DNA from: Spongiactinospora sp. TRM90649 | GTDB taxonomy: Bacteria > Actinomycetota > Actinomycetes > Streptosporangiales > Streptosporangiaceae | Assembly: GCF_029382225.1 (NCBI RefSeq) | Contig: NZ_JARLTC010000028.1 | Location: 1-64,000, forward strand | Length of the DNA stretch: 64,000 nucleotides | Direction of reading: 5' to 3' | Shown: piece by piece, positions 1 to 64,000 of the stretch | Position numbering within the stretch: position 1 is the first letter of the stretch | How the letters are laid out: each line of letters opens with the position of its first letter | Notes under the pieces: generated by a model | Seen by the model: the letters and a program-made list of their open reading frames with translations, nothing else | The model's database searches: none | What the model was told of the DNA's origin: nothing | Position numbers and translations under genes: made by a program

Positions 1-1062
1 AGGGCCGCGGTGGCGGCGGTGGCCGTGGCCGCGGTGGCGGGCGGGGCCGCCGCGGCGGCGCTGAGCATGGAAGGCCCGGACGCCGCCGCCGGCGGCGGCG
101 CGGCGAGCACGCTGCCGCCGAGCACCGCCACCGTCACCCGGCAGACCCTCACCGACACCACCACCGCCGACGGTGAACTCGGCTACGGCACCGCCGCCTC
201 GGCGGTCGCCCGGGGCGCGGGGACGCTGACCTGGCTGCCCGGCACCGGCGACCGCGTCACCCGGGGCAGGCGGCTGTTCGAGGTGGACGACGCGCCGGTG
301 ACGCTGATGTACGGGACGATGCCCGCCTACCGGGCGCTGGAACCCGGCGCGGAGGGCCGCGACGTGGAACAACTGGAACGCAACCTGGACGCGCTCGGCT
401 ACGACGGGTTCACCGCGGACGATGAGTACACCTGGGACACCGCGCAGGCCGTGCGGGAGTGGCAGGAGGACCGGGGGCTGCCGGAGACCGGCGTGGTCGC
501 GCTGGGCCAGGTCGTCTTCGCCGCCGGTGCGGTGCGGGTGGAGGGCCTGCACGCGGCCGAGGGCGAACCGGTGCGCCCCGGCGGCAAGGTGCTCACCTAC
601 ACCGGCACCGGCCGGGCCGTCACCGTCGAGCTCGACCCGGCCGACCAGCGGCTGGCCAAGAAGGGCGGCAAGGTGACCATCACGCTGCCCGACGAGCGGA
701 CCGTCGCCGGGCGGATCTCCAAGGTGTCCACGATCATCGATCCGGGCGACGGGCAGAACGCCGAACCGGCGACCCGCGTGGAGGTCGTCGTCGAGCTGTC
801 GGGCAAGAAGGCCAGGGCCGCCGCCGCGGACTACGCGCTGGCGTCGGTGGACGTGGAGTTCACCGCCGGGCGCCGCGAGGACGTGCTGACCGTGCCGGTG
901 GCGGCGCTGGTGGCGCTGAGCGAGGGCGGTTTCGGGGTGGAGGTCGTCGCCGGGGGCGCCTCGCGGCACGTGCCGGTGCGGACCGGGATGTTCGCCGCCG
1001 GGCGGGTGGAGATCTCCGGTGCGGGCGTCGCGGAGGGCACGGCCGTGGGGATGCCCAAGTGA
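1..1062 (+). CDS. Efflux membrane-fusion (periplasmic-adaptor-like) protein, N-terminus cut by window edge
   Basis: Probable HlyD/MacA-type adaptor that joins an inner-membrane ABC exporter to the cell exterior. The reading frame is open from base 1 and starts in an Ala/Val-rich hydrophobic stretch (membrane anchor), so the true start probably lies upstream; GTG at 10 is the first candidate visible. A peptidoglycan-binding-type segment lies at about residues 115-170 (motif [16 protein letters not shown]), followed by beta-rich barrel sequence. The stop overlaps the GTG of the ABC ATPase, so the genes are translationally coupled. The order adaptor, ATPase, permease is that of MacAB-like exporters. 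The substrate is unknown. Confidence 0.8.
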
Positions 1063-1754
1063 TCGCGCTGCGCGACGTCGCCAAGGTCTACCCGGGCGGG
1101 GTCAGGGCGCTGGACGGGGTGTCGCTGAACATCGCGGCGGGCGAGCTGGTGGCCATCGAGGGCCCCTCGGGTTCCGGCAAGTCCACGATGCTCAACGTGC
1201 TCGGCACGCTGGACCGCCCCACCTCAGGGGTGGTGCGGATCGACGGGTATGAGGTGGGCGGCCTGTCGGACGGCGAGCTGTCGGCGCTGCGGGCCACCCG
1301 CATCGGATTCGTGTTCCAGCAGTTCCACCTGGCCCCGGGCACGGCGGCGCTGGACAACGTCGCCGACGGGCTGCTGTACTCCGGGCTGCGCGCGGGCGAG
1401 CGCCGCGCCCGGGCGACGGCGGCGCTGCACCGGGTCGGGCTGGGGCACCGGCTGGACCACCGGCCGCACGAGATGTCCGGCGGTGAGCGGCAGCGCGTGG
1501 CCGTGGCGCGGGCGGTGGCCGGTGAGCCGCCGCTGCTGCTGGCCGACGAGCCGACCGGCAACCTGGACTCCGCCTCGGGAGCCGGGGTGATGGACCTGCT
1601 GCGTTCCCTGCACCGGGCCGGCACCACCGTCGTGATCATCACGCACGACCGGGAGATCGCCGCGTCGCTGCCCCGCCGGGTGCGGATGCGCGACGGGCGG
1701 ATGATCTCCGATTCGGCCGCGCGGGACCGTCTCGCCGTCCCGGGGGTGGGCTGA
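1059..1754 (+). CDS. ABC transporter ATP-binding protein (LolD/MacB type)
   Basis: Nucleotide-binding subunit of the exporter, 231 residues, a usual size. The Walker A motif GPSGSGKST is at residues 35-43, the signature MSGGERQR near 139, and Walker B with [12 protein letters not shown] near 158-166. The GTG start at 1059 overlaps the adaptor stop (GTGA). Reading from further upstream in this frame gives only out-of-frame adaptor sequence. The stop overlaps the ATG of the permease. The [10 protein letters not shown] form is typical of the MacB/LolD class. Cytoplasmic, membrane-associated. Confidence 0.95.
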
Positions 1755-2956
1755 TGGCCGCTCCGCTGCGCCCGGCCCGGATGTGGCCGGGGGATGTGCT
1801 GAAGGTCGGCGCGGTCGGCCTGCGCACCCGCCCCACCAGGGCGTTCCTGTCGGCGCTGGGCATCGCCATCGGCATCGCGGCCATGGTCGCCGTGGTGGGC
1901 ATCACCTCCTCCTCGCGGGCCGAGCTGGACCGCACGCTGGCCGCGCTGGGCACCAACCTGCTCACGGTCGCGCCGGGCACCACCTTCACCGGCCAGGGCG
2001 CCGAGCTGCCGCTGACGGCCGAGGCCATGGTGGAGCGCATCGCGCCGGTCCGCGCGGTCTCGGCGATCGGCATGATGGGCGAGGCCAAGGTCTACCGGAC
2101 CGGCAGGATCCCGGAGGTGCAGACCAACGGCCTGGGCGCCTACGCCGCCCGCGTCAACCTGGCCGCGGCGATCGGGGCCCGGGTCCGCGACGGGACGTGG
2201 CTGAACGAGGCGACCGCCGGGTATCCGGCGACGGTGCTGGGCGCCACGGCGGCCGAGCGGCTGGGCGTGGGCGGCGCGGGCCCGGACGTGCAGGTGCTGA
2301 TCGGCGGCCGGTACTTCACCGTGGTGGGCGTCCTGGAGCCCGCGCCGCTGGCCCCGGAGCTGGACACCGCGGCGCTGGTCGGCTGGCCGGTCGCCGAGCG
2401 GCTGCTGGGGTTCGACGGGCACGCCACGACCGTCTACACCCGTTCGGACGTCTCCCAGGTGGAGTCGGTCCGCGCGGTGCTGGGCGCGACGGCCAACCCG
2501 CAGGCCCCCAACGAGGTGGACGTGTCGCGGCCCTCCGACGCGCTGGCCGCCGAGCAGGCCGCCGACGAGGCGTTCACCGGGCTGCTGCTCGGCCTGGGCG
2601 CGGTGGCGCTGCTGGTGGGCGGGGTGGGGGTGGCCAACACCATGGTCATCTCGGTGCTGGAGCGGCGCGGGGAGATCGGGTTGCGCCGTTCGCTGGGCGC
2701 CACCCGGGGGCAGGTCCGTACCCAGTTCCTGGCCGAGTCGCTGCTGCTGTCGGCGCTCGGCGGGGTGGCCGGGGCGGCGCTCGGCGCGGTGGTCACCGCC
2801 GGCTACGCGGTCTCGGGCGGGCTGGCGGCGGTGGTCCCGGCCTGGGCGGTGGCGGGCGGGGTGGCCGCGACGCTGGTCATCGGCAGCGTGGCGGGGCTGT
2901 ATCCGGCGATCCGCGCCTCGCGGCTGGCCCCGACCGAGGCCCTGGCGGCCCCCTGA
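1754..2956 (+). CDS. MacB-like ABC transporter permease (FtsX domain)
   Basis: Integral membrane subunit, 400 residues. One N-terminal transmembrane helix lies at about residues 28-50, followed by an extracytoplasmic MacB-core domain and three C-terminal helices (about residues 270-400). The cytoplasmic segment LERRGEIGLRRSLGATRGQ, characteristic of FtsX/MacB permeases, lies between the first two of these. The start overlaps the ATPase stop (TGATG). It completes a three-gene exporter operon and probably handles a peptide, lipid or drug; nothing in the sequence identifies which. Confidence 0.93.
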   Translation: MAAPLRPARMWPGDVLKVGAVGLRTRPTRAFLSALGIAIGIAAMVAVVGITSSSRAELDRTLAALGTNLLTVAPGTTFTGQGAELPLTAEAMVERIAPVRAVSAIGMMGEAKVYRTGRIPEVQTNGLGAYAARVNLAAAIGARVRDGTWLNEATAGYPATVLGATAAERLGVGGAGPDVQVLIGGRYFTVVGVLEPAPLAPELDTAALVGWPVAERLLGFDGHATTVYTRSDVSQVESVRAVLGATANPQAPNEVDVSRPSDALAAEQAADEAFTGLLLGLGAVALLVGGVGVANTMVISVLERRGEIGLRRSLGATRGQVRTQFLAESLLLSALGGVAGAALGAVVTAGYAVSGGLAAVVPAWAVAGGVAATLVIGSVAGLYPAIRASRLAPTEALAAP

Positions 2957-3018
2957 CCGCTCGGCCGTCCCGGTCCGCTGGGCCGGGGCGGGCGGCCCGG
3001 GACGCATAAGCTTGGCCC

Positions 3019-3546
3019 ATGGGCGTGAGCGGTGCGGCGGGCGGCGCGGGGCAGGGCTCGCCGGATGTGATCCTGGAGCAGTGGCGGCGGGAGCGTCCCG
3101 ATCTGGATCTGTCGGCGCTGGGCGTGCTCGCGCGGCTGGCGCAGGTCTCGGCGCTGCTCGGCTCGGCGGTGGAGGAGGTGTTCGCCCGGCACGGGATGCG
3201 GCGCGGCGAGTTCGACGTGCTGGCGGCGCTGCGCCGCTCGGGGCCGCCGTACACGCTGATCCCCTCGGAGCTGTCGGACGCGCTGATGATGTCGCGGGCG
3301 GGCATGACCAACCGGCTGGACCGGCTGGAGGCCGCCGGGCTGGTCGACCGGGCCCTGGATCCCGCCGACCGGCGCAGTTTCCGGGTCACCCTGACCGCCA
3401 GGGGCCGCCGGGCGGTGGACGCGGCGCTGTCGGAGCACGCCCCCAACCTGACGCGGATCATGTCGGCGCTGTCGGAGCAGCAGCGCCTGGCGCTCGACGA
3501 CGCGCTGCGGGCGCTGCAGCGCGGCCTGGCCGCGCCCACCCCCTGA
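3019..3546 (+). CDS. MarR-family transcriptional regulator
   Basis: Winged helix-turn-helix repressor, 175 residues. The recognition-helix region (MSRAGMTNRLDRLEAAGLVDR) and the wing (DPADRRSFRVTLTARGR) are clearly MarR-type. It lies 62 bases after the permease gene on the same strand and plausibly controls the exporter. The ATG is close behind an AT-containing segment (CATAAGCTT), so the transcript may have a very short leader. Its ligand is unknown. Confidence 0.93.
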   Translation: MGVSGAAGGAGQGSPDVILEQWRRERPDLDLSALGVLARLAQVSALLGSAVEEVFARHGMRRGEFDVLAALRRSGPPYTLIPSELSDALMMSRAGMTNRLDRLEAAGLVDRALDPADRRSFRVTLTARGRRAVDAALSEHAPNLTRIMSALSEQQRLALDDALRALQRGLAAPTP

Positions 3547-3619
3547 TCGGCCCCCGGAATCCGGCGCGGGGCGGTCCGTCGGCCGGACCCGGCGCGGGCG
3601 GGCGGCTCATCGTGGTCGC

Positions 3620-4002
3620 ATGTCATCGACCGACAATCCAATCTGGGATGCCATATTCGGCGTATCCCGTTTTGTTGCGTTAGCCGCGATGGCCGAGCCG
3701 AACTGCGCCGACCATCTGGCCGACGGCCCGCTGAGCACGGCCGACCTGGCCGGCCGCTGCGGCGCCGACGCCGGCGCCCCGCGGATCCTGCGCGACGTGC
3801 GCGGCCGTTCAAGGAGGACGGGCGGCTGCTGGTCCTGGAGATGACGATGCCCGACCAGGACGTGCCGCATCCGGGCAAGCACATGGACGTGCGGATGCCG
3901 GCCAGGGCCGGTTTCACCCTGGAACGGGTGGTGGAGCCGCCGTCGGGGATCAGCCTGATGGAGGGCGTGCCGGCCGAGCCCGCTGATAACCTTATGCCGT
4001 AA
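3620..4002 (+). pseudogene. Decayed SAM-dependent O-methyltransferase
   Basis: Remnant of a small-molecule O-methyltransferase (dimerisation domain plus AdoMet domain; intact proteins run to about 340 residues). The first ~55 residues carry the usual N-terminus (IWDAIFGVSRFVALAAMAEP, then ADLAGRCGADAGA). A large deletion with a frame change then joins it to the C-terminal part (LLVLEMTMPDQDVPHPGKHM), now in another frame, and a second short in-frame loss precedes RAGFTLERVV. The AdoMet-binding core is gone, so no activity is expected. It does not seem to be part of the neighbouring operons. Confidence 0.8.
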
Positions 4003-4033
4003 AGAGTCGAGGTGTCGGGGAGGGAACGGCTCG

Positions 4034-4822
4034 ATGGCCGTCTACGCCGGGCAGGGCGACGCGCGCCGTTCGATGGACCTGCTGTGGCGCCGGCCCGCGC
4101 CGGCGGCGCCCCGCCCCGGCCCCAAGCCCAGGCTGAGCGTGGAGGTCATCGTCGCGGCCGCGATCGAGGTGGCCGACGAGGAGGGCATGGCCGCGCTGTC
4201 CATGCGCGCGGTCGGCGAGCGGCTGGGCCGTACCGGGATGGCCCTCTACACCTACGTCCCCAGCAAGGGCGAGCTGGTCGACCTGATGTGCGACAAGGTC
4301 ATGGGGGAGCAGCCGGCCGGTTACGACCTGTCGGGCGGGTGGCGGGCGGCGCTGTCGGCGTGGGCGGGCGACTCGCTGGACTTCCACGTGCGTCATCCGT
4401 GGCTGCTGGCGGTCTCGCAGGCCCGGCCGATCCTGGGGCCCGGCGAGTTCGCCTCGCTGCAGACGGTGGCGGAGATCGTGCGGGCGTCCGGGCTGGCCCC
4501 GGCCGAGGCGCGCGGGGTGGTGTCCGCGCTGTTCGGCCTGGTCCGCGAGGCGGCGCGGACGATCGCCGAGGCGCGTCAGGCCCCGGCGGTGACCGGAACG
4601 GGCGATGAGGAGTGGTGGCGGGCCCGTTCGGCGCTGCTTGCCGAGGCCGCGCCCGACTTCGCGGGACGGTTCCCCGCCGCCGTCTGGCTGGAGTCCGGGC
4701 CCCGGCAGGCGCCGCCCGCCGACGGCACGCCCTATCTGGAACATCAGGCACGCGCCGGGTTCGCCTCGGCGCTGGCCGTGCTGCTGGACGGCGTGAGCGC
4801 CGCGGCGGCGCGGGGCGGTTGA
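4034..4822 (+). CDS. TetR-family transcriptional regulator
   Basis: 262 residues with an N-terminal TetR helix-turn-helix at about residues 36-82 (VIVAAAIEVADEEGMAALSM, then VGERLGRTGMALYTYVPSKG) and a long ligand domain of the actinobacterial TetR_C type. The ATG at 4034 is used because the preceding bases belong to the methyltransferase remnant. A promoter and two matching palindromes start exactly at its stop codon, in front of the VOC gene, making that gene its likely target. Confidence 0.92.
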   Translation: MAVYAGQGDARRSMDLLWRRPAPAAPRPGPKPRLSVEVIVAAAIEVADEEGMAALSMRAVGERLGRTGMALYTYVPSKGELVDLMCDKVMGEQPAGYDLSGGWRAALSAWAGDSLDFHVRHPWLLAVSQARPILGPGEFASLQTVAEIVRASGLAPAEARGVVSALFGLVREAARTIAEARQAPAVTGTGDEEWWRARSALLAEAAPDFAGRFPAAVWLESGPRQAPPADGTPYLEHQARAGFASALAVLLDGVSAAAARGG

Positions 4823-4874
4823 CAAGACGGGCGACGCCCGATAGAAAACCAAGCGGTTATTGAACCGACTGGTT
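4819..4874 (+). promoter_or_regulatory. Promoter with two direct-repeated AACC-N4-GGTT palindromes
   Basis: TTGACA at 4819-4824, a 17-base spacer and TAGAAA at 4842-4847 form a plausible promoter. AACCAAGCGGTT (4847-4858) and AACCGACTGGTT (4863-4874) follow immediately, in the same phase 16 bases apart and covering the expected transcription start. This is the layout of a repressor-controlled promoter; the adjacent TetR protein is the obvious candidate. Confidence 0.6.
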
Positions 4875-4886
4875 ATGGATGTGGTC

Positions 4887-5300
4887 ATGAACTGGACTCT
4901 CGAAGTTGTCGTCGTCCCCGTCTCCGACGTCGACGCCGCCAAGGCCTTCTACGCCGAGCGGGTCGGCTTCACCGTCGACCACGACACCGCCGCCGGCCCC
5001 GGCGTGCGGTTCGTGCAGCTCACCCCGCCCGGCTCGGGCTGCTCGATCGTGATCGGCACCCGCCCCGGCGGCATGGCGCCCGGCTCGCTGCACGGCGTGC
5101 AGCTGGTCGTCCGCGACATCCGCGCGGCCCGCGAGGATCTCGCCGCCCGGGGCGTGGACGTCGGCGAGGTCCAGGTCGCCGGCCCCACCGGGATGCGCCC
5201 CGCCACCCCCGACGACGACCTGAACAACGTGGGATTCATCGACTTCGCCGACCCCGACGGCAATACCTGGACCGTCCAGCAGATCACCGCCCGAAGCTGA
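4887..5300 (+). CDS. VOC-family (glyoxalase/bleomycin-resistance fold) protein
   Basis: 137 residues with one complete set of paired beta-alpha-beta-beta-beta units. Typical landmarks are VSDVDAAKAFYAERVGF near the start and GFIDFADPDGNTW near the end. The ATG at 4887 gives the usual N-terminus (NWTLEVVVVPVSDVD); the ATG at 4860 would put an atypical leader over the operator sites. The VOC fold covers glyoxalases, ring-cleaving dioxygenases and drug-binding proteins; the reaction cannot be told from sequence. Confidence 0.88.
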   Translation: MNWTLEVVVVPVSDVDAAKAFYAERVGFTVDHDTAAGPGVRFVQLTPPGSGCSIVIGTRPGGMAPGSLHGVQLVVRDIRAAREDLAARGVDVGEVQVAGPTGMRPATPDDDLNNVGFIDFADPDGNTWTVQQITARS

Positions 5301-5303
5301 GCC

Positions 5304-5426
5304 GTGCTGCTGCTGCCCTGGCCGGGCCCGGTCGCCGAGATCGCCGCCCGCCACCCCGCCGCACGGATCCAGGTGCGGGACGGCGACGGCCCGCCGCCCG
5401 GCGGCCTGCGATCCGTCGGCTGCTGA
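5304..5426 (+). CDS. Possible 40-residue ORF, doubtful
   Basis: GTG at 5304 opens a 40-codon frame starting four bases after the VOC stop; its own TGA overlaps the next ATG (TGATG). I recognise no family. The tight spacing is the only support. It may instead be the decayed 5' side of the MarR fragment that follows. Confidence 0.2.
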   Translation: MLLLPWPGPVAEIAARHPAARIQVRDGDGPPPGGLRSVGC

Positions 5427-5758
5427 TGCCCCGCCCGGTGGGGCGGGTCAAGCGCACGCCGGTGCCCGAGGCGGTGCGTTCCCTGGACCTGGCGCCGCGT
5501 CACCTGTCGCTGCTGGCGTATCCGCTGTTCGACGGCCCGCAGGGCGTCAACGAGCTGGCGGCGCGGCTGGAGGTGGCGCCCACCACGGTCAGCCCGATGG
5601 TGGGGGAGCTGAGCCGCGAGCGGATCGTGGACCGACGGGAGGACGACGCCGATGGTGGCGCGGGAGGCGATGGTGGCGCGGGGGCCGGTGGTCAGCCGAA
5701 CGCCAGCGCGACCGGCCCGAACAGCCGTCCCGGCTCGCCGGGCGGCGGATCGCCGTAG
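5426..5758 (+). pseudogene. MarR-family regulator, truncated
   Basis: The first ~75 residues match the N-terminal half of a MarR winged helix (LAPRHLSLLAYPLFDGPQG, ELAARLEVAPTTVSPMVGEL, IVDRREDDADG). The wing and C-terminal dimer helices are missing. Past about 5650 the frame turns into Gly/Ala-rich sequence that runs antisense into the 3' end of the GNAT gene. This is a 3'-truncated gene; DNA-binding function is unlikely. Confidence 0.7.
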
Positions 5759-6546
5759 GTCATGGCGTCGGTGGTGAACGCGACGCTCATCCCGGTGGCC
5801 CGGACCCAGTCCGTGACGGCCGGGTGGTGGTCGAGCAGGTCCACCCGCAGCGGGCCGGGCAGGGCGGCGAACAGCCCGCCGATCAGGGTGATCGCGGTGG
5901 CCTCGTCGTCGGCGATCACCGGGCCGATCACGCTCTCGCCGGTGCTGGGCCAGGCCGCGGCGTAGCCGGTGAGCCTCCCGCCGGGGGTGCGTGCCACGTG
6001 CAGGCGGGTGACGGCGGACGGCAGGCGCTTCAGCAGCGCGGAGCGGGGCGCGCCGAACACGGCGGCGTCCATGGCGGCCATGTCGGGCAGGTCGGCGGCC
6101 TGGGCCGGGCGGGTGCCGTCCGCCGGGAACCCGCCGGGCGGGGCCGCCGGGGTCCCGCCCAGGCTGTCGTAGCGGCCGGTGGTGCGGAACCCGAGCCGTT
6201 CGTACAGGGGGCGGCCGAATTCGGTGGCGCTGAGCACGGCTCCGGCGGTGCCGGACGCCGCCAGCGCGTGCCGCATCAGCCGCCCGCCCAGCCCGCGGCG
6301 TTCGTGGCGCCTGGCGACCAGCATCATGCTGACGGCGGTGGTGGCCCGCCCGTAGCGGACGGTGGCCACGGTGGCGGCCAGGCCGCCGCCGGCGGAGTCG
6401 CTTCCGTAGATCTCGCCGACCTCGAACAGCAGCCGCCATTTGTGGTCCTCGGCGGGCCAGTCGCGGTCGCGGGCCAGGTCCAGGCAGGCGGGCAGGTCGG
6501 CGAGGGTGAGCCGGCGGACGGGTCCCGTGTCGTGCCCTGATTCCAT
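5692..6546 (-). CDS. GNAT-family N-acetyltransferase, two-domain
   Basis: 284 residues. The N-terminal half is a complete GNAT domain: TLADLPACLDLARDRDWPAE at the start, and the acetyl-CoA-binding motif with MMLVARRHERRGLGGRLMRH near residues 80-100. The C-terminal half is a weaker second GNAT-like domain (PAQAADLPDMAAMDAAVFGA onward). Such tandem proteins often have one active and one structural domain. The acceptor is unknown. No operon partner; its end overlaps the MarR remnant on the opposite strand. Confidence 0.88.
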   Translation of the reverse strand: MESGHDTGPVRRLTLADLPACLDLARDRDWPAEDHKWRLLFEVGEIYGSDSAGGGLAATVATVRYGRATTAVSMMLVARRHERRGLGGRLMRHALAASGTAGAVLSATEFGRPLYERLGFRTTGRYDSLGGTPAAPPGGFPADGTRPAQAADLPDMAAMDAAVFGAPRSALLKRLPSAVTRLHVARTPGGRLTGYAAAWPSTGESVIGPVIADDEATAITLIGGLFAALPGPLRVDLLDHHPAVTDWVRATGMSVAFTTDAMTYGDPPPGEPGRLFGPVALAFG

Positions 6547-6653
6547 TCTGAAGCCCCCCGAATCAACCCCGAATCCACCCGGATCACATGATCATAGTCC
6601 GGTGGCGGGCCGCGGCTCATCGGGTTTTCAGCCTGCGACTTCAGCCTGGGTCT

Positions 6654-7385
6654 TCAGCGTGGGAACACCTCGAAGGTCACGGCGGGGACGCCGCCGAACC
6701 GGGCCGCCGCCCCCTGGGCCGCGCCTTCGAGCTGCCGGCGGGCGTACTCGGCGGGGTCCTGGTCGGTCAGGGCCTCGATGTAGGCGCGGTGTTCGAGCAG
6801 GGAGGCCACCGCGCGTTCCATGCCCTGCGCGGCGGGCACGGCGTGCGTGGGGTCGGGGGAGGCGGCGACGGCCACCCACCGCACGCCGTCCCACGGCTCC
6901 AGGCCCTCCTCGGGGAAGATCCACCGGTTGCCCGCGTCGGCGGCGGCGTCCAGCACGGCCAGGCCGACTGCGCGGTGGTCGGGGGTGTTGCGGAACCGCC
7001 CGCCCCACGACTCGTGGTGGTTGAGGGTGATCACCAGTTCGGGGCGGTGACGGCGGATGGCCAGGGCGAAGTCGCGGCGCAGCGGCGTGCCGTACTCGAT
7101 GACGCCGTCGCGGTGGTCGAGGAACTCCACGGAGGTCACCCCGACCACGGCGGCGGAGGCACGCTGCTCGCGTTCGCGCAGCGGCGCGGCCTGCGCGGGG
7201 GACAGGCCGTCGATGCCGGCCTCGCCCCGGGTGGCCAGCAGGTAGGCGACCGTGCGGCCCCGGCCGGTCCAGGAGGCGATGGCCGCGGCCGCGCCGTATT
7301 CGAGGTCGTCGGGGTGGGCGACGATGGCCAGGGCCGTGCTCCAGTCGTCCGGCAACGGCTCGAGCTGGGCGGCGGGATCAGTCAT
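6654..7385 (-). CDS. PIG-L/LmbE-family N-acetylglucosaminyl deacetylase-like protein
   Basis: 243 residues. The zinc-site motif AHPDD lies near residue 23 ([16 protein letters not shown]), the second conserved segment TRGEAGIDG near 52, and the third ligand His in [12 protein letters not shown] near 138. The family deacetylates GlcNAc-inositol or similar amides; actinobacterial members include MshB and Mca of mycothiol metabolism. Nothing here singles out mycothiol, so a general PIG-L deacetylase is the safe call. Monocistronic. Confidence 0.9.
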
Positions 7386-7410
7386 GATCCCAACCTATCC
7401 CCCGGCGGAG

Positions 7411-8316
7411 CTACCGTGCCCGTGGTGCCCGTTCCGCCTGTTCTGCGGCCCCGGCGACACGGGCGGCCAGGGCATCGACGTGGCCGCGCCAGGCCGTCAG
7501 CGCCAGGTCGCGTGCGCCGGGCAGGCCCGAGGGGCCGGTCTGGGTGATCACCAACCGCGCGCCGTGGCCGGTGCCCCGGCCCAGGGTGAAGCGGACCTTC
7601 CCGGCGTCGCGTCCGCCGTCGCGCCAGGTGTACTCCAGCTCGGTCTCCGGTTCGGCGCGGGTTACCTCGGCGGCCGGGACGCCTTCGGCGGTGAACGCCT
7701 CCGGGACCCCGGCCCCGGGGGCGGGGGTCCCGGAGGCGGGCAGCAGCATCCGCCACACCTCCCGCGCGGGGAGGGTGAGCTGGCGTTCGAAGCGGACCGT
7801 CCAGCCGCCGACTTCCCCGCCGTCTTCCTCCCTGTCTTCCTCGACGGTGCCGTCCCGCAGGCCCAGGGCGGCGACCAGCGCCTCGTGCTCGGCGATCCGC
7901 CGCCCGGCGGGACCGATCTCGCGGCCGTCGAGCAGTTCGGCCAGGCCGTGCACGCAGGAGTCCCATCCGGCGGCGAAGCTGGCGGCGCCGTAGTGGTCGT
8001 CGAAGGTGTGGGTGAGCACCAGCAGGCTGCCGCCGCGCTCCGGGACGAGCTCCCAGCGCAGGTGCTCGCCCTCCCAGTCGTAGGCGATCACCTTGGGCGG
8101 GTCGAGTTCGGTGATCACGCCGGTGGAGGTCCATTCGCCGTCGGTGAAGGTCATCTTGCCGCCGACGCGGGCGTCGAGTTCGACCTGGAAGGGGAACCAT
8201 CGGCCGAGCCGGCCGGGTTCGACCAGGGCCCGCCACACCTTACGCGGCGGGTGGGCCAGGTGCCGTTCCATGCGCAGCACGCTGCGGCCGTCGATGGTCC
8301 GCAAGGTTTCGCTCAC
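7411..8316 (-). CDS. Two-domain SRPBCC (AHSA1-like) protein
   Basis: 301 residues made of two Bet v1-like/AHSA1 domains. The first starts around RMERHLAHPPRKVWRALVEP and contains GEWTSTGVITELDPPKVIAY; the second starts near RFERQLTLPAREVWRMLLPA. Start chosen at GTG 8316, which overlaps the ArsR stop (GTGA), so the pair is translationally coupled. ArsR plus SRPBCC operons are common in actinobacteria; the second protein probably binds a small hydrophobic ligand or senses stress, but no function is proven for the pair. Confidence 0.88.
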   Translation of the reverse strand: MSETLRTIDGRSVLRMERHLAHPPRKVWRALVEPGRLGRWFPFQVELDARVGGKMTFTDGEWTSTGVITELDPPKVIAYDWEGEHLRWELVPERGGSLLVLTHTFDDHYGAASFAAGWDSCVHGLAELLDGREIGPAGRRIAEHEALVAALGLRDGTVEEDREEDGGEVGGWTVRFERQLTLPAREVWRMLLPASGTPAPGAGVPEAFTAEGVPAAEVTRAEPETELEYTWRDGGRDAGKVRFTLGRGTGHGARLVITQTGPSGLPGARDLALTAWRGHVDALAARVAGAAEQAERAPRAR

Positions 8317-8657
8317 GGCTGTTCCTCCGTGTTCACGTCGTGTTCGTCGTCTTCTTCGTCGGGCATGGCGTCCAGGTGGCGTTCCAGGGCGTCCAGGCTG
8401 TGCGCCCACAGCCTGCGGTAGGGGGCCAGCCACGCGTCGAGTTCGGCCAGCGGTTCGGGGCGCAGCTCGTACCAGCGCAGCTGGGCCTCGCGCCGGACGG
8501 TGACCAGCCCGGCCTCGCGCAGCACCCGCAGGTGCTTGGATGTGCCGGGCTGGCTCAGGCCGAGCCGCTCGGTCAGTTCGCCGACCGGCCGGGGGCGTTC
8601 CAGGAGCAGGTCCAGGATGCGGCGGCGGGCGGGTTCGGCGAGTACGTCGAAAGGCAC
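8313..8657 (-). CDS. ArsR-family transcriptional regulator
   Basis: 114-residue winged helix: PFDVLAEPARRRILDLLLER, then GELTERLGLSQPGTSKHLRV and an RREAQLRWYELRPEPL wing. It has no ArsR-type cysteine metal site, so it is probably not a metal sensor. GTG 8657 is preceded by a run of six G seven bases away, a better ribosome site than any upstream start offers. It is the first gene of the operon with the SRPBCC protein and probably autoregulates. Confidence 0.92.
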   Translation of the reverse strand: MPFDVLAEPARRRILDLLLERPRPVGELTERLGLSQPGTSKHLRVLREAGLVTVRREAQLRWYELRPEPLAELDAWLAPYRRLWAHSLDALERHLDAMPDEEDDEHDVNTEEQP

Positions 8658-8671
8658 TGACACACCCCCCA

Positions 8672-8692
8672 ACATACCCAACTGGTTATATG
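8672..8692. promoter_or_regulatory. Candidate ArsR operator
   Basis: An imperfect palindrome (CATACCCAACTGGTTATATG) lies just upstream of the ArsR start, in the 97 bases between it and the divergent aminotransferase gene. The core (ACCCAAC/TGGTT) is imperfect, so this is only a candidate autoregulatory site. Confidence 0.35.
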
Positions 8693-8754
8693 CACGCAAG
8701 AGCATGCACGTGGGGCGTGCCGGATCCCGCCCGCCCGTACGGCACGCTGGAACC

Positions 8755-9933
8755 ATGAGCCAAGGCATCGACGTCGACACCCTGCGTGCCGAAACCCCCG
8801 GCTGCGCCAACGTCGCCCACCTCAACAACGCCGGAGCCGCCCTGCCGCCCCGTCCCGTGACCGACGCCGTGATCGGCCACCTGGAGCTGGAGGCCCGGAT
8901 CGGCGGATACGAGGCCTACGACCAGGCCCAGGAGTCCGCCGAGCGCTTCTACGACGCCATCGCCGCCCTCATCGGCGCCGGACGCGACGAGATCGCCTTC
9001 GCCGAGAACGCCACCCGCGCCTGGGACATGGCCTTCTACGCCCTGCCCTTCGCCCCCGGCGACCGGATCCTCACCACGACCAGCGAATACGCCAGCAACG
9101 GCATCGCCTACATCCAGGCCGCGCGGCGCCACCAGGCGATCGTGGAGGTCCTGCCCGACGACGAGGACGGCCAGCTCTCCCTTTCCGCGCTGGCCGCCGA
9201 ACTGGACCGGGGAGGGGTGCGGCTGGTCGCCATCAACCACGTGCCGACCCACAACGGCCTGGTCAACCCGGCCGAGGAGGTCGGCGCGCTGTGCCGGGCG
9301 GCCGGGGTGCCGTTCCTGCTGGACGCCTGCCAGTCGGTCGGCCAGTTCCCCGTGGACGTGGGCGCGATCGGCTGCGACATGCTCTCGGTGACCGGCCGCA
9401 AGTTCCTGCGCGGCCCGCGCGGCACCGGGTTCCTGTACGTCCGCCGCGACTTCGCCGCCTCGCTGGAGCCGCCGTTCCTGGACCTGCACTCGGCGACCTG
9501 GACCGGCCCCGGCCGCTACGACGTGCGCGCCGACGGCCGCCGCTTCGAGACGTGGGAGCGCAACGTCGCCGGGCAGATCGGCCTGGCCGTGGCCGCCGAC
9601 TACGCCGCGAAGGTCGGGCTCGCGGCCATCGGCGGCCGTGTGACGGAACTCGCCGACGGGCTGCGCGCGGATCTGGCCGATCTGGCGGGGGTGAAGGTGC
9701 TGGATCGCGGGCGGCGCCGCTGCGGCATCGTCACCTTCGACGTGTCCGGGCACGAGGCCGGGGCGGTGAAGACGGCGCTGCGCGGGGTCGGCGTCAACGT
9801 CAGTGCGACCGACATCGCCCACCAGCGGATGGATCCCTACGCGCTGCCGTCGGCGGTGCGCGCCTCGGTGCACTACTACAACACTCGGGCCGAGCTGGAC
9901 CTGCTGGTCCGCTCGGTGGCCGAACTCGGCTGA
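8755..9933 (+). CDS. Class V PLP-dependent aminotransferase-family protein
   Basis: 392 residues, fold type I. The PLP-binding lysine is in SVTGRKFLRGPRGTGFLYV near residue 218; the cofactor-contacting DACQSVGQ segment is near 190. The NifS/IscS-like architecture fits, but no catalytic Cys loop for desulfuration is visible, so an isopenicillin N epimerase-like or kynureninase-like enzyme is as likely as a cysteine desulfurase. ATG 8755 begins the expected MSQGIDVDTLRAE N-terminus. Divergent from the ArsR operon. Confidence 0.88.
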   Translation: MSQGIDVDTLRAETPGCANVAHLNNAGAALPPRPVTDAVIGHLELEARIGGYEAYDQAQESAERFYDAIAALIGAGRDEIAFAENATRAWDMAFYALPFAPGDRILTTTSEYASNGIAYIQAARRHQAIVEVLPDDEDGQLSLSALAAELDRGGVRLVAINHVPTHNGLVNPAEEVGALCRAAGVPFLLDACQSVGQFPVDVGAIGCDMLSVTGRKFLRGPRGTGFLYVRRDFAASLEPPFLDLHSATWTGPGRYDVRADGRRFETWERNVAGQIGLAVAADYAAKVGLAAIGGRVTELADGLRADLADLAGVKVLDRGRRRCGIVTFDVSGHEAGAVKTALRGVGVNVSATDIAHQRMDPYALPSAVRASVHYYNTRAELDLLVRSVAELG

Positions 9934-9983
9934 GCGGGGGCGGGGGTCAGGGCGGCCTGACCCTGGAGGCGGGCGGAGCGGGC

Positions 9984-10646
9984 CTATTCGGCGGGCGGGC
10001 CGAACAGGGCGTCCAGGCGGGTCTCCAGGAGGGTGAGGGCCGTGGCGGGCGGGCAGTGCCCGCCCAGGACGTGGACGGCCAGGCCGGCGGTCAGCGCCAG
10101 CAGGCCGGTGGCCTCGCCGTCCGGGCCGGTCTGGCCGGTCCGGCCGGGGTCGTGCCTGGCCGGCTCGCCGTCGCGAGCGGTCCGTCCCGGCCCGCCGTCC
10201 GAGGCGGCGCGGCCGGCGCGGATCTGGTCGGTGAGCAGGGCGGCCAGCCGCGCGGTGGACTCGCGTAACTGCGCGGCCAGGGCGGGGTGGACCGCCGCGT
10301 ACGCCCAGAAGGCCAGGCTCACCCGGGCCTCGTCGCGCCGCCGGTCGTCCAGCGGCAGCAACTGCACCAGCAGCGCGCGGGCGCGCCGCCGGGCCGCGCC
10401 CGGACCTTCCCCCGCATGGTCGTCCGTCCGGGCCCTGGCGCGGACGCGTTCGCCCGCGACGCGGGAGGCGAACACCAGCATCTCGTCCTTGGTGCCGAAG
10501 TAGTGCTGCACCATGCCCGAGGTCACCCCGGCCTCGGCCGCCACGTGCCGCAGGCTCACCGCCTCCAGGCCCCGGCGCGAGGCCACCTCCAGCAGGGCCT
10601 CGGCGATCAGGACGCGCCGCGCGTGATGGTCCGCTCTCCTCGGCAT
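9984..10646 (-). CDS. TetR/AcrR-family transcriptional regulator
   Basis: 220 residues. N-terminal helix-turn-helix at about 8-55 (LEVASRRGLEAVSLRHVAAE, then GVTSGMVQHYFGTKDEML). The C-terminal domain is of the BetI-like TetR_C class (LDDRRRDEARVSLAFWAYA). A Gly/Asp/Arg-rich, probably disordered insertion lies near residues 150-180. Start chosen at MPRRADHHA (10646). Convergent with the aminotransferase gene; target unknown. Confidence 0.9.
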   Translation of the reverse strand: MPRRADHHARRVLIAEALLEVASRRGLEAVSLRHVAAEAGVTSGMVQHYFGTKDEMLVFASRVAGERVRARARTDDHAGEGPGAARRRARALLVQLLPLDDRRRDEARVSLAFWAYAAVHPALAAQLRESTARLAALLTDQIRAGRAASDGGPGRTARDGEPARHDPGRTGQTGPDGEATGLLALTAGLAVHVLGGHCPPATALTLLETRLDALFGPPAE

Positions 10647-10694
10647 CGCCGACCATGCTGCCACAGCGCCGCCCGGGCGGTGGCCGGGAACCGG

Positions 10695-12146
10695 TCAGGA
10701 GCCTGGGGCCCGCCATCCGCCGGGGTCGACGCCGCCGGGCACGGGCGCGCCCGGGTCGTAGGGTTCGCGGGTGAACACGAAGGTGTTGACGTCCAGCGCG
10801 ACGGCCCGCCCGGTGCCGCCGTCGCGGACCACCCGCAGCGGTTCCCCGGCGTAGTAGCCCTCCAGGCCGATCCAGGTGCCGTCCTGCCGGGCGACGAACC
10901 GCGAACCCCGGCCCTGGCCGTTCAGCGGCGTCAGCGACAGGACCCGGCCGGGCAGCAGCCGCAGCACGTGCGGGGCGGGCCCCCAGTGCCAGGGGCCGGT
11001 CAGTTCCAGCAGCTCCGGGTCGGCGGGGTCGGCGGCCCACGGGGCGGGGAGCGCGGGCTCGTGCTCCTCCAGGATCGCCAGCAGGTCGCCGGGCAGTCCC
11101 CGGCCCAGCCCGGAGGTGGTGTTGGCCATGCACAGCGCGGCCGTCCCGGCCTGGACGTCGGCCCACACCGCGGCCACGAAGCCGGGCATCGACCCGCCGT
11201 GCCCGACCAGGCGGCGGCCCCGGTCGCGGGCGAGCTGCAGGCCGAGGCCGTAGCCGCCGGTCCAGGCGTCGCCGTCTTCGACCATGACGGGTTCGCGCAT
11301 CTCGGCGAGCGTGTCCGCCGCCAGCACGCCCCCCGTGTCACCGGCACTGTCACCGGCACTGTCACCGGCGCCGTCGCCGGCACGGTGAACGCCGATGAAG
11401 GCCGCCCACCTGGCCAGGTCGGCCGTGGTGGACCACAGTTGCCCGGCGGGGCTCATCGCCCCGGCGTCGTGTTCGGGCTCGGGCAGCAGCACGTCGGCCC
11501 ACGGGTGGACGGCGAAGCCGCTGGCGTGCGGGGCGCGGGGCCGTTCGGTGGTGTCGCGCATGCCCAGGGGGATGAGCACCTCCTGGCGGACGGCGTCGAT
11601 CCACGGAGCCGCCCGCAGGCGTTCGATCACCTGCGCCAGCAGGGCGTAGCCGACGTTGGAGTAGTGCAGCCGCCGTCCGGGGCGCAGCGCCGGGTCCCGC
11701 TCGCCCAGCGCGGCGTTCAGGTCGCCGGCGCCTTTGCCGGGGGTGCGTTCCCACCAGGGGCCCGGCGGTTCGGCGGTGACCCCAGAGCCGTGCGACAGCA
11801 GTTGCGCAAGGGTCACCTCGCGCAGCGGTTCCGGCGCGGAGGGCAGGTGCGCGGCGAGCGCGTCGCCCGGTTCCAGCCGTCCCTCGTCGCGCAGCCGCAT
11901 GACGACGGTGGCGACCATGGTCTTGGTGATCGAGCCGATGCGGTACTGCGTGTCGGGCGTCGCCTCGGGCCCGCCGGGCGCGCCGCCGGGCCAGCCGCGC
12001 GCGCCGAACCAGGCCACCGCGCCGTCGCGGACCACGGCGGCCACCAGCGAGGGGGCCCGGGATCCTGCCTGCTCGCAGGCCACCCGGTGCAGCAGTGCCC
12101 GCCCCGTGCCGGGCAGCACCCGCTGCTCTTCGCCGCCTGCGCCCAT
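10695..12146 (-). CDS. Serine hydrolase of the beta-lactamase/class C penicillin-binding fold
   Basis: 483 residues. The catalytic SxxK is in GSITKTM near residue 73 and the YxN motif in LHYSNVGYALL near residue 160. The third motif is an HGG in RRLVGHGGSMPG near 305. It has no clear signal peptide, so it may be a cytoplasmic esterase or peptidase of this fold. A tandem-repeat Gly-Asp-Ser/Ala-Gly linker lies around residues 255-270. The C-terminal ~130 residues form a beta-rich accessory domain. Its start is about 150 bases from the first host gene interrupted by the element. Confidence 0.88.
   Translation of the reverse strand: MGAGGEEQRVLPGTGRALLHRVACEQAGSRAPSLVAAVVRDGAVAWFGARGWPGGAPGGPEATPDTQYRIGSITKTMVATVVMRLRDEGRLEPGDALAAHLPSAPEPLREVTLAQLLSHGSGVTAEPPGPWWERTPGKGAGDLNAALGERDPALRPGRRLHYSNVGYALLAQVIERLRAAPWIDAVRQEVLIPLGMRDTTERPRAPHASGFAVHPWADVLLPEPEHDAGAMSPAGQLWSTTADLARWAAFIGVHRAGDGAGDSAGDSAGDTGGVLAADTLAEMREPVMVEDGDAWTGGYGLGLQLARDRGRRLVGHGGSMPGFVAAVWADVQAGTAALCMANTTSGLGRGLPGDLLAILEEHEPALPAPWAADPADPELLELTGPWHWGPAPHVLRLLPGRVLSLTPLNGQGRGSRFVARQDGTWIGLEGYYAGEPLRVVRDGGTGRAVALDVNTFVFTREPYDPGAPVPGGVDPGGWRAPGS
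11338..11385 (+). repeat. Four 12-bp tandem repeats inside the serine hydrolase gene
   Basis: The unit TCACCGGCACTG occurs twice exactly and twice with one to three changes, in frame, so it encodes a repeated four-residue GDSA-type linker. Copy number may vary between strains. Confidence 0.75.
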
Positions 12147-12279
12147 CGCCCGACCTCCCGTGTCCCACCCGGACCGACCTTAGCCCCGGGTCAGGTCAGG
12201 AGCCAGCCACCGCCCGCGGCGAGGCCGACGCCGTTGCCGGCGGGCCTTTCGGGCGGCCTGTGTTGTCCGGGCGTCCTGC

Positions 12280-12292
12280 TTTAATGCGGGGC
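12280..12292 (+). promoter_or_regulatory. Minus-10 element of a probably leaderless host gene
   Basis: TTTAAT (12280-12285) stands 7 bases before ATG 12293 with no ribosome site in between, the spacing of a leaderless transcript. No good -35 is visible. In the integrated state this promoter would read through the host gene fragment into the integrase gene. Confidence 0.4.
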
Positions 12293-12373
12293 ATGGCAGA
12301 GCAGGCCCCCCAGGGCGCGCCGGAACACCCGCCCGGCACCACCATCTCGGGTGTTCTGGAGCGGATCCCCTGA
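12293..12373 (+). pseudogene. 5' fragment of a host gene, probably a RecD2-type helicase, interrupted by the element
   Basis: ATG 12293 opens 26 codons ending in ISGVLERIP and a TGA. Actinobacterial RecD2-like helicases begin with a short variable tail followed by GVLERIT-like sequence and continue for about 700 residues. Here the match stops after seven or eight residues and the integrase starts 20 bases after the stop. The simplest reading is that the element inserted in the first codons of this gene, and the rest lies beyond the unseen right end. The identification rests on a very short match. Confidence 0.45.
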
Positions 12374-12393
12374 GAATCACCAATGAGGGAACC
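12340..12393. other. Predicted left attachment junction (attL)
   Basis: Host-like coding sequence ends and element sequence begins within these bases, immediately upstream of a large serine integrase gene. Such integrases recombine across a 2-base core inside ~40-50 bp sites. The exact crossover cannot be set without the other junction, which is outside the window. Confidence 0.5.
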
Positions 12394-14286
12394 ATGCAGC
12401 CAGCGGCTCATTTTCCTGTCCTCCCCGGCGGCCTGAAGCCCGCCATCGGGTACGTCCGCGTCTCGATGATGCTGGGCGAGAAGATCTCTCCAGAAGTCCA
12501 GATGGACTCCATCTCGGCCTGTGCCGCGCGTAAGGGGTTCTACGTTCCCGAGGGACTGTGGCCGCACGGCGGATGGATCGTCGAGCTGGACGTGTCGGGA
12601 CGCGACTTCAAGCGCGACATTCAGATCGCGGTGCAGGCCGTCGAGCAGCGCGTCGTGCGCGCGATCATCGTGTGGGAGTTCAGCCGGTTCGGCCGTGACC
12701 GGGAGGGCAATCCGACGCACCTGGGACGCATCGAGCGGGCGGGCGGGGAACTGGTGTCCGCGACCGAGGACGTGGACGCGCGCACCCCTGCCGGGCGCCT
12801 GGCTCGCGGGATTCACTTCGAGTTCGCCGCCTACTATTCGGACCTGGTGGGGCAACGCTGGTCGGAGGCGTTCCAGAACCGGCTCAAGCGCGGCCTGCCG
12901 CCACTGGGCGGTGACTACTTCGGCTACGTGCGCCGGGGCCGACAGCCTCATCCGCTGTTCCACGATCGGACCCTGCTCAATCCGGCGGACGGGCCTGAGC
13001 GCTATGAGCCCGACGTCGAGGGCGGCACGGGCGGCGCCTTGGCCGACATGTATGCGATATGGCTTACTGAACGTAACTTCTACGGTCTCGCGAAGAGTCT
13101 GAACATGCAGGGGATCCGGAAGACGACCGGCCGCGAATGGCACGCAGACGAAGTGGCCGAGGTGCTCGACCATGGATTCGGGGCGGGAAAGATCAGCGTG
13201 CACGACCCGGATTGCGAGTGCGGGCGACCGTCGCGGTGCGGGCACAGGGTGCTGTTCCCCGGCACCCAAAGGCCGGTGATCGGCATGGCGACGTGGGAGG
13301 CGTACGTCGACGCCCGGCAGGAAATGCAGCGGCTCCCACGCAAATCGCGCACATCCCGGCATTCGCTGTCCGGCCTGATCGTGCACGGACCGTGCGGGGG
13401 CGTCATGCACGTCTCCCGGCCCGCTGGGGACTTACAGGGATTCAAATGCGGCTGGCGGCAACGGCAGGGCGCTCGGACGGCGGGGGCGGAGGGTGTGGTG
13501 GTGTGCCAGGACACGTTCGTGCAGCGGTCATTGGTGATCCGGGCCCTGCTTGACGTGCTGGCCGAGTGGGTGCCGATGATCGAAGAGGCCGCACGGGCGA
13601 CGAGGCCAGAGCCGGGGACGAGCGACTCGAAGCAGCAGGCGATGCGACGGCTGCAACGGGAGCTGAGGCGTCTGGACGCTGAGCTGGACGAACAGACCAT
13701 GCTCCTGGCCCGCAAGGTCATCCCGGAAGACGCCTACGTCCGGGTCCGCGACAAGTGCCTCGCCGACCGGGCGGCGAAGCAGGCGGCGCTGGACACCCTA
13801 GAAGGACGTGCGAAGCCAGGCAGGGATGCCTTAGCGGCCGTTCCGGTGATCGAGGGCTTGGTGGCGGAGTGGGACAGTCTCGCCGTGACGGATCGGCGTC
13901 GGCTGCTGATGGAAGTGATCGAACGGGTAGAGGTGTGGCGCGACCGGCTGGACATCGCGCGAATCGTGGTGGTGCCGCGTTGGGAAGGCGGTCAGCCGGT
14001 CACGCGCGAGCTTCCGGGACGGCGGCGGATGGAGGCCGTGCGACGGGCGATCCCGGTTGTTCTGGCCGAGCGGTTCGGTGGGGCGGCTCGCTACGAGCGG
14101 CTGCGCGAGGTGGTGGCCGAGGCGGTGCCGGCCAGCAAGAAGGTGTTCAACGCGGCGATTCTGGGTCTGGCCGCCGAGGGGGCTCTGGTGCGCGAGCCAC
14201 TCAAAGATAAGCAGGGCACGGTGTATCGGCTGCCCGATGCGGTAGCGGAAGCACCCGCAGCATCGGGCAGCGAAACGAGGCGCTGA
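12394..14286 (+). CDS. int: Large serine integrase
   Basis: 630 residues; phiC31-type integrases are about 600. Catalytic domain at residues 16-165: the nucleophile is Ser24 in GYVRVSMM, with the arginine-rich EFSRFGRDREG near 105. Recombinase domain follows at about 190-290. A zinc-ribbon region lies around 330-380, with Cys residues in GPCGGVMH and FKCGW. A coiled coil lies at about 412-450 (the synapsis-control arm), and an unusual ~100-residue C-terminal extension is present. GAGGG precedes ATG 12394. Two TTA leucine codons (13432, 13831) are in frame, rare in such GC-rich genomes. It catalyses attP x attB integration, and with an RDF, excision. Confidence 0.95.
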   Translation: MQPAAHFPVLPGGLKPAIGYVRVSMMLGEKISPEVQMDSISACAARKGFYVPEGLWPHGGWIVELDVSGRDFKRDIQIAVQAVEQRVVRAIIVWEFSRFGRDREGNPTHLGRIERAGGELVSATEDVDARTPAGRLARGIHFEFAAYYSDLVGQRWSEAFQNRLKRGLPPLGGDYFGYVRRGRQPHPLFHDRTLLNPADGPERYEPDVEGGTGGALADMYAIWLTERNFYGLAKSLNMQGIRKTTGREWHADEVAEVLDHGFGAGKISVHDPDCECGRPSRCGHRVLFPGTQRPVIGMATWEAYVDARQEMQRLPRKSRTSRHSLSGLIVHGPCGGVMHVSRPAGDLQGFKCGWRQRQGARTAGAEGVVVCQDTFVQRSLVIRALLDVLAEWVPMIEEAARATRPEPGTSDSKQQAMRRLQRELRRLDAELDEQTMLLARKVIPEDAYVRVRDKCLADRAAKQAALDTLEGRAKPGRDALAAVPVIEGLVAEWDSLAVTDRRRLLMEVIERVEVWRDRLDIARIVVVPRWEGGQPVTRELPGRRRMEAVRRAIPVVLAERFGGAARYERLREVVAEAVPASKKVFNAAILGLAAEGALVREPLKDKQGTVYRLPDAVAEAPAASGSETRR

Positions 14287-14298
14287 GATCATCTCAGC
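14282..14298. repeat. 17-bp palindrome overlapping the integrase stop codon
   Basis: GCTGAGATCATCTCAGC: 8-base arms around a single central C. It is too tight for an RNA hairpin terminator but suits a dimeric DNA-binding protein. Confidence 0.55.
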
Positions 14299-14327
14299 AC
14301 ATTGTGGATCTTGCTGGGATACTGAGT

Positions 14328-14362
14328 GACGCTCGCTTCGCGCACGCGCGCGAGCGAGCGTC
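14328..14362 (+). terminator. Hairpin downstream of int, possible terminator without T-tract
   Basis: GACGCTCGCT and AGCGAGCGTC (10 bp, perfect) enclose a 15-base GC-rich loop 41 bases after the integrase stop. No T-run follows, so termination is uncertain; such hairpins are nevertheless common after high-GC genes. Confidence 0.45.
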
Positions 14363-14434
14363 TGAACGCGTTGCACACGGGTGCTTTCGGCTGCGCACGC
14401 GACGTGTCGTCATTTCAAGATCACAAATACAAAC

Positions 14435-14500
14435 TGAACGACATGTTCGTTCAATTCATGTCTTTTCGTTGACTTGCGCGCAAATCGCGTTAGTCTGATA
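14435..14500 (+). promoter_or_regulatory. Left-block promoter with TTGCGCGCAA operator and an upstream palindrome
   Basis: TTGACT (14469-14474), a 16-base spacer and TAGTCT (14491-14496) form the promoter. The perfect palindrome TTGCGCGCAA (14474-14483) lies directly behind the -35. A second palindrome, TGAACGA-N5-TCGTTCA (14435-14453), lies 15 bases upstream. The promoter closely resembles that at 42,215. The remaining gap 14,287-14,600 holds this region, the hairpin, one GTAAGC site and one CCCACCC motif; no gene is seen. A ~100-base leader precedes the first gene. Confidence 0.65.
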
Positions 14501-14550
14501 TCAGAGTGAAACAAGCGAACGATACGGCCGATGACCTGCCAAAACGTGCC

Positions 14551-14568
14551 GTAAGCACATCAGCTTTC
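14551..14568. repeat. GTAAGC-N6-GCTTAC family site 1
   Basis: GTAAGC-acatca-GCTTTC, 33 bases before the first gene of the left block and downstream of its promoter. One mismatch in the right arm. Confidence 0.75.
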
Positions 14569-14576
14569 ACTGCCAC

Positions 14577-14585
14577 CCCACCCGA
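14577..14585 (+). repeat. CCCACCCGA motif copy a
   Basis: CCCACCCGAGGAA merges into the ribosome-binding sequence GAGGAA ahead of the 14,601 gene. Confidence 0.5.
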
Positions 14586-14600
14586 GGAATGGATTCCGTC

Positions 14601-15218
14601 ATGCCTGCGATGACCCACGCCCTCGCGACAACCGCCACCCGCCGACTGCGCCGCCCCGAGCGGTTCGCCACCCGCGAGCTGGCCGAAACGCTGCTGACCA
14701 CCCTGCGGATGGTGCGCCGCGCCGAGAACGCCCTCCTGACCGGCCCCGGCGCCTGCGAGGACGACGTGCGCGAGGCACTGATCAAGGCTCTGCGCACCGC
14801 CGACTGGCCGCGCGGAATGGCCAACGGCGCCATCGAATTCGCGCTGGCCCACGACGACCTCACCATGGCGCTGGCCATGTACGCCTACGTGGAGGGGCAC
14901 CCCCACGAGACGGCTCAGCCCGAGCCGCGTCAGTTCGTCGTCACCGACGAGCAGGCGCAGGCGATGGCCGACGCCATTGCCACGGCCTTCGGCGCGCATG
15001 GCACCGGCCATGAGCCGTGCGTGCTCGATCCCGACTGGGACAGCGAGCCCGGCCGCGTCCTGAGCTGGGAAGAAGGGCCGTACCGCTGGGCCTGGCTGGT
15101 GCCCGGTGGCGGTGAGGACACCGAGTACGGCCGCACGGTGGCCCCCATCGAGGTCCCCGCCGGTCTGCGGATCGAGCCGATCACCCACTTCAGCGTGCGT
15201 GTGCTGCCCGTCGCCTAG
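14601..15218 (+). CDS. Hypothetical phage-type protein, first gene of the left block
   Basis: 205 residues, no family recognised. The first ~100 residues look helical and charged (RRPERFATRELAETLLTTLR; ACEDDVREALIKALR), and the C-terminal part is beta-rich with SWEEGPYRWAWLVPGGG. ATG 14601 is preferred because the ATG at 14589 would leave one base behind GAGGAA. Position right after the operator-controlled promoter makes it an early-expressed gene; a regulatory or take-over role is possible but not shown. Confidence 0.75.
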   Translation: MPAMTHALATTATRRLRRPERFATRELAETLLTTLRMVRRAENALLTGPGACEDDVREALIKALRTADWPRGMANGAIEFALAHDDLTMALAMYAYVEGHPHETAQPEPRQFVVTDEQAQAMADAIATAFGAHGTGHEPCVLDPDWDSEPGRVLSWEEGPYRWAWLVPGGGEDTEYGRTVAPIEVPAGLRIEPITHFSVRVLPVA

Positions 15219-15282
15219 CGACCGGCCCCGCCCCGGACCGCCGGGCGTCACGGCTCACGACCGTGGCGGGGCGCTCACCACC

Positions 15283-15292
15283 CCCACCCGAA
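15283..15292 (+). repeat. CCCACCCGAA motif copy b
   Basis: Exact copy 31 bases before the helicase ATG and 19 bases before its AGGAGG. Confidence 0.55.
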
Positions 15293-15323
15293 CTCATTCA
15301 TGGCACCGGCCAGGAGGTACCGC

Positions 15324-16760
15324 ATGCCCTCTCCCACCGTGGAACAGACCCGCATCATGGAGGACTTCGTCGCCGGTAAGGCACTTCGCGTCCAGGCCGG
15401 AGCCGGGGCCGGGAAGACGACCACGCTCAAGATGGCCGCTGCGGCCACTCCCCGCCGCAAAGGCCTGTACGTGGCGTTCAACAAGGTGATCGCCACCGAA
15501 GCCGCCGCCTCCTTCCCCGAGAGCGTGAGCTGCCGCACGGGCCACTCACTCGCCTACGCGGCCGTGGGACGCACGTACGCGCGCCGCCTCAAGGCTCCGC
15601 GCATGTCCTCGCACCTGGTCGCCTGCAAGATGGGCATCAACGAGCCGGTACGGCTGGACGAGGGACGCGTGCTCGCCCCGGCACAGGTCGCGCGGGTCGT
15701 CATGGCGACGGTCGCCAACTTCACCCACTCCGACCGCCGCGACATCGCCCATCAGCCCGTCGCCCGGCTGCGCGGCTGGGAGGACGACGACGCGATGGAG
15801 GCGCTCGAACAGGTGGTTCCGCCGCTGGCGCTCAGGGCGTGGGCCGACCTGACGAACCCGCGCGGCGGCCTGCCGTTCAGCCACGACACCTACTTCAAGA
15901 TCTGGTCCCTGGCCGACCCCCAGCTTGCCGCCGACTTCGTGATGGTGGACGAATTCCAGGACACCAACCCGGCGCTGCTGTCGGTCATCCGCGCGCAGCG
16001 CTCGGCACAGATCGTGGCTGTGGGGGACTCCGCGCAGGCGATCTACGAGTGGCGGGGAGCGATCGACGCGATGAACGCGATCGACGGCGTGGAGCGCACC
16101 CTGTCGCAGAGTTTCCGGTTCGGCGAGGCCGTCGCCGAGGAGGCGAACAAGTGGCTGGAGATCCTTGACGCGCCGCTTCGTCTGCGCGGTTTCGAGGCGA
16201 TCAATTCGCGGGTCGCCGAACTGGAGGAGCCGGACGCGATTCTCTGCCGCACGAACGCCGAGGCCATGGCGCAGGCCATGGCGGGTCTCGACAAGGGCAA
16301 GCGCGTGGCACTCGTGGGTGGGGGAAGGCAGATCCGCGCCATGGCCGAAGCCGCTCTCCAGCTCCAGGAAGGGCGAGGGTGCGACCACCCCGAACTGTGC
16401 GCCTTCCAGAACTGGGGCCAAGTACAGCAGTACGCGTTCGTCGAGGAGGACGGCCAGGACCTCCAGGCCATGGTGAAGCTGATCGACGGCCACGGGGCCG
16501 AAAAGATCATCGACGTGGCGGACGCCCTCGACCGCGAGGAAGCCGCTGACCTGATCATCTCGACCGCGCATCGCTCCAAGGGGCGCGAGTGGCACCGCGT
16601 GCGGGTCGCCGGAGACTTCTCCGAGCCCAAGCCGACCGACGACGGGCGGCCCGGCAAGGTCACCCCTGCCGACGCGCGTCTGGCCTACGTCACTGTGACC
16701 CGCGCCCAGCATGTGCTCGACACCGGCGGCCTGAGCTGGGTGGACAAATATCTCGCCTGA
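15324..16760 (+). CDS. UvrD/Rep-like superfamily 1 helicase
   Basis: 478 residues, shorter than host UvrD (~700). Walker A GAGAGKTT at 26-33, Walker B VDEFQD at 208-213, motif III-type GDSAQAIYEWRGA near 233, QSFRF near 256, AHRSKGREW near 414 and motif VI AYVTVTRA near 455. All helicase motifs are present, while the 1B/2B insertions are small, as in phage and plasmid members. AGGAGG sits 6 bases before ATG 15324. It probably unwinds or remodels DNA during replication or recombination of the element. Cytoplasmic. Confidence 0.92.
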   Translation: MPSPTVEQTRIMEDFVAGKALRVQAGAGAGKTTTLKMAAAATPRRKGLYVAFNKVIATEAAASFPESVSCRTGHSLAYAAVGRTYARRLKAPRMSSHLVACKMGINEPVRLDEGRVLAPAQVARVVMATVANFTHSDRRDIAHQPVARLRGWEDDDAMEALEQVVPPLALRAWADLTNPRGGLPFSHDTYFKIWSLADPQLAADFVMVDEFQDTNPALLSVIRAQRSAQIVAVGDSAQAIYEWRGAIDAMNAIDGVERTLSQSFRFGEAVAEEANKWLEILDAPLRLRGFEAINSRVAELEEPDAILCRTNAEAMAQAMAGLDKGKRVALVGGGRQIRAMAEAALQLQEGRGCDHPELCAFQNWGQVQQYAFVEEDGQDLQAMVKLIDGHGAEKIIDVADALDREEAADLIISTAHRSKGREWHRVRVAGDFSEPKPTDDGRPGKVTPADARLAYVTVTRAQHVLDTGGLSWVDKYLA

Positions 16761-16761
16761 C

Positions 16762-16779
16762 GTAAGCACTAACGCTTTC
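16762..16779. repeat. GTAAGC-N6-GCTTAC family site 2
   Basis: GTAAGC-actaac-GCTTTC, one base after the helicase stop codon and 78 bases before the next start. Confidence 0.75.
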
Positions 16780-16857
16780 TCTGCATGCTGGCCCCGCCTC
16801 GGGGGCCGGGGCCAGCAATCCATTCCCCTCCAGTCCCGCTTCACAAAGGAGAACGCC

Positions 16858-17010
16858 ATGACCGACATGAGCCCCGACGCGCTCCGGGGCCTCGCCGACG
16901 CCGACCGCCACGGCATCGACACCGAGGTGCTGCTGCACGTGGACGAACTGCCGGAGGACGAGGCCATCAGGGTGATCGACGAGGTGTTCGGCGAGATCCA
17001 CTTCGACTGA
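16858..17010 (+). CDS. Hypothetical 50-residue acidic protein
   Basis: ATG 16858 follows AAAGGAG at good spacing, and the 50 codons show strong third-position GC. The product is acidic (MTDMSPDALRGLADADRHG to GEIHFD), predicted helical, with no cysteine and no known family. It lies alone between the helicase and the VWA gene, after GTAAGC site 2. Small acidic phage proteins often bind host enzymes or mimic DNA, but nothing specific supports that here. Confidence 0.7.
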   Translation: MTDMSPDALRGLADADRHGIDTEVLLHVDELPEDEAIRVIDEVFGEIHFD

Positions 17011-17032
17011 CCTGGCACAGCACCGAATTCAT

Positions 17033-17042
17033 CCCACCCGCA
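17033..17042 (+). repeat. CCCACCCGCA motif copy c
   Basis: One base differs from the common form; it precedes AAAGG and the VWA-protein ATG by 14 bases. Confidence 0.5.
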
Positions 17043-17056
17043 GAAAGGGATTCACC

Positions 17057-17947
17057 ATGCCCCGATGGCACTTGACCGCCCAGATCCGCCGCCCCAGCGC
17101 CTTTACCGACGCCCTGGGAGCGGCGTTCGTCGGCGCGCTGCCGGTATCCGCGACGGTCGCCGACGCCAACGACACCGGCAACCTGGAGATCGCATTCGAC
17201 GTGGACGCCGGCACGGCCACTGATGTCGTCCAGGTCGCTACGGCGCTCATCGCCCAAGCGATGGGGGAGGTCTTCGGGTCCACGACCCGCGTCAAGTCCC
17301 TGTCGCTGGAACCCATCAAGGACCACGCCACCACCAGGCGCCACATCACCATCGTGCTCGACCGATCGGGCTCTATGGAGCGGGTTCGCGACGACGCCGA
17401 GGGCGGCCTGCACGCCTTCCTCGACGCCCAGGCGGACGTGTCGGCCGAGACCACCGTGTCCCTCGTGTGCTTCGACCACGAGATCGAGATCACTTACGAG
17501 GGCGTGGCACTGAGCGACGTCCCGCCATCTGTCCTTCAGCCACGCGGCCGAACTGCCCTGTACGACGCCATCGGAGAGGCCGTCCACCGCACCACCGAGT
17601 ACATCGGCGGTCTGGACGCCGAGCGGCGGCCCCAGGAGATCGTCGTCGTCATCCAGACGGACGGCAGGGAGAACGCCAGCCGCGAGTACGACCGCAGTGA
17701 GATCAAGCGGTTGATCACCTCCAGGCAGGAGCAGGGCTGGACCTTCGTGTTCCTGAGCGCCACCCCCGACGCGTTCGCGGTCGGTTCCAACATCGGCGTC
17801 CCCCACGCCACCACTGTCCACTACGGAGGGACGAACACCAGGGAGACGCTGACGTCCGCAGGGCACATGGTGGCGCGTGGCAGCCGCACGGGCGACTACC
17901 GCTTCAGCGAGGATGAGCGCGACGCCTCCCGTTGCGGAGACGCGTGA
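17057..17947 (+). CDS. VWA-domain protein
   Basis: 296 residues. A von Willebrand A domain occupies about residues 95-270, with an intact metal-ion-dependent adhesion site: Asp102-x-Ser104-x-Ser106 in VLDRSGSM, a downstream Thr in GRTALYDAI and Asp in QTDGREN. The first ~90 residues are of unknown fold. No signal or membrane segment, so it is cytoplasmic. Cytoplasmic VWA proteins usually work with AAA+ ATPases or in metal or stress systems; none is adjacent. The stop overlaps the next ATG. Confidence 0.85.
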   Translation: MPRWHLTAQIRRPSAFTDALGAAFVGALPVSATVADANDTGNLEIAFDVDAGTATDVVQVATALIAQAMGEVFGSTTRVKSLSLEPIKDHATTRRHITIVLDRSGSMERVRDDAEGGLHAFLDAQADVSAETTVSLVCFDHEIEITYEGVALSDVPPSVLQPRGRTALYDAIGEAVHRTTEYIGGLDAERRPQEIVVVIQTDGRENASREYDRSEIKRLITSRQEQGWTFVFLSATPDAFAVGSNIGVPHATTVHYGGTNTRETLTSAGHMVARGSRTGDYRFSEDERDASRCGDA

Positions 17948-18372
17948 TGGCAAGGGCCACTATCGAGCCCGCCAGCACACCCGCAGGCGTGCTGCGTGGC
18001 GCGAGCGCCGTCCTGGCACTCAACGGCCGTTACATCGGCTCGTATTGCGACACCGCCATGTGGCGTGCCGGCCTGCCTCCTCAGCGGTGCCCTGTCTGCC
18101 TGATCGGTGCAATGAACATCGCGGCCGGCCTGGAGCCGGACAACTGCTGGCCAGGCAACGCTCGGGACCCTCGGGTGGACATCGCCCGCCGCGCTGCTGA
18201 GATCTTCGTGACCCACGTCGGAATCGGCCGGTCGGATATCGGCCTTGTCGGCGATCTCGCCGACTGGCACGACGGCCAAGGGGACTGGCCGCAGCCAACC
18301 GACGAGCAGGTCCAGGCCGCGCTGCTTTCGGCTGCCGACCACGCCGACCGCCTGGACGCCCAGAGCGACTGA
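17947..18372 (+). CDS. DUF6197-like phage protein
   Basis: 141 residues. The pattern matches my recollection of DUF6197: an N-terminal VLRGASAVLALNGRYIGSY helix, then a cysteine-containing CPVCLIGAMNIAAG and a C-terminal LVGDLADWHDGQG. Function of the family is unknown. ATG 17947 overlaps the VWA stop (TGATG), so it is translated with that gene. Alternative upstream start codons would extend it into VWA coding sequence and are unlikely. Confidence 0.65.
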   Translation: MARATIEPASTPAGVLRGASAVLALNGRYIGSYCDTAMWRAGLPPQRCPVCLIGAMNIAAGLEPDNCWPGNARDPRVDIARRAAEIFVTHVGIGRSDIGLVGDLADWHDGQGDWPQPTDEQVQAALLSAADHADRLDAQSD

Positions 18373-18434
18373 CCCCAAAGACGTGGCGGCTCGGCCCCTT
18401 CCCCTCCAGCCGGGCCGCCACCCAGGCAAAAGTG

Positions 18435-18444
18435 CCCACCCGAA
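18435..18444 (+). repeat. CCCACCCGAA motif copy d
   Basis: Exact copy, 10 bases before the ATG at 18455, merging with TTGAGGA. Confidence 0.55.
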
Positions 18445-18454
18445 TTGAGGACGA

Positions 18455-18820
18455 ATGCCCATCGATATCAACGCGGCCTGTAACGACCTGCGGGCCAACG
18501 GCATCACCGCCCGGATCGAAACCGCCAGGCGGTGCATACACGGACGCACCTGCCCGCCTGACACGCTGTGCCCGGCTCCTCGCCTGGAGCGGGTGATCGT
18601 CGTCGAGCCGGACGTCTACGAGACCGAGCTGGAACTGGCCGTGTGCGGCGGCGAGATCAGTCCCATCTGGGACATCCGGTTGCTGGCGATCGACGGCCAG
18701 GTCAAGCCTCGCCGCGGTTACGAGACGGTCTGCTGGCCTGCCAAAGCCGTGCACCCCGACTACCTGGTGCCGGTCGTAGCCGCTGTGGTCGCGCGATTGG
18801 AAGCGCAGGCGAGCAAGTGA
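18455..18820 (+). CDS. Hypothetical protein
   Basis: 121 residues, not recognised. An N-terminal DINAACNDLRANGITARIE segment recalls small modification-dependent or transcript-binding folds but is not diagnostic. Cys pairs (RRCIHGRTCPP, LCPAP) could bind metal. Preceded by GAGGA; its TGA overlaps the next ATG. Part of a run of five coupled small genes ending near 20,118. Confidence 0.7.
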   Translation: MPIDINAACNDLRANGITARIETARRCIHGRTCPPDTLCPAPRLERVIVVEPDVYETELELAVCGGEISPIWDIRLLAIDGQVKPRRGYETVCWPAKAVHPDYLVPVVAAVVARLEAQASK

Positions 18821-19101
18821 TGAGCGCCTATGCCCTCGACGCGGAATGGCTGACGCGAGCCAAAGCCGCCCACGCGCTGCTGACCGAACACCACGACGTC
18901 ATCACGAACGCGTTGCGCTGCCATGCGGAGCACATGAGTGCGGAGGCGAGCAACGCGCAGGCCGCATACGAAGGCGGCGCCGATACGCCACTGATGACCA
19001 ATAACGGCTTCAAGCAGGCGGCGGAGATCCTCCAGCACACCGCCGAAGCCGAGCGCCAGGCGGCCGAGAAGATCGACGCCTGGAAGGAGAACGTCGCATG
19101 A
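18820..19101 (+). CDS. Hypothetical helical protein
   Basis: 93 residues, almost entirely alpha-helical by composition (Ala/Glu/His-rich, no Pro in the core), probably one or two long helices. No family recognised. ATG overlaps the preceding stop (TGATG) and its stop overlaps the next ATG, so it is coupled on both sides. Confidence 0.72.
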   Translation: MSAYALDAEWLTRAKAAHALLTEHHDVITNALRCHAEHMSAEASNAQAAYEGGADTPLMTNNGFKQAAEILQHTAEAERQAAEKIDAWKENVA

Positions 19102-19454
19102 CGCACGACGGCCTGGCGTGGGGGTTCCTCATCACCCGCGACCACCTGCATGATCGCCGCTGCTGCTGTGAATTGGGCATCCAGTGCAACGACAGCGCCG
19201 AGGGCACCGAGAAGACCCACGGCAGCGAGGACGCTCAGCAAGAGGTGTCCGACCGGCTGTGGCACCAGCGTGAGGGCATCGGCTTCAGGCTGCTGGACAG
19301 TGACGGCGCCCTTTACTACGAGGGGCGCCTGATCGTGCCGCCCGGCGAGGAAGACGGGGAACTGCTGTTCAAGCCCCTGGACTGGGCTGTGCCGTACGCG
19401 GGATGCGCCACCGTGCAGTACTGCGACGAGCAAGGCCAGTGGAGATCGCTGTGA
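19098..19454 (+). CDS. Hypothetical protein
   Basis: 118 residues, not recognised. Begins MTHDGLAWGFLITRDHLHD and carries a CCCELGIQC cysteine cluster near residue 24; the C-terminal half is beta-rich (ALYYEGRLIVPPGEEDGELL). Starts in the ATGA overlap with the preceding gene and ends in a GTGA overlap with the next. Confidence 0.7.
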   Translation: MTHDGLAWGFLITRDHLHDRRCCCELGIQCNDSAEGTEKTHGSEDAQQEVSDRLWHQREGIGFRLLDSDGALYYEGRLIVPPGEEDGELLFKPLDWAVPYAGCATVQYCDEQGQWRSL

Positions 19455-20062
19455 TCCCTGGCGAGCCGCAAGAGGGCCAGATCGTCGGATTGCGGCGCAA
19501 CCCCAGAACGTCGATGCGCGCCTTCCAGGTGCAGATCGTGAAGATCGACCCACCGCCGAACCCGCGTGCGCGGCCATGGATCACGGTGGCCCTGACCGAC
19601 CACCCCGCCAACCCGATCGGGCTCGGCTACAAGGTTGGCGAGACGTTCGTCACGATCAACGATGACGAACTGGTGCCGTGGCGCGAGCCCCAGGAGGTGC
19701 CCCTGCCCCGCTACAAGGTAGCGAGCGGGGGACGGATCGAGGTGGAGATGCCGCCGGGCCACCCCTGTCTCGAATACACCGCTCAGGGCGTGCTTGTGCT
19801 GGAGCGCGTGCCGAAGGCACGACTTGAGGCCATCTGTGACACGCTCAACCAGGTCGCGCGTGCCGGATTCGAGTCCTACGCGGAGGAATATCACCGCCGC
19901 GACTACGAGGCCGCGCAGGGCGACGTGCTGTGGCGATACCGCCGCGATGCCTCGGCAGAAGCAGAGCCGCAGGTGTTGCTCACCGATATCCGGCCACGTC
20001 ATGCAGCCCGGCTCATCGCCCAGGCGTGCGGGCGGGCGTTCGCCTGGGGGTCGGTGTCATGA
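19451..20062 (+). CDS. Hypothetical protein
   Basis: 203 residues from GTG 19451. The N-terminal third is a small beta-barrel-like region (EGQIVGLRRNPRTSMRAFQV), followed by a basic helical C-terminus rich in Arg and Ala. No family recognised. Its stop overlaps the ATG of the decayed HAD gene. Confidence 0.7.
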   Translation: MIPGEPQEGQIVGLRRNPRTSMRAFQVQIVKIDPPPNPRARPWITVALTDHPANPIGLGYKVGETFVTINDDELVPWREPQEVPLPRYKVASGGRIEVEMPPGHPCLEYTAQGVLVLERVPKARLEAICDTLNQVARAGFESYAEEYHRRDYEAAQGDVLWRYRRDASAEAEPQVLLTDIRPRHAARLIAQACGRAFAWGSVS

Positions 20063-20232
20063 CGCGCCCGCTGATCTTCGTGGACGTGGACGGGGTACTC
20101 AACGTCTTTGTCCGCTGATCGGCCTGCTGGGGCTGCCGTCGCTGAGTACATCGCCAGCAAGGGCGGCCCGCCGTGTGGTTCGACGACGATCTGTCTCACT
20201 GTGACACCCGATACCTCCAGAGAGGCCACCCG
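20059..20232 (+). pseudogene. Decayed HAD-domain gene
   Basis: ATG 20059 gives MTRPLIFVDVDGVLN, the unmistakable HAD motif I (DVDGV) of small phage HAD proteins, but stops after 19 codons. About 30 bases on, AAVAEYIASKGGP and, in the next frame, VWFDDDLSHCDTRYLQRG match the C-terminal motif-IV region of the same family. A deletion of roughly 100 codons plus a frame change therefore removed the middle. Inactive. Confidence 0.7.
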
Positions 20233-20415
20233 ATGATCCACGGCAATCCCGCCACCATCGCTCCGTCACCACAGAAAGGCGAGGTCATCGAGACCCACCT
20301 TGGCCCGGCCGAGGTGCTATGCGTCCGCGAAAGCGGTGCGCTGGTCAAGGTGCGTCTGCCCGACCGGTCCATTCACCACCTGGTCCGCGCGGACGGCGCA
20401 TGGTCCGCTCTATAG
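20233..20415 (+). CDS. Hypothetical 60-residue protein
   Basis: Small protein MIHGNPATIAPSPQKGEVIE to DGAWSAL; a compact beta-barrel composition with Val-Lys-Val strands (ESGALVKVRLPDRSIHHL). ATG 20233 is preceded by AGAGAGG. The frame also runs in from the HAD remnant upstream, so a fusion start cannot be wholly excluded. No family recognised. Confidence 0.6.
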   Translation: MIHGNPATIAPSPQKGEVIETHLGPAEVLCVRESGALVKVRLPDRSIHHLVRADGAWSAL

Positions 20416-20428
20416 AAGGGCACACTTC

Positions 20429-20962
20429 ATGTCCAACCTCAAGGAGTCCGCACGGCCGGACCTGTCCGGCCTGCGCGACGCGGCCCTGTACTGGGCTGTG
20501 ATCAGCTTTATCGAGAGCCAGCCCGGCCGATGGTCTCAGGTCGATTGGCGTATCGCCGTCCTGGACGGCAAGCGCCTGGCCATCAGTGCTGTTCGCACCG
20601 AAGACATGGCCCGCTGCGGCACCGCGATGTGCGTGGCCGGGTGGATCTCCGACCTCACCGGCGGGCGCTGGTACGTCGAGCTGTCTAAGGACGGCGTGCT
20701 GCGCGGCGGGGAGCAGTGTTCGCCGGAACTGATCTGGTCGAGCGAGATGGAGCTGGTCGTCGCCGAGGAGGGTGACGCCGAATCCGTCATCGAGCAGAAG
20801 AGGAAGGTCGCGGTGGTGCCCGCCCAGCATCGCGCCACGCGCCTGCTGGGCATCACGAAGGCCCAGGCCGAGGACCTCTTTGGGGGAGGAAACGACCTGC
20901 GCTACCTCATCGAGCGCGGCGAGGCGATCTTCGGCCCTCGCCCGGTGGGCTCCCACCAGTAG
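20429..20962 (+). CDS. Conserved phage-type hypothetical protein
   Basis: 177 residues. Contains the CGTAMCVAGW motif near residue 65 that recurs in actinophage proteins of unknown function, followed by a C-terminal helical domain (HRATRLLGITKAQAEDLF). The first half carries LRDAALYWAVISFIESQPG. AAGG precedes ATG 20429. No catalytic motif is identifiable. Confidence 0.72.
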   Translation: MSNLKESARPDLSGLRDAALYWAVISFIESQPGRWSQVDWRIAVLDGKRLAISAVRTEDMARCGTAMCVAGWISDLTGGRWYVELSKDGVLRGGEQCSPELIWSSEMELVVAEEGDAESVIEQKRKVAVVPAQHRATRLLGITKAQAEDLFGGGNDLRYLIERGEAIFGPRPVGSHQ

Positions 20963-21001
20963 ACGACCAACCTTGTGGCCCTGCCCAGCGGGCGCCACAA
21001 G

Positions 21002-21019
21002 GTAAGCCCTAAAGCTTAC
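21002..21019. repeat. GTAAGC-N6-GCTTAC family site 3
   Basis: GTAAGC-cctaaa-GCTTAC, both arms perfect, ending two bases before GAGGAGG of the next gene, so bound protein would sit next to the ribosome site. Confidence 0.8.
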
Positions 21020-21030
21020 GAGGAGGATCG

Positions 21031-21474
21031 GTGACTGAAGAAGACCTACGCCTGTGGGCGACGTCAGGTGCGGTCGCGGTGGCCGCACACGGTCGGGTCC
21101 ACGACATCAGCATGATGAGGTGGGCGGTCGTCTCGCCGGCGGGCGCGGTGGAGCTGGCGCGTAACGGCCCCATCTCCCTACTGGTGCACGCACCGGCCAT
21201 GGAACTCGGCCCGACTGACTGCGGCCCGAGATGCCGATACCTGAACGGCCCCTGCGTGTGCACGAACCTGTTCACAGGCGAGCAGAACCGCGAGGCGGCG
21301 CTCCAGGTCTTCTGGATGCTTCACGACGAGGACGGTCAGTGCCGATGTGGCGGGGACGGTTGCGCGCCCAGCCTCCAGCCAGAGAACGGCTTCGGCCTTC
21401 TGGAACTCTGGCATGAGCAGGTGTTCGGCATTCCCCTGTCTCACGAGCGCTTCCCCTACGGGATCGCCGGATGA
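21031..21474 (+). CDS. Hypothetical cysteine-containing protein
   Basis: 147 residues from GTG 21031 with GAGGAGG 5 bases upstream. Two cysteine clusters (CGPRCRYLNGPCVC and CRCGGDGC) suggest metal binding. Family not recognised. First gene after GTAAGC site 3, and coupled by overlap to the next gene, so it begins a new translational unit. Confidence 0.72.
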   Translation: MTEEDLRLWATSGAVAVAAHGRVHDISMMRWAVVSPAGAVELARNGPISLLVHAPAMELGPTDCGPRCRYLNGPCVCTNLFTGEQNREAALQVFWMLHDEDGQCRCGGDGCAPSLQPENGFGLLELWHEQVFGIPLSHERFPYGIAG

Positions 21475-22103
21475 CGCCCCGCATTCCCAAGCGCATGGCC
21501 GGGTGCCCCGTTCACGGGGGCCTGGCCGTGCCGGAAGTGGCGGCTCGGCACCGCACCGATGCCCGGCCGCCGCTGTTCGGCATCAACCATCCCGTACGCG
21601 TGAACACGCTGCTGATCGGAAAGGGCTGCGGTAACTGCGGGCAGCGGCTATCCACGAGGCCGGGTGGCAAGTACACCGTGCTATTGCGCCCCGGCGACGT
21701 AACGCGGGGGTATACCGGCGAGCCCGCTTTGCACTCAGAGTGCGCCCGTTACGCCGTCGAGGCGTGCCCGATGTTGAACGGCCAGATGTCCGGCTACCGC
21801 AGCACGCCGCGCGACCTGGAGGCAGAGCGTTGCGGCGATCCGCAGTGCGACTGCGTGCTGTGGACCAACGCCTCTCCCGACCGGCAAGCGCGGGCCGGAG
21901 CGCCCGCCTCTCCCTTCTGGGCTGCCGTCTACCGCCAGGAGGACTATCGCCTGCACCGAGGCGACAAAGGCAGGCACGGAGACGTGCTGCTGGGCATCGC
22001 GCTGCGCGGCGTGGAGTGGGTCTCCTGCCGCAAGGTCACCTCTGGTGACCTGAACATTCTCGATCTTTCCCGAGCCCTGCTCATGGGCCTCCCTCTTGAT
22101 TAA
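21471..22103 (+). CDS. Hypothetical zinc-ribbon protein
   Basis: 210 residues. CGNCGQ near residue 44 and CARYAVEACPM near 92 look like a split zinc ribbon; CGDPQCDC near 122 adds further ligands. Similar proteins, all of unknown role, are frequent in actinophages and integrated elements. Overlaps the preceding stop by 4 bases. Confidence 0.7.
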   Translation: MTPRIPKRMAGCPVHGGLAVPEVAARHRTDARPPLFGINHPVRVNTLLIGKGCGNCGQRLSTRPGGKYTVLLRPGDVTRGYTGEPALHSECARYAVEACPMLNGQMSGYRSTPRDLEAERCGDPQCDCVLWTNASPDRQARAGAPASPFWAAVYRQEDYRLHRGDKGRHGDVLLGIALRGVEWVSCRKVTSGDLNILDLSRALLMGLPLD

Positions 22104-22112
22104 GGACGCCGA

Positions 22113-22889
22113 GTGTCTCAGCTCAGCGACGTGAATCTTCACGCCATCAATTCCCTCACCAAGTACCCCTCGATTCCGACCCACCACCGGATGGACCCTC
22201 AGGGCAAGGGCGGCTTGCTAGAGGAGCCGACCATTTTCACCGGGCCGGTCATCGGCACTGAGAAGGTGGACGGAACCAACGGGCGGATCATCGTGCTGCC
22301 CAGCGGCACATGGTTGATCGGCTCTCGCGAAGACCTTCTCACCGCCAGTGGCGACATCGTGCACAACACGGCGCTCGGCGTCGTCGATGCCCTTCGGCCG
22401 GTCGCCGAGTCCGCGGCCACGATGGTGGCGGGCGGGTTCAGCGAGATTCTGGTGCTGTACCTGGAGGTGTACGGCTCCAGGCGGCTTCCGGCCTGGAAGC
22501 AGTACGGGTGCGGCGAGGCGGCGTACCGGCTGTTTGACGTGGCGTCGGTCCCGGCTGGGATGCTGTCGTGGGAGGTCGAGCGCATCGCCTCGTGGAGGCA
22601 GAACGGCGGGCAGGAGTTCGCCGCGGAGCCGGTGCTCGGCGATCTGGCGGCCCGCTGCGACCTGGCGCTCACCCCCCGCCTGTTCGAGATCGACGGCGGC
22701 GACCTGCCCTCCGACATCGAGGGCATGCGCGCCTTCATGGAGGCGTACCGGGGCACGCGGGTGGCCACCTCGGGCGAGCCCGGCCTGAACGAGGGGATCG
22801 TCCTGCGCGCCCCGGACCGAAGCGTGATCTCCAAGGCCCGGTTCCAGGACTACGACCGGACGCTCCAGCGCCGCGAAGGGCAGCGGTGA
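22113..22889 (+). CDS. RNA ligase family protein (Rnl2-like nucleotidyltransferase)
   Basis: 258 residues with the covalent-nucleotidyltransferase motifs in order: motif I KVDGTNGR with catalytic Lys51, motif IIIa LYLEVYG with Glu118, motif IV EGIVLR with Glu227, and motif V SKARF with Lys241. It is shorter than T4 Rnl2 (334), so the C-terminal domain is lacking or reduced. Expected to seal nicked RNA using ATP. Phage RNA ligases repair tRNAs cut by host defence nucleases; a partner kinase-phosphatase is not seen nearby. Confidence 0.85.
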   Translation: MSQLSDVNLHAINSLTKYPSIPTHHRMDPQGKGGLLEEPTIFTGPVIGTEKVDGTNGRIIVLPSGTWLIGSREDLLTASGDIVHNTALGVVDALRPVAESAATMVAGGFSEILVLYLEVYGSRRLPAWKQYGCGEAAYRLFDVASVPAGMLSWEVERIASWRQNGGQEFAAEPVLGDLAARCDLALTPRLFEIDGGDLPSDIEGMRAFMEAYRGTRVATSGEPGLNEGIVLRAPDRSVISKARFQDYDRTLQRREGQR

Positions 22890-23038
22890 AGGGCCCCGCC
22901 GGACCGCCGCGCCGCACTACCAAGCCACGCAGCGGCAATCGACGGCGACGCACGTTCGCCCGCTATGTGTGCACGATGCGCGCACTGCACGACATCGACG
23001 GCCTCACGCGCCCCCGCGTTCCGAGGAGGTTCCGATGA
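22886..23038 (+). CDS. Hypothetical 50-residue basic peptide
   Basis: GTG 22886 overlaps the RNA-ligase stop, and the TGA overlaps the next ATG, the same coupling used throughout. The product is very basic (PPRRTTKPRSGNRRRRTFAR) with one Cys, so it may bind nucleic acid. No family recognised; the coupling on both sides is the main evidence. Confidence 0.5.
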   Translation: MKGPAGPPRRTTKPRSGNRRRRTFARYVCTMRALHDIDGLTRPRVPRRFR

Positions 23039-23265
23039 GTGCGTTCCGAATCGACGTCCACTTCGAGACCACGTACGACCTGACGGGCTTGCAGGCACAC
23101 GGCATCACACAGACCGCGAGCGGCTACCGGCTGACCACCACCGTGGGTGGGATGTCCAGGGAACGCGCGGTGGAGAGCGCCACCGCATACGTCAAGGCGT
23201 GGTGCTGGCCGCTGTGCGCCATTCACGCGATCGACGTGATGGAGCTGCCGGAGGCGGACGGATGA
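23035..23265 (+). CDS. Hypothetical protein
   Basis: 76 residues, beta-alpha composition (FRIDVHFETTYDLTGLQAHG, TAYVKAWCWPLCAIHAI). No family recognised. ATG overlaps the preceding TGA and its TGA overlaps the next ATG. Confidence 0.65.
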   Translation: MSAFRIDVHFETTYDLTGLQAHGITQTASGYRLTTTVGGMSRERAVESATAYVKAWCWPLCAIHAIDVMELPEADG

Positions 23266-23621
23266 AGCACCGCGCCTTCCCCTGCGGGGGAGAGCAGAAA
23301 TGCCCCTGGCGGCGCGACGCCGAGCCGGGCCAGTTTCCGGCCGAGCGCTACGAGGCGGTCGTGGCGACGTGCCGCGACCATCGTGCCGGGCATGCTCTGA
23401 TCGGGGCGCCGGTCTTCGGCTGCCACAAGGGCGAGCCTGGTACGGGCGACGACCTCGCGTGCGCCGGATTTCTCGCGATCGAAGGCCGCAGCAGTGTCGA
23501 GGTCCGGCTGGCCGTCGCCCGCGGGCGACTGCCGGTAGAGGTGCTCGCTCCCGGCGAGGACTGGCCGACGCTGTACGCCTCGTATGAGGAGCTGGCCGAG
23601 GCGAACGGCGTGGCACGGTGA
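23262..23621 (+). CDS. DUF6283-like protein
   Basis: 119 residues. CPWRRDAEPGQFPAERYEA near the start, a conserved CH in FGCHKGE and CAGFLAIEG match my recollection of DUF6283, a family found in actinophages and Streptomyces. Four cysteines and two histidines may form a metal site. Function unknown. Coupled to neighbours on both sides. Confidence 0.7.
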   Translation: MKHRAFPCGGEQKCPWRRDAEPGQFPAERYEAVVATCRDHRAGHALIGAPVFGCHKGEPGTGDDLACAGFLAIEGRSSVEVRLAVARGRLPVEVLAPGEDWPTLYASYEELAEANGVAR

Positions 23622-24019
23622 ACTCCTACCGCCACGCCGTGTCCTCGGCGCGCAAGTGGGGCGGCGAACCGGCCGAATATCTGTCTATCCACGAGTTCAT
23701 CGACTCTTCCAAGCGGGTCATCGGCGACGTGCGCCACCGCTCGCTCTACCACCACACCCTGGGCACCTGGCTGTGCCAGCAGATCTTCGGGGTCACCATC
23801 ACCACCTCGCGGGGCCACCAGGTACCGGTGCGGGAGATCGCCGAGCGGCACATCATCGAAGATCTCGGCTGGCTGCCCACACCGGCCGACTACATCGACG
23901 GCATGCCCATCAAGCCGTGGATGTCCGGGGCGAAGGCCCGCCAGATTCCCCTCTCCACCCTCAACCTGTCCACCTTCAGTGGCCGCGATGAGGACAAACA
24001 AGGAGACGATCATGTCTGA
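23618..24019 (+). CDS. DUF6915-like protein
   Basis: 133 residues from GTG 23618. Histidine-rich core IHEFIDSSKRVIGDVRHRSL then YHHTLGTWL and VPVREIAERHIIEDLGWLP, the pattern of DUF6915 phage proteins. The arrangement of His and Asp is reminiscent of HD-type metal centres, but no activity is known. Starts in a GTGA overlap and overlaps the next ATG by 8 bases. Confidence 0.7.
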   Translation: MNSYRHAVSSARKWGGEPAEYLSIHEFIDSSKRVIGDVRHRSLYHHTLGTWLCQQIFGVTITTSRGHQVPVREIAERHIIEDLGWLPTPADYIDGMPIKPWMSGAKARQIPLSTLNLSTFSGRDEDKQGDDHV

Positions 24020-24551
24020 GACCGTCACGCACAATTTCCTCGGCATCCCCGTTCTCGGGGACATCAACTCTGGCGCCGAGCGCACTCCCCAGCGTCCGCT
24101 GGAGGAGTTCGCACCGATCCTTCAGGCGGTTCTCAACGAGCCGACCATCATCAGCGTTGGATGGTGCCAGTACACGCCGTATTTCAATGACGGTGAGCTG
24201 TGCACCTTCTCGGCGAGCGCGATCTGGTTCCGCACCACGGCGGACCCTGACCCGGCCAGGCCGGACTACGACAACGATTCCTTCGACTTCGTCGATTACT
24301 ACGATCTGGAGATCGAAGGAAGCCGTTCCAGCCTGGGCAGGCGGCCCAGCCGGTGGAACCCGGCCCGCCGGGACTACGAGGAAGGCCCATATGAAGGCCC
24401 GGACGAAGCCCGGTACGACAGGTGCCGTGCCCTGTCGGACGCCGTGAGGTCGGGCGCATTCGACAACGTGCTGCTGGCCGCCTTCGGCGATCACGCACGG
24501 GTGACCGTCACTCGCCAGGGCATTACGGTGGAGGAGTACAGCCATGACTAG
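24012..24551 (+). CDS. Hypothetical protein
   Basis: 179 residues, aromatic and acidic in the middle (DYDNDSFDFVDYYDLEIEGS), mixed alpha-beta. AAGGAG lies at suitable distance before ATG 24012. No family recognised. Its C-terminus overlaps the start of the YkgJ-like gene. Confidence 0.7.
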   Translation: MSETVTHNFLGIPVLGDINSGAERTPQRPLEEFAPILQAVLNEPTIISVGWCQYTPYFNDGELCTFSASAIWFRTTADPDPARPDYDNDSFDFVDYYDLEIEGSRSSLGRRPSRWNPARRDYEEGPYEGPDEARYDRCRALSDAVRSGAFDNVLLAAFGDHARVTVTRQGITVEEYSHD

Positions 24552-25039
24552 GCGCAGTGACCTGGACGCCCGTCTGGGTGAGCTGTACGCGCAGGTTCCG
24601 CAGCCGGGTTGTAAGGGACTGTGCTGGGAGTCGTGCGGGCCGATCGAGATGAACCCCGCGCGAGCGCCAGCGGATCCGCCAGGAGACCGGCATCAAGATC
24701 CCTTCCGCACCCGAGGCGTTACAGCGAGAGCAGTTCCAGTGCCCGGCGCTCGACGACGCCCGGCAGTGCCGGGCCTACGAGCAGCGGCCGATGCTGTGCA
24801 GACTGTGGGGGGCGGTGGAGTGGATGCCGTGCACCTTCGGCTGCCGCCCTGCCGAGGGCCTGCTGCCGGACAGCGACGGCTACCGATTGCTGCGTGAGTC
24901 GCTGGCCGTGGGGGCGCCCGCAACGCCGGACGACGCACGACGCACGGCTGACATCGAGGCCCGAGTCAAGGATCCATCGACGCGCTCGGCGCTGCGCCAG
25001 TACATCAGGCAGGCCAGGCGGGGACGGTCGATGCCGTAA
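24544..25039 (+). pseudogene. YkgJ-like cysteine-cluster protein gene with a frameshift
   Basis: The first ~38 residues (LDARLGELYAQVPQPGCKGL, CWESCGPIEM) and, in another frame, RQRIRQETGIKIP, CRAYEQRPMLCRLWGAVEWM and CTFGCRPAEG together form a complete YkgJ/UPF0153-type protein that binds metal through conserved cysteines. Skipping one base near 24,660 in a GC-rich run restores a continuous frame to TAA 25037. It is either a true frameshift mutation, a sequencing slip, or, less likely, programmed frameshifting. The stop overlaps GTAAGC site 4. Confidence 0.7.
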
Positions 25040-25053
25040 GCGTTTGAGCTTGC
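25036..25053. repeat. GTAAGC-N6-GCTTAC family site 4
   Basis: GTAAGC-gtttga-GCTTGC, one mismatch, starting within the last codons of the YkgJ-like gene and 31 bases before the HU-like gene. Confidence 0.7.
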
Positions 25054-25083
25054 GGCACAATAGCGAAGGAAGGGAGATCGCAG

Positions 25084-25386
25084 ATGGGTGCTTCGTCAAA
25101 GCTGAACCGGCGCGGCCTCGCCGAGGCGATCGCAGGCATGACGGGACACGACCACGAGCAGGTGGACGAGGTCCTCAAGGCCGCCACGTTGGTGATCAAG
25201 AAATGTGTCGCTGACGGTGGCACTGTCACGATCGCCGACTTCGGCACGTGGCGGCTGGGCCACCGGAAGGCCAGGATGCATCAGGTTCCCACGACGGGTG
25301 CGCCGGTGCCGAAGCCGGAGCACTGGAAGCCCGTGTGGACGCCTGGTAAGGGATTCCGGACGGCAACTCGCGCCTACGGTAGCTAG
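25084..25386 (+). CDS. HU-family DNA-binding protein
   Basis: 100 residues, the usual HU size. N-terminal helices NRRGLAEAIAGMTGHDHEQV, the saddle strand TVTIADFGTWRLGHRKAR, and C-terminal TPGKGFRTATRAYG are typical, although the DNA-binding arm is Pro/His-rich rather than Arg/Lys-rich. Probably bends element DNA for replication or recombination. AAGGGAG precedes the ATG. Last gene of the left block, followed by a hairpin terminator. Confidence 0.85.
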   Translation: MGASSKLNRRGLAEAIAGMTGHDHEQVDEVLKAATLVIKKCVADGGTVTIADFGTWRLGHRKARMHQVPTTGAPVPKPEHWKPVWTPGKGFRTATRAYGS

Positions 25387-25395
25387 GCGGCCTCA

Positions 25396-25433
25396 CCCTG
25401 TGGCACGGGTCTCGATCGGCTCGTGCCACAGGG
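25396..25433 (+). terminator. Hairpin terminator of the left block
   Basis: CCCTGTGGCACG and CGTGCCACAGGG, 12 bp perfectly paired around a 14-base loop, 9 bases after the HU-like stop. There is no U-tract, which is usual in GC-rich actinobacteria. It separates the phage-type block from the cargo region. Confidence 0.7.
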
Positions 25434-25537
25434 CATTGAGTTCGACCGGTCATTGGAGAACTTCACCGAACAGCGGGAACGAGGGATCGGTGCATCGGTA
25501 GGCTCCCTGAGCCACAACCGATACGGGAGGGTCCGGA

Positions 25538-26092
25538 GTGACTGAAAACGCCCAAGAGGTCGAGGTCAAGTACGCGGTACGAGACCTCGCCGCGTTGGAG
25601 GCCGCTCTGATACGACGCGGAGCCGTTCTGTCGCCTCCAGCGCTTCAGGATGATCAGGCGTATGCCCAACCCGGTTGGGAATACGGGCAAAGCAAGATCG
25701 GAGTGACGTTCGCCCGGCTGCGTACCCAGCACGACAGGCACCTGTTCACCATCAAACGGCCACTGGACAACGCGATGGCGTGCCTGGAGCACGAGACCGA
25801 GATCGCCGACCGGGAGCAGATGCACGAAGCCGTCGTCGCGATGGGATTTCGTCCCACGGTCCGCATCCGGAAGACCCGCCGGACCACGAGGCTCGCCGGG
25901 GTGGCGATCTGTGTGGACGAGGTGGAGCACGCAGGCGTGTTCATCGAGTTCGAGCGCACCGTGAGCGACCAGGAGTCCGGTGCCGCCGTGCAGGACGAAC
26001 TCGACGTCTTCGCCCGCTCGCTCGGGGTGGAACTGGAGCGCATGGCCGACACCTACGATTCGCTGGTGCGGGCGGCGCTGGCCTCGGCCTAG
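25538..26092 (+). CDS. CYTH-domain protein (class IV adenylate cyclase / triphosphate tunnel enzyme family)
   Basis: 184 residues from GTG 25538. The signature ExExK is at Glu7-Glu9-Lys11 (EVEVKY), followed by tunnel-lining basic and acidic strands: FARLRTQHDRHLFTIKRP, VRIRKTRR and VCVDEVEHAGVFIEFERT in order. The family contains CyaB adenylate cyclases, thiamine-triphosphatases and inorganic triphosphatases; substrate cannot be assigned. Alone on this strand, its stop overlaps that of the EEP gene on the other strand. Confidence 0.85.
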   Translation: MTENAQEVEVKYAVRDLAALEAALIRRGAVLSPPALQDDQAYAQPGWEYGQSKIGVTFARLRTQHDRHLFTIKRPLDNAMACLEHETEIADREQMHEAVVAMGFRPTVRIRKTRRTTRLAGVAICVDEVEHAGVFIEFERTVSDQESGAAVQDELDVFARSLGVELERMADTYDSLVRAALASA

Positions 26093-26880
26093 AACAGGGC
26101 GATCTCATCCGGCTCGGCGGCATCTCCGTACGGCAGGCGAACAGCGTCGAGGGCGATCTCCAGGCGGACTGCGGCATGGTCGGTCAGGCCCAATTCGCGG
26201 GTCTCGTGCAGGTATGCGCACCCGCCGATCCGGTCGGCCAGGGCCGCGCCCACGTGGAAGTAGTCGTAGCAGTAGCCCGCGCCCGTCCTGCCGATCCAAC
26301 TGTATGCCTGCGTCCCAGGTGAACAATGTTCATGGGCGTTGACGAACCCCTGAGAGCGAAGTGTGTCCAGCAGACCGAACTCGAACGGCAGGAACCCTGG
26401 GTGCATGGGAGAGTGGTCGGTGGCGATCACGTTGTAATCGCCACCGATCACCAGGTGGTCGCGCTCCTCAGCGGGCAGCTCATGTAGCGCTTTGAGTAGG
26501 GAAGCGATGAACAGCTCCTTGCGAGTGGTCTTGTCCGCACTGCGGTCTCGGCTCGGCACATAGACGCTGAGCCACCGCGTCCGCGGGTTCGTGTCAAAGA
26601 TCGCGCCGCTCACCCGGCCGGGAATGCTCACCTCGGAGAGCAGGAAGGATCGTCCGGCCAGGCGGCTCACCAGCGCCGCTCCCCGCTCGCCCACATCGGG
26701 CGTGTTGAGCACCGTGTACCCCGCATGGCGGAACCGGTCCAGCAGGTAAGCGGTGCCGGTGCCCCCGCTGGTCTCGGTCAGCAGGAAAATGTCCTCTTGC
26801 CGGGAGGTGAGCCAGCGCAGGATCAACTCTGCGCGCTCTTTGGACGCGGCCCCGATGTTGACGGTCAGCGCCGTGACCAT
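26089..26880 (-). CDS. Endonuclease/exonuclease/phosphatase (EEP) fold protein
   Basis: 263 residues. Metal-site landmarks: N-terminal TVNIGA, Glu in LLTETSGGTG near residue 36, GGDYNVIA near 146, the HP in DHSPMHPGF, and the final DH in GLTDHAAVRLEI near 230. The motifs fit the EEP superfamily (DNase I/APE1-like nucleases and phosphatases). Last gene of a minus-strand run with the kinase and radical SAM genes. A second EEP protein is encoded 2.3 kb upstream in the run. Substrate unknown. Confidence 0.82.
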   Translation of the reverse strand: MVTALTVNIGAASKERAELILRWLTSRQEDIFLLTETSGGTGTAYLLDRFRHAGYTVLNTPDVGERGAALVSRLAGRSFLLSEVSIPGRVSGAIFDTNPRTRWLSVYVPSRDRSADKTTRKELFIASLLKALHELPAEERDHLVIGGDYNVIATDHSPMHPGFLPFEFGLLDTLRSQGFVNAHEHCSPGTQAYSWIGRTGAGYCYDYFHVGAALADRIGGCAYLHETRELGLTDHAAVRLEIALDAVRLPYGDAAEPDEIALF

Positions 26881-26901
26881 CCGGCTCACCTCATCTCGTC
26901 G

Positions 26902-27504
26902 TCAGTTGCCGAGCTGCTCCATATCCCGGAGGAGTTGCGCTACCACTTCGTCCGGATCCAGATCGCGGCAGTCGGTCCGCACCTGACGCCAGCCGCGTGC
27001 GGCCAGGAAGGTGAACGCCTCCTGGTACAGCGCGATCTCCTGTTCGGGGGAACCGACGCGTTCCAGACGCGACCGTCTGGGACGTCTCGCCACCCGCTGC
27101 CGCAGAACTTCAGGAGCGTTGTGCAGGTAGAAGGATAGAGTCGCGGGTGGGACATGGGCGTTGTAATGCCAGATTTCTTGCAGGGGCAGACCGTCGAGGC
27201 GTTGCAGCACCAATGAGGATTGGACGTAGCGGTCGCTGATCACGACCTTCCCGGCTTCAAGCGCCGGCAGGATCTCGGCCTCCAGGTGCGCGTACCGGTC
27301 GGCGGCCACCGCCAAGGCCAGCGCCCGGCCGGTGAGAGCGCCCTCACTGGCGCGGATCAGCCGCCCGAACGGCGTGCCGGACGGCTCGGTGGTCACGTGA
27401 ACGTTCCGGCCGTCCGCGTCGAGCCGGGCGGCCAGGTGAGTGACCGCGGTGGTCTTGCCCACGCCGTTCGGCCCTTCCACTGCGATGAACAGGCCGCCGC
27501 TCAC
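26902..27504 (-). CDS. Thymidylate-kinase-like P-loop nucleotide kinase
   Basis: 200 residues from GTG 27504, which overlaps the radical SAM stop (GTGA). Walker A EGPNGVGKTT at 10-19, DRY at 91-93 (ISDRYVQSSLVLQ) and TEPSGTPFGRLIR near 39-51 match dTMP kinase. The LID region is arginine-rich (RRPRRSRLERV). Host genomes already carry tmk, so a special nucleotide substrate is plausible. Coupling to a radical SAM gene suggests a shared pathway. Confidence 0.85.
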   Translation of the reverse strand: MSGGLFIAVEGPNGVGKTTAVTHLAARLDADGRNVHVTTEPSGTPFGRLIRASEGALTGRALALAVAADRYAHLEAEILPALEAGKVVISDRYVQSSLVLQRLDGLPLQEIWHYNAHVPPATLSFYLHNAPEVLRQRVARRPRRSRLERVGSPEQEIALYQEAFTFLAARGWRQVRTDCRDLDPDEVVAQLLRDMEQLGN

Positions 27505-28595
27505 GAGTGACGGGTGATCTGCAACAAGGGGGGATCGGTCACGGGGCATTGTTCGGTGTCCACTTCGCCGATCCACGCGCCCTGGGCGATGAGGGCGGCA
27601 GGGCATCCTTTGCCACATGTGGTGTTCATGGCGCATGAGCCGCAGGTGGGGTTGGCGCCCATGCCGAGACGTCCGGTGAGGTCGTAGGCGTCGAGAGCCT
27701 CGGCGATCTCCTCGTGCAGGATGTTGCCGACCAGGAAATCGGCGTCAGCGTAGCGTGACTGCGGGGTCCGGGCGGCGAATACGAGGTAGGGACAGACCGC
27801 GGTGAGGCCGTCAGCGAAGACGTAGATGAGTTTGCCCGCGTCACATCCGGATAAGGGCTTGCTGTCATTGGGGAAGCGGATGTGGACGATGTCGACGTCC
27901 TGTTCGCGGAACCGCTCGGTGATTGCCCGGATCGTGCGCATCTTGCCGGTGTCGGCGGCCAGGCGTCCCTGACTTTTCACGCCACGGCCGAACGACGACA
28001 GCGGGTTCATCAGCACGTAGTCGGCGCCGACTTCGACGGCGAATGCGCACAGCGCGCCGAACTCCTCCGTGTCGGTGAGCGCGTTGGGGGTGGAGAGCAA
28101 CCCTTGCAGCAGGCCGGCCTCGGCGAAGGCGCGGGTGGTGGCCAGGGTGGTCTCGAACGATTTGGTGTTGCCACGGAACCGGCCGTGACTCTCCGGCCGG
28201 AAGCCGTCGAACGAAACATTGATGTGGACGTTGCCCAGCTCGGCCAGAGCGGCGATCTGCTCGTTGTTGGTCTGGGTGGCGTTGGTGCAGATCCCCAGTG
28301 GCAGGCCGAAGTCGGCGACAGCGCGGCAGATGTCCATGATGTGCGGGTGGACGAACGGCTCGCCCCCCGTCAGGGTCAGCCGCTGGACCCGAGCACGACG
28401 CAGCCGGGGGAACACGGTGTCGACGAGGTCCTCCACGCGCATGTGCTCGCCCCAGTCGCCCGATGAGACAAAGCAGTGCGCGCAGTGCAGGTTGCATCGC
28501 TCGGTGATCTGCACCAGGGCCTTGCGCTCGTCTCCTTCGACCGATGTACGGAAGTAACAGGAGGCGGCGTGAGTATCGAGGACGAGACGTTTCAA
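27501..28595 (-). CDS. Radical SAM enzyme with SPASM-type C-terminus
   Basis: 364 residues. The cluster motif CxxxCxxC is Cys34, Cys38, Cys41 (CNLHCAHC), followed by LTLTGGEPFVHP and SFDGF. A C-terminal SPASM-like group has Cys318, Cys321, Cys327, Cys331 and Cys350 (NPTCGSCAMNTTCGKGC). TTG 28595 is chosen because AGGAGG lies 6 bases before it; an in-frame ATG upstream would place that AGGAGG inside the gene. SPASM enzymes usually modify peptides, but some act on other substrates. No precursor peptide was found beside it. Confidence 0.88.
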   Translation of the reverse strand: MKRLVLDTHAASCYFRTSVEGDERKALVQITERCNLHCAHCFVSSGDWGEHMRVEDLVDTVFPRLRRARVQRLTLTGGEPFVHPHIMDICRAVADFGLPLGICTNATQTNNEQIAALAELGNVHINVSFDGFRPESHGRFRGNTKSFETTLATTRAFAEAGLLQGLLSTPNALTDTEEFGALCAFAVEVGADYVLMNPLSSFGRGVKSQGRLAADTGKMRTIRAITERFREQDVDIVHIRFPNDSKPLSGCDAGKLIYVFADGLTAVCPYLVFAARTPQSRYADADFLVGNILHEEIAEALDAYDLTGRLGMGANPTCGSCAMNTTCGKGCPAALIAQGAWIGEVDTEQCPVTDPPLLQITRHS

Positions 28596-28698
28596 GCGAA
28601 TCCTCCTAGCCATAGAAGTAGATCGTGAGGGATGAAATCCTTCCCGATACGCTGCTTTTGCTGGGACGAGCGCGCGGGGTCCGGGCGCGCCGGCTTGA

Positions 28699-29175
28699 TT
28701 ACTTTTCCTGCTCGGTAAGCAGGCGGGGGAGCACACCGATCTGTGCGATCAAGATGGCTCCATTAGGAAGTCGTTCCCCTTGATGCAAGCCCTCCGGACG
28801 AACCAAGGCCGTGCGTATGCCGTGGCAGGCTGGCTCGACCACGTCCTTCTTTAGGCTGTTTCCGACCCACAGCACCTGGCCCGGAGTGCCCTGCGCTGCG
28901 GTCAGAACACGCCGATAGAATTCCGGATCCGGTTTGGCGATGCCCATCAGATGTGATTGAAACACCTCATAGAAGAGATGGTCCACGCCTGCAATCTTCA
29001 GGGCCGGGCGGCGGTCCTGCATCTCCAGTGTGTTGGACGCCAACAGCAGGCGAAGGCCCAGACGGTGGAGAACGTGCAGCGCTGCCGCCGCGAACGGATC
29101 CACCGGCCGCGATGGTGCCGTTCGAGCCCCGAAGGTGATCGTCCCGCCGTAGTCAAAGACCACAGTGCGAATCAT
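28699..29175 (-). CDS. HAD-superfamily hydrolase-like protein
   Basis: 158 residues, a compact HAD fold. Nucleophile Asp8 in VFDYGGT, Ser in LLASNTLEM, Lys in IAKPDPEFYRRVL and WVGNSLKKDVV. The usual second Asp of motif I (DxD) is Gly10, seen in a minority of HAD enzymes and often linked to weak or non-phosphatase activity. The cap is minimal. The ATG overlaps the stop of the upstream EEP gene, so it is coupled to it. Confidence 0.85.
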   Translation of the reverse strand: MIRTVVFDYGGTITFGARTAPSRPVDPFAAAALHVLHRLGLRLLLASNTLEMQDRRPALKIAGVDHLFYEVFQSHLMGIAKPDPEFYRRVLTAAQGTPGQVLWVGNSLKKDVVEPACHGIRTALVRPEGLHQGERLPNGAILIAQIGVLPRLLTEQEK

Positions 29176-29963
29176 CAGTCACTACCGCTTGAGGTCAGTG
29201 AGAAGGTGGCGACGACAGGCCGGTGATCCGACTTCGGCTCTCCCTCTTCTTCCACCACGTGGTACCCGGTCACCGTACTATCAGGCAGAGTGGTGCAGAT
29301 CCGGTCCGCGCGGTATGCGACACCATCGCGGTGACCCACGGTCGGTGTTCTGTCGCCCCATACTGCGGCGACATCGATGAACCCTGCCTCCTTGACAGCC
29401 TCTGCCGCCCGCTGATTGCCTTTACGGCGAACCTGCGCGGGATCGGCCCCTGAGGCCACCCTCGGGATTTCGCCGACAGCGGCGGCATTGAAATCCCCCA
29501 CGGAGATGGTGTCCCGATGTCTGTAAAGGAAGAAGGTTTCCGCCTCGGCCTCTCGTATTACGGTGCTACCCGGAGCCCCATGGATGTTCATGAAGTACAC
29601 CGGCCGGTCCCGGCCGATCACGGAGAGCTTCACGACGGCCTGAGCGTGCCACCACGGCACAGCCTGGTCGTGATGCGTGCCCGCGACCTCCAGGCCGGGA
29701 CGCTCTCTGACCAGGATGGCCAGGTGACAGGCGTGATGATTGGAGTGCACCAGCGCTCGGTAGGTCATGCCGAGCCGGTCGGCGGCCAGGTTCAGCAGTC
29801 GATCCTCATCGTCGAGGTCGTCCACCCCCCACTTGCACTCCTGTAGACCGAGCAGATCCAGGTCCAGCTCGCCGAGCATGCAGAGCTGCTCCAGCAGGCG
29901 GCTTTCGCTCCCATCGTCGATTCCGCCGTTTTCTAGGTTGTACGTCCCAACCTTCAGATTCAT
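29175..29963 (-). CDS. Second EEP-fold protein
   Basis: 262 residues with a clearer active site than the first: TYNLENGG at 7-14 (Asn9, metal or phosphate contact), Glu in LLGLQECKWG near 42, NIHGAPGS near 123, SVGDFNAAA near 154 and the terminal SDHRPV near 250. Members cleave phosphodiesters or phosphomonoesters. Head of the run EEP, HAD, radical SAM, kinase, EEP. The MNL-x-V-x-x-Y-x-LENGGID start is repeated in a decayed copy just upstream. Confidence 0.87.
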   Translation of the reverse strand: MNLKVGTYNLENGGIDDGSESRLLEQLCMLGELDLDLLGLQECKWGVDDLDDEDRLLNLAADRLGMTYRALVHSNHHACHLAILVRERPGLEVAGTHHDQAVPWWHAQAVVKLSVIGRDRPVYFMNIHGAPGSTVIREAEAETFFLYRHRDTISVGDFNAAAVGEIPRVASGADPAQVRRKGNQRAAEAVKEAGFIDVAAVWGDRTPTVGHRDGVAYRADRICTTLPDSTVTGYHVVEEEGEPKSDHRPVVATFSLTSSGSD

Positions 29964-29986
29964 GGATCCACCTTCATCGTCGTCGA

Positions 29987-30333
29987 CTACTGATCGATGG
30001 GCTCGCCTGCGGCCGGATCGTCCGGGACGGGCGCCCGCTCGGGGAGAGCGGCTTCCGGCAGCGGGACGCCATGGCGGCGCAGCGCGTCGGTCAGGGCGGT
30101 CATTGAACGAAGTGCGCCGTCGACCAGATCAACCTGGTGGGCTCCTCCGGGCGCAGCGGCCATCGCGCGGCCGTCGATCCGACGACGGCCTGGTGCACGT
30201 TCTGCCGCCGAGGCAGACCGGCGCCGACTTTCAGGAACCGCCCGATGCCGGCCACTGCCACGCTGAAGCCGGCTACCGAGGCGTTGTCGATTCCGCCGTT
30301 TTCCAGGTCGTAGACGGCTACGGTCAGGTTCAT
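29987..30333 (-). pseudogene. Mosaic remnant: EEP start joined to DUF574-like and unknown fragments
   Basis: Starting at ATG 30333, MNLTVAVYDLENGGID copies the opening of the intact EEP gene. It then changes into FLKVGAGLPRRQNVHQAVV, which resembles the AdoMet motif of DUF574-type methyltransferases (DIGSGLPTQDNVHEVA), and later, in another frame, VDLVDGALRSMTALTDALRR and a Pro/Glu-rich tail. None of the parts is complete. This looks like scar tissue from repeated gene replacement at one place. Its start overlaps the helicase stop. Confidence 0.6.
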
Positions 30334-32657
30334 TCTTCCTTCCGACTTCTATGCGGAAGCGGATCGGGGACATCGACTCCAGCGGCGCGTAACGCCTTCA
30401 CACGTTCGGTGGGCTGCTGGCCCCGGCGAGCGATCTCCAGCTGGTTGTGAAACCAGGTACCGATGCGGTCGCCGTCAGGCGTGGTGAAGCTTTGCTTGAC
30501 CCAGGTCGGCTGGCCGTCTCTGCTGCCATGAAGGAGTAACAGGCTCAGGTTGCGGTACCAACGGGTGTCGCGGGCGCTCCAGATGAATCCCAACCGGTCC
30601 AGGGTCGTGATCTTCGCCTGAGAGAGGTTGCCCTCCCGGCGATCACGGCGCAATCGATTGACCTGCCTGCCCAACCTGCGCTTCGTGGAAGTAAGGTATT
30701 CCTGGGGAACGTCCAGATGCCCGTGGTCGCGGCGGAAGTCCTTCAGGTCGGCCACGAACTGTTTCCACTTTTGTTCCACCTCGAAGATGACCCCGATCTC
30801 TTCCAACGCGGCGACGTATTCGGGATCGAGTGCGGTCTGTCGCCGCCGGAAGCGTAGGTTGGTGTAGGCCCGCCCGAGCGGAAAACCATTGGAAGTTTTA
30901 TAATCCCTCGGGATGCGCAAATGTTTATGCTCGGCGTGAAAAGCGCGCAACTCGGCGAGGAGTTGGTCCCGTTTATGCTGATTGGGACGCCAGACCATCC
31001 CGATGGCTTCCAGCAGCGCGATCCGGCCGGCACTGAGCACCCCATTTTGATACTCGGTGCGCTGGCGATGGATAAAGCCTCCCAAATCCTCATCGTCCGC
31101 TGTCCGGTAGTCATGAGGAACGAGCAGGTCACCGTGCTTGGCGTAGTACGCCGAGCAGGCACCATATTTCTCTTCCCACGAACTGGTCGCGCAGCGCACC
31201 GTTTGCACGGTGATGGCTGAGGCGAATCCGTCCGGGACGGGCACTCCGCTGATGTGCAGCCACTCGGGAATCTTCATCGAGTAGGAAAGGGTCTGATCGC
31301 CGCCGATATTGCGGCGCTGTTCGGTAAGACGGACTGTCAGGTCCTCATCGTGGGTCGCCAGGGCACGCACGATCTGCCACAGCGGTGCGTACGCGGATGC
31401 CTGGAGCGCGGTCTCGGGGTCATCACCCGGCCCAAGGATCACCGGGATGATGACGCTGGCCGTCTTCGGCCCTGGCCGTGCCCCTCGACGCAGTGCGCGG
31501 CCGATGGCCTGGATGGTGTCGATGGGGGAGTTACGAGAGTCGATGAAGGCCACCGCGTCCACGGCGGGCACGTCGATGCCCTCGCCGAGCACGCGTGCGT
31601 TGGAGATGACGACGAGGTCCTCATCGTCTTCGCGTAGTCGGTCCAGGGCGGCGCGCCGTTGAGCGAGAGACTGGGTGCCGTGGACGTGGTCGACGCACAG
31701 GTCTGTACGCTCGCCGGGGTCGAGCAGGCTCTGCGCATGGGGCAGTGTGCCGGCGAAGTGCTTGGCATTGGTCACCAGGTTGTGGAAGGTGATCAGACGG
31801 CGGATGTCGTACTGGTGGGCCGCACGCAGGACCGCGATCTGCGTGGCCAGCACGGCCGGCGACAGCGCTGATCGGCCGCTTTGGTAGAACTCGGCCGGTC
31901 GCGGCATCTGAGCGGCGGCTCGGACCTGCTCATCGGTGATAATGGGCGCGATCACCCGGTAGTCGGCGAGCAGTCCGCCTTTCCGAGCCTCACCGAACGA
32001 CATTTGGTAGACGCGAGGCCCGAAGACTTCCTTATCGTCCATGCTGACCACGTCGTCCCCGCTGGTGAGCAGCACTTTGGGGGTAGCGGTCATATACAGG
32101 CGACGCGCGCTCGGAATGCGGTCATCGTCGTGGATGACGGCCCATGGTTTGGCGGCGCGGCCGACGCTGCGGTGCGCCTCATCGATCAAAATCAGGTCCC
32201 AGGAGGGCGCGGCATGCCGACCGTGCGCCTCGGCGACCACATGGAGGCTGTGATAAGTGACAGCGACCAGGGTCCTGCCTGGCGCGGCGGCCAGGTGGGC
32301 AAGTCGCTGCGGCTCAGAGGTGACGATCTCATCTTCGCCGTGCAGCGCCTGGCTCCGTGCGACGCTGGGGTCTGAACAGCAGGCGATGATTCGATCCCAC
32401 CGCGGCTGGCCGTCCAGCCTGCGCCACTCGGCGATCGTCTGAGTGATCAGTTCGAGGAACGGGGCGACGATCAGCACCCGGGCCGTTGCATGGTCGGCCA
32501 GGAGCCGGGCGGCGATCGCCGCGCCGGTCCTGGTCTTGCCGGTTCCGCAGGGCATGACCACGGTGGCCCGTCCACCGGTGGTCAGAGCGTCCACGGTGGC
32601 GTTGGCCGCGTCGCGCTGATGTGGCCATAGCGAAGGTCCGTTGAAGGTAGTCGGCAT
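30330..32657 (-). CDS. DEAD/DEAH-box helicase with four helicase-associated (HA) repeats
   Basis: 775 residues. Superfamily 2 core: Walker A PCGTGKTRTG with Lys41, DEAH near 154 (LILIDEAHRSVGRA), SATP-type MTATPK, and motif VI QAIGRALRRG near 428. Residues ~500-775 hold four ~65-residue helicase-associated repeats with the pattern W/K...L..F...HGHL.VP..Y, each ending LD.LGFIW or similar. Such proteins are common on actinobacterial plasmids and accessory islands; their role is unsettled. ATG 32657 begins the natural MPTTFNGPSLWPHQRDA; the frame upstream of it is not coding. Confidence 0.87.
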   Translation of the reverse strand: MPTTFNGPSLWPHQRDAANATVDALTTGGRATVVMPCGTGKTRTGAAIAARLLADHATARVLIVAPFLELITQTIAEWRRLDGQPRWDRIIACCSDPSVARSQALHGEDEIVTSEPQRLAHLAAAPGRTLVAVTYHSLHVVAEAHGRHAAPSWDLILIDEAHRSVGRAAKPWAVIHDDDRIPSARRLYMTATPKVLLTSGDDVVSMDDKEVFGPRVYQMSFGEARKGGLLADYRVIAPIITDEQVRAAAQMPRPAEFYQSGRSALSPAVLATQIAVLRAAHQYDIRRLITFHNLVTNAKHFAGTLPHAQSLLDPGERTDLCVDHVHGTQSLAQRRAALDRLREDDEDLVVISNARVLGEGIDVPAVDAVAFIDSRNSPIDTIQAIGRALRRGARPGPKTASVIIPVILGPGDDPETALQASAYAPLWQIVRALATHDEDLTVRLTEQRRNIGGDQTLSYSMKIPEWLHISGVPVPDGFASAITVQTVRCATSSWEEKYGACSAYYAKHGDLLVPHDYRTADDEDLGGFIHRQRTEYQNGVLSAGRIALLEAIGMVWRPNQHKRDQLLAELRAFHAEHKHLRIPRDYKTSNGFPLGRAYTNLRFRRRQTALDPEYVAALEEIGVIFEVEQKWKQFVADLKDFRRDHGHLDVPQEYLTSTKRRLGRQVNRLRRDRREGNLSQAKITTLDRLGFIWSARDTRWYRNLSLLLLHGSRDGQPTWVKQSFTTPDGDRIGTWFHNQLEIARRGQQPTERVKALRAAGVDVPDPLPHRSRKEE

Positions 32658-32667
32658 GATCCTTGAT

Positions 32668-32946
32668 TTAGAAGTCAGAGGTTGAAGGAGGGGTGCAGCG
32701 TGGACGGCTGCGGCCGTCTTTGGCGGAGAGGGCCGGCCAGAGTTTCGGATCGGCGAGGAGCATCCGCTGCCACAGCCCCTCGGCGGCGCGATCGGCCACG
32801 CTGACGCCGTGCGCCGAAAGGCCGCAGAAGAACGCGATGAAGACGCGGTGATAGCACAACCACAGCACCACCCACCGGCCCCCGGCCCGGCCTTCCAGGT
32901 CCCGCGCCAGCGCCCGTTCCCTCTCATGCTCACGAAGGCGCGGCAC
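32668..32946 (-). CDS. Hypothetical small protein
   Basis: 92 residues from GTG 32946, overlapping the preceding gene by 17 bases. The core WVVLWLCYHRVFIAFFCGLS is hydrophobic enough for one membrane helix or a buried core. No family recognised. The spacing to the helicase (10 bases) suggests one transcript. Confidence 0.5.
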   Translation of the reverse strand: MPRLREHERERALARDLEGRAGGRWVVLWLCYHRVFIAFFCGLSAHGVSVADRAAEGLWQRMLLADPKLWPALSAKDGRSRPRCTPPSTSDF

Positions 32947-33262
32947 GGGCCGATCCCCTCGCACGGGCCGGGCCGTCGTCGCCGTTGAGCAGCCGGTAGT
33001 CGGCGGCGAGCGCCGCCGCCGCACCGTCCACCGTGCGGCGGATCCGGCACAGCCGTCGCCCCCCGCTGCGTACCTGTGGGCTACACCAGCGGATGTCCGT
33101 GTCGTTCACCGTGGCGACCAGGCCGTGACAGAGGGAAACGATCATCCGGCACCGATCACCATTGAGGTCGGCGTCAATGCCCCGCTTGAGCAGCTCACGA
33201 GCCAACCGGGCGCCGAATCGCCCGGCGGTGGCCGGGACGCAGACGCGCATGAGCGAATCCAT
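32930..33262 (-). CDS. Hypothetical protein
   Basis: 110 residues. MRVCVPATAGRFGARLARELLK then SLCHGLVATVNDTDIRWCSP; mixed alpha-beta, one or two Cys. The nearby ATG at 33250 may be the true start. It follows the methyltransferase stop by two bases, suggesting a regulated run methyltransferase, two small genes, helicase. Not recognised. Confidence 0.6.
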   Translation of the reverse strand: MDSLMRVCVPATAGRFGARLARELLKRGIDADLNGDRCRMIVSLCHGLVATVNDTDIRWCSPQVRSGGRRLCRIRRTVDGAAAALAADYRLLNGDDGPARARGSARAAPS

Positions 33263-33264
33263 CG

Positions 33265-34068
33265 CTACCCCTCAGTCCACGAAATGGTTCCGACGCCTCC
33301 GAGGAAGAACCCTTCGTGTGGAAGGTGCTCGTACCTGGGCAGGCCGAGATCGGGCCGCCACTCAGCGACATCCACCAGGCCCGGGGGATGGAGTTCTGGC
33401 ACGTGCGGGGCGAGCAGAGCGGTCACCTGCTCACGTGTGCGTGGGAAGATCGGTGTCGGCGATGCTTCGTAGATCTTGCGCGCCGCCTTCGATGCCTCCG
33501 GCGACATGTCCTCGTCGCACGCGTGCGTGAGCACCACGACACTTCCTTTCCCCAGGCGCTCGGCGAACCGGCCGAGGACCCCAACCAGCAGGTCGTCCTG
33601 CTCCACGAAGTGGGCGACAGCGACAGCGATAAGCCCAGTCGGTCGATCAGGGCGCAGAAGTTCGCGTGCATCAGCGCTGTCCAGGATCGCGTCAGGCTTT
33701 CGCAGATCCCCCTCCACCATGGCGACACCGGGGCCCGCCAGCAGGGCACGGCCATGCGTGAGCACCACCGGATCGTTGTCCACATACACCACGCGCGCGG
33801 CTGGGTTCACCCTGCGGGCGACCTCGTGCACGTTGTCCTGGGTGGGCAGGCCGGAGCCGATGTCGAGGAACTGCTCGACGCCGGCCTCGGCAAGGGTGCG
33901 CACGGCACGGCCAAGGAAGTCCCGGTTCTGCCGCACGGCTCGCCGGACATTGGGGCTCGCCTTCTCCAGCTCCGCGGCGGCCACGCGATCGACGGCGTAG
34001 TTGTCCTTACCGCCGAGCAGGAAGTCGTAGACCCGAGCCGCATTCGGGTGGGACACATCGATCATCAT
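33265..34068 (-). CDS. SAM-dependent methyltransferase, DUF574 type
   Basis: 267 residues. The opening HPNAARVYDFLLGGKDNYAV and the AdoMet motif FLDIGSGLPTQDNVHEVA at about 73-90 are diagnostic of this actinobacteria-specific family; VVYVDNDPVVL follows. The methyl acceptor is unknown for the family. ATG 34068 has no clear ribosome site, so a short or absent leader is likely. Divergent from the XRE regulator across a 212-base region with an operator-like repeat. A second member is at 37,585. Confidence 0.88.
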   Translation of the reverse strand: MMIDVSHPNAARVYDFLLGGKDNYAVDRVAAAELEKASPNVRRAVRQNRDFLGRAVRTLAEAGVEQFLDIGSGLPTQDNVHEVARRVNPAARVVYVDNDPVVLTHGRALLAGPGVAMVEGDLRKPDAILDSADARELLRPDRPTGLIAVAVAHFVEQDDLLVGVLGRFAERLGKGSVVVLTHACDEDMSPEASKAARKIYEASPTPIFPRTREQVTALLAPHVPELHPPGLVDVAEWRPDLGLPRYEHLPHEGFFLGGVGTISWTEG

Positions 34069-34222
34069 TTGTCCGCTCTGGCCACAATTGCGGCCAAGAC
34101 GTGTCTGAGCGGCGCCGGCAGAGGGAGTGCGGTACCCATGTCTGAACTGGCCTCTCGCGTGGGGCAGGTGGTAGCGGGCGACCCAATGGTGAAGGGCAGT
34201 TTTCGACGATGCCAACAGGGGT

Positions 34223-34258
34223 ATTGCTTAGGGCAATGGGGCAATAGATTGTGATTGC
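34223..34258. promoter_or_regulatory. Operator-like ATTGC/GCAAT repeats before the XRE gene
   Basis: ATTGC-N5-GCAAT (34223-34237), then GCAAT-N8-ATTGC (34241-34258): four half-sites making two inverted repeats within 36 bases between divergent genes. Placement suits autoregulation by the XRE protein and control of the methyltransferase. Confidence 0.55.
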
Positions 34259-34265
34259 TCGTGGC

Positions 34266-34279
34266 TATACGCTCACGCT
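34266..34279 (+). promoter_or_regulatory. Minus-10 of a leaderless transcript
   Basis: TATACG at 34266-34271 is 8 bases before GTG 34280, and no Shine-Dalgarno sequence lies between. The expected start of transcription is therefore the start codon itself. Confidence 0.45.
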
Positions 34280-35428
34280 GTGGATGTACGCACGCTACCC
34301 GCTGCCCTCCAGGCGATCATGGAGCAGCGCAAGTGGACCCAGAGTCAGCTTGCGGACGCGCTTGGGGTATCGCAAACCTGGGTCTCGCAGGTGTCCAGGG
34401 GTATCAAGGACACGACCATGGGAAAAGCGATCGAGCTGCTTTCTCGGGTCGGCTGGGAGGTGCGGATATCCCCGCAAATGGAGGAGCCAGTGGAACGCCG
34501 AGAATTCTTGACGGCGGCCGGTGCAGTGATATTCATTCCCGGCAACAACGCGAGCGCAAATCCCTACGAAGATGCCGATTACGTGAGCACTCTGGCAGAC
34601 AGCTTGGCGCGAGGGCGATATGAGCTGGGCGGAGTGCCGCTGACCCCCGCCGCGCTAGGTCATGTCCACAGGATAAGAGATCTGGCCGACCGAGTCCGAA
34701 ACGCCAGGACTCAACGAGCGATCTCACAGCTGATGTACCAGGTCACCCTCGTTCTTTACGATGCCGGAAAACTGAGCAAAGCCGAGTATGCGGGAAGACT
34801 CGCCCTGGACATGGCCATCCTAGGGGCGGATGACGACGCTCAAGCCAGAGCGCTGGATGGATTAAGCCGCGTCTCCCAGGAGAAGGGTGAATACGCTCGC
34901 GGGGTGGCATACGCTCGCAAGGGCCTGGCGCTACATGATTTGCCGGACAGTCGAGTTGCCTCACTGAATATGAGGCTGGGACGTTCTCTGGCATCGATAC
35001 ATGGACGCGAGGTGGATGCGCCAGCTCCGCTGGACCTTGCACTGAATGTCAGCAATGGGCTTGGAGCATTCGCCCAGGCTGCCATGATCGGGGATGTGGC
35101 GATCGGCCTCGGGCAGTTGAAAAGATTCGGTGAAGCCAATCGCCTCCTCGGGGATGCGGCGGAGAGAATCGGCGAATGGTCGCCCCTATTCCGGGCGCAA
35201 TACCTGGGAAGACAGGCAATCACAACGCTGCGAGCCGGGCAGATAGACTTCGCGGCAGATCGAATCAACGGGATCGCGCGGGCACTTCCATTCATCTCGT
35301 CCGCACGGGTCAATAAGCGAGTGCGCGAGATCTTGCATGCGTCTGCCAAATGGAACCATGTGCGCGAGGTCCGCGAGGCGAGGGAGCGGCTAGAGGCGAT
35401 GCAGGTTCCGGAAACAGGATTGTCCTAG
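34280..35428 (+). CDS. XRE-family regulator with TPR-like C-terminal domain
   Basis: 382 residues from GTG 34280. Helix-turn-helix at about 6-58 (KWTQSQLADALGVSQTWVSQ), a short linker with ERREFLTAAGAV, then all-helical repeats to the end (ALDGLSRVSQEKGEYARGVA, ANRLLGDAAERI). This is the common Streptomyces-type XRE-TPR regulator, often paired with DUF574 methyltransferase or DUF397 genes. Lower GC than its neighbours suggests separate acquisition. Confidence 0.88.
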   Translation: MDVRTLPAALQAIMEQRKWTQSQLADALGVSQTWVSQVSRGIKDTTMGKAIELLSRVGWEVRISPQMEEPVERREFLTAAGAVIFIPGNNASANPYEDADYVSTLADSLARGRYELGGVPLTPAALGHVHRIRDLADRVRNARTQRAISQLMYQVTLVLYDAGKLSKAEYAGRLALDMAILGADDDAQARALDGLSRVSQEKGEYARGVAYARKGLALHDLPDSRVASLNMRLGRSLASIHGREVDAPAPLDLALNVSNGLGAFAQAAMIGDVAIGLGQLKRFGEANRLLGDAAERIGEWSPLFRAQYLGRQAITTLRAGQIDFAADRINGIARALPFISSARVNKRVREILHASAKWNHVREVREARERLEAMQVPETGLS

Positions 35429-35502
35429 ACGTACCGAGGCCGGTCAGGCCGCACGGCCGCTTGATCATTCACCCGAGCGACCCGGTGCACGCTCGGCGGG
35501 CG

Positions 35503-36099
35503 TCAACCGCTACGGCGAGACTTGCCCTTCACGTCGCCGCGCCGCTTCTGCGGTACGCCGATCCTGTGAAAGTAGATGTTGAGCAGCGTCGCGAGGGTGG
35601 TCTGACTGTTCTGGCCGGTGATCACGCAGCAGTGCCAGGCGCGGGCCCGCGTGATCGGCCGAAGCCTGACCGAGACCATCACCATGTCGGGGTTCTCGCC
35701 TGTGCCGTCCGCACGCCGGTCGAGCCGACCGGAGAAGTCGTGCGGCATGTCCTCGAAGAATCCTGGATCGTCTTCGGGCAACTCGGCCGCGATGCCGAGC
35801 GCGTCGGCGTAGTTGTGCACCGCTTCCTCTACGACCCCCTTCGGCCCGTGGCCGGATACCTCACACGCCTCGGTCAGCAGCTCGTCCATGCTGGTGTGCA
35901 CGCGAAACGACAGCGTCACGGTGTCCGTTCGCCGCTTGACGCGGAGCGGCTTCCCGGCGCGCGGCGCCTCGTCATGCGGCGCGGGGGCACTTCTCCGCTT
36001 TCGGGAGACAGGCTCGGCCGGAAACAGTTCAGTTGGTTCGGCTGGCTGCTGTCGTGGCACGAGATCTCCGAATGAGCGGCTGGTAGGGCGTTGATCCAT
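35503..36099 (-). CDS. Candidate double ribbon-helix-helix DNA-binding protein
   Basis: 198 residues. Two segments each have a short beta-strand followed by two helices, the ribbon-helix-helix pattern: DTVTLSFRVHTSMDELLTEA then HGPKGVVEEAVHNY at ~57-98, and MVMVSVRLRPITRARAWHCC then QTTLATLLNIYFHRIG at ~139-180. The N-terminal 50 residues are Pro/Arg-rich and the C-terminus is Lys/Arg-rich. It resembles plasmid partition or repressor proteins in build, but no homologue is recognised. ATG 36099 follows GGGAG. Confidence 0.6.
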   Translation of the reverse strand: MDQRPTSRSFGDLVPRQQPAEPTELFPAEPVSRKRRSAPAPHDEAPRAGKPLRVKRRTDTVTLSFRVHTSMDELLTEACEVSGHGPKGVVEEAVHNYADALGIAAELPEDDPGFFEDMPHDFSGRLDRRADGTGENPDMVMVSVRLRPITRARAWHCCVITGQNSQTTLATLLNIYFHRIGVPQKRRGDVKGKSRRSG

Positions 36100-36114
36100 A
36101 GTCAACCGCTCCCA

Positions 36115-36126
36115 CTGTTTTTGCGC
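36115..36126 (-). promoter_or_regulatory. 12-mer GCGCAAAAACAG upstream of the RHH-like gene
   Basis: Exact 12-base match, in the same orientation relative to the gene, to the sequence ahead of the repressor-like gene at 42,049. Probably part of a shared control site. Confidence 0.5.
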
Positions 36127-36142
36127 AAGCAGGCCCGCTTAC
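36125..36142. repeat. GTAAGC-N6-GCTTAC family site 5
   Basis: GCAAGC-aggccc-GCTTAC, one mismatch in the left arm. It touches the 12-mer and lies between divergent genes, the only site of the family in the cargo region. Confidence 0.6.
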
Positions 36143-36243
36143 GTCACCGATCCGCTCTGGCAGGACCGATGCGTCATCATGTGATCAGGTGACGTGAGCC
36201 CTATCGCTTGCGTTCTGCCTGCACGAAAGGACTCGCACCCCTC

Positions 36244-37080
36244 ATGCCAGATGTGCTGTGCATCGGCCCTTGCTGCGTCGATCGGCTGGATGGCGACCGG
36301 CCCCCACGCCAGGCGGAGCCCGGAGCGCTGATCTGCCGCTGGGGGCTGGCGAGGCTCCGCCGGGACCTTCAAGCGAGCCCGGCATTGATGAGCTGGCTGA
36401 TGGCGCATGTCGAGCGCTCTGGTTCGACGGGAGAACGGGTGTCGGGATCGCGCGAGGCTCCGGTGCCGGTACGGCTGGATGTGCTGTGCATGATCCACGA
36501 CGGTGCGGTTCCCCTGCACGGTGAAGACGATGACCAGGTGGGGCCGCCGTCCATTCCGAGCACGCTGAAGGCGTGGGCATGGCTGATCTGCGAGCACCGC
36601 GGGCTGACCTACCCCGTGACGGCAAGCGTCATCGAGCTGGCGGAGCTGCTGCTGCGCCACGCCGAGTGGGCGGCCGGGCGGGACTTCGTCGCGGACATGA
36701 TGCATGAGATCGGCCGGCTGCGCCGCTGCGCCTACGGGCTCGCGCCCTGGGGGGTCCACGTGCAGCGGCTCGGCCTACCGTGCTGGGGCTGCGGCTCGAT
36801 GGGAACCATGACGCGCACAGCGGGGGAGAAGTGGGTGGAATGCGCGGCCTCCGGGGGAGGCTGCGGCCGGTTGTGGAGCCTGGACGAGCATGACGCGCTG
36901 ATCGCGGCGACCGCGTCCCGGCTGCCGATCGAATGCCCCGCGTGCCGGGTGACCGGGTTGCTGCGGGTGAGCCGGGCGGCCATCGTGTGTGACACTCGGC
37001 TCGACGGGTGTGGGCGTAAGTGGACGCAGGCCGACCTGACCAACGCGATCGCTTTGACGGTGCGAAGCGCCGCCGTCTAG
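36244..37080 (+). CDS. Hypothetical protein with zinc-finger-like C-terminus
   Basis: 278 residues. N-terminal two thirds are helical with no known domain (LKAWAWLICEHRGLTYPVTA, SVIELAELLLRHAEW). The C-terminal third has paired cysteines: CWGCGSMGTM, CAASGGGCGRLW, IECPACRVTG and VCDTRLDGCGRKW, suggesting two zinc ribbons. ATG 36244 is likely, although AAAGGA lies rather far upstream. Ends with a 4-base convergent overlap with the membrane-protein gene. Confidence 0.72.
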   Translation: MPDVLCIGPCCVDRLDGDRPPRQAEPGALICRWGLARLRRDLQASPALMSWLMAHVERSGSTGERVSGSREAPVPVRLDVLCMIHDGAVPLHGEDDDQVGPPSIPSTLKAWAWLICEHRGLTYPVTASVIELAELLLRHAEWAAGRDFVADMMHEIGRLRRCAYGLAPWGVHVQRLGLPCWGCGSMGTMTRTAGEKWVECAASGGGCGRLWSLDEHDALIAATASRLPIECPACRVTGLLRVSRAAIVCDTRLDGCGRKWTQADLTNAIALTVRSAAV

Positions 37081-37367
37081 CCGGTGGACTTGCGGACCGC
37101 GTCGGCCAGCCCGCAGCGATGGGCGAGGCCGAGCTGGTAGCTGGCGCAGTCCACCTTGTGGCGCCAGATCAGGTAGATCGTGGCGCTGACCAAGGTGGCG
37201 ATGATCGCGACGGTGTTGGCGCCCGCGACCATGACGACGACGTGGGAAGCGAGGGTGCCTTCCTCCTCTAATCGGATGAGCGCGGCCGTGGTGGCGACCG
37301 CTGCGATGGTCCAGCCGACGATGGCGATGATCGCCGCTACCGCGCGGGGCGCGGACTGGCGTGCCAT
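37077..37367 (-). CDS. Small membrane protein, hypothetical
   Basis: 96 residues from ATG 37367 with GGAGG 7 bases before it. Two hydrophobic helices (AVAAIIAIVGWTIAAVATTA and VVVMVAGANTVAIIATLVSA) joined by a short acidic loop, then a Cys-containing tail. Could be holin-like in topology, but there is no lysin nearby and its length and context do not decide this. Confidence 0.7.
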   Translation of the reverse strand: MARQSAPRAVAAIIAIVGWTIAAVATTAALIRLEEEGTLASHVVVMVAGANTVAIIATLVSATIYLIWRHKVDCASYQLGLAHRCGLADAVRKSTG

Positions 37368-37484
37368 GCAGACCTCCAAACTCGCAATGATCATGAAATC
37401 AAGGGACGTTCCGCACCCCGATCGTGAAACGTTCCAGGTCCGGCACGATATGCCGTTCCGGATACGGCCGTAAAGAGCAAGTTC

Positions 37485-37500
37485 ATGCAAGTTCTTGCAT
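37485..37500. promoter_or_regulatory. Perfect palindrome ATGCAAGTTCTTGCAT
   Basis: 7-base arms around TT, in the 217-base region between the membrane-protein and methyltransferase genes, 85 bases before the latter. TGCAAATGCAG follows closely. Candidate operator. The rest of the gap shows no gene. Confidence 0.5.
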
Positions 37501-37584
37501 GCCTGCAAATGCAGCCCTCTGGAACCACCATTGGCGGAAGTTCTAAAATGGCTGCACTGTCCGATTCATAGCTAAAGGACGTCA

Positions 37585-38391
37585 ATGAATCCGGAATCCG
37601 GTCAGCGTGAAATGGCTCCGCCCGGCGTGGACCCCACTGTGCCGAGCGTGGCGAGAATGTACGACTATGGACTCGGCGGCACCACTAACTACAGGATCGA
37701 CCGCGAGATCTCCGACAAGCTCTGGGCGGCGGCACCAGACCTGCCCGCGCTGACTCACGACGGACGCCGCTTCCTGGAGCGGGTCGTGCGCTTCATGGTC
37801 GAGGCCGGAGTCGACCAGATCATCGACATCGGGTCCGGCCTGCCCACCGCGAACAACGTCCACCAGGTCGCGCAGGCGATCAACCCGGCTGTACGCGTCG
37901 TATACGTGGACAACGACCCTACGGTCCACATTCACGCGCAGGCCCTGCTGTCCGGCGACGAGCGCACGCGCTACGTCGATTCCGACGCGCGCACTCCGGC
38001 CCAGATCATCAACCACCCCCACACCCAGCGGCTGATCGACTTCACCCGGCCGGTCGGGCTGATGTACCTGTATCTGCTGCACTACATCGCGGATGCCGAT
38101 GATCCGTACGGGTCCGTCCGGCGCGTCCTGGACGAGCTGGCAAGCGGCAGCTACCTCGTCATTTCCCACGTGACCCAGGAGGGAACCGACCCGCACCTAC
38201 ACGCCACCTTCCAGAAGGTGTTCTCAGGGGTCATCTTCCGGACCAAGGCCGAAATCCTGCGCTTCTTCGACGGCTGGGACATCATCACACCTCCGGGCAT
38301 GGTCAACGTCTCCGAGTGGAGCGCCACCGGGGACGCGCCGGGGGAGCCACGAGCACTACGGGCGTGGACGGCGGTGGCGATCAAGCCGTGA
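37585..38391 (+). CDS. SAM-dependent methyltransferase, DUF574 type, second copy
   Basis: 268 residues. VPSVARMYDYGLGGTTNYRI and IIDIGSGLPTANNVHQVAQA are the family marks, with VVYVDNDPTVH, as in the 33,265 gene; the two are clearly divergent, so not a recent duplication. AAAGGA precedes the ATG. Its last codons overlap the last codons of the SARP gene on the opposite strand by 11 bases. Confidence 0.88.
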   Translation: MNPESGQREMAPPGVDPTVPSVARMYDYGLGGTTNYRIDREISDKLWAAAPDLPALTHDGRRFLERVVRFMVEAGVDQIIDIGSGLPTANNVHQVAQAINPAVRVVYVDNDPTVHIHAQALLSGDERTRYVDSDARTPAQIINHPHTQRLIDFTRPVGLMYLYLLHYIADADDPYGSVRRVLDELASGSYLVISHVTQEGTDPHLHATFQKVFSGVIFRTKAEILRFFDGWDIITPPGMVNVSEWSATGDAPGEPRALRAWTAVAIKP

Positions 38392-40939
38392 TGACGCTCA
38401 GTGCCGATGCGGCGAACTGCTCGTAGGTGCGATCTCCTCGCCTGGTGCTGATCTCCCGCCCCGTCTCAACGGCGGTCTGACAGGTTGTCGCGGCCTCGTC
38501 CGTCCGCCCCAGGGCATGCTCGATCAAGACCAGTGTGCGAAGAGAGGCGACCTCGGCGTAGTCGTCCCCGGCGGTCTGGGCCAGCGTCAGCGCCATGCGA
38601 GCGTCCTGCTCCGCCTGAGCCAGCAGGCCCGGATCGTTCTCACCGGCTGTCTGGGCCATCTCGTGGCGGCAGTGGGCGCGCAATGCCAGCGCACGCGCCC
38701 ACGACCGTCGGTCGACCAGTCGTTGCAGTACCTCGGCACAGTCGTTCAACATGGGCACGGCTCGCAGCGGTCCGCCTTCGGTGGCGGCGACCAGTGCGGC
38801 GGCTCGCAGCCGGGCTTGGGCCCCCAGGCGGTCGTCGCCGGTCTCCACGGCGATACGCGTGATCACACGCCACATGTCCTCGGCGTCGCGAGACCGGCCG
38901 CTGCGGTTCAGATGAGCGGAGATCCGCAGAGCGATCCCGAAGGCCAGGCGGAACCGGCGCTCGGCCAGTTCCATCCGGATCACGCCGAAAATCTGCGTGG
39001 CCTCGGCGGTGAGCCAGCCCTCGGGATCGGAGGCGACCAGTTCCCAGGCCACCTCGGGGATGAGGTCGATCGAGGTGTCCATCGTGGACGGCGGGGCGAA
39101 CCACGGCTCGCCCGGCGTGGCCGCCGCCGCCCGGTCGGCGAGCAACAGCCATCCGGTCAGCAGCCGATGTGTGGCCACGTCGCGCTCGTCCGGCCGGTCG
39201 GCGAGCCGCCGCTCGGCGTACTCACGGACCAGGTCGTGCATGCGGTAACGCGGATGGCCGTGGGCGTCGGCGCCGGCGGGCAGCACCAGATTGTGCGCAT
39301 TGAGGGCGGCCAGCGCGTCTTCGCCGTCCCCCTTACCGATCAGCATGTCCGCCAGCCACATGGGCCAAGAACCGGATCCGGCCAGGGACAGCACGCGCAG
39401 CGCGTGCCGGACTTGTTCCGATAGGGCGTCATAGCTGTCGGCAATGCTGGCTGAAACGGCCACATCCCCATCGGTCAGGCCCGCCAGCCGATCGTGCAAC
39501 CGGGTGGCCAGCAGCCCGATCGGCCAGTGTGGATGCGCCGTCAGCCTGCCTGCGGCGATGCGCAGCGCGAGTGGCAGGTCGGCGCAGGCGTCCAGGATCG
39601 CGTCGGCCGCGCTCGGCTCGGCGTCGATGCGGTCGGCTCCAATGAGCTCCGCCAGCAGGTGGCGGGCCTCGTCGCGGCGCAGCGGGTCAAGCGTCATCGA
39701 GCGGATACCGGGGCCGCTCAGCCGGGGGCGGCTGGTGATGAGAACGGCGCAGCCCGGTGTGCCGGGAACGAACAACCCGCCCTGGGCGGCGCTCGCCACA
39801 TCGTCGATGACCAGCAGGACCTTGCGGTCGGCCAGGACCGATCGGAGAAGGGCCGAGCGTCCGGCGGTGGACGCGGGGATGTCGGCGGCCGGCACACCGA
39901 GCAGGACGAGTTGCTCGGCGAGCGCTTCTCCGACCGCGACCGGCCGTCCCGACATCGCTCCCAAGTGCACGAAGATCTGGCCGTCCGGGAACCGCCGCCG
40001 CACCCGGTGACCGAGGTGAACGGCGAGAGCGGTCTTGCCGACGCCGGGCATGCCGGTGATGTTGATCACTGGTACGGCCGCGCCGGACGCGGGAACGTGG
40101 GTGAGGATGGCGGTGATCTCCGCCAGGCGGCCGACGAAGTCGGGCAGGTCGGCCGGGAGTTGGGCGGGGATCACTCGCCGCGTCGCGATGACGTCGGGTG
40201 TAGCGGCCGGGCGTGGCTCGTGCAGCACGTCGGCCGCGATGTCGTCATGCAGCCGACGCAGCCGCCCGCCCGGATCACTTCCCGTTTCCCGGCGTAAGAG
40301 AACGGCGAAGGCGTCATAGTGCCGAAGGGCATCAACCCGATCTCCCGCCCGATACAGGGAGTCCATCAGAGCCGCATGCAGGGCCTCCGATAGCGGATCG
40401 TCCTGGAGCGCACGTCGCACCGCGGTGAGAGCATCGCGATGCCGACCCAGCGATGTCAGCGTCTGGACCAGTTCCAGACGGGCGTCGCGATGCTGGCGCA
40501 AGAGTTCGTCCCGCACTCCGCGAAGCAGTGACGAGTCATCCGGCATGTCCGGCACCGGGGGATCACCGAGCAATTCCACCGCCCGGCCGAGAAGATGTGC
40601 CCTGACCACGGCCTCGGATGCGCCCTCGGCGGCCGTGACAAGGCGGCGAAACTCGGTCAGATCAAGCGCGTCGTCATCGCCCAACACGATCCGGTATCCA
40701 GCCGATCCGCCGGGCGGTATGCGGCCAGGCAGCAGACGGCGCAGTTCGGAGACGACCGTCTTCACGGCGCCGTCGCGACCGTGATCATCTCCCCATACGC
40801 CTTCGGCCAGTTCGGCGCCGGACAGTCCGCGATCGTGCAGAGCCAGCAGGGCGCACAGCACGCGGCGCTGAAGGGGGGACAAGGTGACCGGACCTGCGTG
40901 GTCGATGACGCCGACCTGCCCGAGAATGTGGAACTGCAT
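38381..40939 (-). CDS. Large SARP-type regulator (OmpR-like wHTH, BTAD, NB-ARC, TPR)
   Basis: 852 residues. Winged helix at ~1-85 (LSPLQRRVLCALLALHDRGL), bacterial transcriptional activation domain at ~95-240, an NB-ARC ATPase with Walker A GMPGVGKTALA near 295 and VLLVIDDV near 370, then helical TPR-like repeats to the end. This is the AfsR layout; AfsR-like proteins activate secondary metabolism or developmental genes. Finding one within an integrated element suggests it drives cargo or host genes. Possible targets in the window: the divergent 41,056 gene or the kinase/radical SAM run. Confidence 0.88.
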   Translation of the reverse strand: MQFHILGQVGVIDHAGPVTLSPLQRRVLCALLALHDRGLSGAELAEGVWGDDHGRDGAVKTVVSELRRLLPGRIPPGGSAGYRIVLGDDDALDLTEFRRLVTAAEGASEAVVRAHLLGRAVELLGDPPVPDMPDDSSLLRGVRDELLRQHRDARLELVQTLTSLGRHRDALTAVRRALQDDPLSEALHAALMDSLYRAGDRVDALRHYDAFAVLLRRETGSDPGGRLRRLHDDIAADVLHEPRPAATPDVIATRRVIPAQLPADLPDFVGRLAEITAILTHVPASGAAVPVINITGMPGVGKTALAVHLGHRVRRRFPDGQIFVHLGAMSGRPVAVGEALAEQLVLLGVPAADIPASTAGRSALLRSVLADRKVLLVIDDVASAAQGGLFVPGTPGCAVLITSRPRLSGPGIRSMTLDPLRRDEARHLLAELIGADRIDAEPSAADAILDACADLPLALRIAAGRLTAHPHWPIGLLATRLHDRLAGLTDGDVAVSASIADSYDALSEQVRHALRVLSLAGSGSWPMWLADMLIGKGDGEDALAALNAHNLVLPAGADAHGHPRYRMHDLVREYAERRLADRPDERDVATHRLLTGWLLLADRAAAATPGEPWFAPPSTMDTSIDLIPEVAWELVASDPEGWLTAEATQIFGVIRMELAERRFRLAFGIALRISAHLNRSGRSRDAEDMWRVITRIAVETGDDRLGAQARLRAAALVAATEGGPLRAVPMLNDCAEVLQRLVDRRSWARALALRAHCRHEMAQTAGENDPGLLAQAEQDARMALTLAQTAGDDYAEVASLRTLVLIEHALGRTDEAATTCQTAVETGREISTRRGDRTYEQFAASALSVITA

Positions 40940-41055
40940 GCGGATGTCCTGTCATGCGTGATCGTGGTAAACGAGCATGACCGAGCGCTGACCACATGCC
41001 AACCCCATCCTGACCTCCCGCATTTAAGCTGCCCGTGCGGCACGGGACGAGCGGG

Positions 41056-41559
41056 GTGATCAAGGTGCACGACGGCATCAGCATGCACAGCGTCGTGGGC
41101 GTCTTCCAGGAGTTGGCCGACGCCGGGCGCCGCCCGGCCGGTGAAGGACTGGAGCTGCTCGGAGAGCTTGCCCGCCAGCGAGACGAGCTTGCGGCCCGCG
41201 CGCGGGCACAGCAGTTGGCGATCGAACTGCTGATGGGCCATGTGATCGTGGCCTTGCGTGGGCAGTGCCCGGCCGTGCTCGGGTCGGTGATCGCGCAGGC
41301 GATCGGCCGCGACGGCTCGACGGTCTCGCGCCTGGCCCACAGATCCGGCGGGCCAAGCCTGCGGGCGGGGACCGGTCGGCGAGGCGGGGCGGCCGGGAGT
41401 GGCGACAGGGCATTGCTCCGTAAGGCGATCGAGGCCGAGCGCGCGACGTTGCTGGCGACGGCCGGCGCTGGGGCTGAACGTGCTGCGGTCGTCGCTGCCG
41501 AGATGGACGCCTTCTGCATGAACTATCTGCCGCGCCGACGTGTCAGTTCTTGCGCATGA
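41056..41559 (+). CDS. Hypothetical protein
   Basis: About 167 residues from GTG 41056, behind GGGACGAG. An HTH-like segment lies at ~72-97 (AVLGSVIAQAIGRDGSTVSR) with an Arg/Gly-rich loop after it, so it may bind DNA. Divergent from the SARP gene across 116 bases, and overlaps the 3' end of the repressor-like gene by 17 bases. Not recognised. Confidence 0.6.
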   Translation: MIKVHDGISMHSVVGVFQELADAGRRPAGEGLELLGELARQRDELAARARAQQLAIELLMGHVIVALRGQCPAVLGSVIAQAIGRDGSTVSRLAHRSGGPSLRAGTGRRGGAAGSGDRALLRKAIEAERATLLATAGAGAERAAVVAAEMDAFCMNYLPRRRVSSCA

Positions 41560-42049
41560 TCCGGACCTGTGTGGCGTGCATCTCGTACATGGCAACGGCT
41601 TGGGCGGTCAGCGCGGCGGCCATCGCTTCATGCTCCCGCTGTGTCACCGGAAGGGCGCGGATCTCCTCGATGGCCGCCTCAAGCCAGGTGCGCAGCCCGG
41701 CTGGCAGATTCTCCATCTCTGGAGCGGCGGCTTCGTGGCCCGATGTGAGGCGCGCACGGAACAGTGCGGCGGCCTCGTGCGCTCCGGCCGCGTCCAGATG
41801 GTCAGGGGTGATGTTGTCCAGGGCGCCCTCATCCGACAACACCAGGGCCATCGTCGCGACGCGCGGTGGTTTGCTGAGCACCACCTGGTCGCCCTTCTCA
41901 GCCGCGTCCCACGTATTGCGGGAGAACCGGCCGCCGGAGATCCTTGCCGCCCGCCGTGCCGCCTCGTTCACCGACAGGGCGTCCAGCCTGGCCTCCCGTG
42001 CGCGCACCAATAGCCTGGCCAGAGCGGCCACTGGAATGTCGTCGGCCAT
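41543..42049 (-). CDS. Repressor-like protein with XRE-type helix-turn-helix (candidate immunity repressor)
   Basis: 168 residues from ATG 42049 behind GGGAG. Residues ~20-70 read as an XRE-like fold: ALSVNEAARRAARISGGRFS, RNTWDAAEKGDQ, then PPRVATMALVLSDEGAL, the pattern seen in small actinophage repressors. The C-terminal half is helical (TWLEAAIEEIRALPVT). It is divergent from an excisionase-like gene across a 200-base region with three TTGCGCGC sites, the classic repressor/early-gene arrangement. Confidence 0.6.
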   Translation of the reverse strand: MADDIPVAALARLLVRAREARLDALSVNEAARRAARISGGRFSRNTWDAAEKGDQVVLSKPPRVATMALVLSDEGALDNITPDHLDAAGAHEAAALFRARLTSGHEAAAPEMENLPAGLRTWLEAAIEEIRALPVTQREHEAMAAALTAQAVAMYEMHATQVRIMRKN

Positions 42050-42094
42050 GCTGTCTCCCTGAGGCTGCTGATCGGCGTTCAAAGCATCGATCTT

Positions 42095-42108
42095 CTGTTT
42101 TTGCGCGC
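42095..42108 (-). promoter_or_regulatory. 12-mer GCGCAAAAACAG with an overlapping TTGCGCGC half-operator
   Basis: On the minus strand this follows TTGAAC (42115-42120), a possible -35 for the repressor-like gene. TTGCGCGC at 42101-42108 matches 8 of 10 bases of the palindrome. It could be the autoregulatory operator, while the 12-mer is shared with the region before the 36,099 gene. Confidence 0.5.
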
Positions 42109-42200
42109 TCTAGTGTTCAAACGGTAGCAGGCAGTCCCCCTCCTGTCAGGATGAGTTGCCCTTCCATGGACTTTCGCTCACTTCATTGAACTGAAATGAC

Positions 42201-42242
42201 TTGCGCGCAAAGTGTTGATTTGCGCGCAAATTCGATTAAACT
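42201..42242 (+). promoter_or_regulatory. Twin TTGCGCGCAA operators on a leaderless promoter
   Basis: Perfect palindromes at 42201-42210 and 42220-42229 (19 bases apart). The second lies directly behind TTGATT (-35, 42215-42220), with TAAACT (-10, 42237-42242) after a 16-base spacer. The expected transcript starts at or one base before GTG 42250, so the first gene is leaderless. Binding at either site would cover the promoter. Confidence 0.7.
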
Positions 42243-42249
42243 GATCTCT

Positions 42250-42687
42250 GTGACACCACTTGCGACCGACGAAGATCATCATGCGGATGATCTTGATTTA
42301 CACGACCTCATCAGCGTGAGCGCATTCGCCGCGATGCTCGGAGTCAGTGCCACCGTGGCACGCAACGTCGTTCGCGAGGGCGGTGTCGCCCATTTCAAGA
42401 TCGCGAAGAAGTCCGTGCGCATCCCCCGCGCGGAGGCGCAGCGCTACTGCGCCACTCCTCAGGGGCGTCTGCACCGCGAGGCCGCCGAGCGTGCCGAGTC
42501 GCCGCCGCAGGGGTGGCTCACGGTGGCTCAGGCGGCGAAGGTGATGACCGTCTCGGAGCGAACAGTGATCGCCCTCCTCGCCGATGGCGCACTGGAGGCC
42601 GAGGTGATCGACGGCGGCCGGTACGTCGGCCACCAGGAGATCCAGGAGTACCTCGCCGCCGTGTTCGTGCCCGCAAGGGCCGCCTGA
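42250..42687 (+). CDS. Tandem winged-helix protein, excisionase/MerR-like (first gene of the right block)
   Basis: 145 residues with two helix-turn-helix units of the excisionase type: LISVSAFAAMLGVSATVARN at ~16-36 with FKIAKKSVRIPRAEAQRY, and WLTVAQAAKVMTVSERTVIA at ~80-100 with GGRYVGHQEIQEYL. Double-unit proteins of this kind can bind DNA as monomers. Faces the repressor-like gene, so it could act as the anti-repressor or early regulator rather than as a true excisionase, since a gp3-like RDF is also present. Confidence 0.75.
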   Translation: MTPLATDEDHHADDLDLHDLISVSAFAAMLGVSATVARNVVREGGVAHFKIAKKSVRIPRAEAQRYCATPQGRLHREAAERAESPPQGWLTVAQAAKVMTVSERTVIALLADGALEAEVIDGGRYVGHQEIQEYLAAVFVPARAA

Positions 42688-42708
42688 CCCACCCGAAGCG
42701 ACGTAAGC
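42688..42708 (+). repeat. CCCACCCGAA copy e followed by a GTAAGC half-site
   Basis: CCCACCCGAA (42688-42697) begins one base after the stop of the tandem wHTH gene. GTAAGC (42703-42708) follows, but no matching right arm is present. Confidence 0.5.
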
Positions 42709-42741
42709 CAAACACCAACCTCCTGATGAGGGGGCACGACC

Positions 42742-42900
42742 ATGCACATGATCAGTTACGCGCAGGCGTGGCGCATCTACGGTGCGCGCACGCCGCACCG
42801 GCTCGCCTGCGCCGGGACCATCCCGCAGTGGCGGCGCGGCCGGTGCTTCTACCACGCCGACATGCTCGCCGAGGCGGCTCACAGGGGAGGTGTCAAGTGA
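42742..42900 (+). CDS. Small wHTH (AlpA/Xis-like) protein, 52 residues
   Basis: ATG 42742 behind GAGGGGG. ISYAQAWRIYGARTPHRLAC and TIPQWRRGRCFYHADMLAEA read as a minimal winged helix of the excisionase type, with the wing carrying the WRRGR basic residues. Its TGA overlaps the GTG of the next, similar protein. Probably a DNA-architectural or regulatory factor. Confidence 0.65.
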   Translation: MHMISYAQAWRIYGARTPHRLACAGTIPQWRRGRCFYHADMLAEAAHRGGVK

Positions 42901-43127
42901 GGCTGCTGCCCAGGGCGTCCTCGGTGGACCCGGAAAAGGTGTACTTCCGGCAGGAGGTCGCCGAGATGTTCGGCGTCGATAGGGCGACGGTCGCCGAATG
43001 GAGCCAGAAGGGGTATCTGAACGAGTCCACCACGCCCGGCGGTCTGCCGCGCGTCCAGGGCAGTTCCATCATCGCCCTGGTCCGCCGGTGCACGGGACAG
43101 GCCGACGTGCCAGGAGTGGCCAAGTGA
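42897..43127 (+). CDS. MerR/AlpA-like small DNA-binding protein
   Basis: 76 residues from GTG 42897 (overlaps preceding TGA). VYFRQEVAEMFGVDRATVAE then WSQKGYLNESTTPGGLPRV is a typical excisionase winged helix. Third DNA-binding protein in a row after the operator region. Coupled to the next gene by a GTGA overlap. Confidence 0.7.
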   Translation: MRLLPRASSVDPEKVYFRQEVAEMFGVDRATVAEWSQKGYLNESTTPGGLPRVQGSSIIALVRRCTGQADVPGVAK

Positions 43128-43558
43128 CCAGCGAGCGGAAGCTGGAGCTGGCGCTGGCCGAGCACCTGGAGCAGATGGAGGCCGCGCACGAGATGGCCGA
43201 GTGCGGCTCGACGGCGAACCAGTTCACGCCCGCACAGGTCGGCCGTCTCAACGGAGGCATCCAGCACATCTACCGCTTTGGCAACGGCTACGGGGCTTCG
43301 GTCGTCAACCACGCTTTCAGCCATGGCGTGGAGCTGGCCGTGCTGAGTTGGGCCCGCCCTGACTCCCCGCTCGGCAGGTACGAGCTGACCTACGACACCC
43401 CAGTCACCAGTGACGTGATCGGGCACCTTACGCCCGAGCGGCTTGAGGGGCTGCTCGGCCGGATCGCCGCCCTGCCGCCCGCCGAGTCGGCAGTGCCAAG
43501 CGCTGAGCCCACGGCGATCGAGCCCCCGTCTGCTTCCACCACCGAGGGGGGCCAGTAG
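43124..43558 (+). CDS. Hypothetical phage-type protein
   Basis: 144 residues from GTG 43124. N-terminal helix KLELALAEHLEQMEAAHEMA, central beta-rich GNGYGASVVNHAFSHGVELA, and a Pro/Ser/Glu-rich tail. No family recognised. Its TAG overlaps the next GTG. Confidence 0.68.
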   Translation: MTSERKLELALAEHLEQMEAAHEMAECGSTANQFTPAQVGRLNGGIQHIYRFGNGYGASVVNHAFSHGVELAVLSWARPDSPLGRYELTYDTPVTSDVIGHLTPERLEGLLGRIAALPPAESAVPSAEPTAIEPPSASTTEGGQ

Positions 43559-44295
43559 TGGGCTACGACATGACCTGGCGTCGCATCGACGACAGCGAGC
43601 GGGAGGCGGTCGCCGAGGCGCGGGTCGCCTGGGACGCGGCAGTGAAGGCACGGGACGCCCTTCCTCGCGAGGAGGCGGGCACCTTCGACTCGGCCAAAGC
43701 GAAGGAGCTCGGCGACTGGGACGCCCACGATGCCCACAACGGCCGTACGGAGCGCTACCGCAAGGCCCAGGACTCGGTCATGGCCGCCTCGCGCCTGATG
43801 GACGACGTCCACACGTCGTACTTCCGGCTGAACATCTGGGGGATGGGCCTCTATCGCGAGCTGATGCTCCAGCTCGGCATGGCGTTCGATGACGAACCCC
43901 ATCCTGCCTGGCCCAAGGTCGAGGACTACGGCGTCACGAACCAGCAGGTGTGGGCGGTGGAGGACCCCAACGATCATCCGCAGGAGTACGCCGCCATCAC
44001 TCCCGAGGTGATGCAGCAGGTGCTCGCCTACCAAGGTGAGCACGAGCGGGTGCTGTCCTGGCACGGCTTGGAGGTCCCCGGCCTTCCGCTGCACAAGTTC
44101 GGCAGCAACGACGGCTGGATCGTGCTGCCGGTCGAGTGTGAGGCGGCCGTGCGTATCTGGCGTAAGCATAAAGGCTTGCAGAGTGAGGCGGCCGTGCGAG
44201 CAAGGCTCGGCAGCGACGATGCGTTCGCGTACTGGCTCACCTGGATCGCCTTCCTCGAAGGCGGCGTCACGCACAACGGATTCGAGGTGTGGTGA
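43558..44295 (+). CDS. Conserved phage-type hypothetical protein
   Basis: 245 residues from GTG 43558. YDMTWRRIDDSEREAVAEAR opening, helical middle and LEVPGLPLHKFGSNDGWIVL, the last recurring in actinophage proteins that combine a structural core with a C-terminal helical bundle. Function unknown. GTAAGC site 6 lies inside its 3' part. Confidence 0.7.
   Translation: MGYDMTWRRIDDSEREAVAEARVAWDAAVKARDALPREEAGTFDSAKAKELGDWDAHDAHNGRTERYRKAQDSVMAASRLMDDVHTSYFRLNIWGMGLYRELMLQLGMAFDDEPHPAWPKVEDYGVTNQQVWAVEDPNDHPQEYAAITPEVMQQVLAYQGEHERVLSWHGLEVPGLPLHKFGSNDGWIVLPVECEAAVRIWRKHKGLQSEAAVRARLGSDDAFAYWLTWIAFLEGGVTHNGFEVW
44162..44179. repeat. GTAAGC-N6-GCTTAC family site 6
   Basis: GTAAGC-ataaag-GCTTGC inside the 3' part of the preceding coding sequence (codons for RKHKGL), 116 bases before the nuclease gene. 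Unlike most copies it lies wholly within a gene. Confidence 0.6.
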
Positions 44296-45233
44296 TGACC
44301 GCCCCCCGGTACGCGGTCGATACGCCGAATGGCCGGTACTACCGCGACCCGAAGGACGGCCTCGACGGACCGCCCCGCTACGTCTCGGTCACCAACGTCA
44401 TCAACCAATGGGACAAGGACGCCCTCGCGCCCGGCGCGGCCAAGGCGACCGTCGCCCACATGATGGAGCACCTCCCGGCCGCGGTGCGGGCCTCGCGCCA
44501 CCCCGAGACGCGCGAGGCGTTCGCCAAGGAGGCACGGGGCGCGTTCCGCAAGATCTGGGACAAGGCCGCCGACTTCGGCACGCTGGTTCACAAGCTCGCC
44601 GATGCCCACCTCACCGGACGCCATCTCACCTGGTTCTCTCCCGAGGAGCAGGAGGAACTGGCCGAGGCCCGTGAGTTCCTGGACACCTACCTGGAGTGGA
44701 TGGGCGACTTCGGCGTGGACGCCGAGGGCGACGTTCACTCCAGTGAGATCACCGTCTACAACCGGACCTATGGCTATGCGGGCACCGCGGACCTCTGGGT
44801 CGATCTGACCTTTCCGCAACCGCAGTCGCCACAGCATCCGCGCTACCGGTCGCGCACCTACCCGCAGATGACCATCACCACGCCGTCCGGGCTGTGGCTC
44901 GTGGACGGCAAGACCAGCCGCAACCCCAACAAGCAGCCCTCCGAGGTCTACCGCGACCACCTCGCCCAGCTTGCCGCGCTGCGGTTCGCCGAGACCGCGC
45001 TGCTGCCGGACGGCACTGAGATTCCCGTGCCGCAGTTCGTCGGCACGGCGATTCTCAACCTCCGCCCTGACGGCAAGTACGCGTTCGTTCCCATGCACGC
45101 GGGCCCGCAGGAGTTCGAGGTGTTCCTGCACCTCAAGGAGATCGCCGGATACGTGCACGACCAGCTCGACATGCGCCGCTACCGGCCGATCGTCCCCCCT
45201 GCCCGCACCACCACCAGGAAGGGTGCCGCCTGA
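44295..45233 (+). CDS. PD-(D/E)XK nuclease (RecB/Cas4-like phage exonuclease family)
   Basis: 312 residues. GTLVHKLADAHLTGRHLTWF near 97-116 supplies the His of Cas4/RecB-like nucleases, Asp166 is in GYAGTADLWVDL, and the DxK motif is Asp204-Gly-Lys206 in WLVDGKTS. The segment SEVYRDHLAQLAALRFAE gives the conserved QxxxY-like helix region. ATG 44295 overlaps the preceding TGA. Probably resects DNA ends for recombination, acting with the RDF/recombination genes that follow. Confidence 0.8.
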   Translation: MTAPRYAVDTPNGRYYRDPKDGLDGPPRYVSVTNVINQWDKDALAPGAAKATVAHMMEHLPAAVRASRHPETREAFAKEARGAFRKIWDKAADFGTLVHKLADAHLTGRHLTWFSPEEQEELAEAREFLDTYLEWMGDFGVDAEGDVHSSEITVYNRTYGYAGTADLWVDLTFPQPQSPQHPRYRSRTYPQMTITTPSGLWLVDGKTSRNPNKQPSEVYRDHLAQLAALRFAETALLPDGTEIPVPQFVGTAILNLRPDGKYAFVPMHAGPQEFEVFLHLKEIAGYVHDQLDMRRYRPIVPPARTTTRKGAA

Positions 45234-46378
45234 TGCCCATCCGCCCGTCCATGATCCAGCGCCGCCTCGCCGAAGCGGGGCGGATCCGGCTCGGACACCG
45301 GGTGCCCACCAAGAACAACAAGCTCCGGCCGGAGAAACTGGCGACCTTCCGCTTCACCTCTCCCGACCAGCGGCGTATCGAGGAGATCGCCGCGCTGTAC
45401 GGCGGCACCGCGCAGCCGTGGGAGGAGAAGAAGCAGTGGCAGGTCATCACCGAGACCGACCGCATCCCCATCACGGTCCCGCCCAACGCCTCCAGCGAGT
45501 GGATGGAGCTGTGGTCGGGCGGGGGCGCGGTGCGCCGCTGCGATGGCGAGACCGAGATCAAGTCCAGCAAGCCGTGCCTGTGCAGGGCGTCCAGGCAGAT
45601 GGCGTGCAAGCCGCACACCCGCGTCAGCCTTCTCCTGCGCGAGGTGACCGGCATGGGCACGTGGCGAATCGAGCCCAAGTCGTGGGACGCCGCCGCTGAG
45701 CTGCCCGACCTGGTGGAGTTCCTCGCCAGTGTCGGCCGGTACATCGACGCCGACCTGGTGCTCGACCCACGAACGAAGGTCAAGGACGGCAAGACCTTCG
45801 AGTGGTGGGTGCCCATGCTGGACCAGAGCCAGTACACCTTCGGACAGCTCACCGAAGCCGCCCGCACTGGGACGCTGACCGCAGGTCCCGCTGTCGCGAC
45901 TGCCGCCCTCGCCGGCACGGCCCGAGCGGCCATCCAGGCTCTCGGTGCGGCATTGGCGGCCGAGGACCTGATGATGGCCGCGCGCCTTGCTGAGACCACG
46001 GCCGAGTTGCGTGCCATCTGGGAGCGCAGCAAGACCGAAGGGGTCCGGTTCAACCAGGAGCAGCGCGCCGAGTTCGACCGGCTCGTCATCGCCGCGAAGC
46101 AGCACACGGCGCAGTCCAGCTCGCCGCAGGGCGCCGTGCCTGCTCAGCAGGAGCCCCCCGAGGCCGAGATCGTGGACGCCGAGCCGGTGGACGAGAACGA
46201 CGCCGACCTGCTGTGGATGCAGATCGTCTCCGCCTGGCCGGGCACCACGAGTGAGCTGGAGGTGGCGTTCGAGGGAGCGATGGGCGCACTGCCGGGTGAC
46301 GCCGGTACTGACGAGTACAAGAGCTTCCTCACAGCGCTCAGGTCGGGTCGGATCAAGCCGCTGAAGGGAGTGGCGTGA
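45233..46378 (+). CDS. phiC31 gp3-like recombination directionality factor family protein
   Basis: 381 residues; phiC31 gp3 is 244. The N-terminal ~200 residues follow the gp3 family pattern: RRLAEAGRIRLGHRVPTKNN, PEKLATFRFTSPDQRRIEEI, AALYGGTAQPWEEKKQWQVI, WMELWSGGGAVRRCDG and the Cys-containing KPCLC...CKPH. An extra ~180-residue Ala/Glu-rich C-terminus is present. In phiC31 gp3 binds the serine integrase and turns it from integration to excision; by analogy it would control excision of this element. The match is from memory, not alignment. Confidence 0.75.
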   Translation: MPIRPSMIQRRLAEAGRIRLGHRVPTKNNKLRPEKLATFRFTSPDQRRIEEIAALYGGTAQPWEEKKQWQVITETDRIPITVPPNASSEWMELWSGGGAVRRCDGETEIKSSKPCLCRASRQMACKPHTRVSLLLREVTGMGTWRIEPKSWDAAAELPDLVEFLASVGRYIDADLVLDPRTKVKDGKTFEWWVPMLDQSQYTFGQLTEAARTGTLTAGPAVATAALAGTARAAIQALGAALAAEDLMMAARLAETTAELRAIWERSKTEGVRFNQEQRAEFDRLVIAAKQHTAQSSSPQGAVPAQQEPPEAEIVDAEPVDENDADLLWMQIVSAWPGTTSELEVAFEGAMGALPGDAGTDEYKSFLTALRSGRIKPLKGVA

Positions 46379-46797
46379 TGTCGGCCGATCTCTACATCCA
46401 CGCCATGTCCGGTGTCACCGAAGAAGACCTGGAGTGCTTCTTTTCGAGCTCCTTCGGTTCTCGATGGGAGAACCGATCACAGGCATGCACCCGCCCGCCG
46501 CGGTGCGCTCACCGGCAGGCGGTTTCCGACAGCCCGTCCGTGTGGATCGGTGAGGTGTCGTGGCTCAAGGCGGCGCTGCTGGAGGATTCCGGGTACGTGC
46601 CGGAGCCGGTCGAGGCCGTCACGAAGATGATCGGCGAGCATCTGCCGGTATTGGACGAAGACCTGCGCGCCGGGCTGCTGAGGGCGATCGCGGTACACAA
46701 TCAACGGGCCGCGAACTATCGGGTCGTGCGCGATGAGAGCGTGGTCGGCTGGTTCGACAAGCACATGGGCGCCCGCCTGTTCACGGTGAGCTGGTGA
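46378..46797 (+). CDS. Hypothetical protein
   Basis: 139 residues from ATG 46378 (overlaps the RDF stop). SADLYIHAMSGVTEEDLECF, a Cys pair in CTRPPRCAHRQ and helical C-terminus. The family is common in actinophages without known role. GGAG is well placed before the ATG. Confidence 0.7.
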   Translation: MSADLYIHAMSGVTEEDLECFFSSSFGSRWENRSQACTRPPRCAHRQAVSDSPSVWIGEVSWLKAALLEDSGYVPEPVEAVTKMIGEHLPVLDEDLRAGLLRAIAVHNQRAANYRVVRDESVVGWFDKHMGARLFTVSW

Positions 46798-46801
46798 GCC
46801 G

Positions 46802-47605
46802 ATGACCGCCTGGCATCGCTCGCGCCTGCTGGCCCTGGACACCGAGACCACCGGCGTCGACGTCGAGAAGGACCGCATTCTCACGGCTGCCGCCATCGAC
46901 CTCGCCCCGGCCACTCGCCACAAGCACCTGCGCCACTGGGTGATCAATCCCGGTGTCGAGGTACCGCAGGAGGCCGCCGAGATTCACGGCTACACCACCG
47001 CGCGCATCCGCGCCGAGGGGCGCACGGATGTGGCCGAGGCGGTCGGCGAGATCGCCGACGCCGTGGTGGATGCCGCACAGGCAGGGGCGCCGATCATCGC
47101 CTATAACGCGCCGTTCGACCTCTCTCTGATCGACCGTGAGACGCGGCGGCACGGCCTGGTTCCGCTCGCCGACCGGCTGGCCGCGACGCCGCTGGTCGTG
47201 ATCGACCCCTATGTGATCGACAAGGCCACCGACACCTACCGGCGCGGCTCGCGCAGCCTGACCACCGTGAGCGAGCACTACGGCGTGCCGGTCGGGGCGG
47301 ACGCGCACGGTTGTGTGGCCGACGCCTTGGCCGCTGCACGCGTGGCCTGGGTGATCATGCAGCGCGCCTGCCTGGGCGTCGACCGGCTCACCGAACTCGG
47401 CGGCTATCAATCCGACGTGGCGGCGCGGATCGCCGCGCTCGCCTCGATGTCCCCACCTGACCTGCACCGATTCCAGGTGCAGGCCAAGCGAGAGCAGGCC
47501 GAGAGCTTTATCGCCTACCGAAAGCGCCGAGGAGAGCCCACCGATGGGATCAGTTCCCTCTGGCCGATCATTCCCCCACCCGAAACGGCGGCGGCAGCCG
47601 CCTGA
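46802..47605 (+). CDS. DnaQ-like 3'-5' exonuclease
   Basis: 267 residues. Exo I LALDTETTG with Asp13 and Glu15, Exo II IIAYNAPFDLSL with Asp near 106, and Exo III HGCVADALAAARVA with His/Asp near 164-169. All four acidic residues and the His of DEDDh enzymes are present. It may proofread for the element's replication or degrade host nucleic acid. A helical C-terminal extension follows. Four bases separate it from the previous gene. Confidence 0.9.
   Translation: MTAWHRSRLLALDTETTGVDVEKDRILTAAAIDLAPATRHKHLRHWVINPGVEVPQEAAEIHGYTTARIRAEGRTDVAEAVGEIADAVVDAAQAGAPIIAYNAPFDLSLIDRETRRHGLVPLADRLAATPLVVIDPYVIDKATDTYRRGSRSLTTVSEHYGVPVGADAHGCVADALAAARVAWVIMQRACLGVDRLTELGGYQSDVAARIAALASMSPPDLHRFQVQAKREQAESFIAYRKRRGEPTDGISSLWPIIPPPETAAAAA
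47575..47584 (+). repeat. CCCACCCGAA motif copy f
   Basis: Exact copy, here inside the last codons of the DnaQ-like gene, 37 bases before the next start codon. Confidence 0.5.
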
Positions 47606-47620
47606 CCGAAAGGAACCCTC

Positions 47621-48034
47621 GTGATCCCCACCCAGGAGCACGGCGAGAGCCCGGCCACCATCCCGCCCGAGCCGTTCCCTCCGATGACGTCAGAGGGAGA
47701 CGTGGACCTGCCCGACTTCCAGGGCGATACGATCACCCACCTCCAGGACTGCATGACCCGAGCCATCCGTTCGGCGGACCACTTCGCCCAGCAGTCCGCC
47801 GAACGGCGGCGGATCGCGGAAGACCACCTTCGAGCCGCCGCAGCCCACCAGGAAACGGCCGTCCACTACCGCATGGCCGCAGGGGAGTGGCAGGCGCTCA
47901 TTACCTTCGTCGCCGAGCAGCGAACCGCCGCCGAGAGAGCACGCAGCACGACCGGGCCGCACACCGTCATCCCCATCGCGCAGGACGACCGGATCGCCAC
48001 GCTGATCACCAACGCCGAGGGGCGGGTGGCCTGA
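47621..48034 (+). CDS. Hypothetical coiled-coil protein
   Basis: 137 residues from GTG 47621, behind AAAGGA. Long Ala/Arg/Glu-rich helices (QQSAERRRIAEDHLRAAAAH) suggest a coiled coil. No family recognised. Its TGA overlaps the next ATG. Confidence 0.68.
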   Translation: MIPTQEHGESPATIPPEPFPPMTSEGDVDLPDFQGDTITHLQDCMTRAIRSADHFAQQSAERRRIAEDHLRAAAAHQETAVHYRMAAGEWQALITFVAEQRTAAERARSTTGPHTVIPIAQDDRIATLITNAEGRVA

Positions 48035-48318
48035 TGTACGGAAAGACGGCCGTGCTCGCGGCCGGTGATGCCACCCGAGGCTCGGTGCCGCCCTGTGGCC
48101 CCGGCCGTGAGCGTGACGCGGCAAGCCTTCAGGCCGGCTGGCATGTGTGGGCCGATACGCGGGAGTGGCTGACCCTGGACGCGGTGATCAAGCACCCGAG
48201 CGGCGCCGTGCGCTACGCCAGTGGATCGCGCGTGTTCATCGCCGGAGGTCGTGACCAGATCTGGTGCCGGACGGACGCCGAGCACCGCCAGGCCGCCTGG
48301 TTCGGAGGCGATGCCTGA
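48034..48318 (+). CDS. Hypothetical protein
   Basis: 94 residues, mostly beta by composition (WLTLDAVIKHPSGAVRYASG, RVFIAGGRDQIWC). No family recognised. ATG and TGA each overlap a neighbour. Confidence 0.65.
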   Translation: MYGKTAVLAAGDATRGSVPPCGPGRERDAASLQAGWHVWADTREWLTLDAVIKHPSGAVRYASGSRVFIAGGRDQIWCRTDAEHRQAAWFGGDA

Positions 48319-48899
48319 TGGGCACCCGTGGATTCATCGGATTCGTCGCTGAGGAGCGCGAGATCATCGCGTACAACCACTTCGACTCCTACCCTTCCGG
48401 CGTCGGAGCGGACGTGCTGCGCTGGCTGCGCGCCGCGATGGACGCACCAGAGGCCCTGCGGGAGCGTGTGGTCGGCCTGCGCCTGGTGACCGTCGAGGAC
48501 GAGAAGCCGACCGACGAGGACATCATGCGGCTCGGCCGGTTCGCCAACGAGCAGGTCTCCACCGGCAGTGTCTACGAATGGTACGTGCTGCTGCACCGCA
48601 CGCAGGGCAATCCGCACGCCATGCTGGAGGCGGGCGTGGTGGAGGACGCGAGCATGTTCCCGCAGGACAGCCTGTTCTGCGAGTGGGGTTACCTCGTGGA
48701 CCTAGACGCGATGACGTTTGAGGTCTACCGAGGCTGGCAGACCCGCCCGCACCGGCACGGGCGGTTCGCGAGGCGCAAGCGGCCCAGGTCTGGGCCGGGT
48801 AGATCGGAGTACTATCCGGTGGCGCTCGCGGCGAGCTGGCCGCTCGGTGAGCTGCCGACCGACGAGGGATTCCTCGCCCGGTTCGGGGGTGGCGGGTAA
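48318..48899 (+). CDS. Conserved phage-type hypothetical protein
   Basis: 193 residues. GTRGFIGFVAEEREIIAYNH and FDSYPSGVGADVLRWL near the N-terminus recur in actinobacterial phage proteins; the fold is unknown. N-terminal Ntn-hydrolase-like strand order is possible, but no nucleophile stands out. C-terminus has a basic segment (RFARRKRPRSGPGRS). Coupled to both neighbours. Confidence 0.7.
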   Translation: MGTRGFIGFVAEEREIIAYNHFDSYPSGVGADVLRWLRAAMDAPEALRERVVGLRLVTVEDEKPTDEDIMRLGRFANEQVSTGSVYEWYVLLHRTQGNPHAMLEAGVVEDASMFPQDSLFCEWGYLVDLDAMTFEVYRGWQTRPHRHGRFARRKRPRSGPGRSEYYPVALAASWPLGELPTDEGFLARFGGGG

Positions 48900-49135
48900 T
48901 GGCCATCACCACGCTGAGGGAGGCCGAGGCCGTCAACAGGCTGATCGGCTACCTGATCGGGCGCCCGGTGGGCTGGATGCCAGTGCCCACCTTCGAGGAG
49001 GCCCGCCAGGCACTCGTGTTGCTCGCCGACGCCGCTCATCGCAAGTACGGCGGCAGCGGCTTCAGCGGGTCGGCTGCGCAGGAGTTGTGGGCCGAGGCCG
49101 CCCAGCCCGCTACGGGCGAAGGAGAAGAACAGTGA
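48899..49135 (+). CDS. Hypothetical protein
   Basis: 78 residues, helical (REAEAVNRLIGYLIGRPVGW, EEARQALVLLADAAHRKYGG). No family recognised. TAATG overlap with the preceding gene and GTGA overlap with the next. Confidence 0.65.
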   Translation: MAITTLREAEAVNRLIGYLIGRPVGWMPVPTFEEARQALVLLADAAHRKYGGSGFSGSAAQELWAEAAQPATGEGEEQ

Positions 49136-49470
49136 GCAGGCCTTCTATGCTCGCGCTCGGCGTGCTCCTAGCCGCGCTTCTGGCCGGCTGCGGCGACATC
49201 CGTCTGGAGCCGAAGGTGTCGGGCGTGGTCATCGGACGGGAGTACGACCCGCCCGAGCGCAAGCCGAAGAAGTCCTGCCGGACCACAGGCACCGGCGGCA
49301 AGGCGAGAACCACCTGCTCGACCACGTACCTCACCGAGCCCGCGGAGTGGGAATTGACCGTCGCGCCTTTCGCAGGCGGCCCCGCCGCCGAGTTAAAGGT
49401 AAGCCATAGCGCTTACGCCAGATGCCCCGAAGGGGCCGTATATCCCGACTGCGCGATTGGAACCCCATGA
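49132..49470 (+). CDS. Small lipoprotein
   Basis: 112 residues from GTG 49132. Signal peptide with lipobox LLAGC, lipidated Cys at about residue 20 (LGVLLAALLAGCGDIRLEP). The mature part has a CRTTGTGGKARTTC loop likely closed by a disulphide. Exposed on the outer face of the membrane. Phage lipoproteins can block superinfection or DNA entry; no direct evidence here. GTAAGC site 7 lies in its 3' part. Confidence 0.78.
   Translation: MSRPSMLALGVLLAALLAGCGDIRLEPKVSGVVIGREYDPPERKPKKSCRTTGTGGKARTTCSTTYLTEPAEWELTVAPFAGGPAAELKVSHSAYARCPEGAVYPDCAIGTP
49399..49416. repeat. GTAAGC-N6-GCTTAC family site 7
   Basis: GTAAGC-catagc-GCTTAC, both arms perfect, in the last 25 codons of the lipoprotein gene, 51 bases before the next start codon. 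Confidence 0.75.
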
Positions 49471-49928
49471 CCTACGACCACCCGTGGAGCATCACCCGCT
49501 GGCTGCTCACCATGTTCGGCGTCATCGCCCTGATCAGCCTGCTGGTGTGGGGCCTCGGCTGGGTCACCCAGCCCTTCCGCACCGCCGAGGGAGTGCGCGA
49601 GCAGGTCGCGGATCCCGACAATGCGATCTTCCAGTACGAGAAGTTCCACGACGCCTGCGCCCGGATCGTGACGCTCGATCAGCAGCAGGCGGCGGCGAAG
49701 AAGGCCGCCACAGAGCACGACGAGCGCAGTCGGGACAAGCCCGACCCGATCGGGCGTAACGCGGACGAATCCGCGCGGCTGCACCAGGTGGCCGATGGTC
49801 TCAAGTTCACCCGCCAGGCTGCGGCCCAGCAGTACAACGCCGACTCCCGCAAGTGGACGCAGGACCTTTTCAAAGGCAGGTCTCTGCCGTTCCGCATCAC
49901 TGACGACACACCCGCCTGCGACGGCTGA
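49467..49928 (+). CDS. Membrane protein, hypothetical
   Basis: 153 residues. One N-terminal transmembrane helix (WLLTMFGVIALISLLVWGLG, ~12-31), then a soluble helical domain with VTLDQQQAAAKKAATEHDER. The NAIFQYEKFHDACARI segment recurs in phage membrane proteins of this type. ATG 49467 overlaps the lipoprotein stop. Follows GTAAGC site 7. Confidence 0.7.
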   Translation: MTYDHPWSITRWLLTMFGVIALISLLVWGLGWVTQPFRTAEGVREQVADPDNAIFQYEKFHDACARIVTLDQQQAAAKKAATEHDERSRDKPDPIGRNADESARLHQVADGLKFTRQAAAQQYNADSRKWTQDLFKGRSLPFRITDDTPACDG

Positions 49929-49955
49929 GCCTCGACAGCAATGGAGATCAAGATC

Positions 49956-50480
49956 ATGAAGGCCCTCTCCCGGTTGACGGCTGTCACGGCGGCGGTAGTG
50001 CTCGCCCTGACCGGCTGCACCGGTGGCATGACCGATGACCAAAAGCGCAAGCGTGACGCATACGACGCCGCCATGAAGGCGGTGGGCGGCTTCCCGGACG
50101 AGGCGGTCAAGCAAAACCCGACAGAGCTGGCGAATGCGCGCCGCAAACTGATCGCCGACAGTGACCCGAACCGGCTCAGTTACATCTACCTGCTTTCGAT
50201 GGACGGCAAGGTCATCGCGCACTTCGTCGCCAAAGGCAAGGTCAGCAGCGCCGACTCGCAGATGCTGCCCGACTACGAGCACAAGGACCTGTGCGGCACC
50301 GGGGCCTGCTACGAGACGGTGAACGCCTCCGGCGACGACATGACCTATGGCAACCGGGAACCGGGGATCTTCTTCTTCACACCGGAGAACATGCTGGTCA
50401 CCTGGAGCGGCGACTACCTCCAGTTCGACCGGCCGATGAAGATCCGCACGCCGATCTCCCTGGTCGCCGAGGTCGGGTGA
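49956..50480 (+). CDS. Lipoprotein, hypothetical
   Basis: 174 residues from ATG 49956 behind GGAG. Signal peptide with lipobox ALTGC (VTAAVVLALTGCTGGMTDDQ). The mature domain contains YIYLLSMDGKVIAHFVAKGK and a Cys pair in KDLCGTGACYE, a pattern I associate with actinobacterial phage and plasmid lipoproteins. Probably anchored outside the membrane. Second lipoprotein of a five-gene envelope group. Confidence 0.78.
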   Translation: MKALSRLTAVTAAVVLALTGCTGGMTDDQKRKRDAYDAAMKAVGGFPDEAVKQNPTELANARRKLIADSDPNRLSYIYLLSMDGKVIAHFVAKGKVSSADSQMLPDYEHKDLCGTGACYETVNASGDDMTYGNREPGIFFFTPENMLVTWSGDYLQFDRPMKIRTPISLVAEVG

Positions 50481-50866
50481 GCGTGAAGCTCCCCATGGGG
50501 CCGATGCAGCCGTGGCAGCAGGCCACGGCTGCGGGCCTGATCACGGCATTCTTCGTGCTGGCGCTGACCCTGCCCAGCGGAATCTGGGCGTTCCTGGCCG
50601 CCATGCTCGCCCTGTTCATCGGCATCGCTCTCGGCTACGTCGGTGGTAGCGAGGCGGTACGGCACGAGGCGTCCAAGCGCTACGACCGCCTGTACGGCCT
50701 CTTCAACGAGGCGATGGAGCAGCGCGACGCGTACGCGCGTAAGGCGTACGACCTGACGGACAAGCTGGAGCGCGCCGAAGCGGATCTGCTGGCGACGGCG
50801 GCAGAAAAGACGCGGCTGAACCGTCGCCTCGAACAGCTCACGCAAGGGCCGGGGGCGCAGCCGTGA
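50477..50866 (+). CDS. Membrane protein with C-terminal coiled coil
   Basis: 129 residues from GTG 50477 (overlaps preceding TGA). Two adjacent hydrophobic helices (ATAAGLITAFFVLALTLPSG and IWAFLAAMLALFIGIALGYV) followed by ~60 residues of coiled coil (DKLERAEADLLATAAEKTRL). The topology would place the coiled coil in the cytoplasm. No family recognised. Confidence 0.72.
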   Translation: MSVKLPMGPMQPWQQATAAGLITAFFVLALTLPSGIWAFLAAMLALFIGIALGYVGGSEAVRHEASKRYDRLYGLFNEAMEQRDAYARKAYDLTDKLERAEADLLATAAEKTRLNRRLEQLTQGPGAQP

Positions 50867-51102
50867 CCAATCTGATCGTGGCTCTCGCGATCGTGATGGT
50901 CGTGGCCGATCTGGCGGCGCTCACCCTGTTCGCCGCGTGGACATGGTGCGCCCGCTCCGCCACGCGGGGCGAGTGCCGCCGGGCCGCGCGCCGGCAGCAG
51001 GCACAGCGCCAGCTCGACCGCCGGGCAGCCCCCGACCCGCGATGGGACAGGTGGCTGCGCGAGGCGGGGCTGTCGGACCCGGACCGGAAGGAATTTCGAT
51101 GA
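50863..51102 (+). CDS. Small membrane protein, hypothetical
   Basis: 79 residues from GTG 50863. One membrane helix (LIVALAIVMVVADLAALTLF), then a highly basic cytoplasmic tail (RGECRRAARRQQAQRQLDRR). Overlaps both neighbours by 4 bases. Last of the envelope group (lipoprotein, membrane, lipoprotein, two membrane proteins). Confidence 0.68.
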   Translation: MTNLIVALAIVMVVADLAALTLFAAWTWCARSATRGECRRAARRQQAQRQLDRRAAPDPRWDRWLREAGLSDPDRKEFR

Positions 51103-51650
51103 CCGACCTCCACGTGATCGGGCTGGACCCCTCCCTGACCGCCACCGGCCTGGCCAGCTCGCAGGGCTGGACCAAGGTCATCGGCCAGGCAGGCAAGAAG
51201 ACCATGTCCTACGTCGAGCGGCACGAGCGCATCGCTGCCGTCAAGACGCAGGTGGTCGCTGCCGTGCCGCAGGACGTGGTCCTGGTCGTGATGGAAGGCC
51301 CGAACTACGGCAGCACAGACGGCCATGCGTTCGATCGCGCCCATCTGTGGTGGGACCTGTACGCGGCGATCGTGTTCGGCCGGTCCATCCCGATCGCGAT
51401 CTGCCCTCCCAGCGTGCTCAAGACGTACGCCACCGGCTTGGGCGACGCTCGCAAGCGCGAGGTGATCGACGCCGTCGCCCATCATTTCCCCATCTGGCAG
51501 GCCGGACGCAACAGCAACCGAGCCGACGCCGTGATCCTCATGGCCGCTGGCCGCGACCGGCTCAGCCACCCCCTGGTGAACCTGCCCGAAACCCACCGCC
51601 GAGCGCTCGGCTCCATCGCCTGGCCGGGCGCGGTGCACGCACTCACCTGA
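51099..51650 (+). CDS. RuvC-like Holliday-junction resolvase
   Basis: 183 residues. RNase H-fold landmarks: Asp10 in VIGLDPSLTATG, Glu in VVMEGPNYGS near 66, and the C-terminal NSNRADAVILM with Asp near 151. Matches phage RuvC-like resolvases. Resolves branched DNA formed in replication or recombination of the element. ATG 51099 overlaps the preceding TGA. Confidence 0.85.
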   Translation: MTDLHVIGLDPSLTATGLASSQGWTKVIGQAGKKTMSYVERHERIAAVKTQVVAAVPQDVVLVVMEGPNYGSTDGHAFDRAHLWWDLYAAIVFGRSIPIAICPPSVLKTYATGLGDARKREVIDAVAHHFPIWQAGRNSNRADAVILMAAGRDRLSHPLVNLPETHRRALGSIAWPGAVHALT

Positions 51651-51682
51651 CCCACCCGAAGGTCCCACCCGTCCCACCCGAA
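51651..51682 (+). repeat. Three CCCACCCG motifs in a row (copy g cluster)
   Basis: CCCACCCGAA at 51651-51660, CCCACCCG at 51664-51671 and CCCACCCGAA at 51673-51682. They fill the 43-base gap between the resolvase stop and the next start, ending in AAAAGGA. Confidence 0.65.
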
Positions 51683-51693
51683 AAGGACAGCCC

Positions 51694-52143
51694 GTGTCAT
51701 CCAAACAGAACGGTTCGCCTCCCCAGGCGGTGCCACCCGAGGAGTTCGACGAAGTCGTCACCATGATCAGGAACGACCCCGGCCTGCGCGCCGACATCGA
51801 GGCCGTGATCGGGCGGACACTCGACCCGGAGACCACGACGAACCGGGAGTTGTTCAACCTCTACCGGGGAGTCCAGGCCGCCACCAACGTCACGAATGCG
51901 GTCGCCCGATACGGCCGAGCCCGCCATCAGCTCCGCCGCGCCCGAGAGGAACTGGAAGGCACCGCGAGCGCTGAGCAGGTCGTCGACGCCGCTCGTGCCC
52001 GCATCACCGAAGCGGAGAATCGCGCCGACCAGTACAAGGCCGATCGTGATCGCTGGAAGGGCGCCTATGAGGCGCTGACATCCGGCAGGTCGGCGGGCCC
52101 GCTCTCCAAGCCGGTCATCCGGGGGGAGGTGAGCGAGCAGTGA
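51694..52143 (+). CDS. Hypothetical coiled-coil protein
   Basis: 149 residues from GTG 51694 behind AAAAGGA. C-terminal half is a coiled coil (HQLRRAREELEGTASAEQVV, ARARITEAENRADQYKADRD). N-terminus has FDEVVTMIRNDPGLRADIEA. No family recognised. GTGA overlap with the next gene suggests the two proteins work together. Confidence 0.7.
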   Translation: MSSKQNGSPPQAVPPEEFDEVVTMIRNDPGLRADIEAVIGRTLDPETTTNRELFNLYRGVQAATNVTNAVARYGRARHQLRRAREELEGTASAEQVVDAARARITEAENRADQYKADRDRWKGAYEALTSGRSAGPLSKPVIRGEVSEQ

Positions 52144-52949
52144 CCGCCCTTCAGGTGTTCGAGCCCCACGGCGTGACCGACCAGTTCGCCACCTACCGGA
52201 TACGGCTACGCATCATCGACCGCATCGTGGGCGGCATCCCCAGCAGCAAGAGCGTCATCAAGGGGTGGCTCAAGGCCCGCATGCAGCTCGGCGACGCCGA
52301 GCTTCAGCACCTGGTGGACGAGACCCTCATGGCGCGGTTCGCCGACCGCCAGCCCGGCCCGGACGAGCTGGCCGAAGCAATTATGCAGACCGAGGCCGCA
52401 CCGTCGATCAACGGCTTCAAGCGCATCGTCACCTCCGGCGAACTGGCGGTGGAGGGCCGCATCATCAAAGCGATGATCAAGGAGGCCACCAACTCGGCCT
52501 ACCCCGGCCTGGAATGGGACGGCAAGCCGCCGCCGAAGAAGCCCAGAGACGGCAGCACGCCACGCAGGCGGCTGGATCGCCCCAGCGACACCGGGCTGCC
52601 ATTGCCCAGCGGGTTCCCCAAGGGAGCGCAGAACACCCTGGTCGAACGGGTCTTCGTCGAGGAGATCCTGGTCGGCCTGGGTGTGCGGGATCCCCAGGAC
52701 ATCGGTGGCCGGGTGCTCACCGAGGAGCGCATCAAGCGGGTCATGACGCCCCAGGGCAAAGTCAGCGCCATCGCCCGCGTCGAGGTAGTGCTTGAGCCCA
52801 CCATCGAGTTCACGTTGAGGGTGCGCGACGACTTCCTGCCTTGGACGGCATGGGGTCGCATCTGGCAGGCGGCCGAGCAGATCGGCCTCGGATCGGATCG
52901 CGCCCGCGGCGACGGCCGGTTCGAGCTGATGACGTTCGACCGCTGCTGA
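52140..52949 (+). CDS. Conserved phage-type hypothetical protein
   Basis: 269 residues from GTG 52140. Opening RIRLRIIDRIVGGIPSSKSV, then VIKGWLKARMQL; middle linker rich in Pro and Arg; C-terminal half EFTLRVRDDFLPWTAWGRIW then AAEQIGLGSDRARGDGRFEL. The last pattern recurs in actinophage proteins near replication genes; its role is unknown, possibly nucleic-acid binding. Confidence 0.7.
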   Translation: MTALQVFEPHGVTDQFATYRIRLRIIDRIVGGIPSSKSVIKGWLKARMQLGDAELQHLVDETLMARFADRQPGPDELAEAIMQTEAAPSINGFKRIVTSGELAVEGRIIKAMIKEATNSAYPGLEWDGKPPPKKPRDGSTPRRRLDRPSDTGLPLPSGFPKGAQNTLVERVFVEEILVGLGVRDPQDIGGRVLTEERIKRVMTPQGKVSAIARVEVVLEPTIEFTLRVRDDFLPWTAWGRIWQAAEQIGLGSDRARGDGRFELMTFDRC

Positions 52950-53243
52950 GGTGCCCGATGGCGGTTCCCGCGACGCCGTGCACCAGATACGGCTAGCCAC
53001 TCCAGAACGACTCGCCTTGCCTTCGCCGCTTCTGCCCATGCCAGCTCCGAGCCACGACGACTTCCCGTTTCGGGCCGTCCCAACCTCGCGCCCTGCTGCC
53101 CCTCACCGACAAGCCTTTCCGGGCCGGACTCCCGCCCTGCCGGGCCGTGACGACCAGTCAAGCCCAGTCCCACCTCGCTACGCCAATCCCGGCTGCGCCA
53201 TCGACCGCGACGGCGCAGCCCGAACCACTCGAACGGAGGATTC
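52950..53243. other. 294-base stretch without a convincing gene
   Basis: Directly after the stop at 52,949 the sequence becomes pyrimidine-rich with irregular CCTTGCC/TTCGCC and GGGCCG elements. One open frame (52951-53268) has atypical codon use and no ribosome site. A structured RNA, a recombination remnant or simple spacer are all possible; no promoter is clear. Confidence 0.5.
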
Positions 53244-53660
53244 ATGGGGCGACGCCCTACCGATCTGACGGACTACTTGATCGCCCGAACCGGCAGCACC
53301 GATTTTGACGCGATCGCGCGGCGGCTTGGTGTCACCCGGCGCACGGTCGAACGATACGAGGCACTGCGGCGGCGACAGGAAGGGCTGCCGTCCTATGCAG
53401 AGCGGGTGGCGAGGCGGCGAGCGGCCATCGAGGCCCGGCTGCTGCGCCAGCTCGCTCTCGCCCGCCAGCCCTGGGGACTCTGGAAGATCGTCCGCGCGGA
53501 TGCCGGAGCCTACAACTGCTATGGCACCTACCGCCGCGCCCTGGAGCGGCTGGAAGCGCGCGGCCTGGTGCGCCGCGTGCACGAGAGGTTGAACGGCGGG
53601 ACCACAGTGACCCGCTGGACCCTCACCGACCCGCCCGTCAACTCCGAAAGGACTCCCTGA
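53244..53660 (+). CDS. HTH-containing regulator, hypothetical
   Basis: 138 residues. N-terminal helix-turn-helix DFDAIARRLGVTRRTVERYE at ~20-40; the C-terminal ~70 residues resemble a second winged helix (TYRRALERLEARGLVRRVHE, then TVTRWTLTD). GGAGG precedes ATG 53244. A DNA-binding role is likely; the target is unknown. Confidence 0.72.
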   Translation: MGRRPTDLTDYLIARTGSTDFDAIARRLGVTRRTVERYEALRRRQEGLPSYAERVARRRAAIEARLLRQLALARQPWGLWKIVRADAGAYNCYGTYRRALERLEARGLVRRVHERLNGGTTVTRWTLTDPPVNSERTP

Positions 53661-53665
53661 TCACC

Positions 53666-53938
53666 GTGACCATCGCCCTGCCCGCCCTGCTCGGCGTAGG
53701 CCTCATGTGGGCCCTGCTGGGCGCCACCACCGCCGTTGCCTTATGGCCGCGAACCGTGGCCTACCGGACCGGCCGCAGCCTACCGGCGGCCGTGCTGTGC
53801 GCCTGGGAGCGCGCGGGAGGCGCGACGCTGCTCGCCGTGCTGGCGCTGCGCATGATCGTAAGCCTCTGCTGGGGTGCGGCATGGCCCATCACGATCTTCT
53901 ATCTGGCCGACAAGAGCAGGCGCAGCAGGCGCACGTGA
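53666..53938 (+). CDS. Small membrane protein, hypothetical
   Basis: 90 residues from GTG 53666. Two or three hydrophobic helices (LLGVGLMWALLGATTAVALW, TLLAVLALRMIVSLCWGAAW) and a basic C-terminus (DKSRRSRRT). No family recognised; AAAGGA is ~12 bases upstream. Confidence 0.62.
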   Translation: MTIALPALLGVGLMWALLGATTAVALWPRTVAYRTGRSLPAAVLCAWERAGGATLLAVLALRMIVSLCWGAAWPITIFYLADKSRRSRRT

Positions 53939-53970
53939 TTTCCGTCCCACCTCATCGAAGGAGAGCAGCC

Positions 53971-54195
53971 ATGACCAAGCACGCTGACGTAAGCACTCAC
54001 GCTTATGTCACGGTCGCCGAGTTCGCCGAACGGTTCGGCCTGTCGAAGATGACCGTCTACCGGGCGGTGCAGTCGGGGGACGTCCCGGCCATCCGGATCG
54101 GGCGGTCCTACCGGATCGCGAAGGCGGTCGTCGAGGAATTCGACCGCCGAGCGGGGGCGACGCCGCCCCGAGCCCCCATCCAGTCGGCGGCGTGA
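53971..54195 (+). CDS. Excisionase-family wHTH DNA-binding protein
   Basis: 74 residues. YVTVAEFAERFGLSKMTVYR at ~12-31, then GDVPAIRIGRSYRIAKAVVE: the complete excisionase (SinR/MerR-like) motif. AAGGAG is 9 bases before ATG 53971. GTAAGC site 8 overlaps codons 7-12, so the protein might bind its own gene. GTGA overlap with the next gene. Confidence 0.82.
   Translation: MTKHADVSTHAYVTVAEFAERFGLSKMTVYRAVQSGDVPAIRIGRSYRIAKAVVEEFDRRAGATPPRAPIQSAA
53989..54006. repeat. GTAAGC-N6-GCTTAC family site 8
   Basis: GTAAGC-actcac-GCTTAT, one mismatch, inside the first codons of the excisionase-family gene. Confidence 0.7.
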
Positions 54196-54641
54196 ACGCC
54201 ACCGTCAGCGCGATGGCCGACTGGATCCGCCCCTGGTACCCATCCGGGCCCATCGGTCATCTCCATCCCGACTGTGCGCACTTGCTCGGTGCCGAAGCCG
54301 AGCCAGCCCAGGGGGCGGGCTGGCTAGACCCCCGGCGAGGGCTCGTATGCCGCCCCTGCCTTGAACGGTACGACGCCGCGCTGTACCGCACCGTCTTCTC
54401 CCCGCCCTCCTGGGACGCCGTCTGCGAGAACTGCGGCGAATCCATGAACGGCGAGCAGGAGGACGAGCCACACGCCGAGGAGCCACAGCACTGGTTCGCC
54501 GAGGCCCCACGGCCCCGCACCGAGGCGGACGCCGTGGACTGGGCCGCCGACCACCGGTGCGTGCCCATCGTGGAGATCGTCCCGCCCGGCCTGCGGGCCA
54601 GGCCCGTGCACACCATCCACCCGATCGGAGATCTGCTGTGA
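54192..54641 (+). CDS. Hypothetical protein with cysteine pairs
   Basis: 149 residues from GTG 54192. GHLHPDCAHLL, LVCRPCLERYDAALYR and AVCENCGESMNG give potential zinc ligands. The acidic centre (EQEDEPHAEEPQ) separates them from the C-terminus. GTGA overlap with the sliding-clamp gene. Family not recognised. Confidence 0.68.
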   Translation: MNATVSAMADWIRPWYPSGPIGHLHPDCAHLLGAEAEPAQGAGWLDPRRGLVCRPCLERYDAALYRTVFSPPSWDAVCENCGESMNGEQEDEPHAEEPQHWFAEAPRPRTEADAVDWAADHRCVPIVEIVPPGLRARPVHTIHPIGDLL

Positions 54642-55807
54642 AACTGACCGTTCCCACGAAGGGCCTGGCCGATGGCATCGCCTTCGCCGCCCGCGCCATC
54701 CCCAAGCGCTCGCCGGTGCCCGTGTTGTCCGGCATCGCCTTGCGCGCCACCGGTGGCCGGCTCGCCGCCGAGGCGTACGACTACGAGATCTCGATGCGCT
54801 GCGAAGTGCAGGCCCATGTGGCCGACGAAGGCTCGGTGCTGGTGCCCGGCCGGGTGCTGGCCGAGATCTGCGCCAAACTGCCCGGCGACGAAGTGGTGAT
54901 CAGTACCGACGCGACGATGGCGGAGCTGACCTGTGGCCGGGTCGCCGTCCGGCTGCCGCTGATGCCGCTGGAGGACTTCCCCGACCTTCCTGAGACGCCA
55001 CCCCTGCTCGGCACCATCGAGAGCGAGGCCTTCACACAGGCCCTCGCCCAGATAGCCCCGGCGACGTCCAAGGACGACGCGCTGCCGATGCTCACCGGCA
55101 TGCTCATCGACCTGGAGAAGGACCGGATGACGTTGGCGGCGACCGACCGCTACCGGCTCGCCCGGCGTGAGATCACCCGCCCGGTCTGGACGCCCGCCTG
55201 CGACGCGACGGGGGCACTGCTCGTCCCGGCCCGGCGGCTGCGCGAGGAGGTCAAGCGCATGCCGTCCGGTGTGCTGGAAATCGGTCACGACCCAGCGGCG
55301 GCCGGGCTGGTGTCGGTGAGCGTGGAGGCGCCCATCGGGCAGCGCATACTGACTTCGCGCCTGATGGAGGAGCAGTTCATCGACTACAAGGCTCACTTCG
55401 AGAAGTTCGGCGCCACCGCGACCAGGTGGGCCGCCTTCGAGGTCAGGCCGGTGATCGACGCCGTCAGGCGGGTCGGCCTGGTGGCGGGGGAGAAGTCACC
55501 GGTCCGCCTGTCGTTCACCGAGGAGACGGTGATGGTCAGCGCGGGCCACCACAGCGAGGGGGCCGCCGACGAACTGGTGGACGCCCAACTGGAGGGCGAG
55601 CCGATCACCGTCACCTACCAGCCGGACCACCTGCTGGTGGCGCTCCAGGCCGCCGCCGCCGAGAAGTACCGCCCCGGATCGGCTCGCGTGCGGCTCGGCA
55701 TGGCGGCGCCCGCCAAGCCGACTCTGCTGCTCGGCGACGTGCGCACGCAGGAAGACGAGCCCGCCTACCGATGCATCGTCATGCCGCTCAGGATGGGCGA
55801 CGAATGA
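54638..55807 (+). CDS. dnaN: DNA polymerase III beta-subunit-like sliding clamp
   Basis: 389 residues from GTG 54638, close to chromosomal DnaN length. Three clamp domains are recognisable: domain 1 GIAFAARAIPKRSPVPVLSG, domain 2 LPMLTGMLIDLEKDRMTLAA with TDRYRLARREI, and a C-terminal region ending YRCIVMPLRMGD (canonical clamps end ...MPMR/L). It encircles DNA and tethers polymerase. An element-encoded clamp suggests independent replication, perhaps with host polymerase. Starts in a GTGA overlap. Confidence 0.9.
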   Translation: MKLTVPTKGLADGIAFAARAIPKRSPVPVLSGIALRATGGRLAAEAYDYEISMRCEVQAHVADEGSVLVPGRVLAEICAKLPGDEVVISTDATMAELTCGRVAVRLPLMPLEDFPDLPETPPLLGTIESEAFTQALAQIAPATSKDDALPMLTGMLIDLEKDRMTLAATDRYRLARREITRPVWTPACDATGALLVPARRLREEVKRMPSGVLEIGHDPAAAGLVSVSVEAPIGQRILTSRLMEEQFIDYKAHFEKFGATATRWAAFEVRPVIDAVRRVGLVAGEKSPVRLSFTEETVMVSAGHHSEGAADELVDAQLEGEPITVTYQPDHLLVALQAAAAEKYRPGSARVRLGMAAPAKPTLLLGDVRTQEDEPAYRCIVMPLRMGDE

Positions 55808-56022
55808 CCGCCCGCGACCCCGCCAGCCGTCACGTCGGCCGCTGCCCGGCCTGCACGAAGGTGCGGTATCCCAGCCGCCGCGCCGCTCGCGCCGCAGCGC
55901 GCCGGTTGTACCCGGGCACGAACATGCGCGCCTACCCCTGCGGCGGCTACTGGCATCTCGCCCGCAACACGCCGTGGCGCATCCACGGCGTCGCCGCCTA
56001 CGCCATCACGACCAGGAGCTGA
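55804..56022 (+). CDS. Hypothetical small basic Zn-binding-like protein
   Basis: 72 residues. CPACTKVRYPSRRAARAAAR, then MRAYPCGGYWHLARNTPW: cysteine and histidine positions plus the CGGYWHL segment are typical of small actinobacterial proteins of unknown function. Basic, so possibly nucleic-acid binding. Overlaps the clamp stop by 4 bases. Confidence 0.7.
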   Translation: MTARDPASRHVGRCPACTKVRYPSRRAARAAARRLYPGTNMRAYPCGGYWHLARNTPWRIHGVAAYAITTRS

Positions 56023-56025
56023 CCC

Positions 56026-56745
56026 ATGAAGAACAGGATCTGGTACGACACGGAGTTCCTCGACACCGGCCGGGCGATCCATCTGATCTCCATCGGCCTG
56101 GTGTGCGAGGACGGCCGCGAATACTACGCGGTCAACGCCGACGCGCCCTGGAACGCCATCGCCCAGCACCACTGGCTGCCTGACAACGTGGTGTCCCAGT
56201 TGCCCCTGGCCGGGCCGATCGGCCGAGCCGCCTTCACCGGGTGGGCCTCCTTTCAGATCGACCGAAAGAACAGCGCCGTCAAGCCGCGCCAGGTGATCGC
56301 CAACGAGACGCGCGACCTCATCCTGGCGACCCCCAGGCCGCGTCTGTGGGCCAACTACAGCGCCCATGACCATGTAGCGCTGACCCAGCTCTGGGGCCCG
56401 CTCACCAGCGCGCCGCAGGGCATCCCGTGGCGCACGAACGATCTTCAGCAGGAGATCGAGCGGTTGGAGGCGGCGGGCCTGCTGGACCGGGCGAGCCTTC
56501 CCCGCCAGCGCGAGGGAGAACACCATGCCTTGGCGGACGCCCGGCACAACCGCGAGGTGCATCTGTACCTCGATCGGTTCGACGCGCTGGCCGCATGGCA
56601 GCACGCCACCCTGCGGCTCGTCGAGCGGATCGTGGGCGATCAGACGGCGCTGGATGCGGACGCCACCACGCAGATACGGGCCGCCCTGTTCACCGCCTCG
56701 CCGGACTTCGGCCACGAGGCGGATCGGGAGGCCGACCATGGCTGA
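56026..56745 (+). CDS. 3'-5' exoribonuclease, Rv2179c-like (DEDDh)
   Basis: 239 residues. RIWYDTEFLDTGRAIHLISI gives the first acidic pair (YDTEF), NYSAHDHVALTQL the second Asp, and HHALADARHN the His/Asp pair. This fits the Rv2179c-type RNase T-like family of actinobacteria, which includes phage members. Possible roles are RNA turnover after infection or trimming of primers. Three bases separate it from the previous gene. Confidence 0.82.
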   Translation: MKNRIWYDTEFLDTGRAIHLISIGLVCEDGREYYAVNADAPWNAIAQHHWLPDNVVSQLPLAGPIGRAAFTGWASFQIDRKNSAVKPRQVIANETRDLILATPRPRLWANYSAHDHVALTQLWGPLTSAPQGIPWRTNDLQQEIERLEAAGLLDRASLPRQREGEHHALADARHNREVHLYLDRFDALAAWQHATLRLVERIVGDQTALDADATTQIRAALFTASPDFGHEADREADHG

Positions 56746-57208
56746 GCGCTATCGCGTGCTCGTCACTGGCAGCCGAACGTGGCGCGATGAGACCGCCGTG
56801 CGCGAGGCCATCGCGTCGGTCGTCGCGGCGCGCGGCCCGCAGCATGTCACCATCGTGCACGGTCACTGTCCCACGGGGGCCGACGCGATGGCCGATCGCA
56901 TCGCCATCGCATGGGGCGGCGGGCTGATCATCGAGCGTCACGCAGCCGATTGGGACGCTCCCTGCGTTCCGGCCTGTCGTCCCGGCCACCGGCGTACCCG
57001 CTCCGATGGCAGCACCTGGTGCCCGGCCGCCGGGATCTACCGCGACACCGCGATGACCCAGACCGGCATCGGCGAGGTGCTGGCCTTCATCGACCCGTGC
57101 GCGAAGCCGCGCTGCCGAACGTCCGGGCCGCACGGCTCGCATGGCGCAAGTTATACCGCTGACCTGGCACAGCGAATGGGCATACCGGTGCGGCGGTGGC
57201 CACGATGA
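56738..57208 (+). CDS. SLOG-superfamily DUF2493/YspA-like protein
   Basis: 156 residues. YRVLVTGSRTWRDETAVREA and HVTIVHGHCPTGADAMADRI are the nucleotide-binding strands of this DprA/LOG-like Rossmann family. A cysteine-containing tail (IDPCAKPRCRTSGPHGSHGA) follows. SLOG proteins sense or process nucleotides, and some act in defence or counter-defence. Overlaps the exoribonuclease gene by 8 bases and the next ATG by 4. Confidence 0.82.
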   Translation: MAERYRVLVTGSRTWRDETAVREAIASVVAARGPQHVTIVHGHCPTGADAMADRIAIAWGGGLIIERHAADWDAPCVPACRPGHRRTRSDGSTWCPAAGIYRDTAMTQTGIGEVLAFIDPCAKPRCRTSGPHGSHGASYTADLAQRMGIPVRRWPR

Positions 57209-58365
57209 GCGCCAAGGACGTCAGGAAGCTCATCAAGGAGGCGCGCGATCTCAAGCTGATCTGCGAGGAGATGGGCGATCGCTGGAAGATCACCAATCCC
57301 GTCACCGGCTTCTTCCGCTACATCCCCGGACGGGCGATCGGCCGGGGGCTGGCCAACGCCAAGACGACCATCCGTCACGTCAAAGAAGGCGGGGTCGACG
57401 CCCCGGCGCCCATGCGCGCAGCGGTCGGCGATCCCACCCAGCGCGAGCAGCAGGTCGGCATCGAGGGGCACAGCGTGGCCACGCTGCTGCTGCGCTACCT
57501 GGAAGGCGGCGGCCACGCCGACGTGCGCGGCGGGCTGCTGCACCTGACCGGCCCGCCGGAACTGGAACCGATGGCCGCCGTTCTGCTCACCCACGAGGCC
57601 GAGGTGACCGCCCTGGTCATGACCGCCCGGCGTGTGCCCGCGCCGCCCGAACTCGCCCCACCCGTCACCCCACCCGAGACGACGCCAGCATCATCCCTGG
57701 AGGCCCCCGTGCCGCGCATCCGCGACGCCGCTCACGTTCAGGCACGCCCTGACATCGCCGCCGACGCACGCACCCTGTACGAACTGCTGCGTGAGCAGGC
57801 CCGTGAGCAAGGTGACGAACCGGGCGCCAACGCCGGCGTCATGGGCGTGCTCTGGGAAGGCGCGATGTCCTCCCTGATGCGGGCGGTGGCCCCCGAGTGG
57901 GACGACTACCACCGCCAGCAGGTCAGCCTCTACCTGGAACAGAGCGGCCACACCCGCTGCCAATCACGCAACAGCCGCCCTCCGATCTGGTGGCTGGCCG
58001 AGACGTGGAATGACGGAGGACTCACCATCAGCCGACGTGGCGATAGAAAGAAGCCCGCCCCCACCCCTGCGGCGCTGGCCCGCCAGGCGGCTCCGCCAGC
58101 CCCACCGCCCGCACCTGCGACCGCCGTCGTGAACGGCGCAGGCGGCCCAGGTAACGCGCTGAACCTGCTCAAGGCCGTCGAGCAGCGCATCAGCGACGCC
58201 GAGCGGCGGGCGAAGACCGCCGAAGCCGAGCGCGCCGACGCCATCGGCGAGCGCGACCAGGCGCTCGCGCTGCTCGCCGACGCCATCGAGGAACGCGACG
58301 CGGCCAAAGCCGAACTGTCCGCGATCAACACCTTGTTCACGTCCATCACCGGAGGCACGACATGA
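57205..58365 (+). CDS. Hypothetical protein with HicA-like N-terminus and C-terminal coiled coil
   Basis: 386 residues from ATG 57205. The first ~55 residues (AKDVRKLIKEARDLKLICEE, RWKITNPVTGFFRYIPGR) resemble HicA/YcfA-like double-stranded RNA-binding folds but lack a clear catalytic His. Next are Pro-rich linkers, a middle domain (WEGAMSSLMRAVAPEWDDYH) and a C-terminal coiled coil (ERRAKTAEAERADAIGERDQ). Possibly a scaffold. Not a free-standing toxin, since no antitoxin is adjacent. Confidence 0.6.
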   Translation: MSAKDVRKLIKEARDLKLICEEMGDRWKITNPVTGFFRYIPGRAIGRGLANAKTTIRHVKEGGVDAPAPMRAAVGDPTQREQQVGIEGHSVATLLLRYLEGGGHADVRGGLLHLTGPPELEPMAAVLLTHEAEVTALVMTARRVPAPPELAPPVTPPETTPASSLEAPVPRIRDAAHVQARPDIAADARTLYELLREQAREQGDEPGANAGVMGVLWEGAMSSLMRAVAPEWDDYHRQQVSLYLEQSGHTRCQSRNSRPPIWWLAETWNDGGLTISRRGDRKKPAPTPAALARQAAPPAPPPAPATAVVNGAGGPGNALNLLKAVEQRISDAERRAKTAEAERADAIGERDQALALLADAIEERDAAKAELSAINTLFTSITGGTT

Positions 58366-58802
58366 GCGAGCCCTACGACATCCACCTGGCCGACCAGCTC
58401 GCCGCCGCCATCGCCCAGAGCCGCCAGATGATCCGCTCCCTGGACACCCCAGCGAGCAGGGTGCGGCCGGGTGTACCACCATGGGTGGCCGACAAATGCG
58501 AGCAGTTCCTGCGCGACCACCTCGACAAACCTCGTGGCTGCCTGCACCTGGAGCACCCGCAGCCGTTGTGGGGCTTCACCTCGCTGTCCGGAGCCCTGCT
58601 GTGCCGCGGTTGCATGGGCTTCTTCATGCTCGTCAACCCCGTCGCGCCCTGCGAGCGTTGCGGCGCGGAAGGACCGGAGGGCTTCTACGGCCTGGTGAAC
58701 ACCGGCGGTGTGCTGACGCTGATCTACGCCGTGTGCGGCCCCTGCAAGGAGATGATCAGCCCCACCGTTGCGGACCACGGCGGCCCGTCGGAGGCCATGT
58801 AA
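58362..58802 (+). CDS. Hypothetical zinc-binding protein
   Basis: 146 residues. CLHLEH, LLCRGC, PCERCGAEG and CGPCKE give four cysteine pairs, a likely double zinc ribbon. ATG overlaps the preceding TGA. Its TAA forms part of GTAAGC site 9. Family not recognised. Confidence 0.72.
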   Translation: MSEPYDIHLADQLAAAIAQSRQMIRSLDTPASRVRPGVPPWVADKCEQFLRDHLDKPRGCLHLEHPQPLWGFTSLSGALLCRGCMGFFMLVNPVAPCERCGAEGPEGFYGLVNTGGVLTLIYAVCGPCKEMISPTVADHGGPSEAM

Positions 58803-58816
58803 GCACTAGCGCTTTC
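58799..58816. repeat. GTAAGC-N6-GCTTAC family site 9
   Basis: GTAAGC-actagc-GCTTTC, overlapping the stop codon and 78 bases before the next gene. Confidence 0.75.
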
Positions 58817-58894
58817 GGTATTACGGTAGAGGCGTCGGGCCTCCCTCAACAGGCGTGACGACACCTGACGCACGCACGAGACGAGGGAGGGTCC

Positions 58895-59311
58895 ATGGCA
58901 GATCACCCCGCCGCCACCGCCGCCACCGGCCCGGACGACGCACCGCCTCCCTCCCCAGGCGACGCCGACGTCCGGGCCGGTTCCGTCTGCGGCTTCTGGC
59001 TCGCCCCTGCCCACCGCCACTGCCGTGTCCGCGAGGCGGTGCGCCGCTACCCGATCGGCTGGCGGTGCGCCGCGCACACGCCACGCACCATGGCCGGGCT
59101 CGCCCCATCACCACCGGCCGCTCCCTACACCCTGCCGCCAGCCTGGACGCTGCACCCCGTGACCGTGCCCATCGGTCACCCGCTGTCCGGCCGCTGCGTC
59201 CGCTGCGGATGGCCGCACGAGCGCTACGGCCCGTGCGGCACCCCGCACTGCCTGGACTGCGCCGCCGCGCTCCGCGCCGAAGACGCCATCGACCGGCCCG
59301 CCTCCGGCTGA
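58895..59311 (+). CDS. Hypothetical Cys-rich protein
   Basis: 138 residues. The N-terminal 30 residues are Pro/Ala/Asp-rich; GSVCGFWLAPAHRHCRVREA, CVRCGWPHERYGPCGTPHCL and CAA carry cysteines and histidines for one or two zinc sites. Good ribosome site GGGAGGG before ATG 58895. Immediately upstream in the primase operon. Not recognised. Confidence 0.7.
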   Translation: MADHPAATAATGPDDAPPPSPGDADVRAGSVCGFWLAPAHRHCRVREAVRRYPIGWRCAAHTPRTMAGLAPSPPAAPYTLPPAWTLHPVTVPIGHPLSGRCVRCGWPHERYGPCGTPHCLDCAAALRAEDAIDRPASG

Positions 59312-59365
59312 CCAGCGGCCCCGCCACGCCCGTTCCCCGGCTCACCACGAGGAAGTGACACGACG

Positions 59366-59506
59366 TTGAACCTTCGCGCCGTCCCCGGTCCCACCAGATC
59401 CACGGGCACCACCCGCGCCACGCGGACGGCCGTGAGCGACACCCCGGCAACACCCACCGTCGACCACACCCGATCCCTGACCGCGCACCGCTGCGGGCGG
59501 CTCTGA
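59366..59506 (+). CDS. Possible 46-residue ORF before the primase
   Basis: TTG 59366, about 10 bases after GAGGAAG, opens a Thr/Arg-rich frame whose TGA overlaps the primase ATG (TGATG). The coupling is the same as at many real genes here, but the composition is unusual and no family is recognised. It may be a leader peptide. Confidence 0.35.
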   Translation: MNLRAVPGPTRSTGTTRATRTAVSDTPATPTVDHTRSLTAHRCGRL

Positions 59507-62493
59507 TGAGCTCCGCCGCCCCGCGCCAGGTGCGGCTGCGCGCCGACCTGGAGGCCGCCCGCGAATGGCTGAGGCGCCTGCACGGCGGCCACCCCGGACT
59601 GATCAACATCTGCGCCACCGGAACGTGGGCCGGGCGGTGCTTCGCCACCGACGAAAGCGGCATCGACAGCGCGGTGGGCTACATCGACTGGCTCGACCAG
59701 CGCAGCCGCGAAGGCATCTACGCCCGCGTCACCACCCTGGCCACCGCACCGGGGCGCGGCAAGCGGGGCGGCGCGGACGCTTCGCTGTCGCTGCCCGGCC
59801 TGTGGGCCGACATCGACATCGCCGGACCCGGTCACAAGGCGACCGTCCTGCCCTTGCCCCCAGACGGCGAAACCGCCATGCGCCTGGTCGCCGAAGCCGG
59901 ACTGCCCGAGCCGACACTATGGATCCACAGCGGCGGCGGCCTGTATCCCTGGTGGCTGCTCGCCGAGCCAGCCACCGTCACCGCCGAGACCTTCGCGACG
60001 TTGAGCGCCCTGTCGGCGCACTGGCAGCACGCGCTGGACGCCGCCGCGAAGCGGCTCCGGCACCACTACGGCGAAGGAGTGGGCGACCTTTCGCGCGTGC
60101 TGCGCATCCCCGGCACGATCAACCGCAAGGAGGGCCTGGCCCGCCCCTGCCGGGTGCTGGAGGAGCGATCCACCGGCACCCTCTATCTGCTCGCCGACCT
60201 GGAGGCCGCACTGCACCAGATCGGGCTTGAGGCCAGTGAACTGCCCAAGACCGCGCCTCAGCGCGGCAAGCCACCGATGCCCCGGACGCCGCCGCACGCC
60301 CGTGCGCAGCGGGTGCCCCGCCCGGCCGAGGGACCTGTGGGACCGTTCGATGCCCTCGCCGAAACCGCGACGTGGGCCGACCTGCTGACGCCTGCCGGGT
60401 TCACCTTCGTGCGCTCGGAGGGCAACGGAGCCGAGTTGTGGAAGTACGCCGGTTCCTCGGCCGCCTCGGAGTACTCGGTGCGGTGCGGGCTCGACGGCAC
60501 GCCGGTGCTGGTGAACCATTCGGAGTCCACGCCCTTGCCCGTGGGCGCCGGCCACCGACTCACCATGGGCCGCACCTTCGCGCACCTGCACCACGGCGGC
60601 GATGAACGCGCCGCCGCACGCGACCTGCTGGACGCCGCCACCGGGCACGCGCCCGAAGGCTCGCCCACCGCGACCCTGCCCGCGCGCGTGCTGGAGCACA
60701 TCGCCGCACGCTGCGCCCCATCCCCGCGCCAGGGTGACACCGGCGACTGGCGCGAGGCGCCCTGGCCGCAGGACGCCCGGCCGCGTGCGACACCGCACGC
60801 GCGACAGATGGCAGGCGGCCACGAGCGCCAGGCTCAGCAGAACGGCGGGCAACACGACGTGCGTCAGGCCATGACCGCCGCCGACGAGAGCGCCATCGCC
60901 CGTGGCGTGTTCGCCACCCGCGAGGCCCTGCGCGCGCTGCCGTGGAGTGCGCCCGGCACCGACGCCCGCCCTGTGGTGCTGCCCGTCTTCCCGGTCGGCA
61001 GCCTGCCGGGCGATATCGGCAAGTTCGCCGAAGCGGTGGCGACCTACATGCAGATCTCGGTCGACATCACCGCGCTGGCCATTCTCGGCGTGCTCGCGGT
61101 GCTCGCGGGCAACCACGCCACCATCAGCGGCCAATGGAAGGAGAACACCCTCAACCTGTACCTGGCGGCCCTCGCTGACTCCGGAGAGGGCAAGAGCCCC
61201 GCCGTCAGCATGATCGTAGCACCGGTGTACGAACTGGAGACCACGCTGCGCTCTGCATGGGACGCCGAGTTCGGCGAGCGGGCCGAGCAGCACGAGATCG
61301 CCGTGCGCACCAAGGACCGCCTGGTGGCGAAGATCGCGGACGCGCACGGCGGCCAACGCGACAACCTGATGGCCGACCTCGACTCGCTCAAGGCCGAGAT
61401 CGCCGACACCACCGCCCCGCCGCGCCCGCAACTACTCGCCGGCGACGTCACACCGGAGGTGCTCGGCAAGATCATGCACCGCACCGGCGGCCACATCGGC
61501 GTGATCAGTGCAGAAGGTGGACTGCTCGGCAACCTGTCGGGGCGCTACAGCAAGGGGGTTCCCAACATCGAGCTGGTGCTCACCGCCTACGACTCCTCCG
61601 AGCCGTACCGGCTGGAGCGCATCACCCGCGACCCGTTCGAGGTGGAACGGCCCTCCTTGAGCATCAGCCTGGCCGTGCAGCCCGTGGTGGTGAACGACGC
61701 CCTGGCCAGCGCCGCCTTGTCCGATCGTGGGCTGCTCAACCGGTTCCTGTTCGCCGCGCCCGAGAGCCTGGCCGGCCACCGCGACAAGGCTCCGCCGCAG
61801 GTGCCCCAGCATCTGCGAGAGATGTGGCGCACCACGGTGTTCTCCGTGCACCGCACGCTGCTGCCCACCGGCCGCGCCTGCGACGAGCAGGGACGGCCCG
61901 CCGAACCGGTGCACATGAGCGTGGCGGCCGAGGCCGAGGAACTTCACCTGGCCTGGCGTATCGAACTGGAAGGCCGCGTGGACCCCGACAGCGGCGACCT
62001 GGCACCGATCAAGGGGTGGGCCAAGAAGCTGGAGGGCGTCGCCTACCGGCTGGCCGCGCTGCTGCATCTGGCGGCCGGAGCAGACCCCCGCACACCGGTG
62101 AGCGAGGCCACCATGCGCCATGCCCTGGAGGTGGCCGACTGGGCCATCCCGCACGCCCAGGCGGTGTTCGGCCGGGCGGCGGACGGCGGTGCGGTCGGTG
62201 CGGCGCCGGGGCTGCCCGCCGGGGCGATAGGACAGCAGGCCGCCCACGTGCTGGACTGGATCCGCCGCAAGGGCGTGCGCGAGTTCACCGCCGATGGCGC
62301 CCGCACCGCACTGCGCGGACGCGCGTGGGTGAAGGAGGGCGGCGCGGGCGCGGTGCGCGCGGCGCTGACAGTGCTCGCGCAGACCGGATGGCTGGCCACG
62401 GTGGCGCGGCGGGGCTCCGATGGGCGGCGGCTGACCGATGCGGTGTACGTGCCGCACCCGGATGTGCACCGGCCACGGGTGGCGGGCACGTAG
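59506..62493 (+). CDS. Replication protein: RepB-like primase domain fused to DUF3987 helicase-like domain
   Basis: 995 residues. The N-terminal ~250 residues form an archaeo-eukaryotic-type primase core: Asp102 and Asp104 in WADIDIAG, HSGGGLYPWWLL and RVLRIPGTINRK. A linker of ~200 residues follows. From ~500 is a DUF3987/YfjI-type P-loop domain: FPVGSLPGDIGKFAEAVATY, Walker A ADSGEGKSP near 560, VISAEGGLL and GLLNRFLFA, then a C-terminal winged region (VLDWIRRKGVREFTADGART). Such fusions initiate replication of phages and plasmids. It sits next to the iteron region. Confidence 0.85.
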   Translation: MSSAAPRQVRLRADLEAAREWLRRLHGGHPGLINICATGTWAGRCFATDESGIDSAVGYIDWLDQRSREGIYARVTTLATAPGRGKRGGADASLSLPGLWADIDIAGPGHKATVLPLPPDGETAMRLVAEAGLPEPTLWIHSGGGLYPWWLLAEPATVTAETFATLSALSAHWQHALDAAAKRLRHHYGEGVGDLSRVLRIPGTINRKEGLARPCRVLEERSTGTLYLLADLEAALHQIGLEASELPKTAPQRGKPPMPRTPPHARAQRVPRPAEGPVGPFDALAETATWADLLTPAGFTFVRSEGNGAELWKYAGSSAASEYSVRCGLDGTPVLVNHSESTPLPVGAGHRLTMGRTFAHLHHGGDERAAARDLLDAATGHAPEGSPTATLPARVLEHIAARCAPSPRQGDTGDWREAPWPQDARPRATPHARQMAGGHERQAQQNGGQHDVRQAMTAADESAIARGVFATREALRALPWSAPGTDARPVVLPVFPVGSLPGDIGKFAEAVATYMQISVDITALAILGVLAVLAGNHATISGQWKENTLNLYLAALADSGEGKSPAVSMIVAPVYELETTLRSAWDAEFGERAEQHEIAVRTKDRLVAKIADAHGGQRDNLMADLDSLKAEIADTTAPPRPQLLAGDVTPEVLGKIMHRTGGHIGVISAEGGLLGNLSGRYSKGVPNIELVLTAYDSSEPYRLERITRDPFEVERPSLSISLAVQPVVVNDALASAALSDRGLLNRFLFAAPESLAGHRDKAPPQVPQHLREMWRTTVFSVHRTLLPTGRACDEQGRPAEPVHMSVAAEAEELHLAWRIELEGRVDPDSGDLAPIKGWAKKLEGVAYRLAALLHLAAGADPRTPVSEATMRHALEVADWAIPHAQAVFGRAADGGAVGAAPGLPAGAIGQQAAHVLDWIRRKGVREFTADGARTALRGRAWVKEGGAGAVRAALTVLAQTGWLATVARRGSDGRRLTDAVYVPHPDVHRPRVAGT

Positions 62494-62757
62494 CTGCGCT
62501 GGCGAGACGTGCAAATGCACCGCTGACCGAAAGTACAAGGATTTCTGCTATCGAAGTCGCACATGTAAAGCGACGGCGCTCGAAGCGCCGGCAGGAGTGG
62601 TCCGTTCTGTTCCATATCACTCGACCGACCCGTTTGACCTGGAGGAACGTCACCACGACCAGATTCGCACAAATTGGAACGGAGGAGCTGGTTGAGTATC
62701 ACAACGGTGGGTGGCGACACTCGTAATGCATCGCCACTCGATCAGAAGGCAGACATC
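62494..62757. other. Intergenic region upstream of the secreted-protein gene
   Basis: No recognisable gene. Base composition is lower in GC than the flanking operon, so a promoter for the secreted protein is probably here, but I cannot pick a confident -10/-35 pair. Confidence 0.45.
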
Positions 62758-63165
62758 ATGCGCAAAATCATGCTGCTGGTCGGCTCATGTCTAATGCTGC
62801 TGGCCGTTCTCGCTGCACCATCGGCCGCAACTGCACAGTCTCACGGCTACCCGCAGACGGCCTACAACGTCCAGTACGGAAATTCCTACGTAAAAGGCAA
62901 CTTGATCTGGTACAACCGGTCGGTCCAGGTCGGCGGCGAGCTTCGGGCCGCCTCCGGCTGCCGCGACGTCGTGTACACCGTATATCCGCCCGCAGGGAAC
63001 AACACCATTCTGTCGAGGGAGGAACGAAGCGCCTGCAACGGAACCGTCGGGCACGGGTTTACCATGTCCGCCAACGTCCCCGGAGGAGCAGGTCGAGTCT
63101 ATGTGGACCTGTACGAGAACGGCGTCCTGCGCGAATGGGTCATCTGCATACCGACCGGTTGCTGA
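62758..63165 (+). CDS. Small secreted protein
   Basis: 135 residues. Sec signal peptide of ~27 residues (MLLVGSCLMLLAVLAAPSA, cleavage after AATA). Mature part ~108 residues, beta-rich, with four Cys, probably two disulphides (ASGCRDVVY, SACNGTVG, WVICIPTGC). Looks independent of the replication operon, with its own upstream region and a strong terminator, like a cargo gene expressed from the integrated state. Function unknown. Confidence 0.78.
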   Translation: MRKIMLLVGSCLMLLAVLAAPSAATAQSHGYPQTAYNVQYGNSYVKGNLIWYNRSVQVGGELRAASGCRDVVYTVYPPAGNNTILSREERSACNGTVGHGFTMSANVPGGAGRVYVDLYENGVLREWVICIPTGC

Positions 63166-63216
63166 CACCTAGCAAAGGCGCAGACATCAGCGAATCCGTT
63201 CCACATCGCCAAGGGA

Positions 63217-63246
63217 AGCGGGGCCACGTTTCTGGCCCCGCTTTTT
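63217..63246 (+). terminator. Rho-independent terminator
   Basis: AGCGGGGCCA and TGGCCCCGCT (10 bp) around a 6-base loop, followed by TTTTT. A textbook form, and the only strong T-tailed terminator I found in the window. It lies 51 bases after the secreted-protein stop. Confidence 0.88.
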
Positions 63247-63489
63247 GGCATTCTCCTCATGGCGAAGTCATGCACAAGCGCTCCTTGAGGTCTCACAACA
63301 GCAGCGGCCCGCCTTACGGCCACGGCGGCGCGAGCGATTCGCTGAGCGCCACGACCACGCGTGGCCCCGAGACCCATCCCTGAAAGTCATGCATAGCCGA
63401 CGCGGCGAAGCACGGCTTGGGGTGGCGTCCTGCGCGGCGCGCGTCCCGACCACGCCGAGTATTTACATGCGCGCGCATGCTCTGCTTGC

Positions 63490-63911
63490 TATCCGGTATC
63501 TCCGGTATGTGCGGCACCTCGACATACCGGATAGCAAATAGTGTCTGACCTGGGAAAATGGCACTATCCGGTATCTTCGGTATTTCCGGTATGCCTTCGT
63601 GTGTGTCTGTACGGACGCAGGTCAAAACGAGACCGGGCCAGTGCGGTGGGGGAGAGGACCTGCAACTACCGTCTGTGATGTACCGGATAAGGGGGCCGAC
63701 ATACCGGATAGGGTCCGCGACATACCGGATAAGGGGGAACCGCATGGTCACAGTGCGTGTCGCCGGCATGTTCGGTGTTTCTCTAGATCATAAGCTATTT
63801 CAAGATCATTATTACTATAAGTAATAATATACCGGATACCCTTACGCGGAGTATCTGCAAGCATCCTCCTCCAGATGCACCAGGTACCGGAAATACCGGA
63901 GATACCGGATA
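63490..63911. repeat. Array of about 13 CCGGTA/TACCGG iterons (candidate replication origin)
   Basis: The basic unit is TATCCGGTAT or its complement ATACCGGATA. Copies lie at 63490, 63501, 63524, 63565, 63576 (degenerate), 63584, 63681, 63701, 63722, 63828, 63885, 63894 and 63903. Within clusters they follow at 9-11 base steps; the left clusters are mostly in one orientation and the right ones in the other. Open frames across it have repeat-derived sequence and are not genes. An AT-rich segment lies between the arms. Confidence 0.8.
63776..63832. other. AT-rich segment with inverted repeat, possible DNA-unwinding element
   Basis: About 57 bases that are mostly A and T, standing out sharply from the surroundings. 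ATTATTACT and AGTAATAAT form a perfect 9-bp inverted repeat around ATA (63807-63827). AGATCAT occurs twice, 18 bases apart (63784, 63802). It is bracketed by iterons. Confidence 0.65.
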
Positions 63912-64000
63912 GGCGTGCAGGTTCTACAGAGCGTCACGTCGAGCGGGTTGGCGATGCTCCGCCGACGCGGCCGGGCTGCCTGCCCATCGCGAGTTGACGT

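Follow-up and report, generated by a model that had tools for sequence, protein, structure and literature searches.

A palindrome shared by two distant promoters of a Spongiactinospora prophage, putative operator of its immunity repressor

Introduction

In phage lambda one repressor, cI, acts on both OL/PL and OR/PR, which serve separate blocks of genes flanking the immunity region. Mycobacteriophage BPs codes for a small repressor, gp33, and has a divergent early promoter, PR, with a palindromic operator positioned between its -35 and -10 elements; a further operator is found close to the repressor gene, past the promoter of that gene, and others at promoters across the genome (PMC4557955). 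The BPs operators pair two palindromic half sites, of which one is variable (PMC4557955). The stoperators of L5 and Bxb1 and the dispersed repressor sites of phiC31 number about 18–30 per genome, those of L5 being asymmetric and mostly located within transcribed DNA (PMC6550527; PMC4557955). The locus described here belongs to a prophage of Spongiactinospora sp. TRM90649, whose layout is closest to that of BPs. The stretch analysed, hereafter the window, is composed of the first 64,000 nucleotides of the prophage contig (C38).

Organization of the prophage

The window holds most of an element that, judged from its sequence, is a complete-looking prophage of ~105 kb. Its genes code for a large serine integrase, a terminase, the major head protein, tail proteins, a DNA clamp, a primase/helicase and a Gp3-like recombination directionality factor. 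The element most likely extends from ~12.3 to ~117.2 kb because of its flanking repeats, the layout of recD, the uninterrupted recD of a genus-mate and the ends found in S. gelatinilytica. The flanking 16-bp repeat CCTGCTTTAATGCGGG has its right copy at contig position 117098, and past each copy a recD-like gene begins, a truncated 5' part on the left and the full gene on the right. In the genus-mate (G099) recD is uninterrupted; S. gelatinilytica shares both the left remnant and the right end. The element is inserted into the 5' part of the recD-like gene, for which it supplies a replacement 5' end, recD staying open downstream (C38:117098-117250), and the original recD 5' remnant precedes the integrase gene (12275-12400). 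With its most likely right end at ~117.2 kb, the prophage would include the two sites described below, at 110.16 kb and 117.03 kb.

The left block also codes for an RNA ligase (PF09414) and an HU-type DNA-binding protein (PF00216), at 22113-22889 and 25084-25386. Between the two blocks, a leftward cargo region carries the gene for a SARP-type activator with BTAD and NB-ARC domains (38381-40939, minus strand). A cluster read as 7-deazaguanine (queuosine-type) genes (C38:72109-75719) points to a possible modification of the phage DNA; the one gene of this cluster that was scanned codes for a queuine tRNA-ribosyltransferase-like protein (72717-73601, phrog_7068). A GntR-like regulator and an FtsK/SpoIIIE-like (TraB-like) protein, as in actinomycete conjugative elements, are encoded within the prophage at C38:110238-114734. 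A plasmid search gave weak matches only, mostly to UvrD helicases. The coordinates of the features in the window are compiled in Table 1.

Table 1. Position of the regulatory sequences and genes of the prophage in the window
Feature	Position	Strand	Basis or remark
16-bp repeat flanking the element, left copy	12275..12290
Large serine integrase	12394..14286	+	PF00239 3.8e-15; phrog_95 integrase 1.7e-53
Extra palindrome TGAACGA-CATGT-TCGTTCA, exact 7+7 bp	14435..14453		reading
Left promoter: -35 TTGACT 14469-14474, 16-bp spacer, -10 TAGTCT 14491-14496	14469..14496	+	reading; kept in S. gelatinilytica and N. basaltis
Left putative operator TTGCGCGCAA, in promoter spacer	14474..14483
P0003, first annotated left-block gene, function unknown; start could be ATG 14601	14589..15218	+	homologues in prophages also holding a P0001 homologue
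UvrD-like DNA helicase, left block	15300..16760	+	phrog_1967 6e-87
P0001, proposed immunity repressor, 168 aa, divergent from right promoter	41543..42049	-	HTH_31 in family; XRE/lambda-repressor fold in model
Conserved GCGCGC half-site behind candidate repressor promoter	42103..42108		alignment of three prophages
Candidate P0001 promoter: CTGACA 42149-42144, 17-bp spacer, TACCGT 42126-42121	42121..42149	-	reading
Right putative operator, upstream copy TTGCGCGCAA	42201..42210		variant TAGCGTGCAA there in S. gelatinilytica
Right promoter: -35 TTGATT 42215-42220, 16-bp spacer, -10 TAAACT 42237-42242	42215..42242	+	reading; conserved
Right putative operator, promoter-spacer copy TTGCGCGCAA; ATTTGCGCGCAAAT is a perfect 14-bp palindrome	42220..42229
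P0002, HTH/excisionase-like, first right-block gene, GTG start	42250..42687	+	HTH_17 2.1e-12; phrog_66 excisionase and regulator 5.6e-12
Gp3-like recombination directionality factor, right block	45233..46378	+	PF18897 8.9e-38

The left and right promoters

The preliminary description held that the sequences at 14469 and 42215 are nearly the same and that their match runs to CTGAT. Direct reading gives, as described, TTGACTTGCGCGCAAAT for the left core (14469-14485) and TTGATTTGCGCGCAAAT for the right core (42215-42231), and the 31 bp ending in CTGAT agree at 24 of 31 positions. By part, the agreement is 16/17 for the 17-bp core, 1/5 over the five bases that follow, 4/6 for the -10 (left TAGTCT, right TAAACT, each after a 16-bp spacer) and 3/3 for the final GAT. 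From their sequence both promoters fit the vegetative actinobacterial type with a 16-bp spacer. The identical placing of the palindrome behind the -35 was found again: in both promoters, which are 28 kb apart, TTGCGCGCAA starts on the last base of the -35 and lies between this element and the -10. At the right promoter another exact copy of the palindrome, which the preliminary description does not mention, lies 19 bp upstream of the spacer copy. In the right promoters of this prophage and of its two orthologues the GTG start is found 6–7 nt past the -10, and the P0002 mRNA of the right block is probably leaderless.

The left promoter had also been called a copy of the right one, a term that does not hold. 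There is no duplicated segment: in the alignment, identity outside the promoter core drops to background (20% upstream and 31% downstream), which rules out a recent duplication of the promoter segment.

Restriction of the site to the prophage

With up to three mismatches, the 17-mer was found five times in the window against 0.09 expected from a dinucleotide shuffle. The whole genome (9,127,212 bases) was then searched for TTTGCGCGCAAA with at most one mismatch. Five places were found in the 9.1 Mb, all on the prophage contig between 14.4 and 117.1 kb: the left promoter, the two tandem sites of the right promoter, and two loci that lie past the end of the window. Matches to the 17-bp core with at most two mismatches are likewise confined to this contig, and a reversed control pattern gave two matches in the genome. 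The preliminary description had raised the possibility that the similarity recurs at many unrelated host promoters; the genome-wide search found TTTGCGCGCAAA restricted to the prophage instead. The exact 10-mer is present at 4 places genome-wide, 3 of them in the window; the fourth (C62:291077), intergenic and without the -35/palindrome layout, was taken as chance. A site at 71385 with three mismatches is at chance level.

Conservation in two orthologous prophages

The prophage of S. gelatinilytica 7K107 (G068) codes for a P0001 homologue with 63% identity. Its right promoter is TTGACTTGCGCGCAAAG, preceded by a variant of the upstream palindrome (Table 1), and its left promoter, TTGACTTGCGCGCAAAT, lies in the same gap between the serine integrase gene and P0003. 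Places resembling TTTGCGCGCAAA (at most one mismatch) in the 8-Mb genome of this strain are the left and right sites only. The Nonomuraea basaltis prophage has a P0001 homologue with 56% identity and the right site is present; the left site, TTGACTTGCGTGCAAAT, is found in the block leading to the UvrD helicase, and upstream of it come a tyrosine-type integrase gene (type read from the sequence), in place of the serine one, and then a small excisionase-like gene. The six left and right promoters of the three prophages share 88-100% identity in the 17-bp core, against 17-40% between the upstream flanks of left and right promoters. Because of this difference the left promoter reads as a separately maintained site and not as a fresh copy.

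The proposed repressor P0001

P0001 alone is without Pfam or PHROG match. Its family has diverged, and 9 of 16 aligned members match HTH_31. Foldseek alone gave no significant match for the structure model of P0001 (mean pLDDT 81.6) and no solved relative was found with the sequence profile of the family. Re-alignment with VIA-align matched residues 2-91 of the model to C.Esp1396I (Z 8.5, 69 residues, 2.1 Å); further matches of the same residues are ClgR (Z 8.3), an XRE regulator (8.2), HipB (8.0) and 434 Cro (5.5), Z scores that are moderate, with top matches nearly all of one fold. The model predicts that P0001 has an XRE/lambda-repressor-like five-helix HTH domain. Neither P0001 (168 aa) nor its family has a Pfam match to a peptidase domain, and the carboxyl-terminal half is predicted to be helical. 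No relatives were found for P0001 in INPHARED phages or IMG/VR, for P0002 in INPHARED phages or for P0003 in IMG/VR. The -10 of the candidate repressor promoter (TACCGT/TACGGT) is conserved in the three prophages, and the GCGCGC half-site at 42103-42108 may be autoregulatory, by analogy to BPs.

Further sites in the prophage

A site in promoter position, TTGCTTTGCGCGCATAA, is found at 110.16 kb on the minus strand and is kept in S. gelatinilytica (TTGCTTTGCGCGCATCG). Downstream of it lie a YrlA Y-RNA-like gene (109847-109959 on the minus strand; its Rfam match has an E value of 3.6e-8 and, at 43 bits, does not reach the gathering score of 69) and the gene of a phrog_850 RNA-binding family protein, which is read as Ro/TROVE-like. 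The arrangement of operator-promoter, Y-RNA-like gene and Ro-like gene within the prophage (C38:107725-110174) is also kept in S. gelatinilytica. At 117.03 kb a tandem pair with 19-bp spacing precedes a gene coding for 67 aa, and S. gelatinilytica has a degraded counterpart. As read from their sequence, these sites beyond the two blocks turn the picture of one regulator and two blocks into that of a small regulon. The sequence TTGACTTGCGTGCAACT (C38:97174-97190), ahead of a tail gene at 97266, shows the -35/palindrome layout and is a possible further operator; neither S. gelatinilytica nor N. basaltis gave a counterpart with up to three mismatches.

Palindromes and recognition helices in the distant family

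The divergent promoters across the P0001 family carry palindromes with a CGCG core, which in the clearest cases are in tandem with 19- or 20-bp spacing. Recognition helices S[RA]NTW are paired with TTGCGCGCAA, SEPxW/SEVAW with TGACGCGTCA and SDxTW/SDRSW with TTTCGCGAAA. This pairing is a correlation over a small set, in which some members have imperfect sites, and not a proven code. Homologues of P0003 are located 20-24 kb from the P0001 homologue where a single contig carries both.

In the TGACGCGTCA group, TGACGCGT[CT]A sites precede the left operon of G268, G280 and G028, and G104 has one weaker site there; such sites also precede the integrase gene of G268, G280, G028 and G294. Wherever two sites cluster within 60 bp, they are of the cognate motif. 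The left sites are without the neat spacer position found in the promoters of the window. Judging by these sequences, left and right palindromes change together in this group. The regions read in the TTTCGCGAAA group showed no cognate left site, and left-right coupling is therefore no family-wide rule. Upstream of the P0003 homologues of G207, G226 and G194, which are in or near the TTTCGCGAAA group, a common sequence GGTCGTTTTG[CT]AAA...GACGA is found that is not the cognate operator; it is perhaps the site of another regulator.

Discussion

It is highly probable, given these sequences, that P0001 is the immunity repressor of the prophage, binds TTGCGCGCAA and holds off the left and right promoters together. 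P0001 would bind the palindrome presumably as a dimer and, because the palindrome sits between the -35 and -10 of two vegetative-type promoters, dimers filling the spacer would exclude RNA polymerase. The right promoter, whose tandem operators 19 bp apart might provide stronger or cooperative binding, would drive the regulator/recombination/replication block, and the left promoter, with one operator, the block of P0003 and the UvrD-like helicase. Upon loss of the repressor both blocks would start together; one left operator versus two right ones could make their control unequal. The assignment of both blocks to one regulator in the preliminary description is thus retained as the best reading. 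It rests on sites that are restricted to the element, occupy both promoter spacers and are conserved in two diverged prophages, on the changed palindrome present at both blocks in the TGACGCGTCA group and, like the identity of the sites and the covariation of palindrome and repressor, on what can be read from the sequence.

Since both promoters fit the vegetative consensus, part of their likeness is expected, and the sites might belong to a host regulator or reflect ordinary promoter similarity, the phage blocks not being specifically linked. Against a distribution in which TTTGCGCGCAAA (at most one mismatch) is found nowhere else in the genome, and the 17-bp core (at most two mismatches) only on the prophage contig, this explanation is largely refuted and deserves hardly any weight. 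Binding of the palindromes by another phage protein would have P0002 as its most plausible candidate, a DNA-binding protein with two HTH domains (excisionase/Cro-like) that is encoded right behind the right operators. It would damp both promoters after induction, with P0001 having other targets or sharing the site. However, P0002 and its N. basaltis counterpart share 39% identity overall despite the same operators, whereas the helix 2-3 (HTH) segment of P0001 is identical at 27 of 29 positions, and across the distant family the palindrome tracks the recognition helix of P0001. A role of P0002 at these sites is very unlikely in our judgement, and P0001 is, from sequence and model, the likely binder of TTGCGCGCAA.

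A different question is whether a common operator imposes common control. The left block might have a second regulator, acting at the palindrome at 14435-14453, so that the two blocks would be timed differently; the single left site against two on the right would fit such an arrangement. The extra palindrome pointed out in the preliminary description does exist and its 7+7 bp are exact, but its role as a second control element found no support: the alignment shows it in the left promoter of neither S. gelatinilytica nor N. basaltis, and it is probably outside the shared switch. Actinobacterial LexA boxes have N4 spacing, which the GAAC-N5-GTTC core of this palindrome misses; a LexA box at 14435, not conserved either, was rejected. 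Separate control of the left block is unlikely, and joint repression by P0001 is the reading that we prefer.

A broader proposal is possible and is put forward tentatively: P0001 and its relatives may be an undescribed family of actinophage repressors whose operator specificity has changed (TTGCGCGCAA, TGACGCGTCA, TTTCGCGAAA) with the CGCG core and the 19-bp tandem spacing kept, whose dispersed operators have shifted jointly in some lineages and whose regulon takes in a Y RNA-Ro ribonucleoprotein module carried by the phage. The sites provide a testable regulatory map for large temperate phages of rare actinomycetes (Spongiactinospora, Nonomuraea and relatives). The matched series of helices and palindromes allows testing how an immunity repressor shifts its specificity and yet keeps its distant promoters, and the sites ahead of the Y RNA/Ro pair would link an RNA-protein module to phage induction.

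Comparison with known phage repressor systems

The likeness to BPs lies in the palindromic operator within the spacer of PR and in the further operators elsewhere in the genome, both of which are seen in the sequence of this prophage. It extends to a small proposed repressor whose gene diverges from the early promoter, to a possible further site by the repressor gene, past its candidate promoter, and to putative operators made up of two half sites with one of them variable. The palindrome itself is different, CGACATATGTCG in BPs and TTGCGCGCAA here. The tandem sites of the prophage differ from BPs in their regular 19-bp spacing. In BPs the attachment site is in the repressor gene, whereas the ends of the present element are in recD, at 12.3 and 117.1 kb, ~30 kb from the repressor gene (41.5-42.0 kb). 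What the prophage shares with lambda, as read from the sequence, is one putative operator recurring at two early promoters, each of which serves its own block; it differs in having two right sites and one left site instead of a tripartite organization and in the rightward direction of both promoters. The self-cleaving LexA-type peptidase domain at the carboxyl terminus of strict cI-type repressors was not seen in P0001 with Pfam.

As in L5, Bxb1 and phiC31, phage-specific sites are dispersed over an actinophage genome and their sequence co-varies with the repressor; the prophage also codes for a serine integrase and for a directionality factor of the Gp3-like (phiC31) type. The system is nevertheless not an L5-type stoperator system, in which 20-30 asymmetric sites lie mostly inside transcribed regions, since its five places (at most one mismatch of TTTGCGCGCAAA) are palindromic and all lie in promoters or ahead of genes. 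The working principle is thus known from other phages, while the P0001 repressor family and its matching set of switch sequences appear to be undescribed.

Follow-up and report, generated by a model that had tools for sequence, protein, structure and literature searches.

The window analyzed here, 64,000 nucleotides of the soil actinomycete Spongiactinospora sp. TRM90649 at the start of a contig that we call C38, enters at position 12275 a prophage of about 105 kb (C38:12275-~117126). Its left end lies beside a serine integrase gene, and a second copy of the attachment repeat CCTGCTTTAATGCGGGGCATGGCAGAGCA, with a one-base indel, is found at C38:117098. Further genes of interest, whose starts come from a home-made gene caller, are listed in Table 1 together with a family of GTAAGC-N6-GCTTAC palindromes dispersed over the element.

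Nine of these palindromes had been listed in a sequence-only reading of the window, and their coordinates and mismatch counts were all correct, with perfect arms at 21002 and 49399 and one mismatch at the remaining seven. We found three more, at 13050 (one mismatch), at 36194 (two mismatches) and at 63999, where the site crosses the window end. The window contains 11 sites with at most two mismatches against 0.65 expected, a number reached by no shuffle. Throughout the 9.13-Mb genome, the 18-mer occurs 15 times with at most one mismatch, always on contig C38 between 13050 and 111370 and inside the prophage, while the rest of the genome, host chromosome included, has none; the reversed pattern, used as a control, gives three sites. 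The spacing is specific too: inside the element, 15 sites have a gap of 6, and each other gap from 0 to 29 yields none or one. A symmetrised 24-bp weight matrix detects 21 sites in the element. The absence of sites from the first 12 kb, already noticed in that reading, is explained by the start of the prophage at 12275, and the centre close to ACTAAC that it had described stands as a weak preference and no more. Regularity of the site-to-site spacing was not significant (Stouffer z -1.2).

Table 1. Prophage features and palindromes, in window positions or, where marked C38, contig positions
Feature	Position	Strand	Evidence or remark
Left att repeat CCTGCTTTAATGCGGGGCATGGCAGAGCA, prophage left end	12275..12305		Direct repeat beside integrase gene
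Serine integrase, 630 aa	12394..14286	+	Pfam Resolvase E=3.8e-15
Palindrome, 1 mismatch, within integrase gene	13050..13067		Arms 11/12 conserved in sister prophage G001
Palindrome, 1 mismatch	14551..14568		Mismatch scan, weight matrix
Palindrome, 1 mismatch, immediately 3' of 15300-16760 stop	16762..16779		Conserved in G001
Palindrome with perfect arms	21002..21019		Mismatch scan
Palindrome, 39 bp upstream of HU-like gene (25084-25386)	25036..25053		Mismatch scan
Predicted tandem ribbon-helix-helix (RHH) protein, 198 aa, candidate cognate regulator	35503..36099	-	AlphaFold, PDB comparison, orthologs, site association
Palindrome, centre 34 bp upstream of RHH start codon	36125..36142		Arms 12/12 conserved in G001
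Second palindrome, 2 mismatches, centre 103 bp upstream of RHH start codon	36194..36211		Adjoins 36125
XRE-like putative repressor, conserved in relatives	41543..42082	-	5' end without palindromes; rejected as cognate regulator
Palindrome within 43558-44295	44162..44179		Conserved in G001
Palindrome with perfect arms	49399..49416		Mismatch scan
Palindrome at 5' end of 53971-54195	53989..54006		Mismatch scan
Palindrome, its TAA the stop codon of 58362-58802	58799..58816		Mismatch scan
Palindrome start, full site C38:63999-64016	63999..64000		Extends past window end
Sites past the window, centres	C38:65307, 77633, 103472, 106251, 110180, 111362, 116806		Element scan
ParB_N-domain protein	C38:72109-72720		In prophage
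Site after capsid gene, centre	C38:87507		Element scan
Site before major tail protein gene, centre	C38:90186		Element scan
FtsK/SpoIIIE-like protein	C38:112563-114734		In prophage

Among about 25 distinct Streptosporangiaceae prophages that were screened as relatives, each carries an element-wide palindrome family of its own, with 5-30 sites per phage. The half-sites (GTAAGC, GCAAGC, GCTAGC, GATAGC, GGAAGC, GAATGC, GTTGGC and others) share one frame, with GC at positions 4-5, and the outer bases are phage-specific. Motif seeds were taken from known sites, as automatic seeds gave wrong motifs in several phages, mainly of the AT-rich group (G008, G011, G012, G192, G205, G199 and also G182). Swapping motifs between genomes served as a control: the 25 copies of GCTAGC-N6-GCTAGC that the G324 genome contains include 23 at its prophage locus, and in G169, whose own prophage motif is GCAAGC, GCTAGC-N6-GCTAGC occurs once in the prophage and six times elsewhere. 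Site positions are conserved in related elements while the sequence changes between phages. A site precedes the start of the major tail protein gene by 36-42 bp in 22 of 26 phages, the capsid gene also has one in most phages, and the HU-like gene has a preceding site in G004, G007 and G015 too. At 36125, comparison with the sister prophage agreed with the expectation that sites but not flanks would be kept: the arms are fully conserved, and the spacer and outer flank diverge. Occurrence in the element only and conserved positions support the earlier suggestion that these are putative sites for an element-encoded regulator.

Most sites lie between genes (150 of 214 in 16 phages, against 41.8 expected). 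Gene ends and, for some sites, stop codons had been named as places, and the sites at 58799 and 87498 do supply TAA stops; this dispersed, mostly intergenic distribution agrees with the proposed likeness to stoperators and ESAS repeats. The sites are also polar. The better arm is the transcriptionally upstream one by 102 to 40 (p=2e-7, a count that includes homologous sites, which are not fully independent), and the bias persists at intergenic sites outside the capsid and tail leaders (54:19). A leave-one-out orientation test was weak (108 of 184), and the arm-quality comparison was used in its place.

Inverted repeats at such places might act as RNA stem-loops, that is, as terminators or as processing or stabilising hairpins, and the tail-gene leaders of four phages do keep an inverted repeat that differs from the phage's own motif and that could, at this one place, have a role in RNA. 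However, arm-shuffle and wobble tests showed that the arms vary independently, with 95 wobble against 122 anti-wobble pairs and no compensatory or wobble bias; palindromy, and with it pairing, stops at half-position 12; and the same word is reused at every site of a phage. Arms that do not covary indicate DNA sites, not RNA stems. As a general account of the repeats, RNA stem-loops are largely refuted, and we give this explanation very little credence.

A function outside transcription control would be partition, packaging or chromosome organization at parS- or KOPS-like sites. The prophage does encode a ParB_N-domain protein and an FtsK/SpoIIIE-like protein, and RHH proteins such as TraY function in plasmid transfer, but the placement of the sites goes with the starts and ends of genes and with the 5' end of the RHH gene, and their polarity follows local transcription, which makes such a role most improbable.

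The RHH protein was not among the proteins named in the sequence-only reading. Its AlphaFold model has a beta-alpha-alpha motif twice in one chain (E61-68, H69-82, H86-101 and E139-146, H148-161, H165-180), with pLDDT mostly 84-94 over both motifs. Pfam RHH matches fall below the curated cut-offs (RHH_10, E 0.004 in three of eight members; RHH_1, E 0.01 in two of eight). Among solved structures it most resembles F-relaxosome chains (Z 9-10), which we take to be TraY, followed by single-chain Arc at Z 8.1 and AvtR at Z 6.1, the best matches being tandem or fused RHH chains. Arc of phage P22 and TraY of the F plasmid share the RHH fold with the candidate; Arc acts at one operator region, TraY acts both at oriT and at the promoter of its own gene, and element-wide sites are known for neither. 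Orthologs are present in 24 of 31 collected sequences, the seven without one being contigs of 26-64 kb. Furthermore, a site was present at the 5' end of every one of the 21 distinct RHH genes (1.78 expected), within an interval of -320 to +100 that was fixed after the first cases had been seen. We consider it probable that a global regulator encoded by the element uses the palindromes as its operators, and that this regulator is most likely the tandem RHH protein.

The same sites could have a different reader, either the XRE-like repressor or another phage DNA-binding protein, with the RHH gene merely a member of the regulon. The XRE-like protein occurs just as widely as the RHH protein does (25 sequences), and its divergence correlates equally well with that of the motif: the Mantel correlation of motif distance with RHH distance is 0.64, and with portal, terminase and XRE distance 0.65-0.66, so that covariation does not single out RHH and was rejected as proof for it. 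Sites at the 5' end, by contrast, separate the two genes, since the near-universal XRE-like gene has them in 3 of 20 cases against 1.72 expected, a chance level, and was rejected as the source of the reader, although the earlier reading had proposed it. The wHTH and HTH proteins at 42250, 42897, 53971 and 53244, proposed there as well, were not found in most site-carrying relatives by a BLAST-level search. A GntR protein was set aside on gene content and on positions in this phage and G006 only. We regard a reader other than the RHH protein as unlikely.

With the RHH protein as reader, the system is most likely one of autoregulated, stoperator-like silencing. According to the predicted fold, the two RHH motifs of one chain would form a single DNA-reading unit. 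A pair of such chains would then recognize the 24-bp palindrome, each at one of its half-sites, the centres of which lie 12 bp apart. Residues of the RHH strands vary between phages of different motif, which at most suggests specific binding through the beta ribbon. GCAAGC is the motif of G007 as well as of G169, and G162 and G171, with GCTTGC, have proteins close to that of G324, with GCTAGC. The protein would repress its own gene through the 5'-end sites, as their constant association suggests, and in the lysogen it would also occupy the approximately 20 other sites, in early and late operons alike, many of them in short gaps between codirectional genes. Once bound, it may block or dampen passing or starting RNA polymerase in the manner of stoperators, a role to which position, polarity and the lack of promoter signatures point. 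No -10-like hexamer was found at a fixed offset from the sites, and promoter overlap was rejected; a scan of the RHH 5' region found no sigma-70-like promoter.

The RHH protein might instead activate or time lytic transcription, early or late, rather than silence genes in the lysogen, with the sites about 40 bp before the capsid and tail genes boosting them. These are two structural genes required in bulk, and the tandem RHH protein AvtR both represses and activates (PMC5569661). Against this stand the missing -10-like hexamer at any fixed offset and the many sites within operons or genes, and we hold activation to be rather improbable.

Many stoperators per genome, mainly in one orientation relative to transcription, are found in cluster A mycobacteriophages (L5, Bxb1, Trixie), with a stoperator upstream of the repressor gene and a motif that is particular to each phage and drifts as repressors and genomes grow more distant (PMC6550527); stoperators have also been reported in R4-like Streptomyces phages (PMC10276819). 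Our sites resemble the L5 type in being dispersed over the element and mostly intergenic, and in an orientation tied to transcription, more weakly than for an asymmetric site. The cluster A sites are asymmetric and 13 bp long, and the repressor that reads them is a monomer in which an HTH is combined with a stoperator domain (PMC9283540), whereas here we find a 24-bp two-fold palindrome of fixed spacing and a predicted tandem RHH protein as candidate reader. The ESAS of cluster K are imperfect inverted repeats whose left arm is nearer the consensus, with subcluster-specific sequence, a conserved gene association and arms that do not support RNA pairing, all features with a counterpart here; their arms are 17 bp long with a variable spacer and are tied to a 13-bp SAS and to non-structural genes, and their reader was not identified in that study (PMC3203893). 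Our sites differ in their fixed spacing and in including capsid and tail genes, and the SAS GGGATAGGAGCCC matches the window once with at most two mismatches against 2.2 expected, so that the SAS link of the ESAS is not seen.

The Bacillus prophage SPbeta carries SPBRE, a motif of 15 bp that recurs in about ten promoter regions and is bound by the element-encoded master repressor MrpR, of tyrosine-recombinase-like fold (PMC10516654). The present family is likewise a repeated intergenic element in a large serine-recombinase prophage, unlike SPbeta with a predicted RHH protein as candidate reader. Phage phiC31 carries conserved inverted repeats and was considered as a further comparison; a literature search on these repeats found nothing. 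AvtR, from the archaeal virus AFV6, is also a tandem RHH protein in one chain that represses its own gene, and the genome of the virus has eight possible binding sites for it, which are conserved across homologous genes (PMC5569661). It differs in belonging to an archaeal filamentous virus, in its AT-rich imperfect repeat and in having 14% identity to the candidate over the aligned part.

Silencing of the stoperator type is known in detail from a single group of phages, whose repressors have one fold, and an RHH-based variant appears to be new. A tblastn search of 50,697 phage records with two members as queries detected nothing related to the RHH protein, so that this regulator has apparently not been described from cultured phages; an order-wide search for it returned genomes all of the same family. 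The RHH alignment was too diverged to serve as a profile against viral or genomic contigs. In about 25 natural prophages, candidate regulators are paired with operator codes at the same positions, which makes the evolution of RHH DNA recognition and of immunity specificity directly testable. The outer half-site bases have diversified between phages, so that each phage or phage group has an address of its own, and this address would be expected to set superinfection immunity. A broader proposal, to which we give slightly less than an even chance, is that a temperate phage family keeps lysogeny by a tandem-RHH roadblock at about 20 polar palindromes per genome, structural operon included, and that its half-site code has now reached at least eight specificities, so that several prophages, compatible with one another, could share a single host. 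In Nonomuraea basaltis at least three such prophages are present, with three codes.

The palindrome GTAAGC-N6-GCTTAC is confined in Spongiactinospora sp. TRM90649 to a single prophage of about 105 kb, throughout which the sites are spread. When the whole genome was scanned allowing up to one mismatch, we found 15 sites, every one on contig C38 (NZ_JARLTC010000028.1) within 13050-111370, and none in the remaining 8.9 Mb; a reversed control pattern gave three matches genome-wide. The nine palindromes that the sequence-only reading had proposed as possible sites of an element-encoded regulator were all found in their places. The six-base gap accounted for the 15 sites, each other gap giving none or one, and a symmetrised matrix yielded 21 palindrome sites.

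Features of the prophage and of related prophages
Feature	Location (strand)	Remark
att repeat	C38:12275	left prophage end; copy at 117098 is the other end
Serine integrase		left end of prophage
Replication genes		within prophage
Methyltransferases (PF04672)	C38:33265-34215(-), 37657-38391(+)	two S-adenosyl methyltransferase genes, either side of RHH gene region
RHH gene	C38:35503-36099(-)	candidate regulator, 198 aa
SARP/STAND-like regulator	C38:38381-40939(-)	Trans_reg_C, BTAD, NB-ARC
XRE-like repressor	C38:41543-42082(-)
ParB_N-domain protein	C38:72109-72720(+) (L011:8109-8720)	upstream of packaging genes; kept in several relatives
Terminase, portal, major capsid, tape measure, tail genes	C38, 72-105 kb
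577-aa protein	C38:107725-109458(-) (L013:3725-5458)	matches phrog_850 'RNA-binding protein'
RHH gene, apparently doubled	G182:C74:64191-65000; G160:C14:96351-97166	two RHH-protein matches, one 279-283 aa frame

Relatives of this phage occur in Streptosporangiaceae (Nonomuraea and also Streptosporangium, Planomonospora, Thermocatellispora and Sphaerimonospora, placed there by the family label that the search gives to all of them). A palindrome search that assumed no word, with the same word at other spacings as control, showed a frame common to all and a word that differs: from the centre outwards, each half-site reads [A][C/n][C/n]GC and continues with phage-specific bases. Each relative sequence carries 5-30 sites, and incomplete contigs fewer. 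At G324, 23 of the 25 GCTAGC-type sites in the genome lie at its prophage locus, so that the sites are prophage-bound in a second host as well. Furthermore, Nonomuraea basaltis (G160) harbors at least three prophages of this type with three codes (G006, G010 and G160b), as expected if the code sets compatibility.

Outer half-site bases in the prophage and its relatives
Outer bases	Prophages
TTAC	window phage, sister prophage G001
TTGC	G006, G007, G328, G171, G162
TAGC	G005, G016, G324
TATC	G009, G010, G013, G194, G224
TTCC	G015
TACG	G004
CAAC	G200
ATTC	G218
TGGC/TGAC	G182, G160b
AT-rich, mixed group	G008, G011, G012, G018, G172, G199

The sites are mostly intergenic (150 of 214, versus 41.8 expected), and in short codirectional gaps their median position is 15 bp past the upstream stop and 40 bp ahead of the downstream start. 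Of 26 distinct phages, 22 have a site centred 36-42 bp ahead of the start of their major tail protein gene, and in most of the phages another lies 36-38 bp before the capsid gene or just after it. The tail leaders of four phages (G328/G014, G182, G160b and G200) lack their own motif and carry another inverted repeat; next in the tail leader of most phages come a GCATGC-like stretch and a ribosome site. Between the window phage and G001, 10-12 of the 12 arm bases are conserved; divergence is greater in the spacers and, at most sites, in the flanks.

Such palindromes could be RNA elements, against which three observations stand: arm shuffling between sites revealed no pairing excess (z -3.0 to +0.2), arm mismatches that RNA tolerates were not preferred (95 wobble, 122 anti-wobble), and pairing falls to background past half-position 12. 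These sequence statistics argue that the palindromes act as DNA. The sites are also polar, the transcription-upstream arm being nearer consensus at 102 sites and the other arm at 40 (p=2e-7; 86:35 without capsid and tail leader sites); one phage, G018, shows the opposite polarity (3:10).

The candidate regulator is a predicted tandem ribbon-helix-helix (RHH) protein, whose model is nearest to F-relaxosome chains, single-chain Arc and AvtR. Two palindromes lie directly upstream of its gene (centres -34 and -103). Of 343 genomes of the family, 37 contain an ortholog, mostly on a contig that also bears the capsid gene. From -320 to +100 of the RHH start, a phage-specific site is present in 21 of 21 distinct prophages (1.78 expected), versus 3 of 20 (1.72 expected) for the XRE-like repressor. 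RHH protein distance correlates with motif distance (r 0.64); portal and terminase distances do too, so this correlation is no proof of pairing.

The pattern fits an autoregulated silencer that, like stoperators, would obstruct transcription at numerous points: the polar sites are many and lie in gaps of operons both early and late, they have no promoter signature next to them, at least one lies at the candidate regulator gene's own 5' end, and the code differs from phage to phage. Through the palindromes such a regulator may silence genes, block elongation or set immunity. In this proposed way of working they are like L5/R4 stoperators; the cluster K ESAS resemble them closely in left-arm bias, clade-specific code and absence of RNA pairing, and SPBRE/MrpR of SPbeta and AvtR are alike in logic. 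However, neither the asymmetric 13-mer of L5-type stoperators nor the SAS link and variable spacer of ESAS was found here, and consequently the system is a member of neither group.

Streptomyces phage Hiyaa (MK279841, L121/L122, 25.7-81.3 kb), a relative by its capsid protein, has neither an RHH nor an XRE homolog. It carries its own palindrome family, ACTTGCGC-N3-GCGCAAGT, with 17 sites at up to one mismatch in six-base arms and 31 at up to two, intergenic almost throughout and mostly about 50-80 bp ahead of annotated gene starts.

Follow-up and report, generated by a model that had tools for sequence, protein, structure and literature searches.

A prophage-borne radical SAM, thymidylate kinase and nuclease cassette with a possible role in nucleotide-analogue chemistry

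The stretch of DNA analysed here (the window), 64,000 nucleotides of contig NZ_JARLTC010000028.1 of Spongiactinospora sp. TRM90649, carries a conserved core of three genes, coding for a radical SAM/SPASM enzyme (rSAM), a thymidylate-kinase family protein (TMK) and an exonuclease III/AP-endonuclease-like nuclease (EEP2), together with a fourth gene whose product varies between clades. We tentatively read this ensemble as a compact, horizontally spread cassette which would make a modified thymidylate-like nucleotide and protect its carrier from it, likely against invading phages. A search of the open-access journal literature turned up no paper describing the rSAM-TMK-EEP2-hydrolase set.

A conserved core with a variable fourth gene

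All coordinates are positions within the window. The core genes lie on the minus strand, with rSAM at 27501..28595 (Radical_SAM, 9.3e-23), TMK at 26902..27504 (Thymidylate_kin, 9.8e-28) and EEP2 at 26089..26880 (Exo_endo_phos), while the fourth gene, coding for a CYTH triphosphate-tunnel enzyme, is found on the plus strand at 25538..26092 (CYTH, 2.2e-15). The GTG start of TMK overlaps the stop codon of rSAM (GTGA), and the stop codons of EEP2 and CYTH overlap as well, in agreement with the convergent arrangement reported by a first-pass annotation of the same DNA. The six ORFs listed by that annotation are all present with their domains (CYTH, two Exo_endo_phos, Thymidylate_kin, Radical_SAM and HAD). 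Concerning the start codons, that of rSAM is most likely the TTG at 28595, which lies behind an AGGAGG of its own, and EEP2 has an alternative GTG start at 26889.

The three core genes are adjacent in 52 of the 57 loci scored, across several phyla, and they co-evolve: their divergences correlate with an r of about 0.90, the maximum reached in permutations being 0.47. As for the fourth gene, it depends on the clade and codes for CYTH, NUDIX or MazG, which are unrelated NTP/pyrophosphate hydrolases. An extra deoxynucleoside kinase is present at the Aureispira locus, and several relatives have no fourth gene of any kind beside the core. The conserved co-occurrence, the interchangeable NTP hydrolases and a remodelled kinase pocket (see below) support the first-pass suggestion that an unusual nucleotide or triphosphate is handled.

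Properties of the encoded enzymes

Judged by its motifs, rSAM is a full SPASM enzyme: CxxxCxxC and the full pattern C-x(9-15)-G-x4-C ... CxxCx5Cx3C ... C occur in 40 of the 40 aligned relatives. Its AlphaFold model (pLDDT 86) has SuiB, PqqE, SkfB, BlsE, anSME and viperin as structural neighbours and, since these are spread over a modest range of Z, the structure search leaves the substrate of rSAM unfixed. Identification of rSAM as a viperin was rejected, since its partial match (77-193) to the curated model NF038283 scores 54.8 bits where 180 are required; the match to the PADLOC pVip model is likewise confined to the radical SAM core. BlsE, the cytosylglucuronate decarboxylase of blasticidin S, is the second-best PDB sequence match of rSAM (E 1.7e-20; VIA Z 22.1); it is likewise of the SPASM type and has a nucleoside derivative as its substrate. 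However, blasticidin genes are absent near the cassette, and the NCBIfam BlsE model gives 58.5 bits, below its cut-off of 400.

TMK passes the dTMP kinase equivalog (99.4 bits, cut-off 83.25) and keeps the P-loop, the DRY motif, the catalytic arginines and the thymine hydrogen-bonding residues, with D69, R70, R92, S97 and Q101 found in 35 of the 35 cassette TMKs. In thymidylate kinases, position 66 holds the base-stacking aromatic residue and position 100 the pocket tyrosine (PMC10610096). This aromatic pocket (Phe/Tyr66, Tyr100) was found in none of the 35 cassette copies, where position 66 is V, I, L or C and position 100 is always Leu. Unlike a bacterial housekeeping TMK, the cassette enzyme is a supplementary copy with both aromatics replaced; the host has a second, ordinary TMK on contig C68, with Tyr at both positions. 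The non-aromatic pocket suggests a non-standard thymidylate as substrate, and it puts the substrate question within direct test.

EEP2, which had been taken for a generic phosphatase, is better described as a catalytically complete relative of exonuclease III/AP endonucleases. The top-ranked matches of the PDB profile search all belong to this family, the best Foldseek matches are Mth0212 and NExo, and the catalytic residues E36, Y107, D148, N150, D206, D234 and H235 are invariant. Although it has the fold and the whole catalytic set, EEP2 differs from the known family in falling below both NCBIfam ExoIII equivalog cut-offs (47 bits vs. 182.55 and 45.5 vs. 99.05) and in a variable tail ending in LF, found in 30 of 40 copies. 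Since the usual leading glutamine is mostly missing, the LF end as a sliding-clamp motif remains an idea only. As for CYTH, its ExExK motif and the basic and acidic tunnel residues are conserved.

Prophage setting and candidate functions

The mobile-element setting proposed by the first-pass annotation is borne out, the element being a prophage: the window sits inside one of roughly 90-100 kb, which has a large serine integrase on its left side (12394..14286, plus strand; PHROG integrase, 1.7e-53) and also codes for a phage sliding clamp (DNA polymerase processivity factor; 54557..55807, plus strand; PHROG, 1.2e-64). In two further prophages, the cassette lies directly behind lysis genes, and some copies are found next to Gabija, Septu or DrmMI/type IIG-like genes. 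When defence genes near the cassette were compared with those of random regions, the difference was suggestive only, with families rather than loci tallied and small samples. Defence, considered plausible beforehand, has circumstantial support, from the prophage cargo and from the Gabija and Septu neighbours. As a described PADLOC defence system, the core was rejected: CYTH and EEP2 are unmatched, and rSAM and TMK gave generic partial matches only.

In the reading that we tentatively favour, rSAM would alter a pyrimidine nucleotide via hydrogen-atom abstraction, and TMK, with its family and catalytic residues retained and its pocket remodelled, would convert the altered monophosphate to the diphosphate. 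A host NDP kinase may then yield the analogue triphosphate, which would poison DNA synthesis. On the protective side, CYTH, NUDIX or MazG, all NTP/pyrophosphate hydrolases by class, would degrade surplus analogue triphosphate, and EEP2, by its class an exonuclease III-like enzyme, would strip analogue residues or blocked 3' ends off the carrier's DNA. Carried as cargo by prophages and defence islands, the cassette would likely serve its bearer against invading phages. A more specific version, which we hold to be possible but doubtful, is that of an undescribed anti-phage system borne by prophages and islands, in which rSAM makes a new DNA building block, probably a relative of thymidine altered in the sugar or the base, which a specialised TMK activates, and EEP2 and the exchangeable triphosphatase immunise the carrier. 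If true, this would be a DNA-directed counterpart of viperin, a nucleotide-derived chemical weapon with dedicated self-protection at the nucleotide pool and on DNA alike; it would also add to the known reactions of radical SAM enzymes and might provide a lead for nucleoside drugs.

The best reading of the comparison with known systems is that the cassette would work like ThmA-C and viperin, membership in either not being implied. ThmA-ThmB-ThmC of Photorhabdus, a radical SAM enzyme, a nucleoside kinase and a triphosphatase, lead to 4'-thiothymidine; the triphosphatase alone provides self-resistance, and the genes are inherited together with differing flanks (PMC12691670). The likeness is one of gene content, in that both are compact and combine a radical SAM enzyme with a nucleoside-type kinase and a triphosphatase. 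In contrast to TMK, ThmB has been classed with AbmG-like nucleoside kinases and not with thymidylate kinases (PMC12691670), and no exonuclease III-like gene is described for ThmA-C. An Escherichia plasmid match of rSAM was rejected as a ThmA-like cluster because neither a kinase nor a triphosphatase is annotated next to it. Like viperin and the prokaryotic viperins (pVip), which often have nucleotide kinases as neighbours, the cassette pairs a radical SAM enzyme with a nucleotide kinase in a putative defence role, and viperins are among the structural neighbours of rSAM; it differs in its full SPASM enzyme and in the addition of EEP2 and a triphosphatase.

Several observations count against the nucleotide-analogue explanation, namely the predominance of peptide enzymes among the structural neighbours of rSAM, the suggestive-only defence enrichment and the relatives without a fourth gene, as well as the fact that a direct role in host DNA repair fits the same enzymes. 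Under such nucleotide-pool sanitation or repair, the hydrolase would turn damaged dNTPs into dNMPs, EEP2 would excise damaged or blocked ends, rSAM would mend the pyrimidine nucleotide and TMK would re-phosphorylate it. Spore photoproduct lyase is a radical SAM enzyme that repairs damaged pyrimidines in DNA, all cassette members other than rSAM belong to house-cleaning, salvage or DNA-repair families, and the enlarged, non-aromatic TMK pocket could accommodate a damaged base. We nevertheless consider sanitation unlikely: the very scattered occurrence (3 of the 396 genomes in a phylum sample), the carriage by prophages and the frequent decayed copies fit cargo better than housekeeping.

The cassette could also be a minimal gene cluster that produces a secreted nucleoside antibiotic, its kinase and hydrolase serving synthesis and self-resistance; this would follow the same logic as the ThmA-C precedent. 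The cassette copies are mostly found in the antibiotic-rich Actinomycetota, and some of those in Micromonospora adjoin creatininase-, asparaginase- or kinase-like genes. However, no transporter or secretion gene is conserved with the cassette, which also occurs in phage genomes and in a member of the Ryanbacteria whose genome measures ~0.9 Mb, and a dedicated exonuclease III is unusual in nucleoside-antibiotic clusters, so that an antibiotic cluster appears distinctly unlikely. If the set instead made a hypermodified base for the DNA of the phage or the host, EEP2 would cut or correct wrongly modified DNA. This reading would account for a kinase and a DNA nuclease in one set, and the window's prophage also holds 7-deazaguanine DNA-modification genes; it is improbable, as the conserved core lacks any DNA-modifying transferase or glycosylase and most loci are not obviously phages. 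Least probable by far is RiPP-type peptide modification by rSAM, raised by the first-pass annotation, or cyclic-nucleotide signalling by CYTH, the other genes being incidental: the structural neighbours of rSAM are mostly peptide enzymes, with SuiB, SkfB and PqqE in the top ranks, and CYTH narrowly passes the NCBI class IV cyclase model (60.8 bits, cut-off 57.95), but a peptide role is disfavoured because rSAM has no N-terminal recognition domain, only ~20-30 residues preceding the radical SAM core, and because the 600 bp upstream contain no small peptide ORF that is conserved across the 40 rSAM copies compared, and in other clades the place of CYTH is taken by NUDIX or MazG, neither of which makes cyclic nucleotides.

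The adjoining EEP1-HAD unit

Two further minus-strand genes, coding for a HAD hydrolase (28699..29175; 1.9e-13) and for EEP1 (29175..29963; Exo_endo_phos), overlap by one base. The Exo_endo_phos matches of the two EEP proteins have E values of 1.3e-6 and 1.6e-5, and EEP1 did not match any exonuclease III model. The tight run described by the first-pass annotation holds for the rSAM/TMK, EEP1/HAD and EEP2/CYTH overlaps, but is interrupted by ~103 bp between HAD and rSAM. This gap is the boundary between two independently inherited units, since rSAM-TMK-EEP2-CYTH and EEP1-HAD each recur without the other. No tblastn match of HAD or EEP1 was found in any other rSAM locus, and a six-gene set including them was rejected; co-occurrence in other genomes, which had been expected for all six, was found for the core and not for these two.

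In other genomes, HAD also adjoins EEP1, and the pair is found without rSAM, several times beside an HA-repeat helicase. Its companion in the window is a DEAD/ResIII helicase with four HA repeats (30330..33050, minus strand; ResIII, 3e-20), and the order MT19-helicase-EEP1-HAD is kept at G000:C56.

Gene content and limits of the cassette

Domain searches recovered all six open reading frames of the first-pass annotation with their proposed domains: a radical SAM/SPASM enzyme (rSAM, 27501-28595), a thymidylate kinase family protein (TMK, 26902-27504), an exonuclease III/AP-endonuclease-like protein (EEP2, 26089-26880), HAD (28699-29175) and EEP1 (29175-29963), all on the minus strand, and a CYTH triphosphate-tunnel enzyme (25538-26092, plus strand). 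The single tight run in which they had been placed holds only in part: rSAM and TMK share a GTGA and EEP1 and HAD overlap by one base, but about 103 bp separate rSAM from HAD, since the most likely rSAM start is the TTG at 28595, which has AGGAGG a short way in front of it and is favoured because the protein length then agrees with that of its relatives. EEP2 and CYTH are convergent, with overlapping stop codons.

With the rSAM protein as query, roughly 52 close relatives (44-87% identity) were found among 84,980 species genomes. Fifty-seven loci were scored (the window, 53 genome loci, one IMG/VR contig and two plasmids); rSAM, TMK and EEP2 adjoin one another in 52 of them, four of the five exceptions being contig ends or broken copies. 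The pairwise identities of the three proteins across loci are correlated (r about 0.90 vs. a permutation maximum of 0.47), so these genes travel together. This co-occurrence does not extend to HAD and EEP1, of which no homologue was found in any other rSAM locus; because EEP1-HAD also recurs elsewhere, the six-gene set is the junction of two cassettes. The rSAM cassette is rare, being present in 11 of 150 family genomes and in 3 of the 396 that make up the phylum sample, and several copies are broken by a frameshift, stop or insertion. A Streptomyces plasmid copy (L090:14971-16080) has another residue in place of the third radical SAM cysteine (CNEKCAHY) and may be inactive.

The fourth gene codes for a triphosphate/pyrophosphate hydrolase, the fold of which varies by clade of the rSAM tree. 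The main actinobacterial group has a convergent CYTH, whereas Lentzea, Saccharothrix and Nocardia have NUDIX and MazG takes its place in Streptomyces, Embleya and their phages; a Ryanbacteria genome has both CYTH and NUDIX, and Aureispira combines CYTH with a deoxynucleoside kinase. Since unrelated enzymes of shared activity replace one another, this swap is the strongest hint that the cassette acts on a nucleoside triphosphate. Some Micromonospora copies have in addition an HD-domain-like protein upstream (match below the curated cut-off) and a protein resembling, by eye, an aminoglycoside-phosphotransferase-type kinase (family search without match).

Enzymes and proposed function

The CxxxCxxC motif and the full SPASM cysteine pattern are present in 40/40 aligned rSAM relatives. 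The AlphaFold model (pLDDT 86) is nearest to SuiB, PqqE, SkfB, BlsE and anSME, followed by viperin and MoaA, so the fold is undecided between a peptide and a nucleotide substrate. A peptide is disfavoured, since rSAM lacks an N-terminal recognition domain and the 600 bp upstream contain no conserved small ORF.

Profile comparison places the cassette kinase in the thymidylate kinase family, an ordinary TMK also being encoded elsewhere in the genome. D69, R70, R92, S97 and Q101 are kept in 35/35 cassette kinases. In the S. aureus enzyme, R70, S97 and Q101 hydrogen-bond a thymine-based ligand, Phe66 stacks and Tyr100 lies in the pocket (PMC10610096). Judging from the motif DRYxxSSLxxQ, the two numberings would coincide. 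The pocket is remodelled: all 35 cassette kinases have V, I, L or C at position 66 and Leu at position 100, vs. Tyr at both in the host's own TMK. The second tyrosine (Tyr103 in M. tuberculosis TMK) lies close to the 2' position of the sugar. Most simply, the cassette kinase would act on a thymidylate-like nucleotide altered in base or sugar.

EEP2 groups with exonuclease III and AP endonucleases in profile and structure searches, and its whole catalytic set is invariant among relatives. At its C-terminus (about 26089-26100, minus strand) a variable tail closes with a conserved LF in 30 of 40 sequences, which may be a motif for docking or for binding a sliding clamp.

The analysis establishes a conserved gene set, its enzyme families, intact catalytic residues, the altered kinase pocket, hydrolases that replace one another, and carriage by prophages. 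On the reading that these findings support best, though with somewhat less than even confidence in the proposal as a whole, the cassette would be a small pathway that makes and then contains a modified thymidylate-like nucleotide: rSAM would act on a nucleotide, the product would enter DNA, the hydrolase and EEP2 would each protect the carrier, and the system would be used against phages. ThmA-C provides an experimental precedent for this logic: a radical SAM enzyme, a nucleoside kinase and a triphosphatase are enough for E. coli to produce 4'-thiothymidine, to which the triphosphatase by itself confers resistance (PMC12691670). Viperin's product is removed from an RNA end by a proofreading exonuclease (PMC9415739), and excision is therefore able to counter such analogues. 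No description of the rSAM-TMK-EEP2-hydrolase set was found in the literature searched (subscription journals and preprints being outside its coverage), and PADLOC gave only generic partial matches on the core genes. The individual enzyme families are all familiar ones, and there are precedents for the logic of the set.

Prophage setting and neighbouring genes

The mobile element originally suspected is a prophage of roughly 90-100 kb, with a serine integrase at 12.4 kb of the window, its own sliding clamp and a primase/helicase within the window, and, further along the contig as far as about 106 kb, genes for terminase, major head protein, tape measure and endolysin. It also carries, beyond the window (contig C38, about 72.7-75.7 kb; L140:10682-13720), DpdA-like transglycosylase, QueE-like radical SAM and GTP cyclohydrolase genes, likely a 7-deazaguanine DNA modification set. 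An ORF at 22113-22889 (plus strand; TEKVDGTNGRIIV) resembles, by eye, a phage RNA ligase. In two IMG/VR prophages, the cassette lies shortly behind tail, endolysin and holin-like genes, a usual site of cargo genes.

The cassette adjoins Gabija in Agreia, and in Micromonospora inaquosa EEP2 and CYTH are separated by an inserted Septu-like PtuA/PtuB pair (L033:10773-13153). One further copy has a gene for a DrmMI/type IIG-like methyltransferase in its vicinity. Strains related to M. inaquosa have different genes at the EEP2-CYTH insertion site. In a small comparison, Gabija, Septu, HEC-01, DpdE and DrmMI-like proteins were found near the cassette vs. mainly generic helicase and kinase matches in control regions, which is only suggestive of a gathering of defence genes.

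Concerning the second, separate cassette, it consists of an MT19 methyltransferase (33265-34215), an HA-repeat helicase (30330-33050, minus strand), EEP1 and HAD (28699-33050 for the last three), and the same order is found again in the host genome (G000, contig C56; L116:3386-9375). Relatives of EEP1 were found in 9 of 150 family genomes; HAD adjoins them in several of these, and the HA-repeat helicase does so in some. A short ORF at 30100-30333 (minus strand), beginning MNLTVAVYDLENGGID and adjoining EEP1 (MNLKVGTYNLENGGID), is likely a broken N-terminal duplicate of EEP1.
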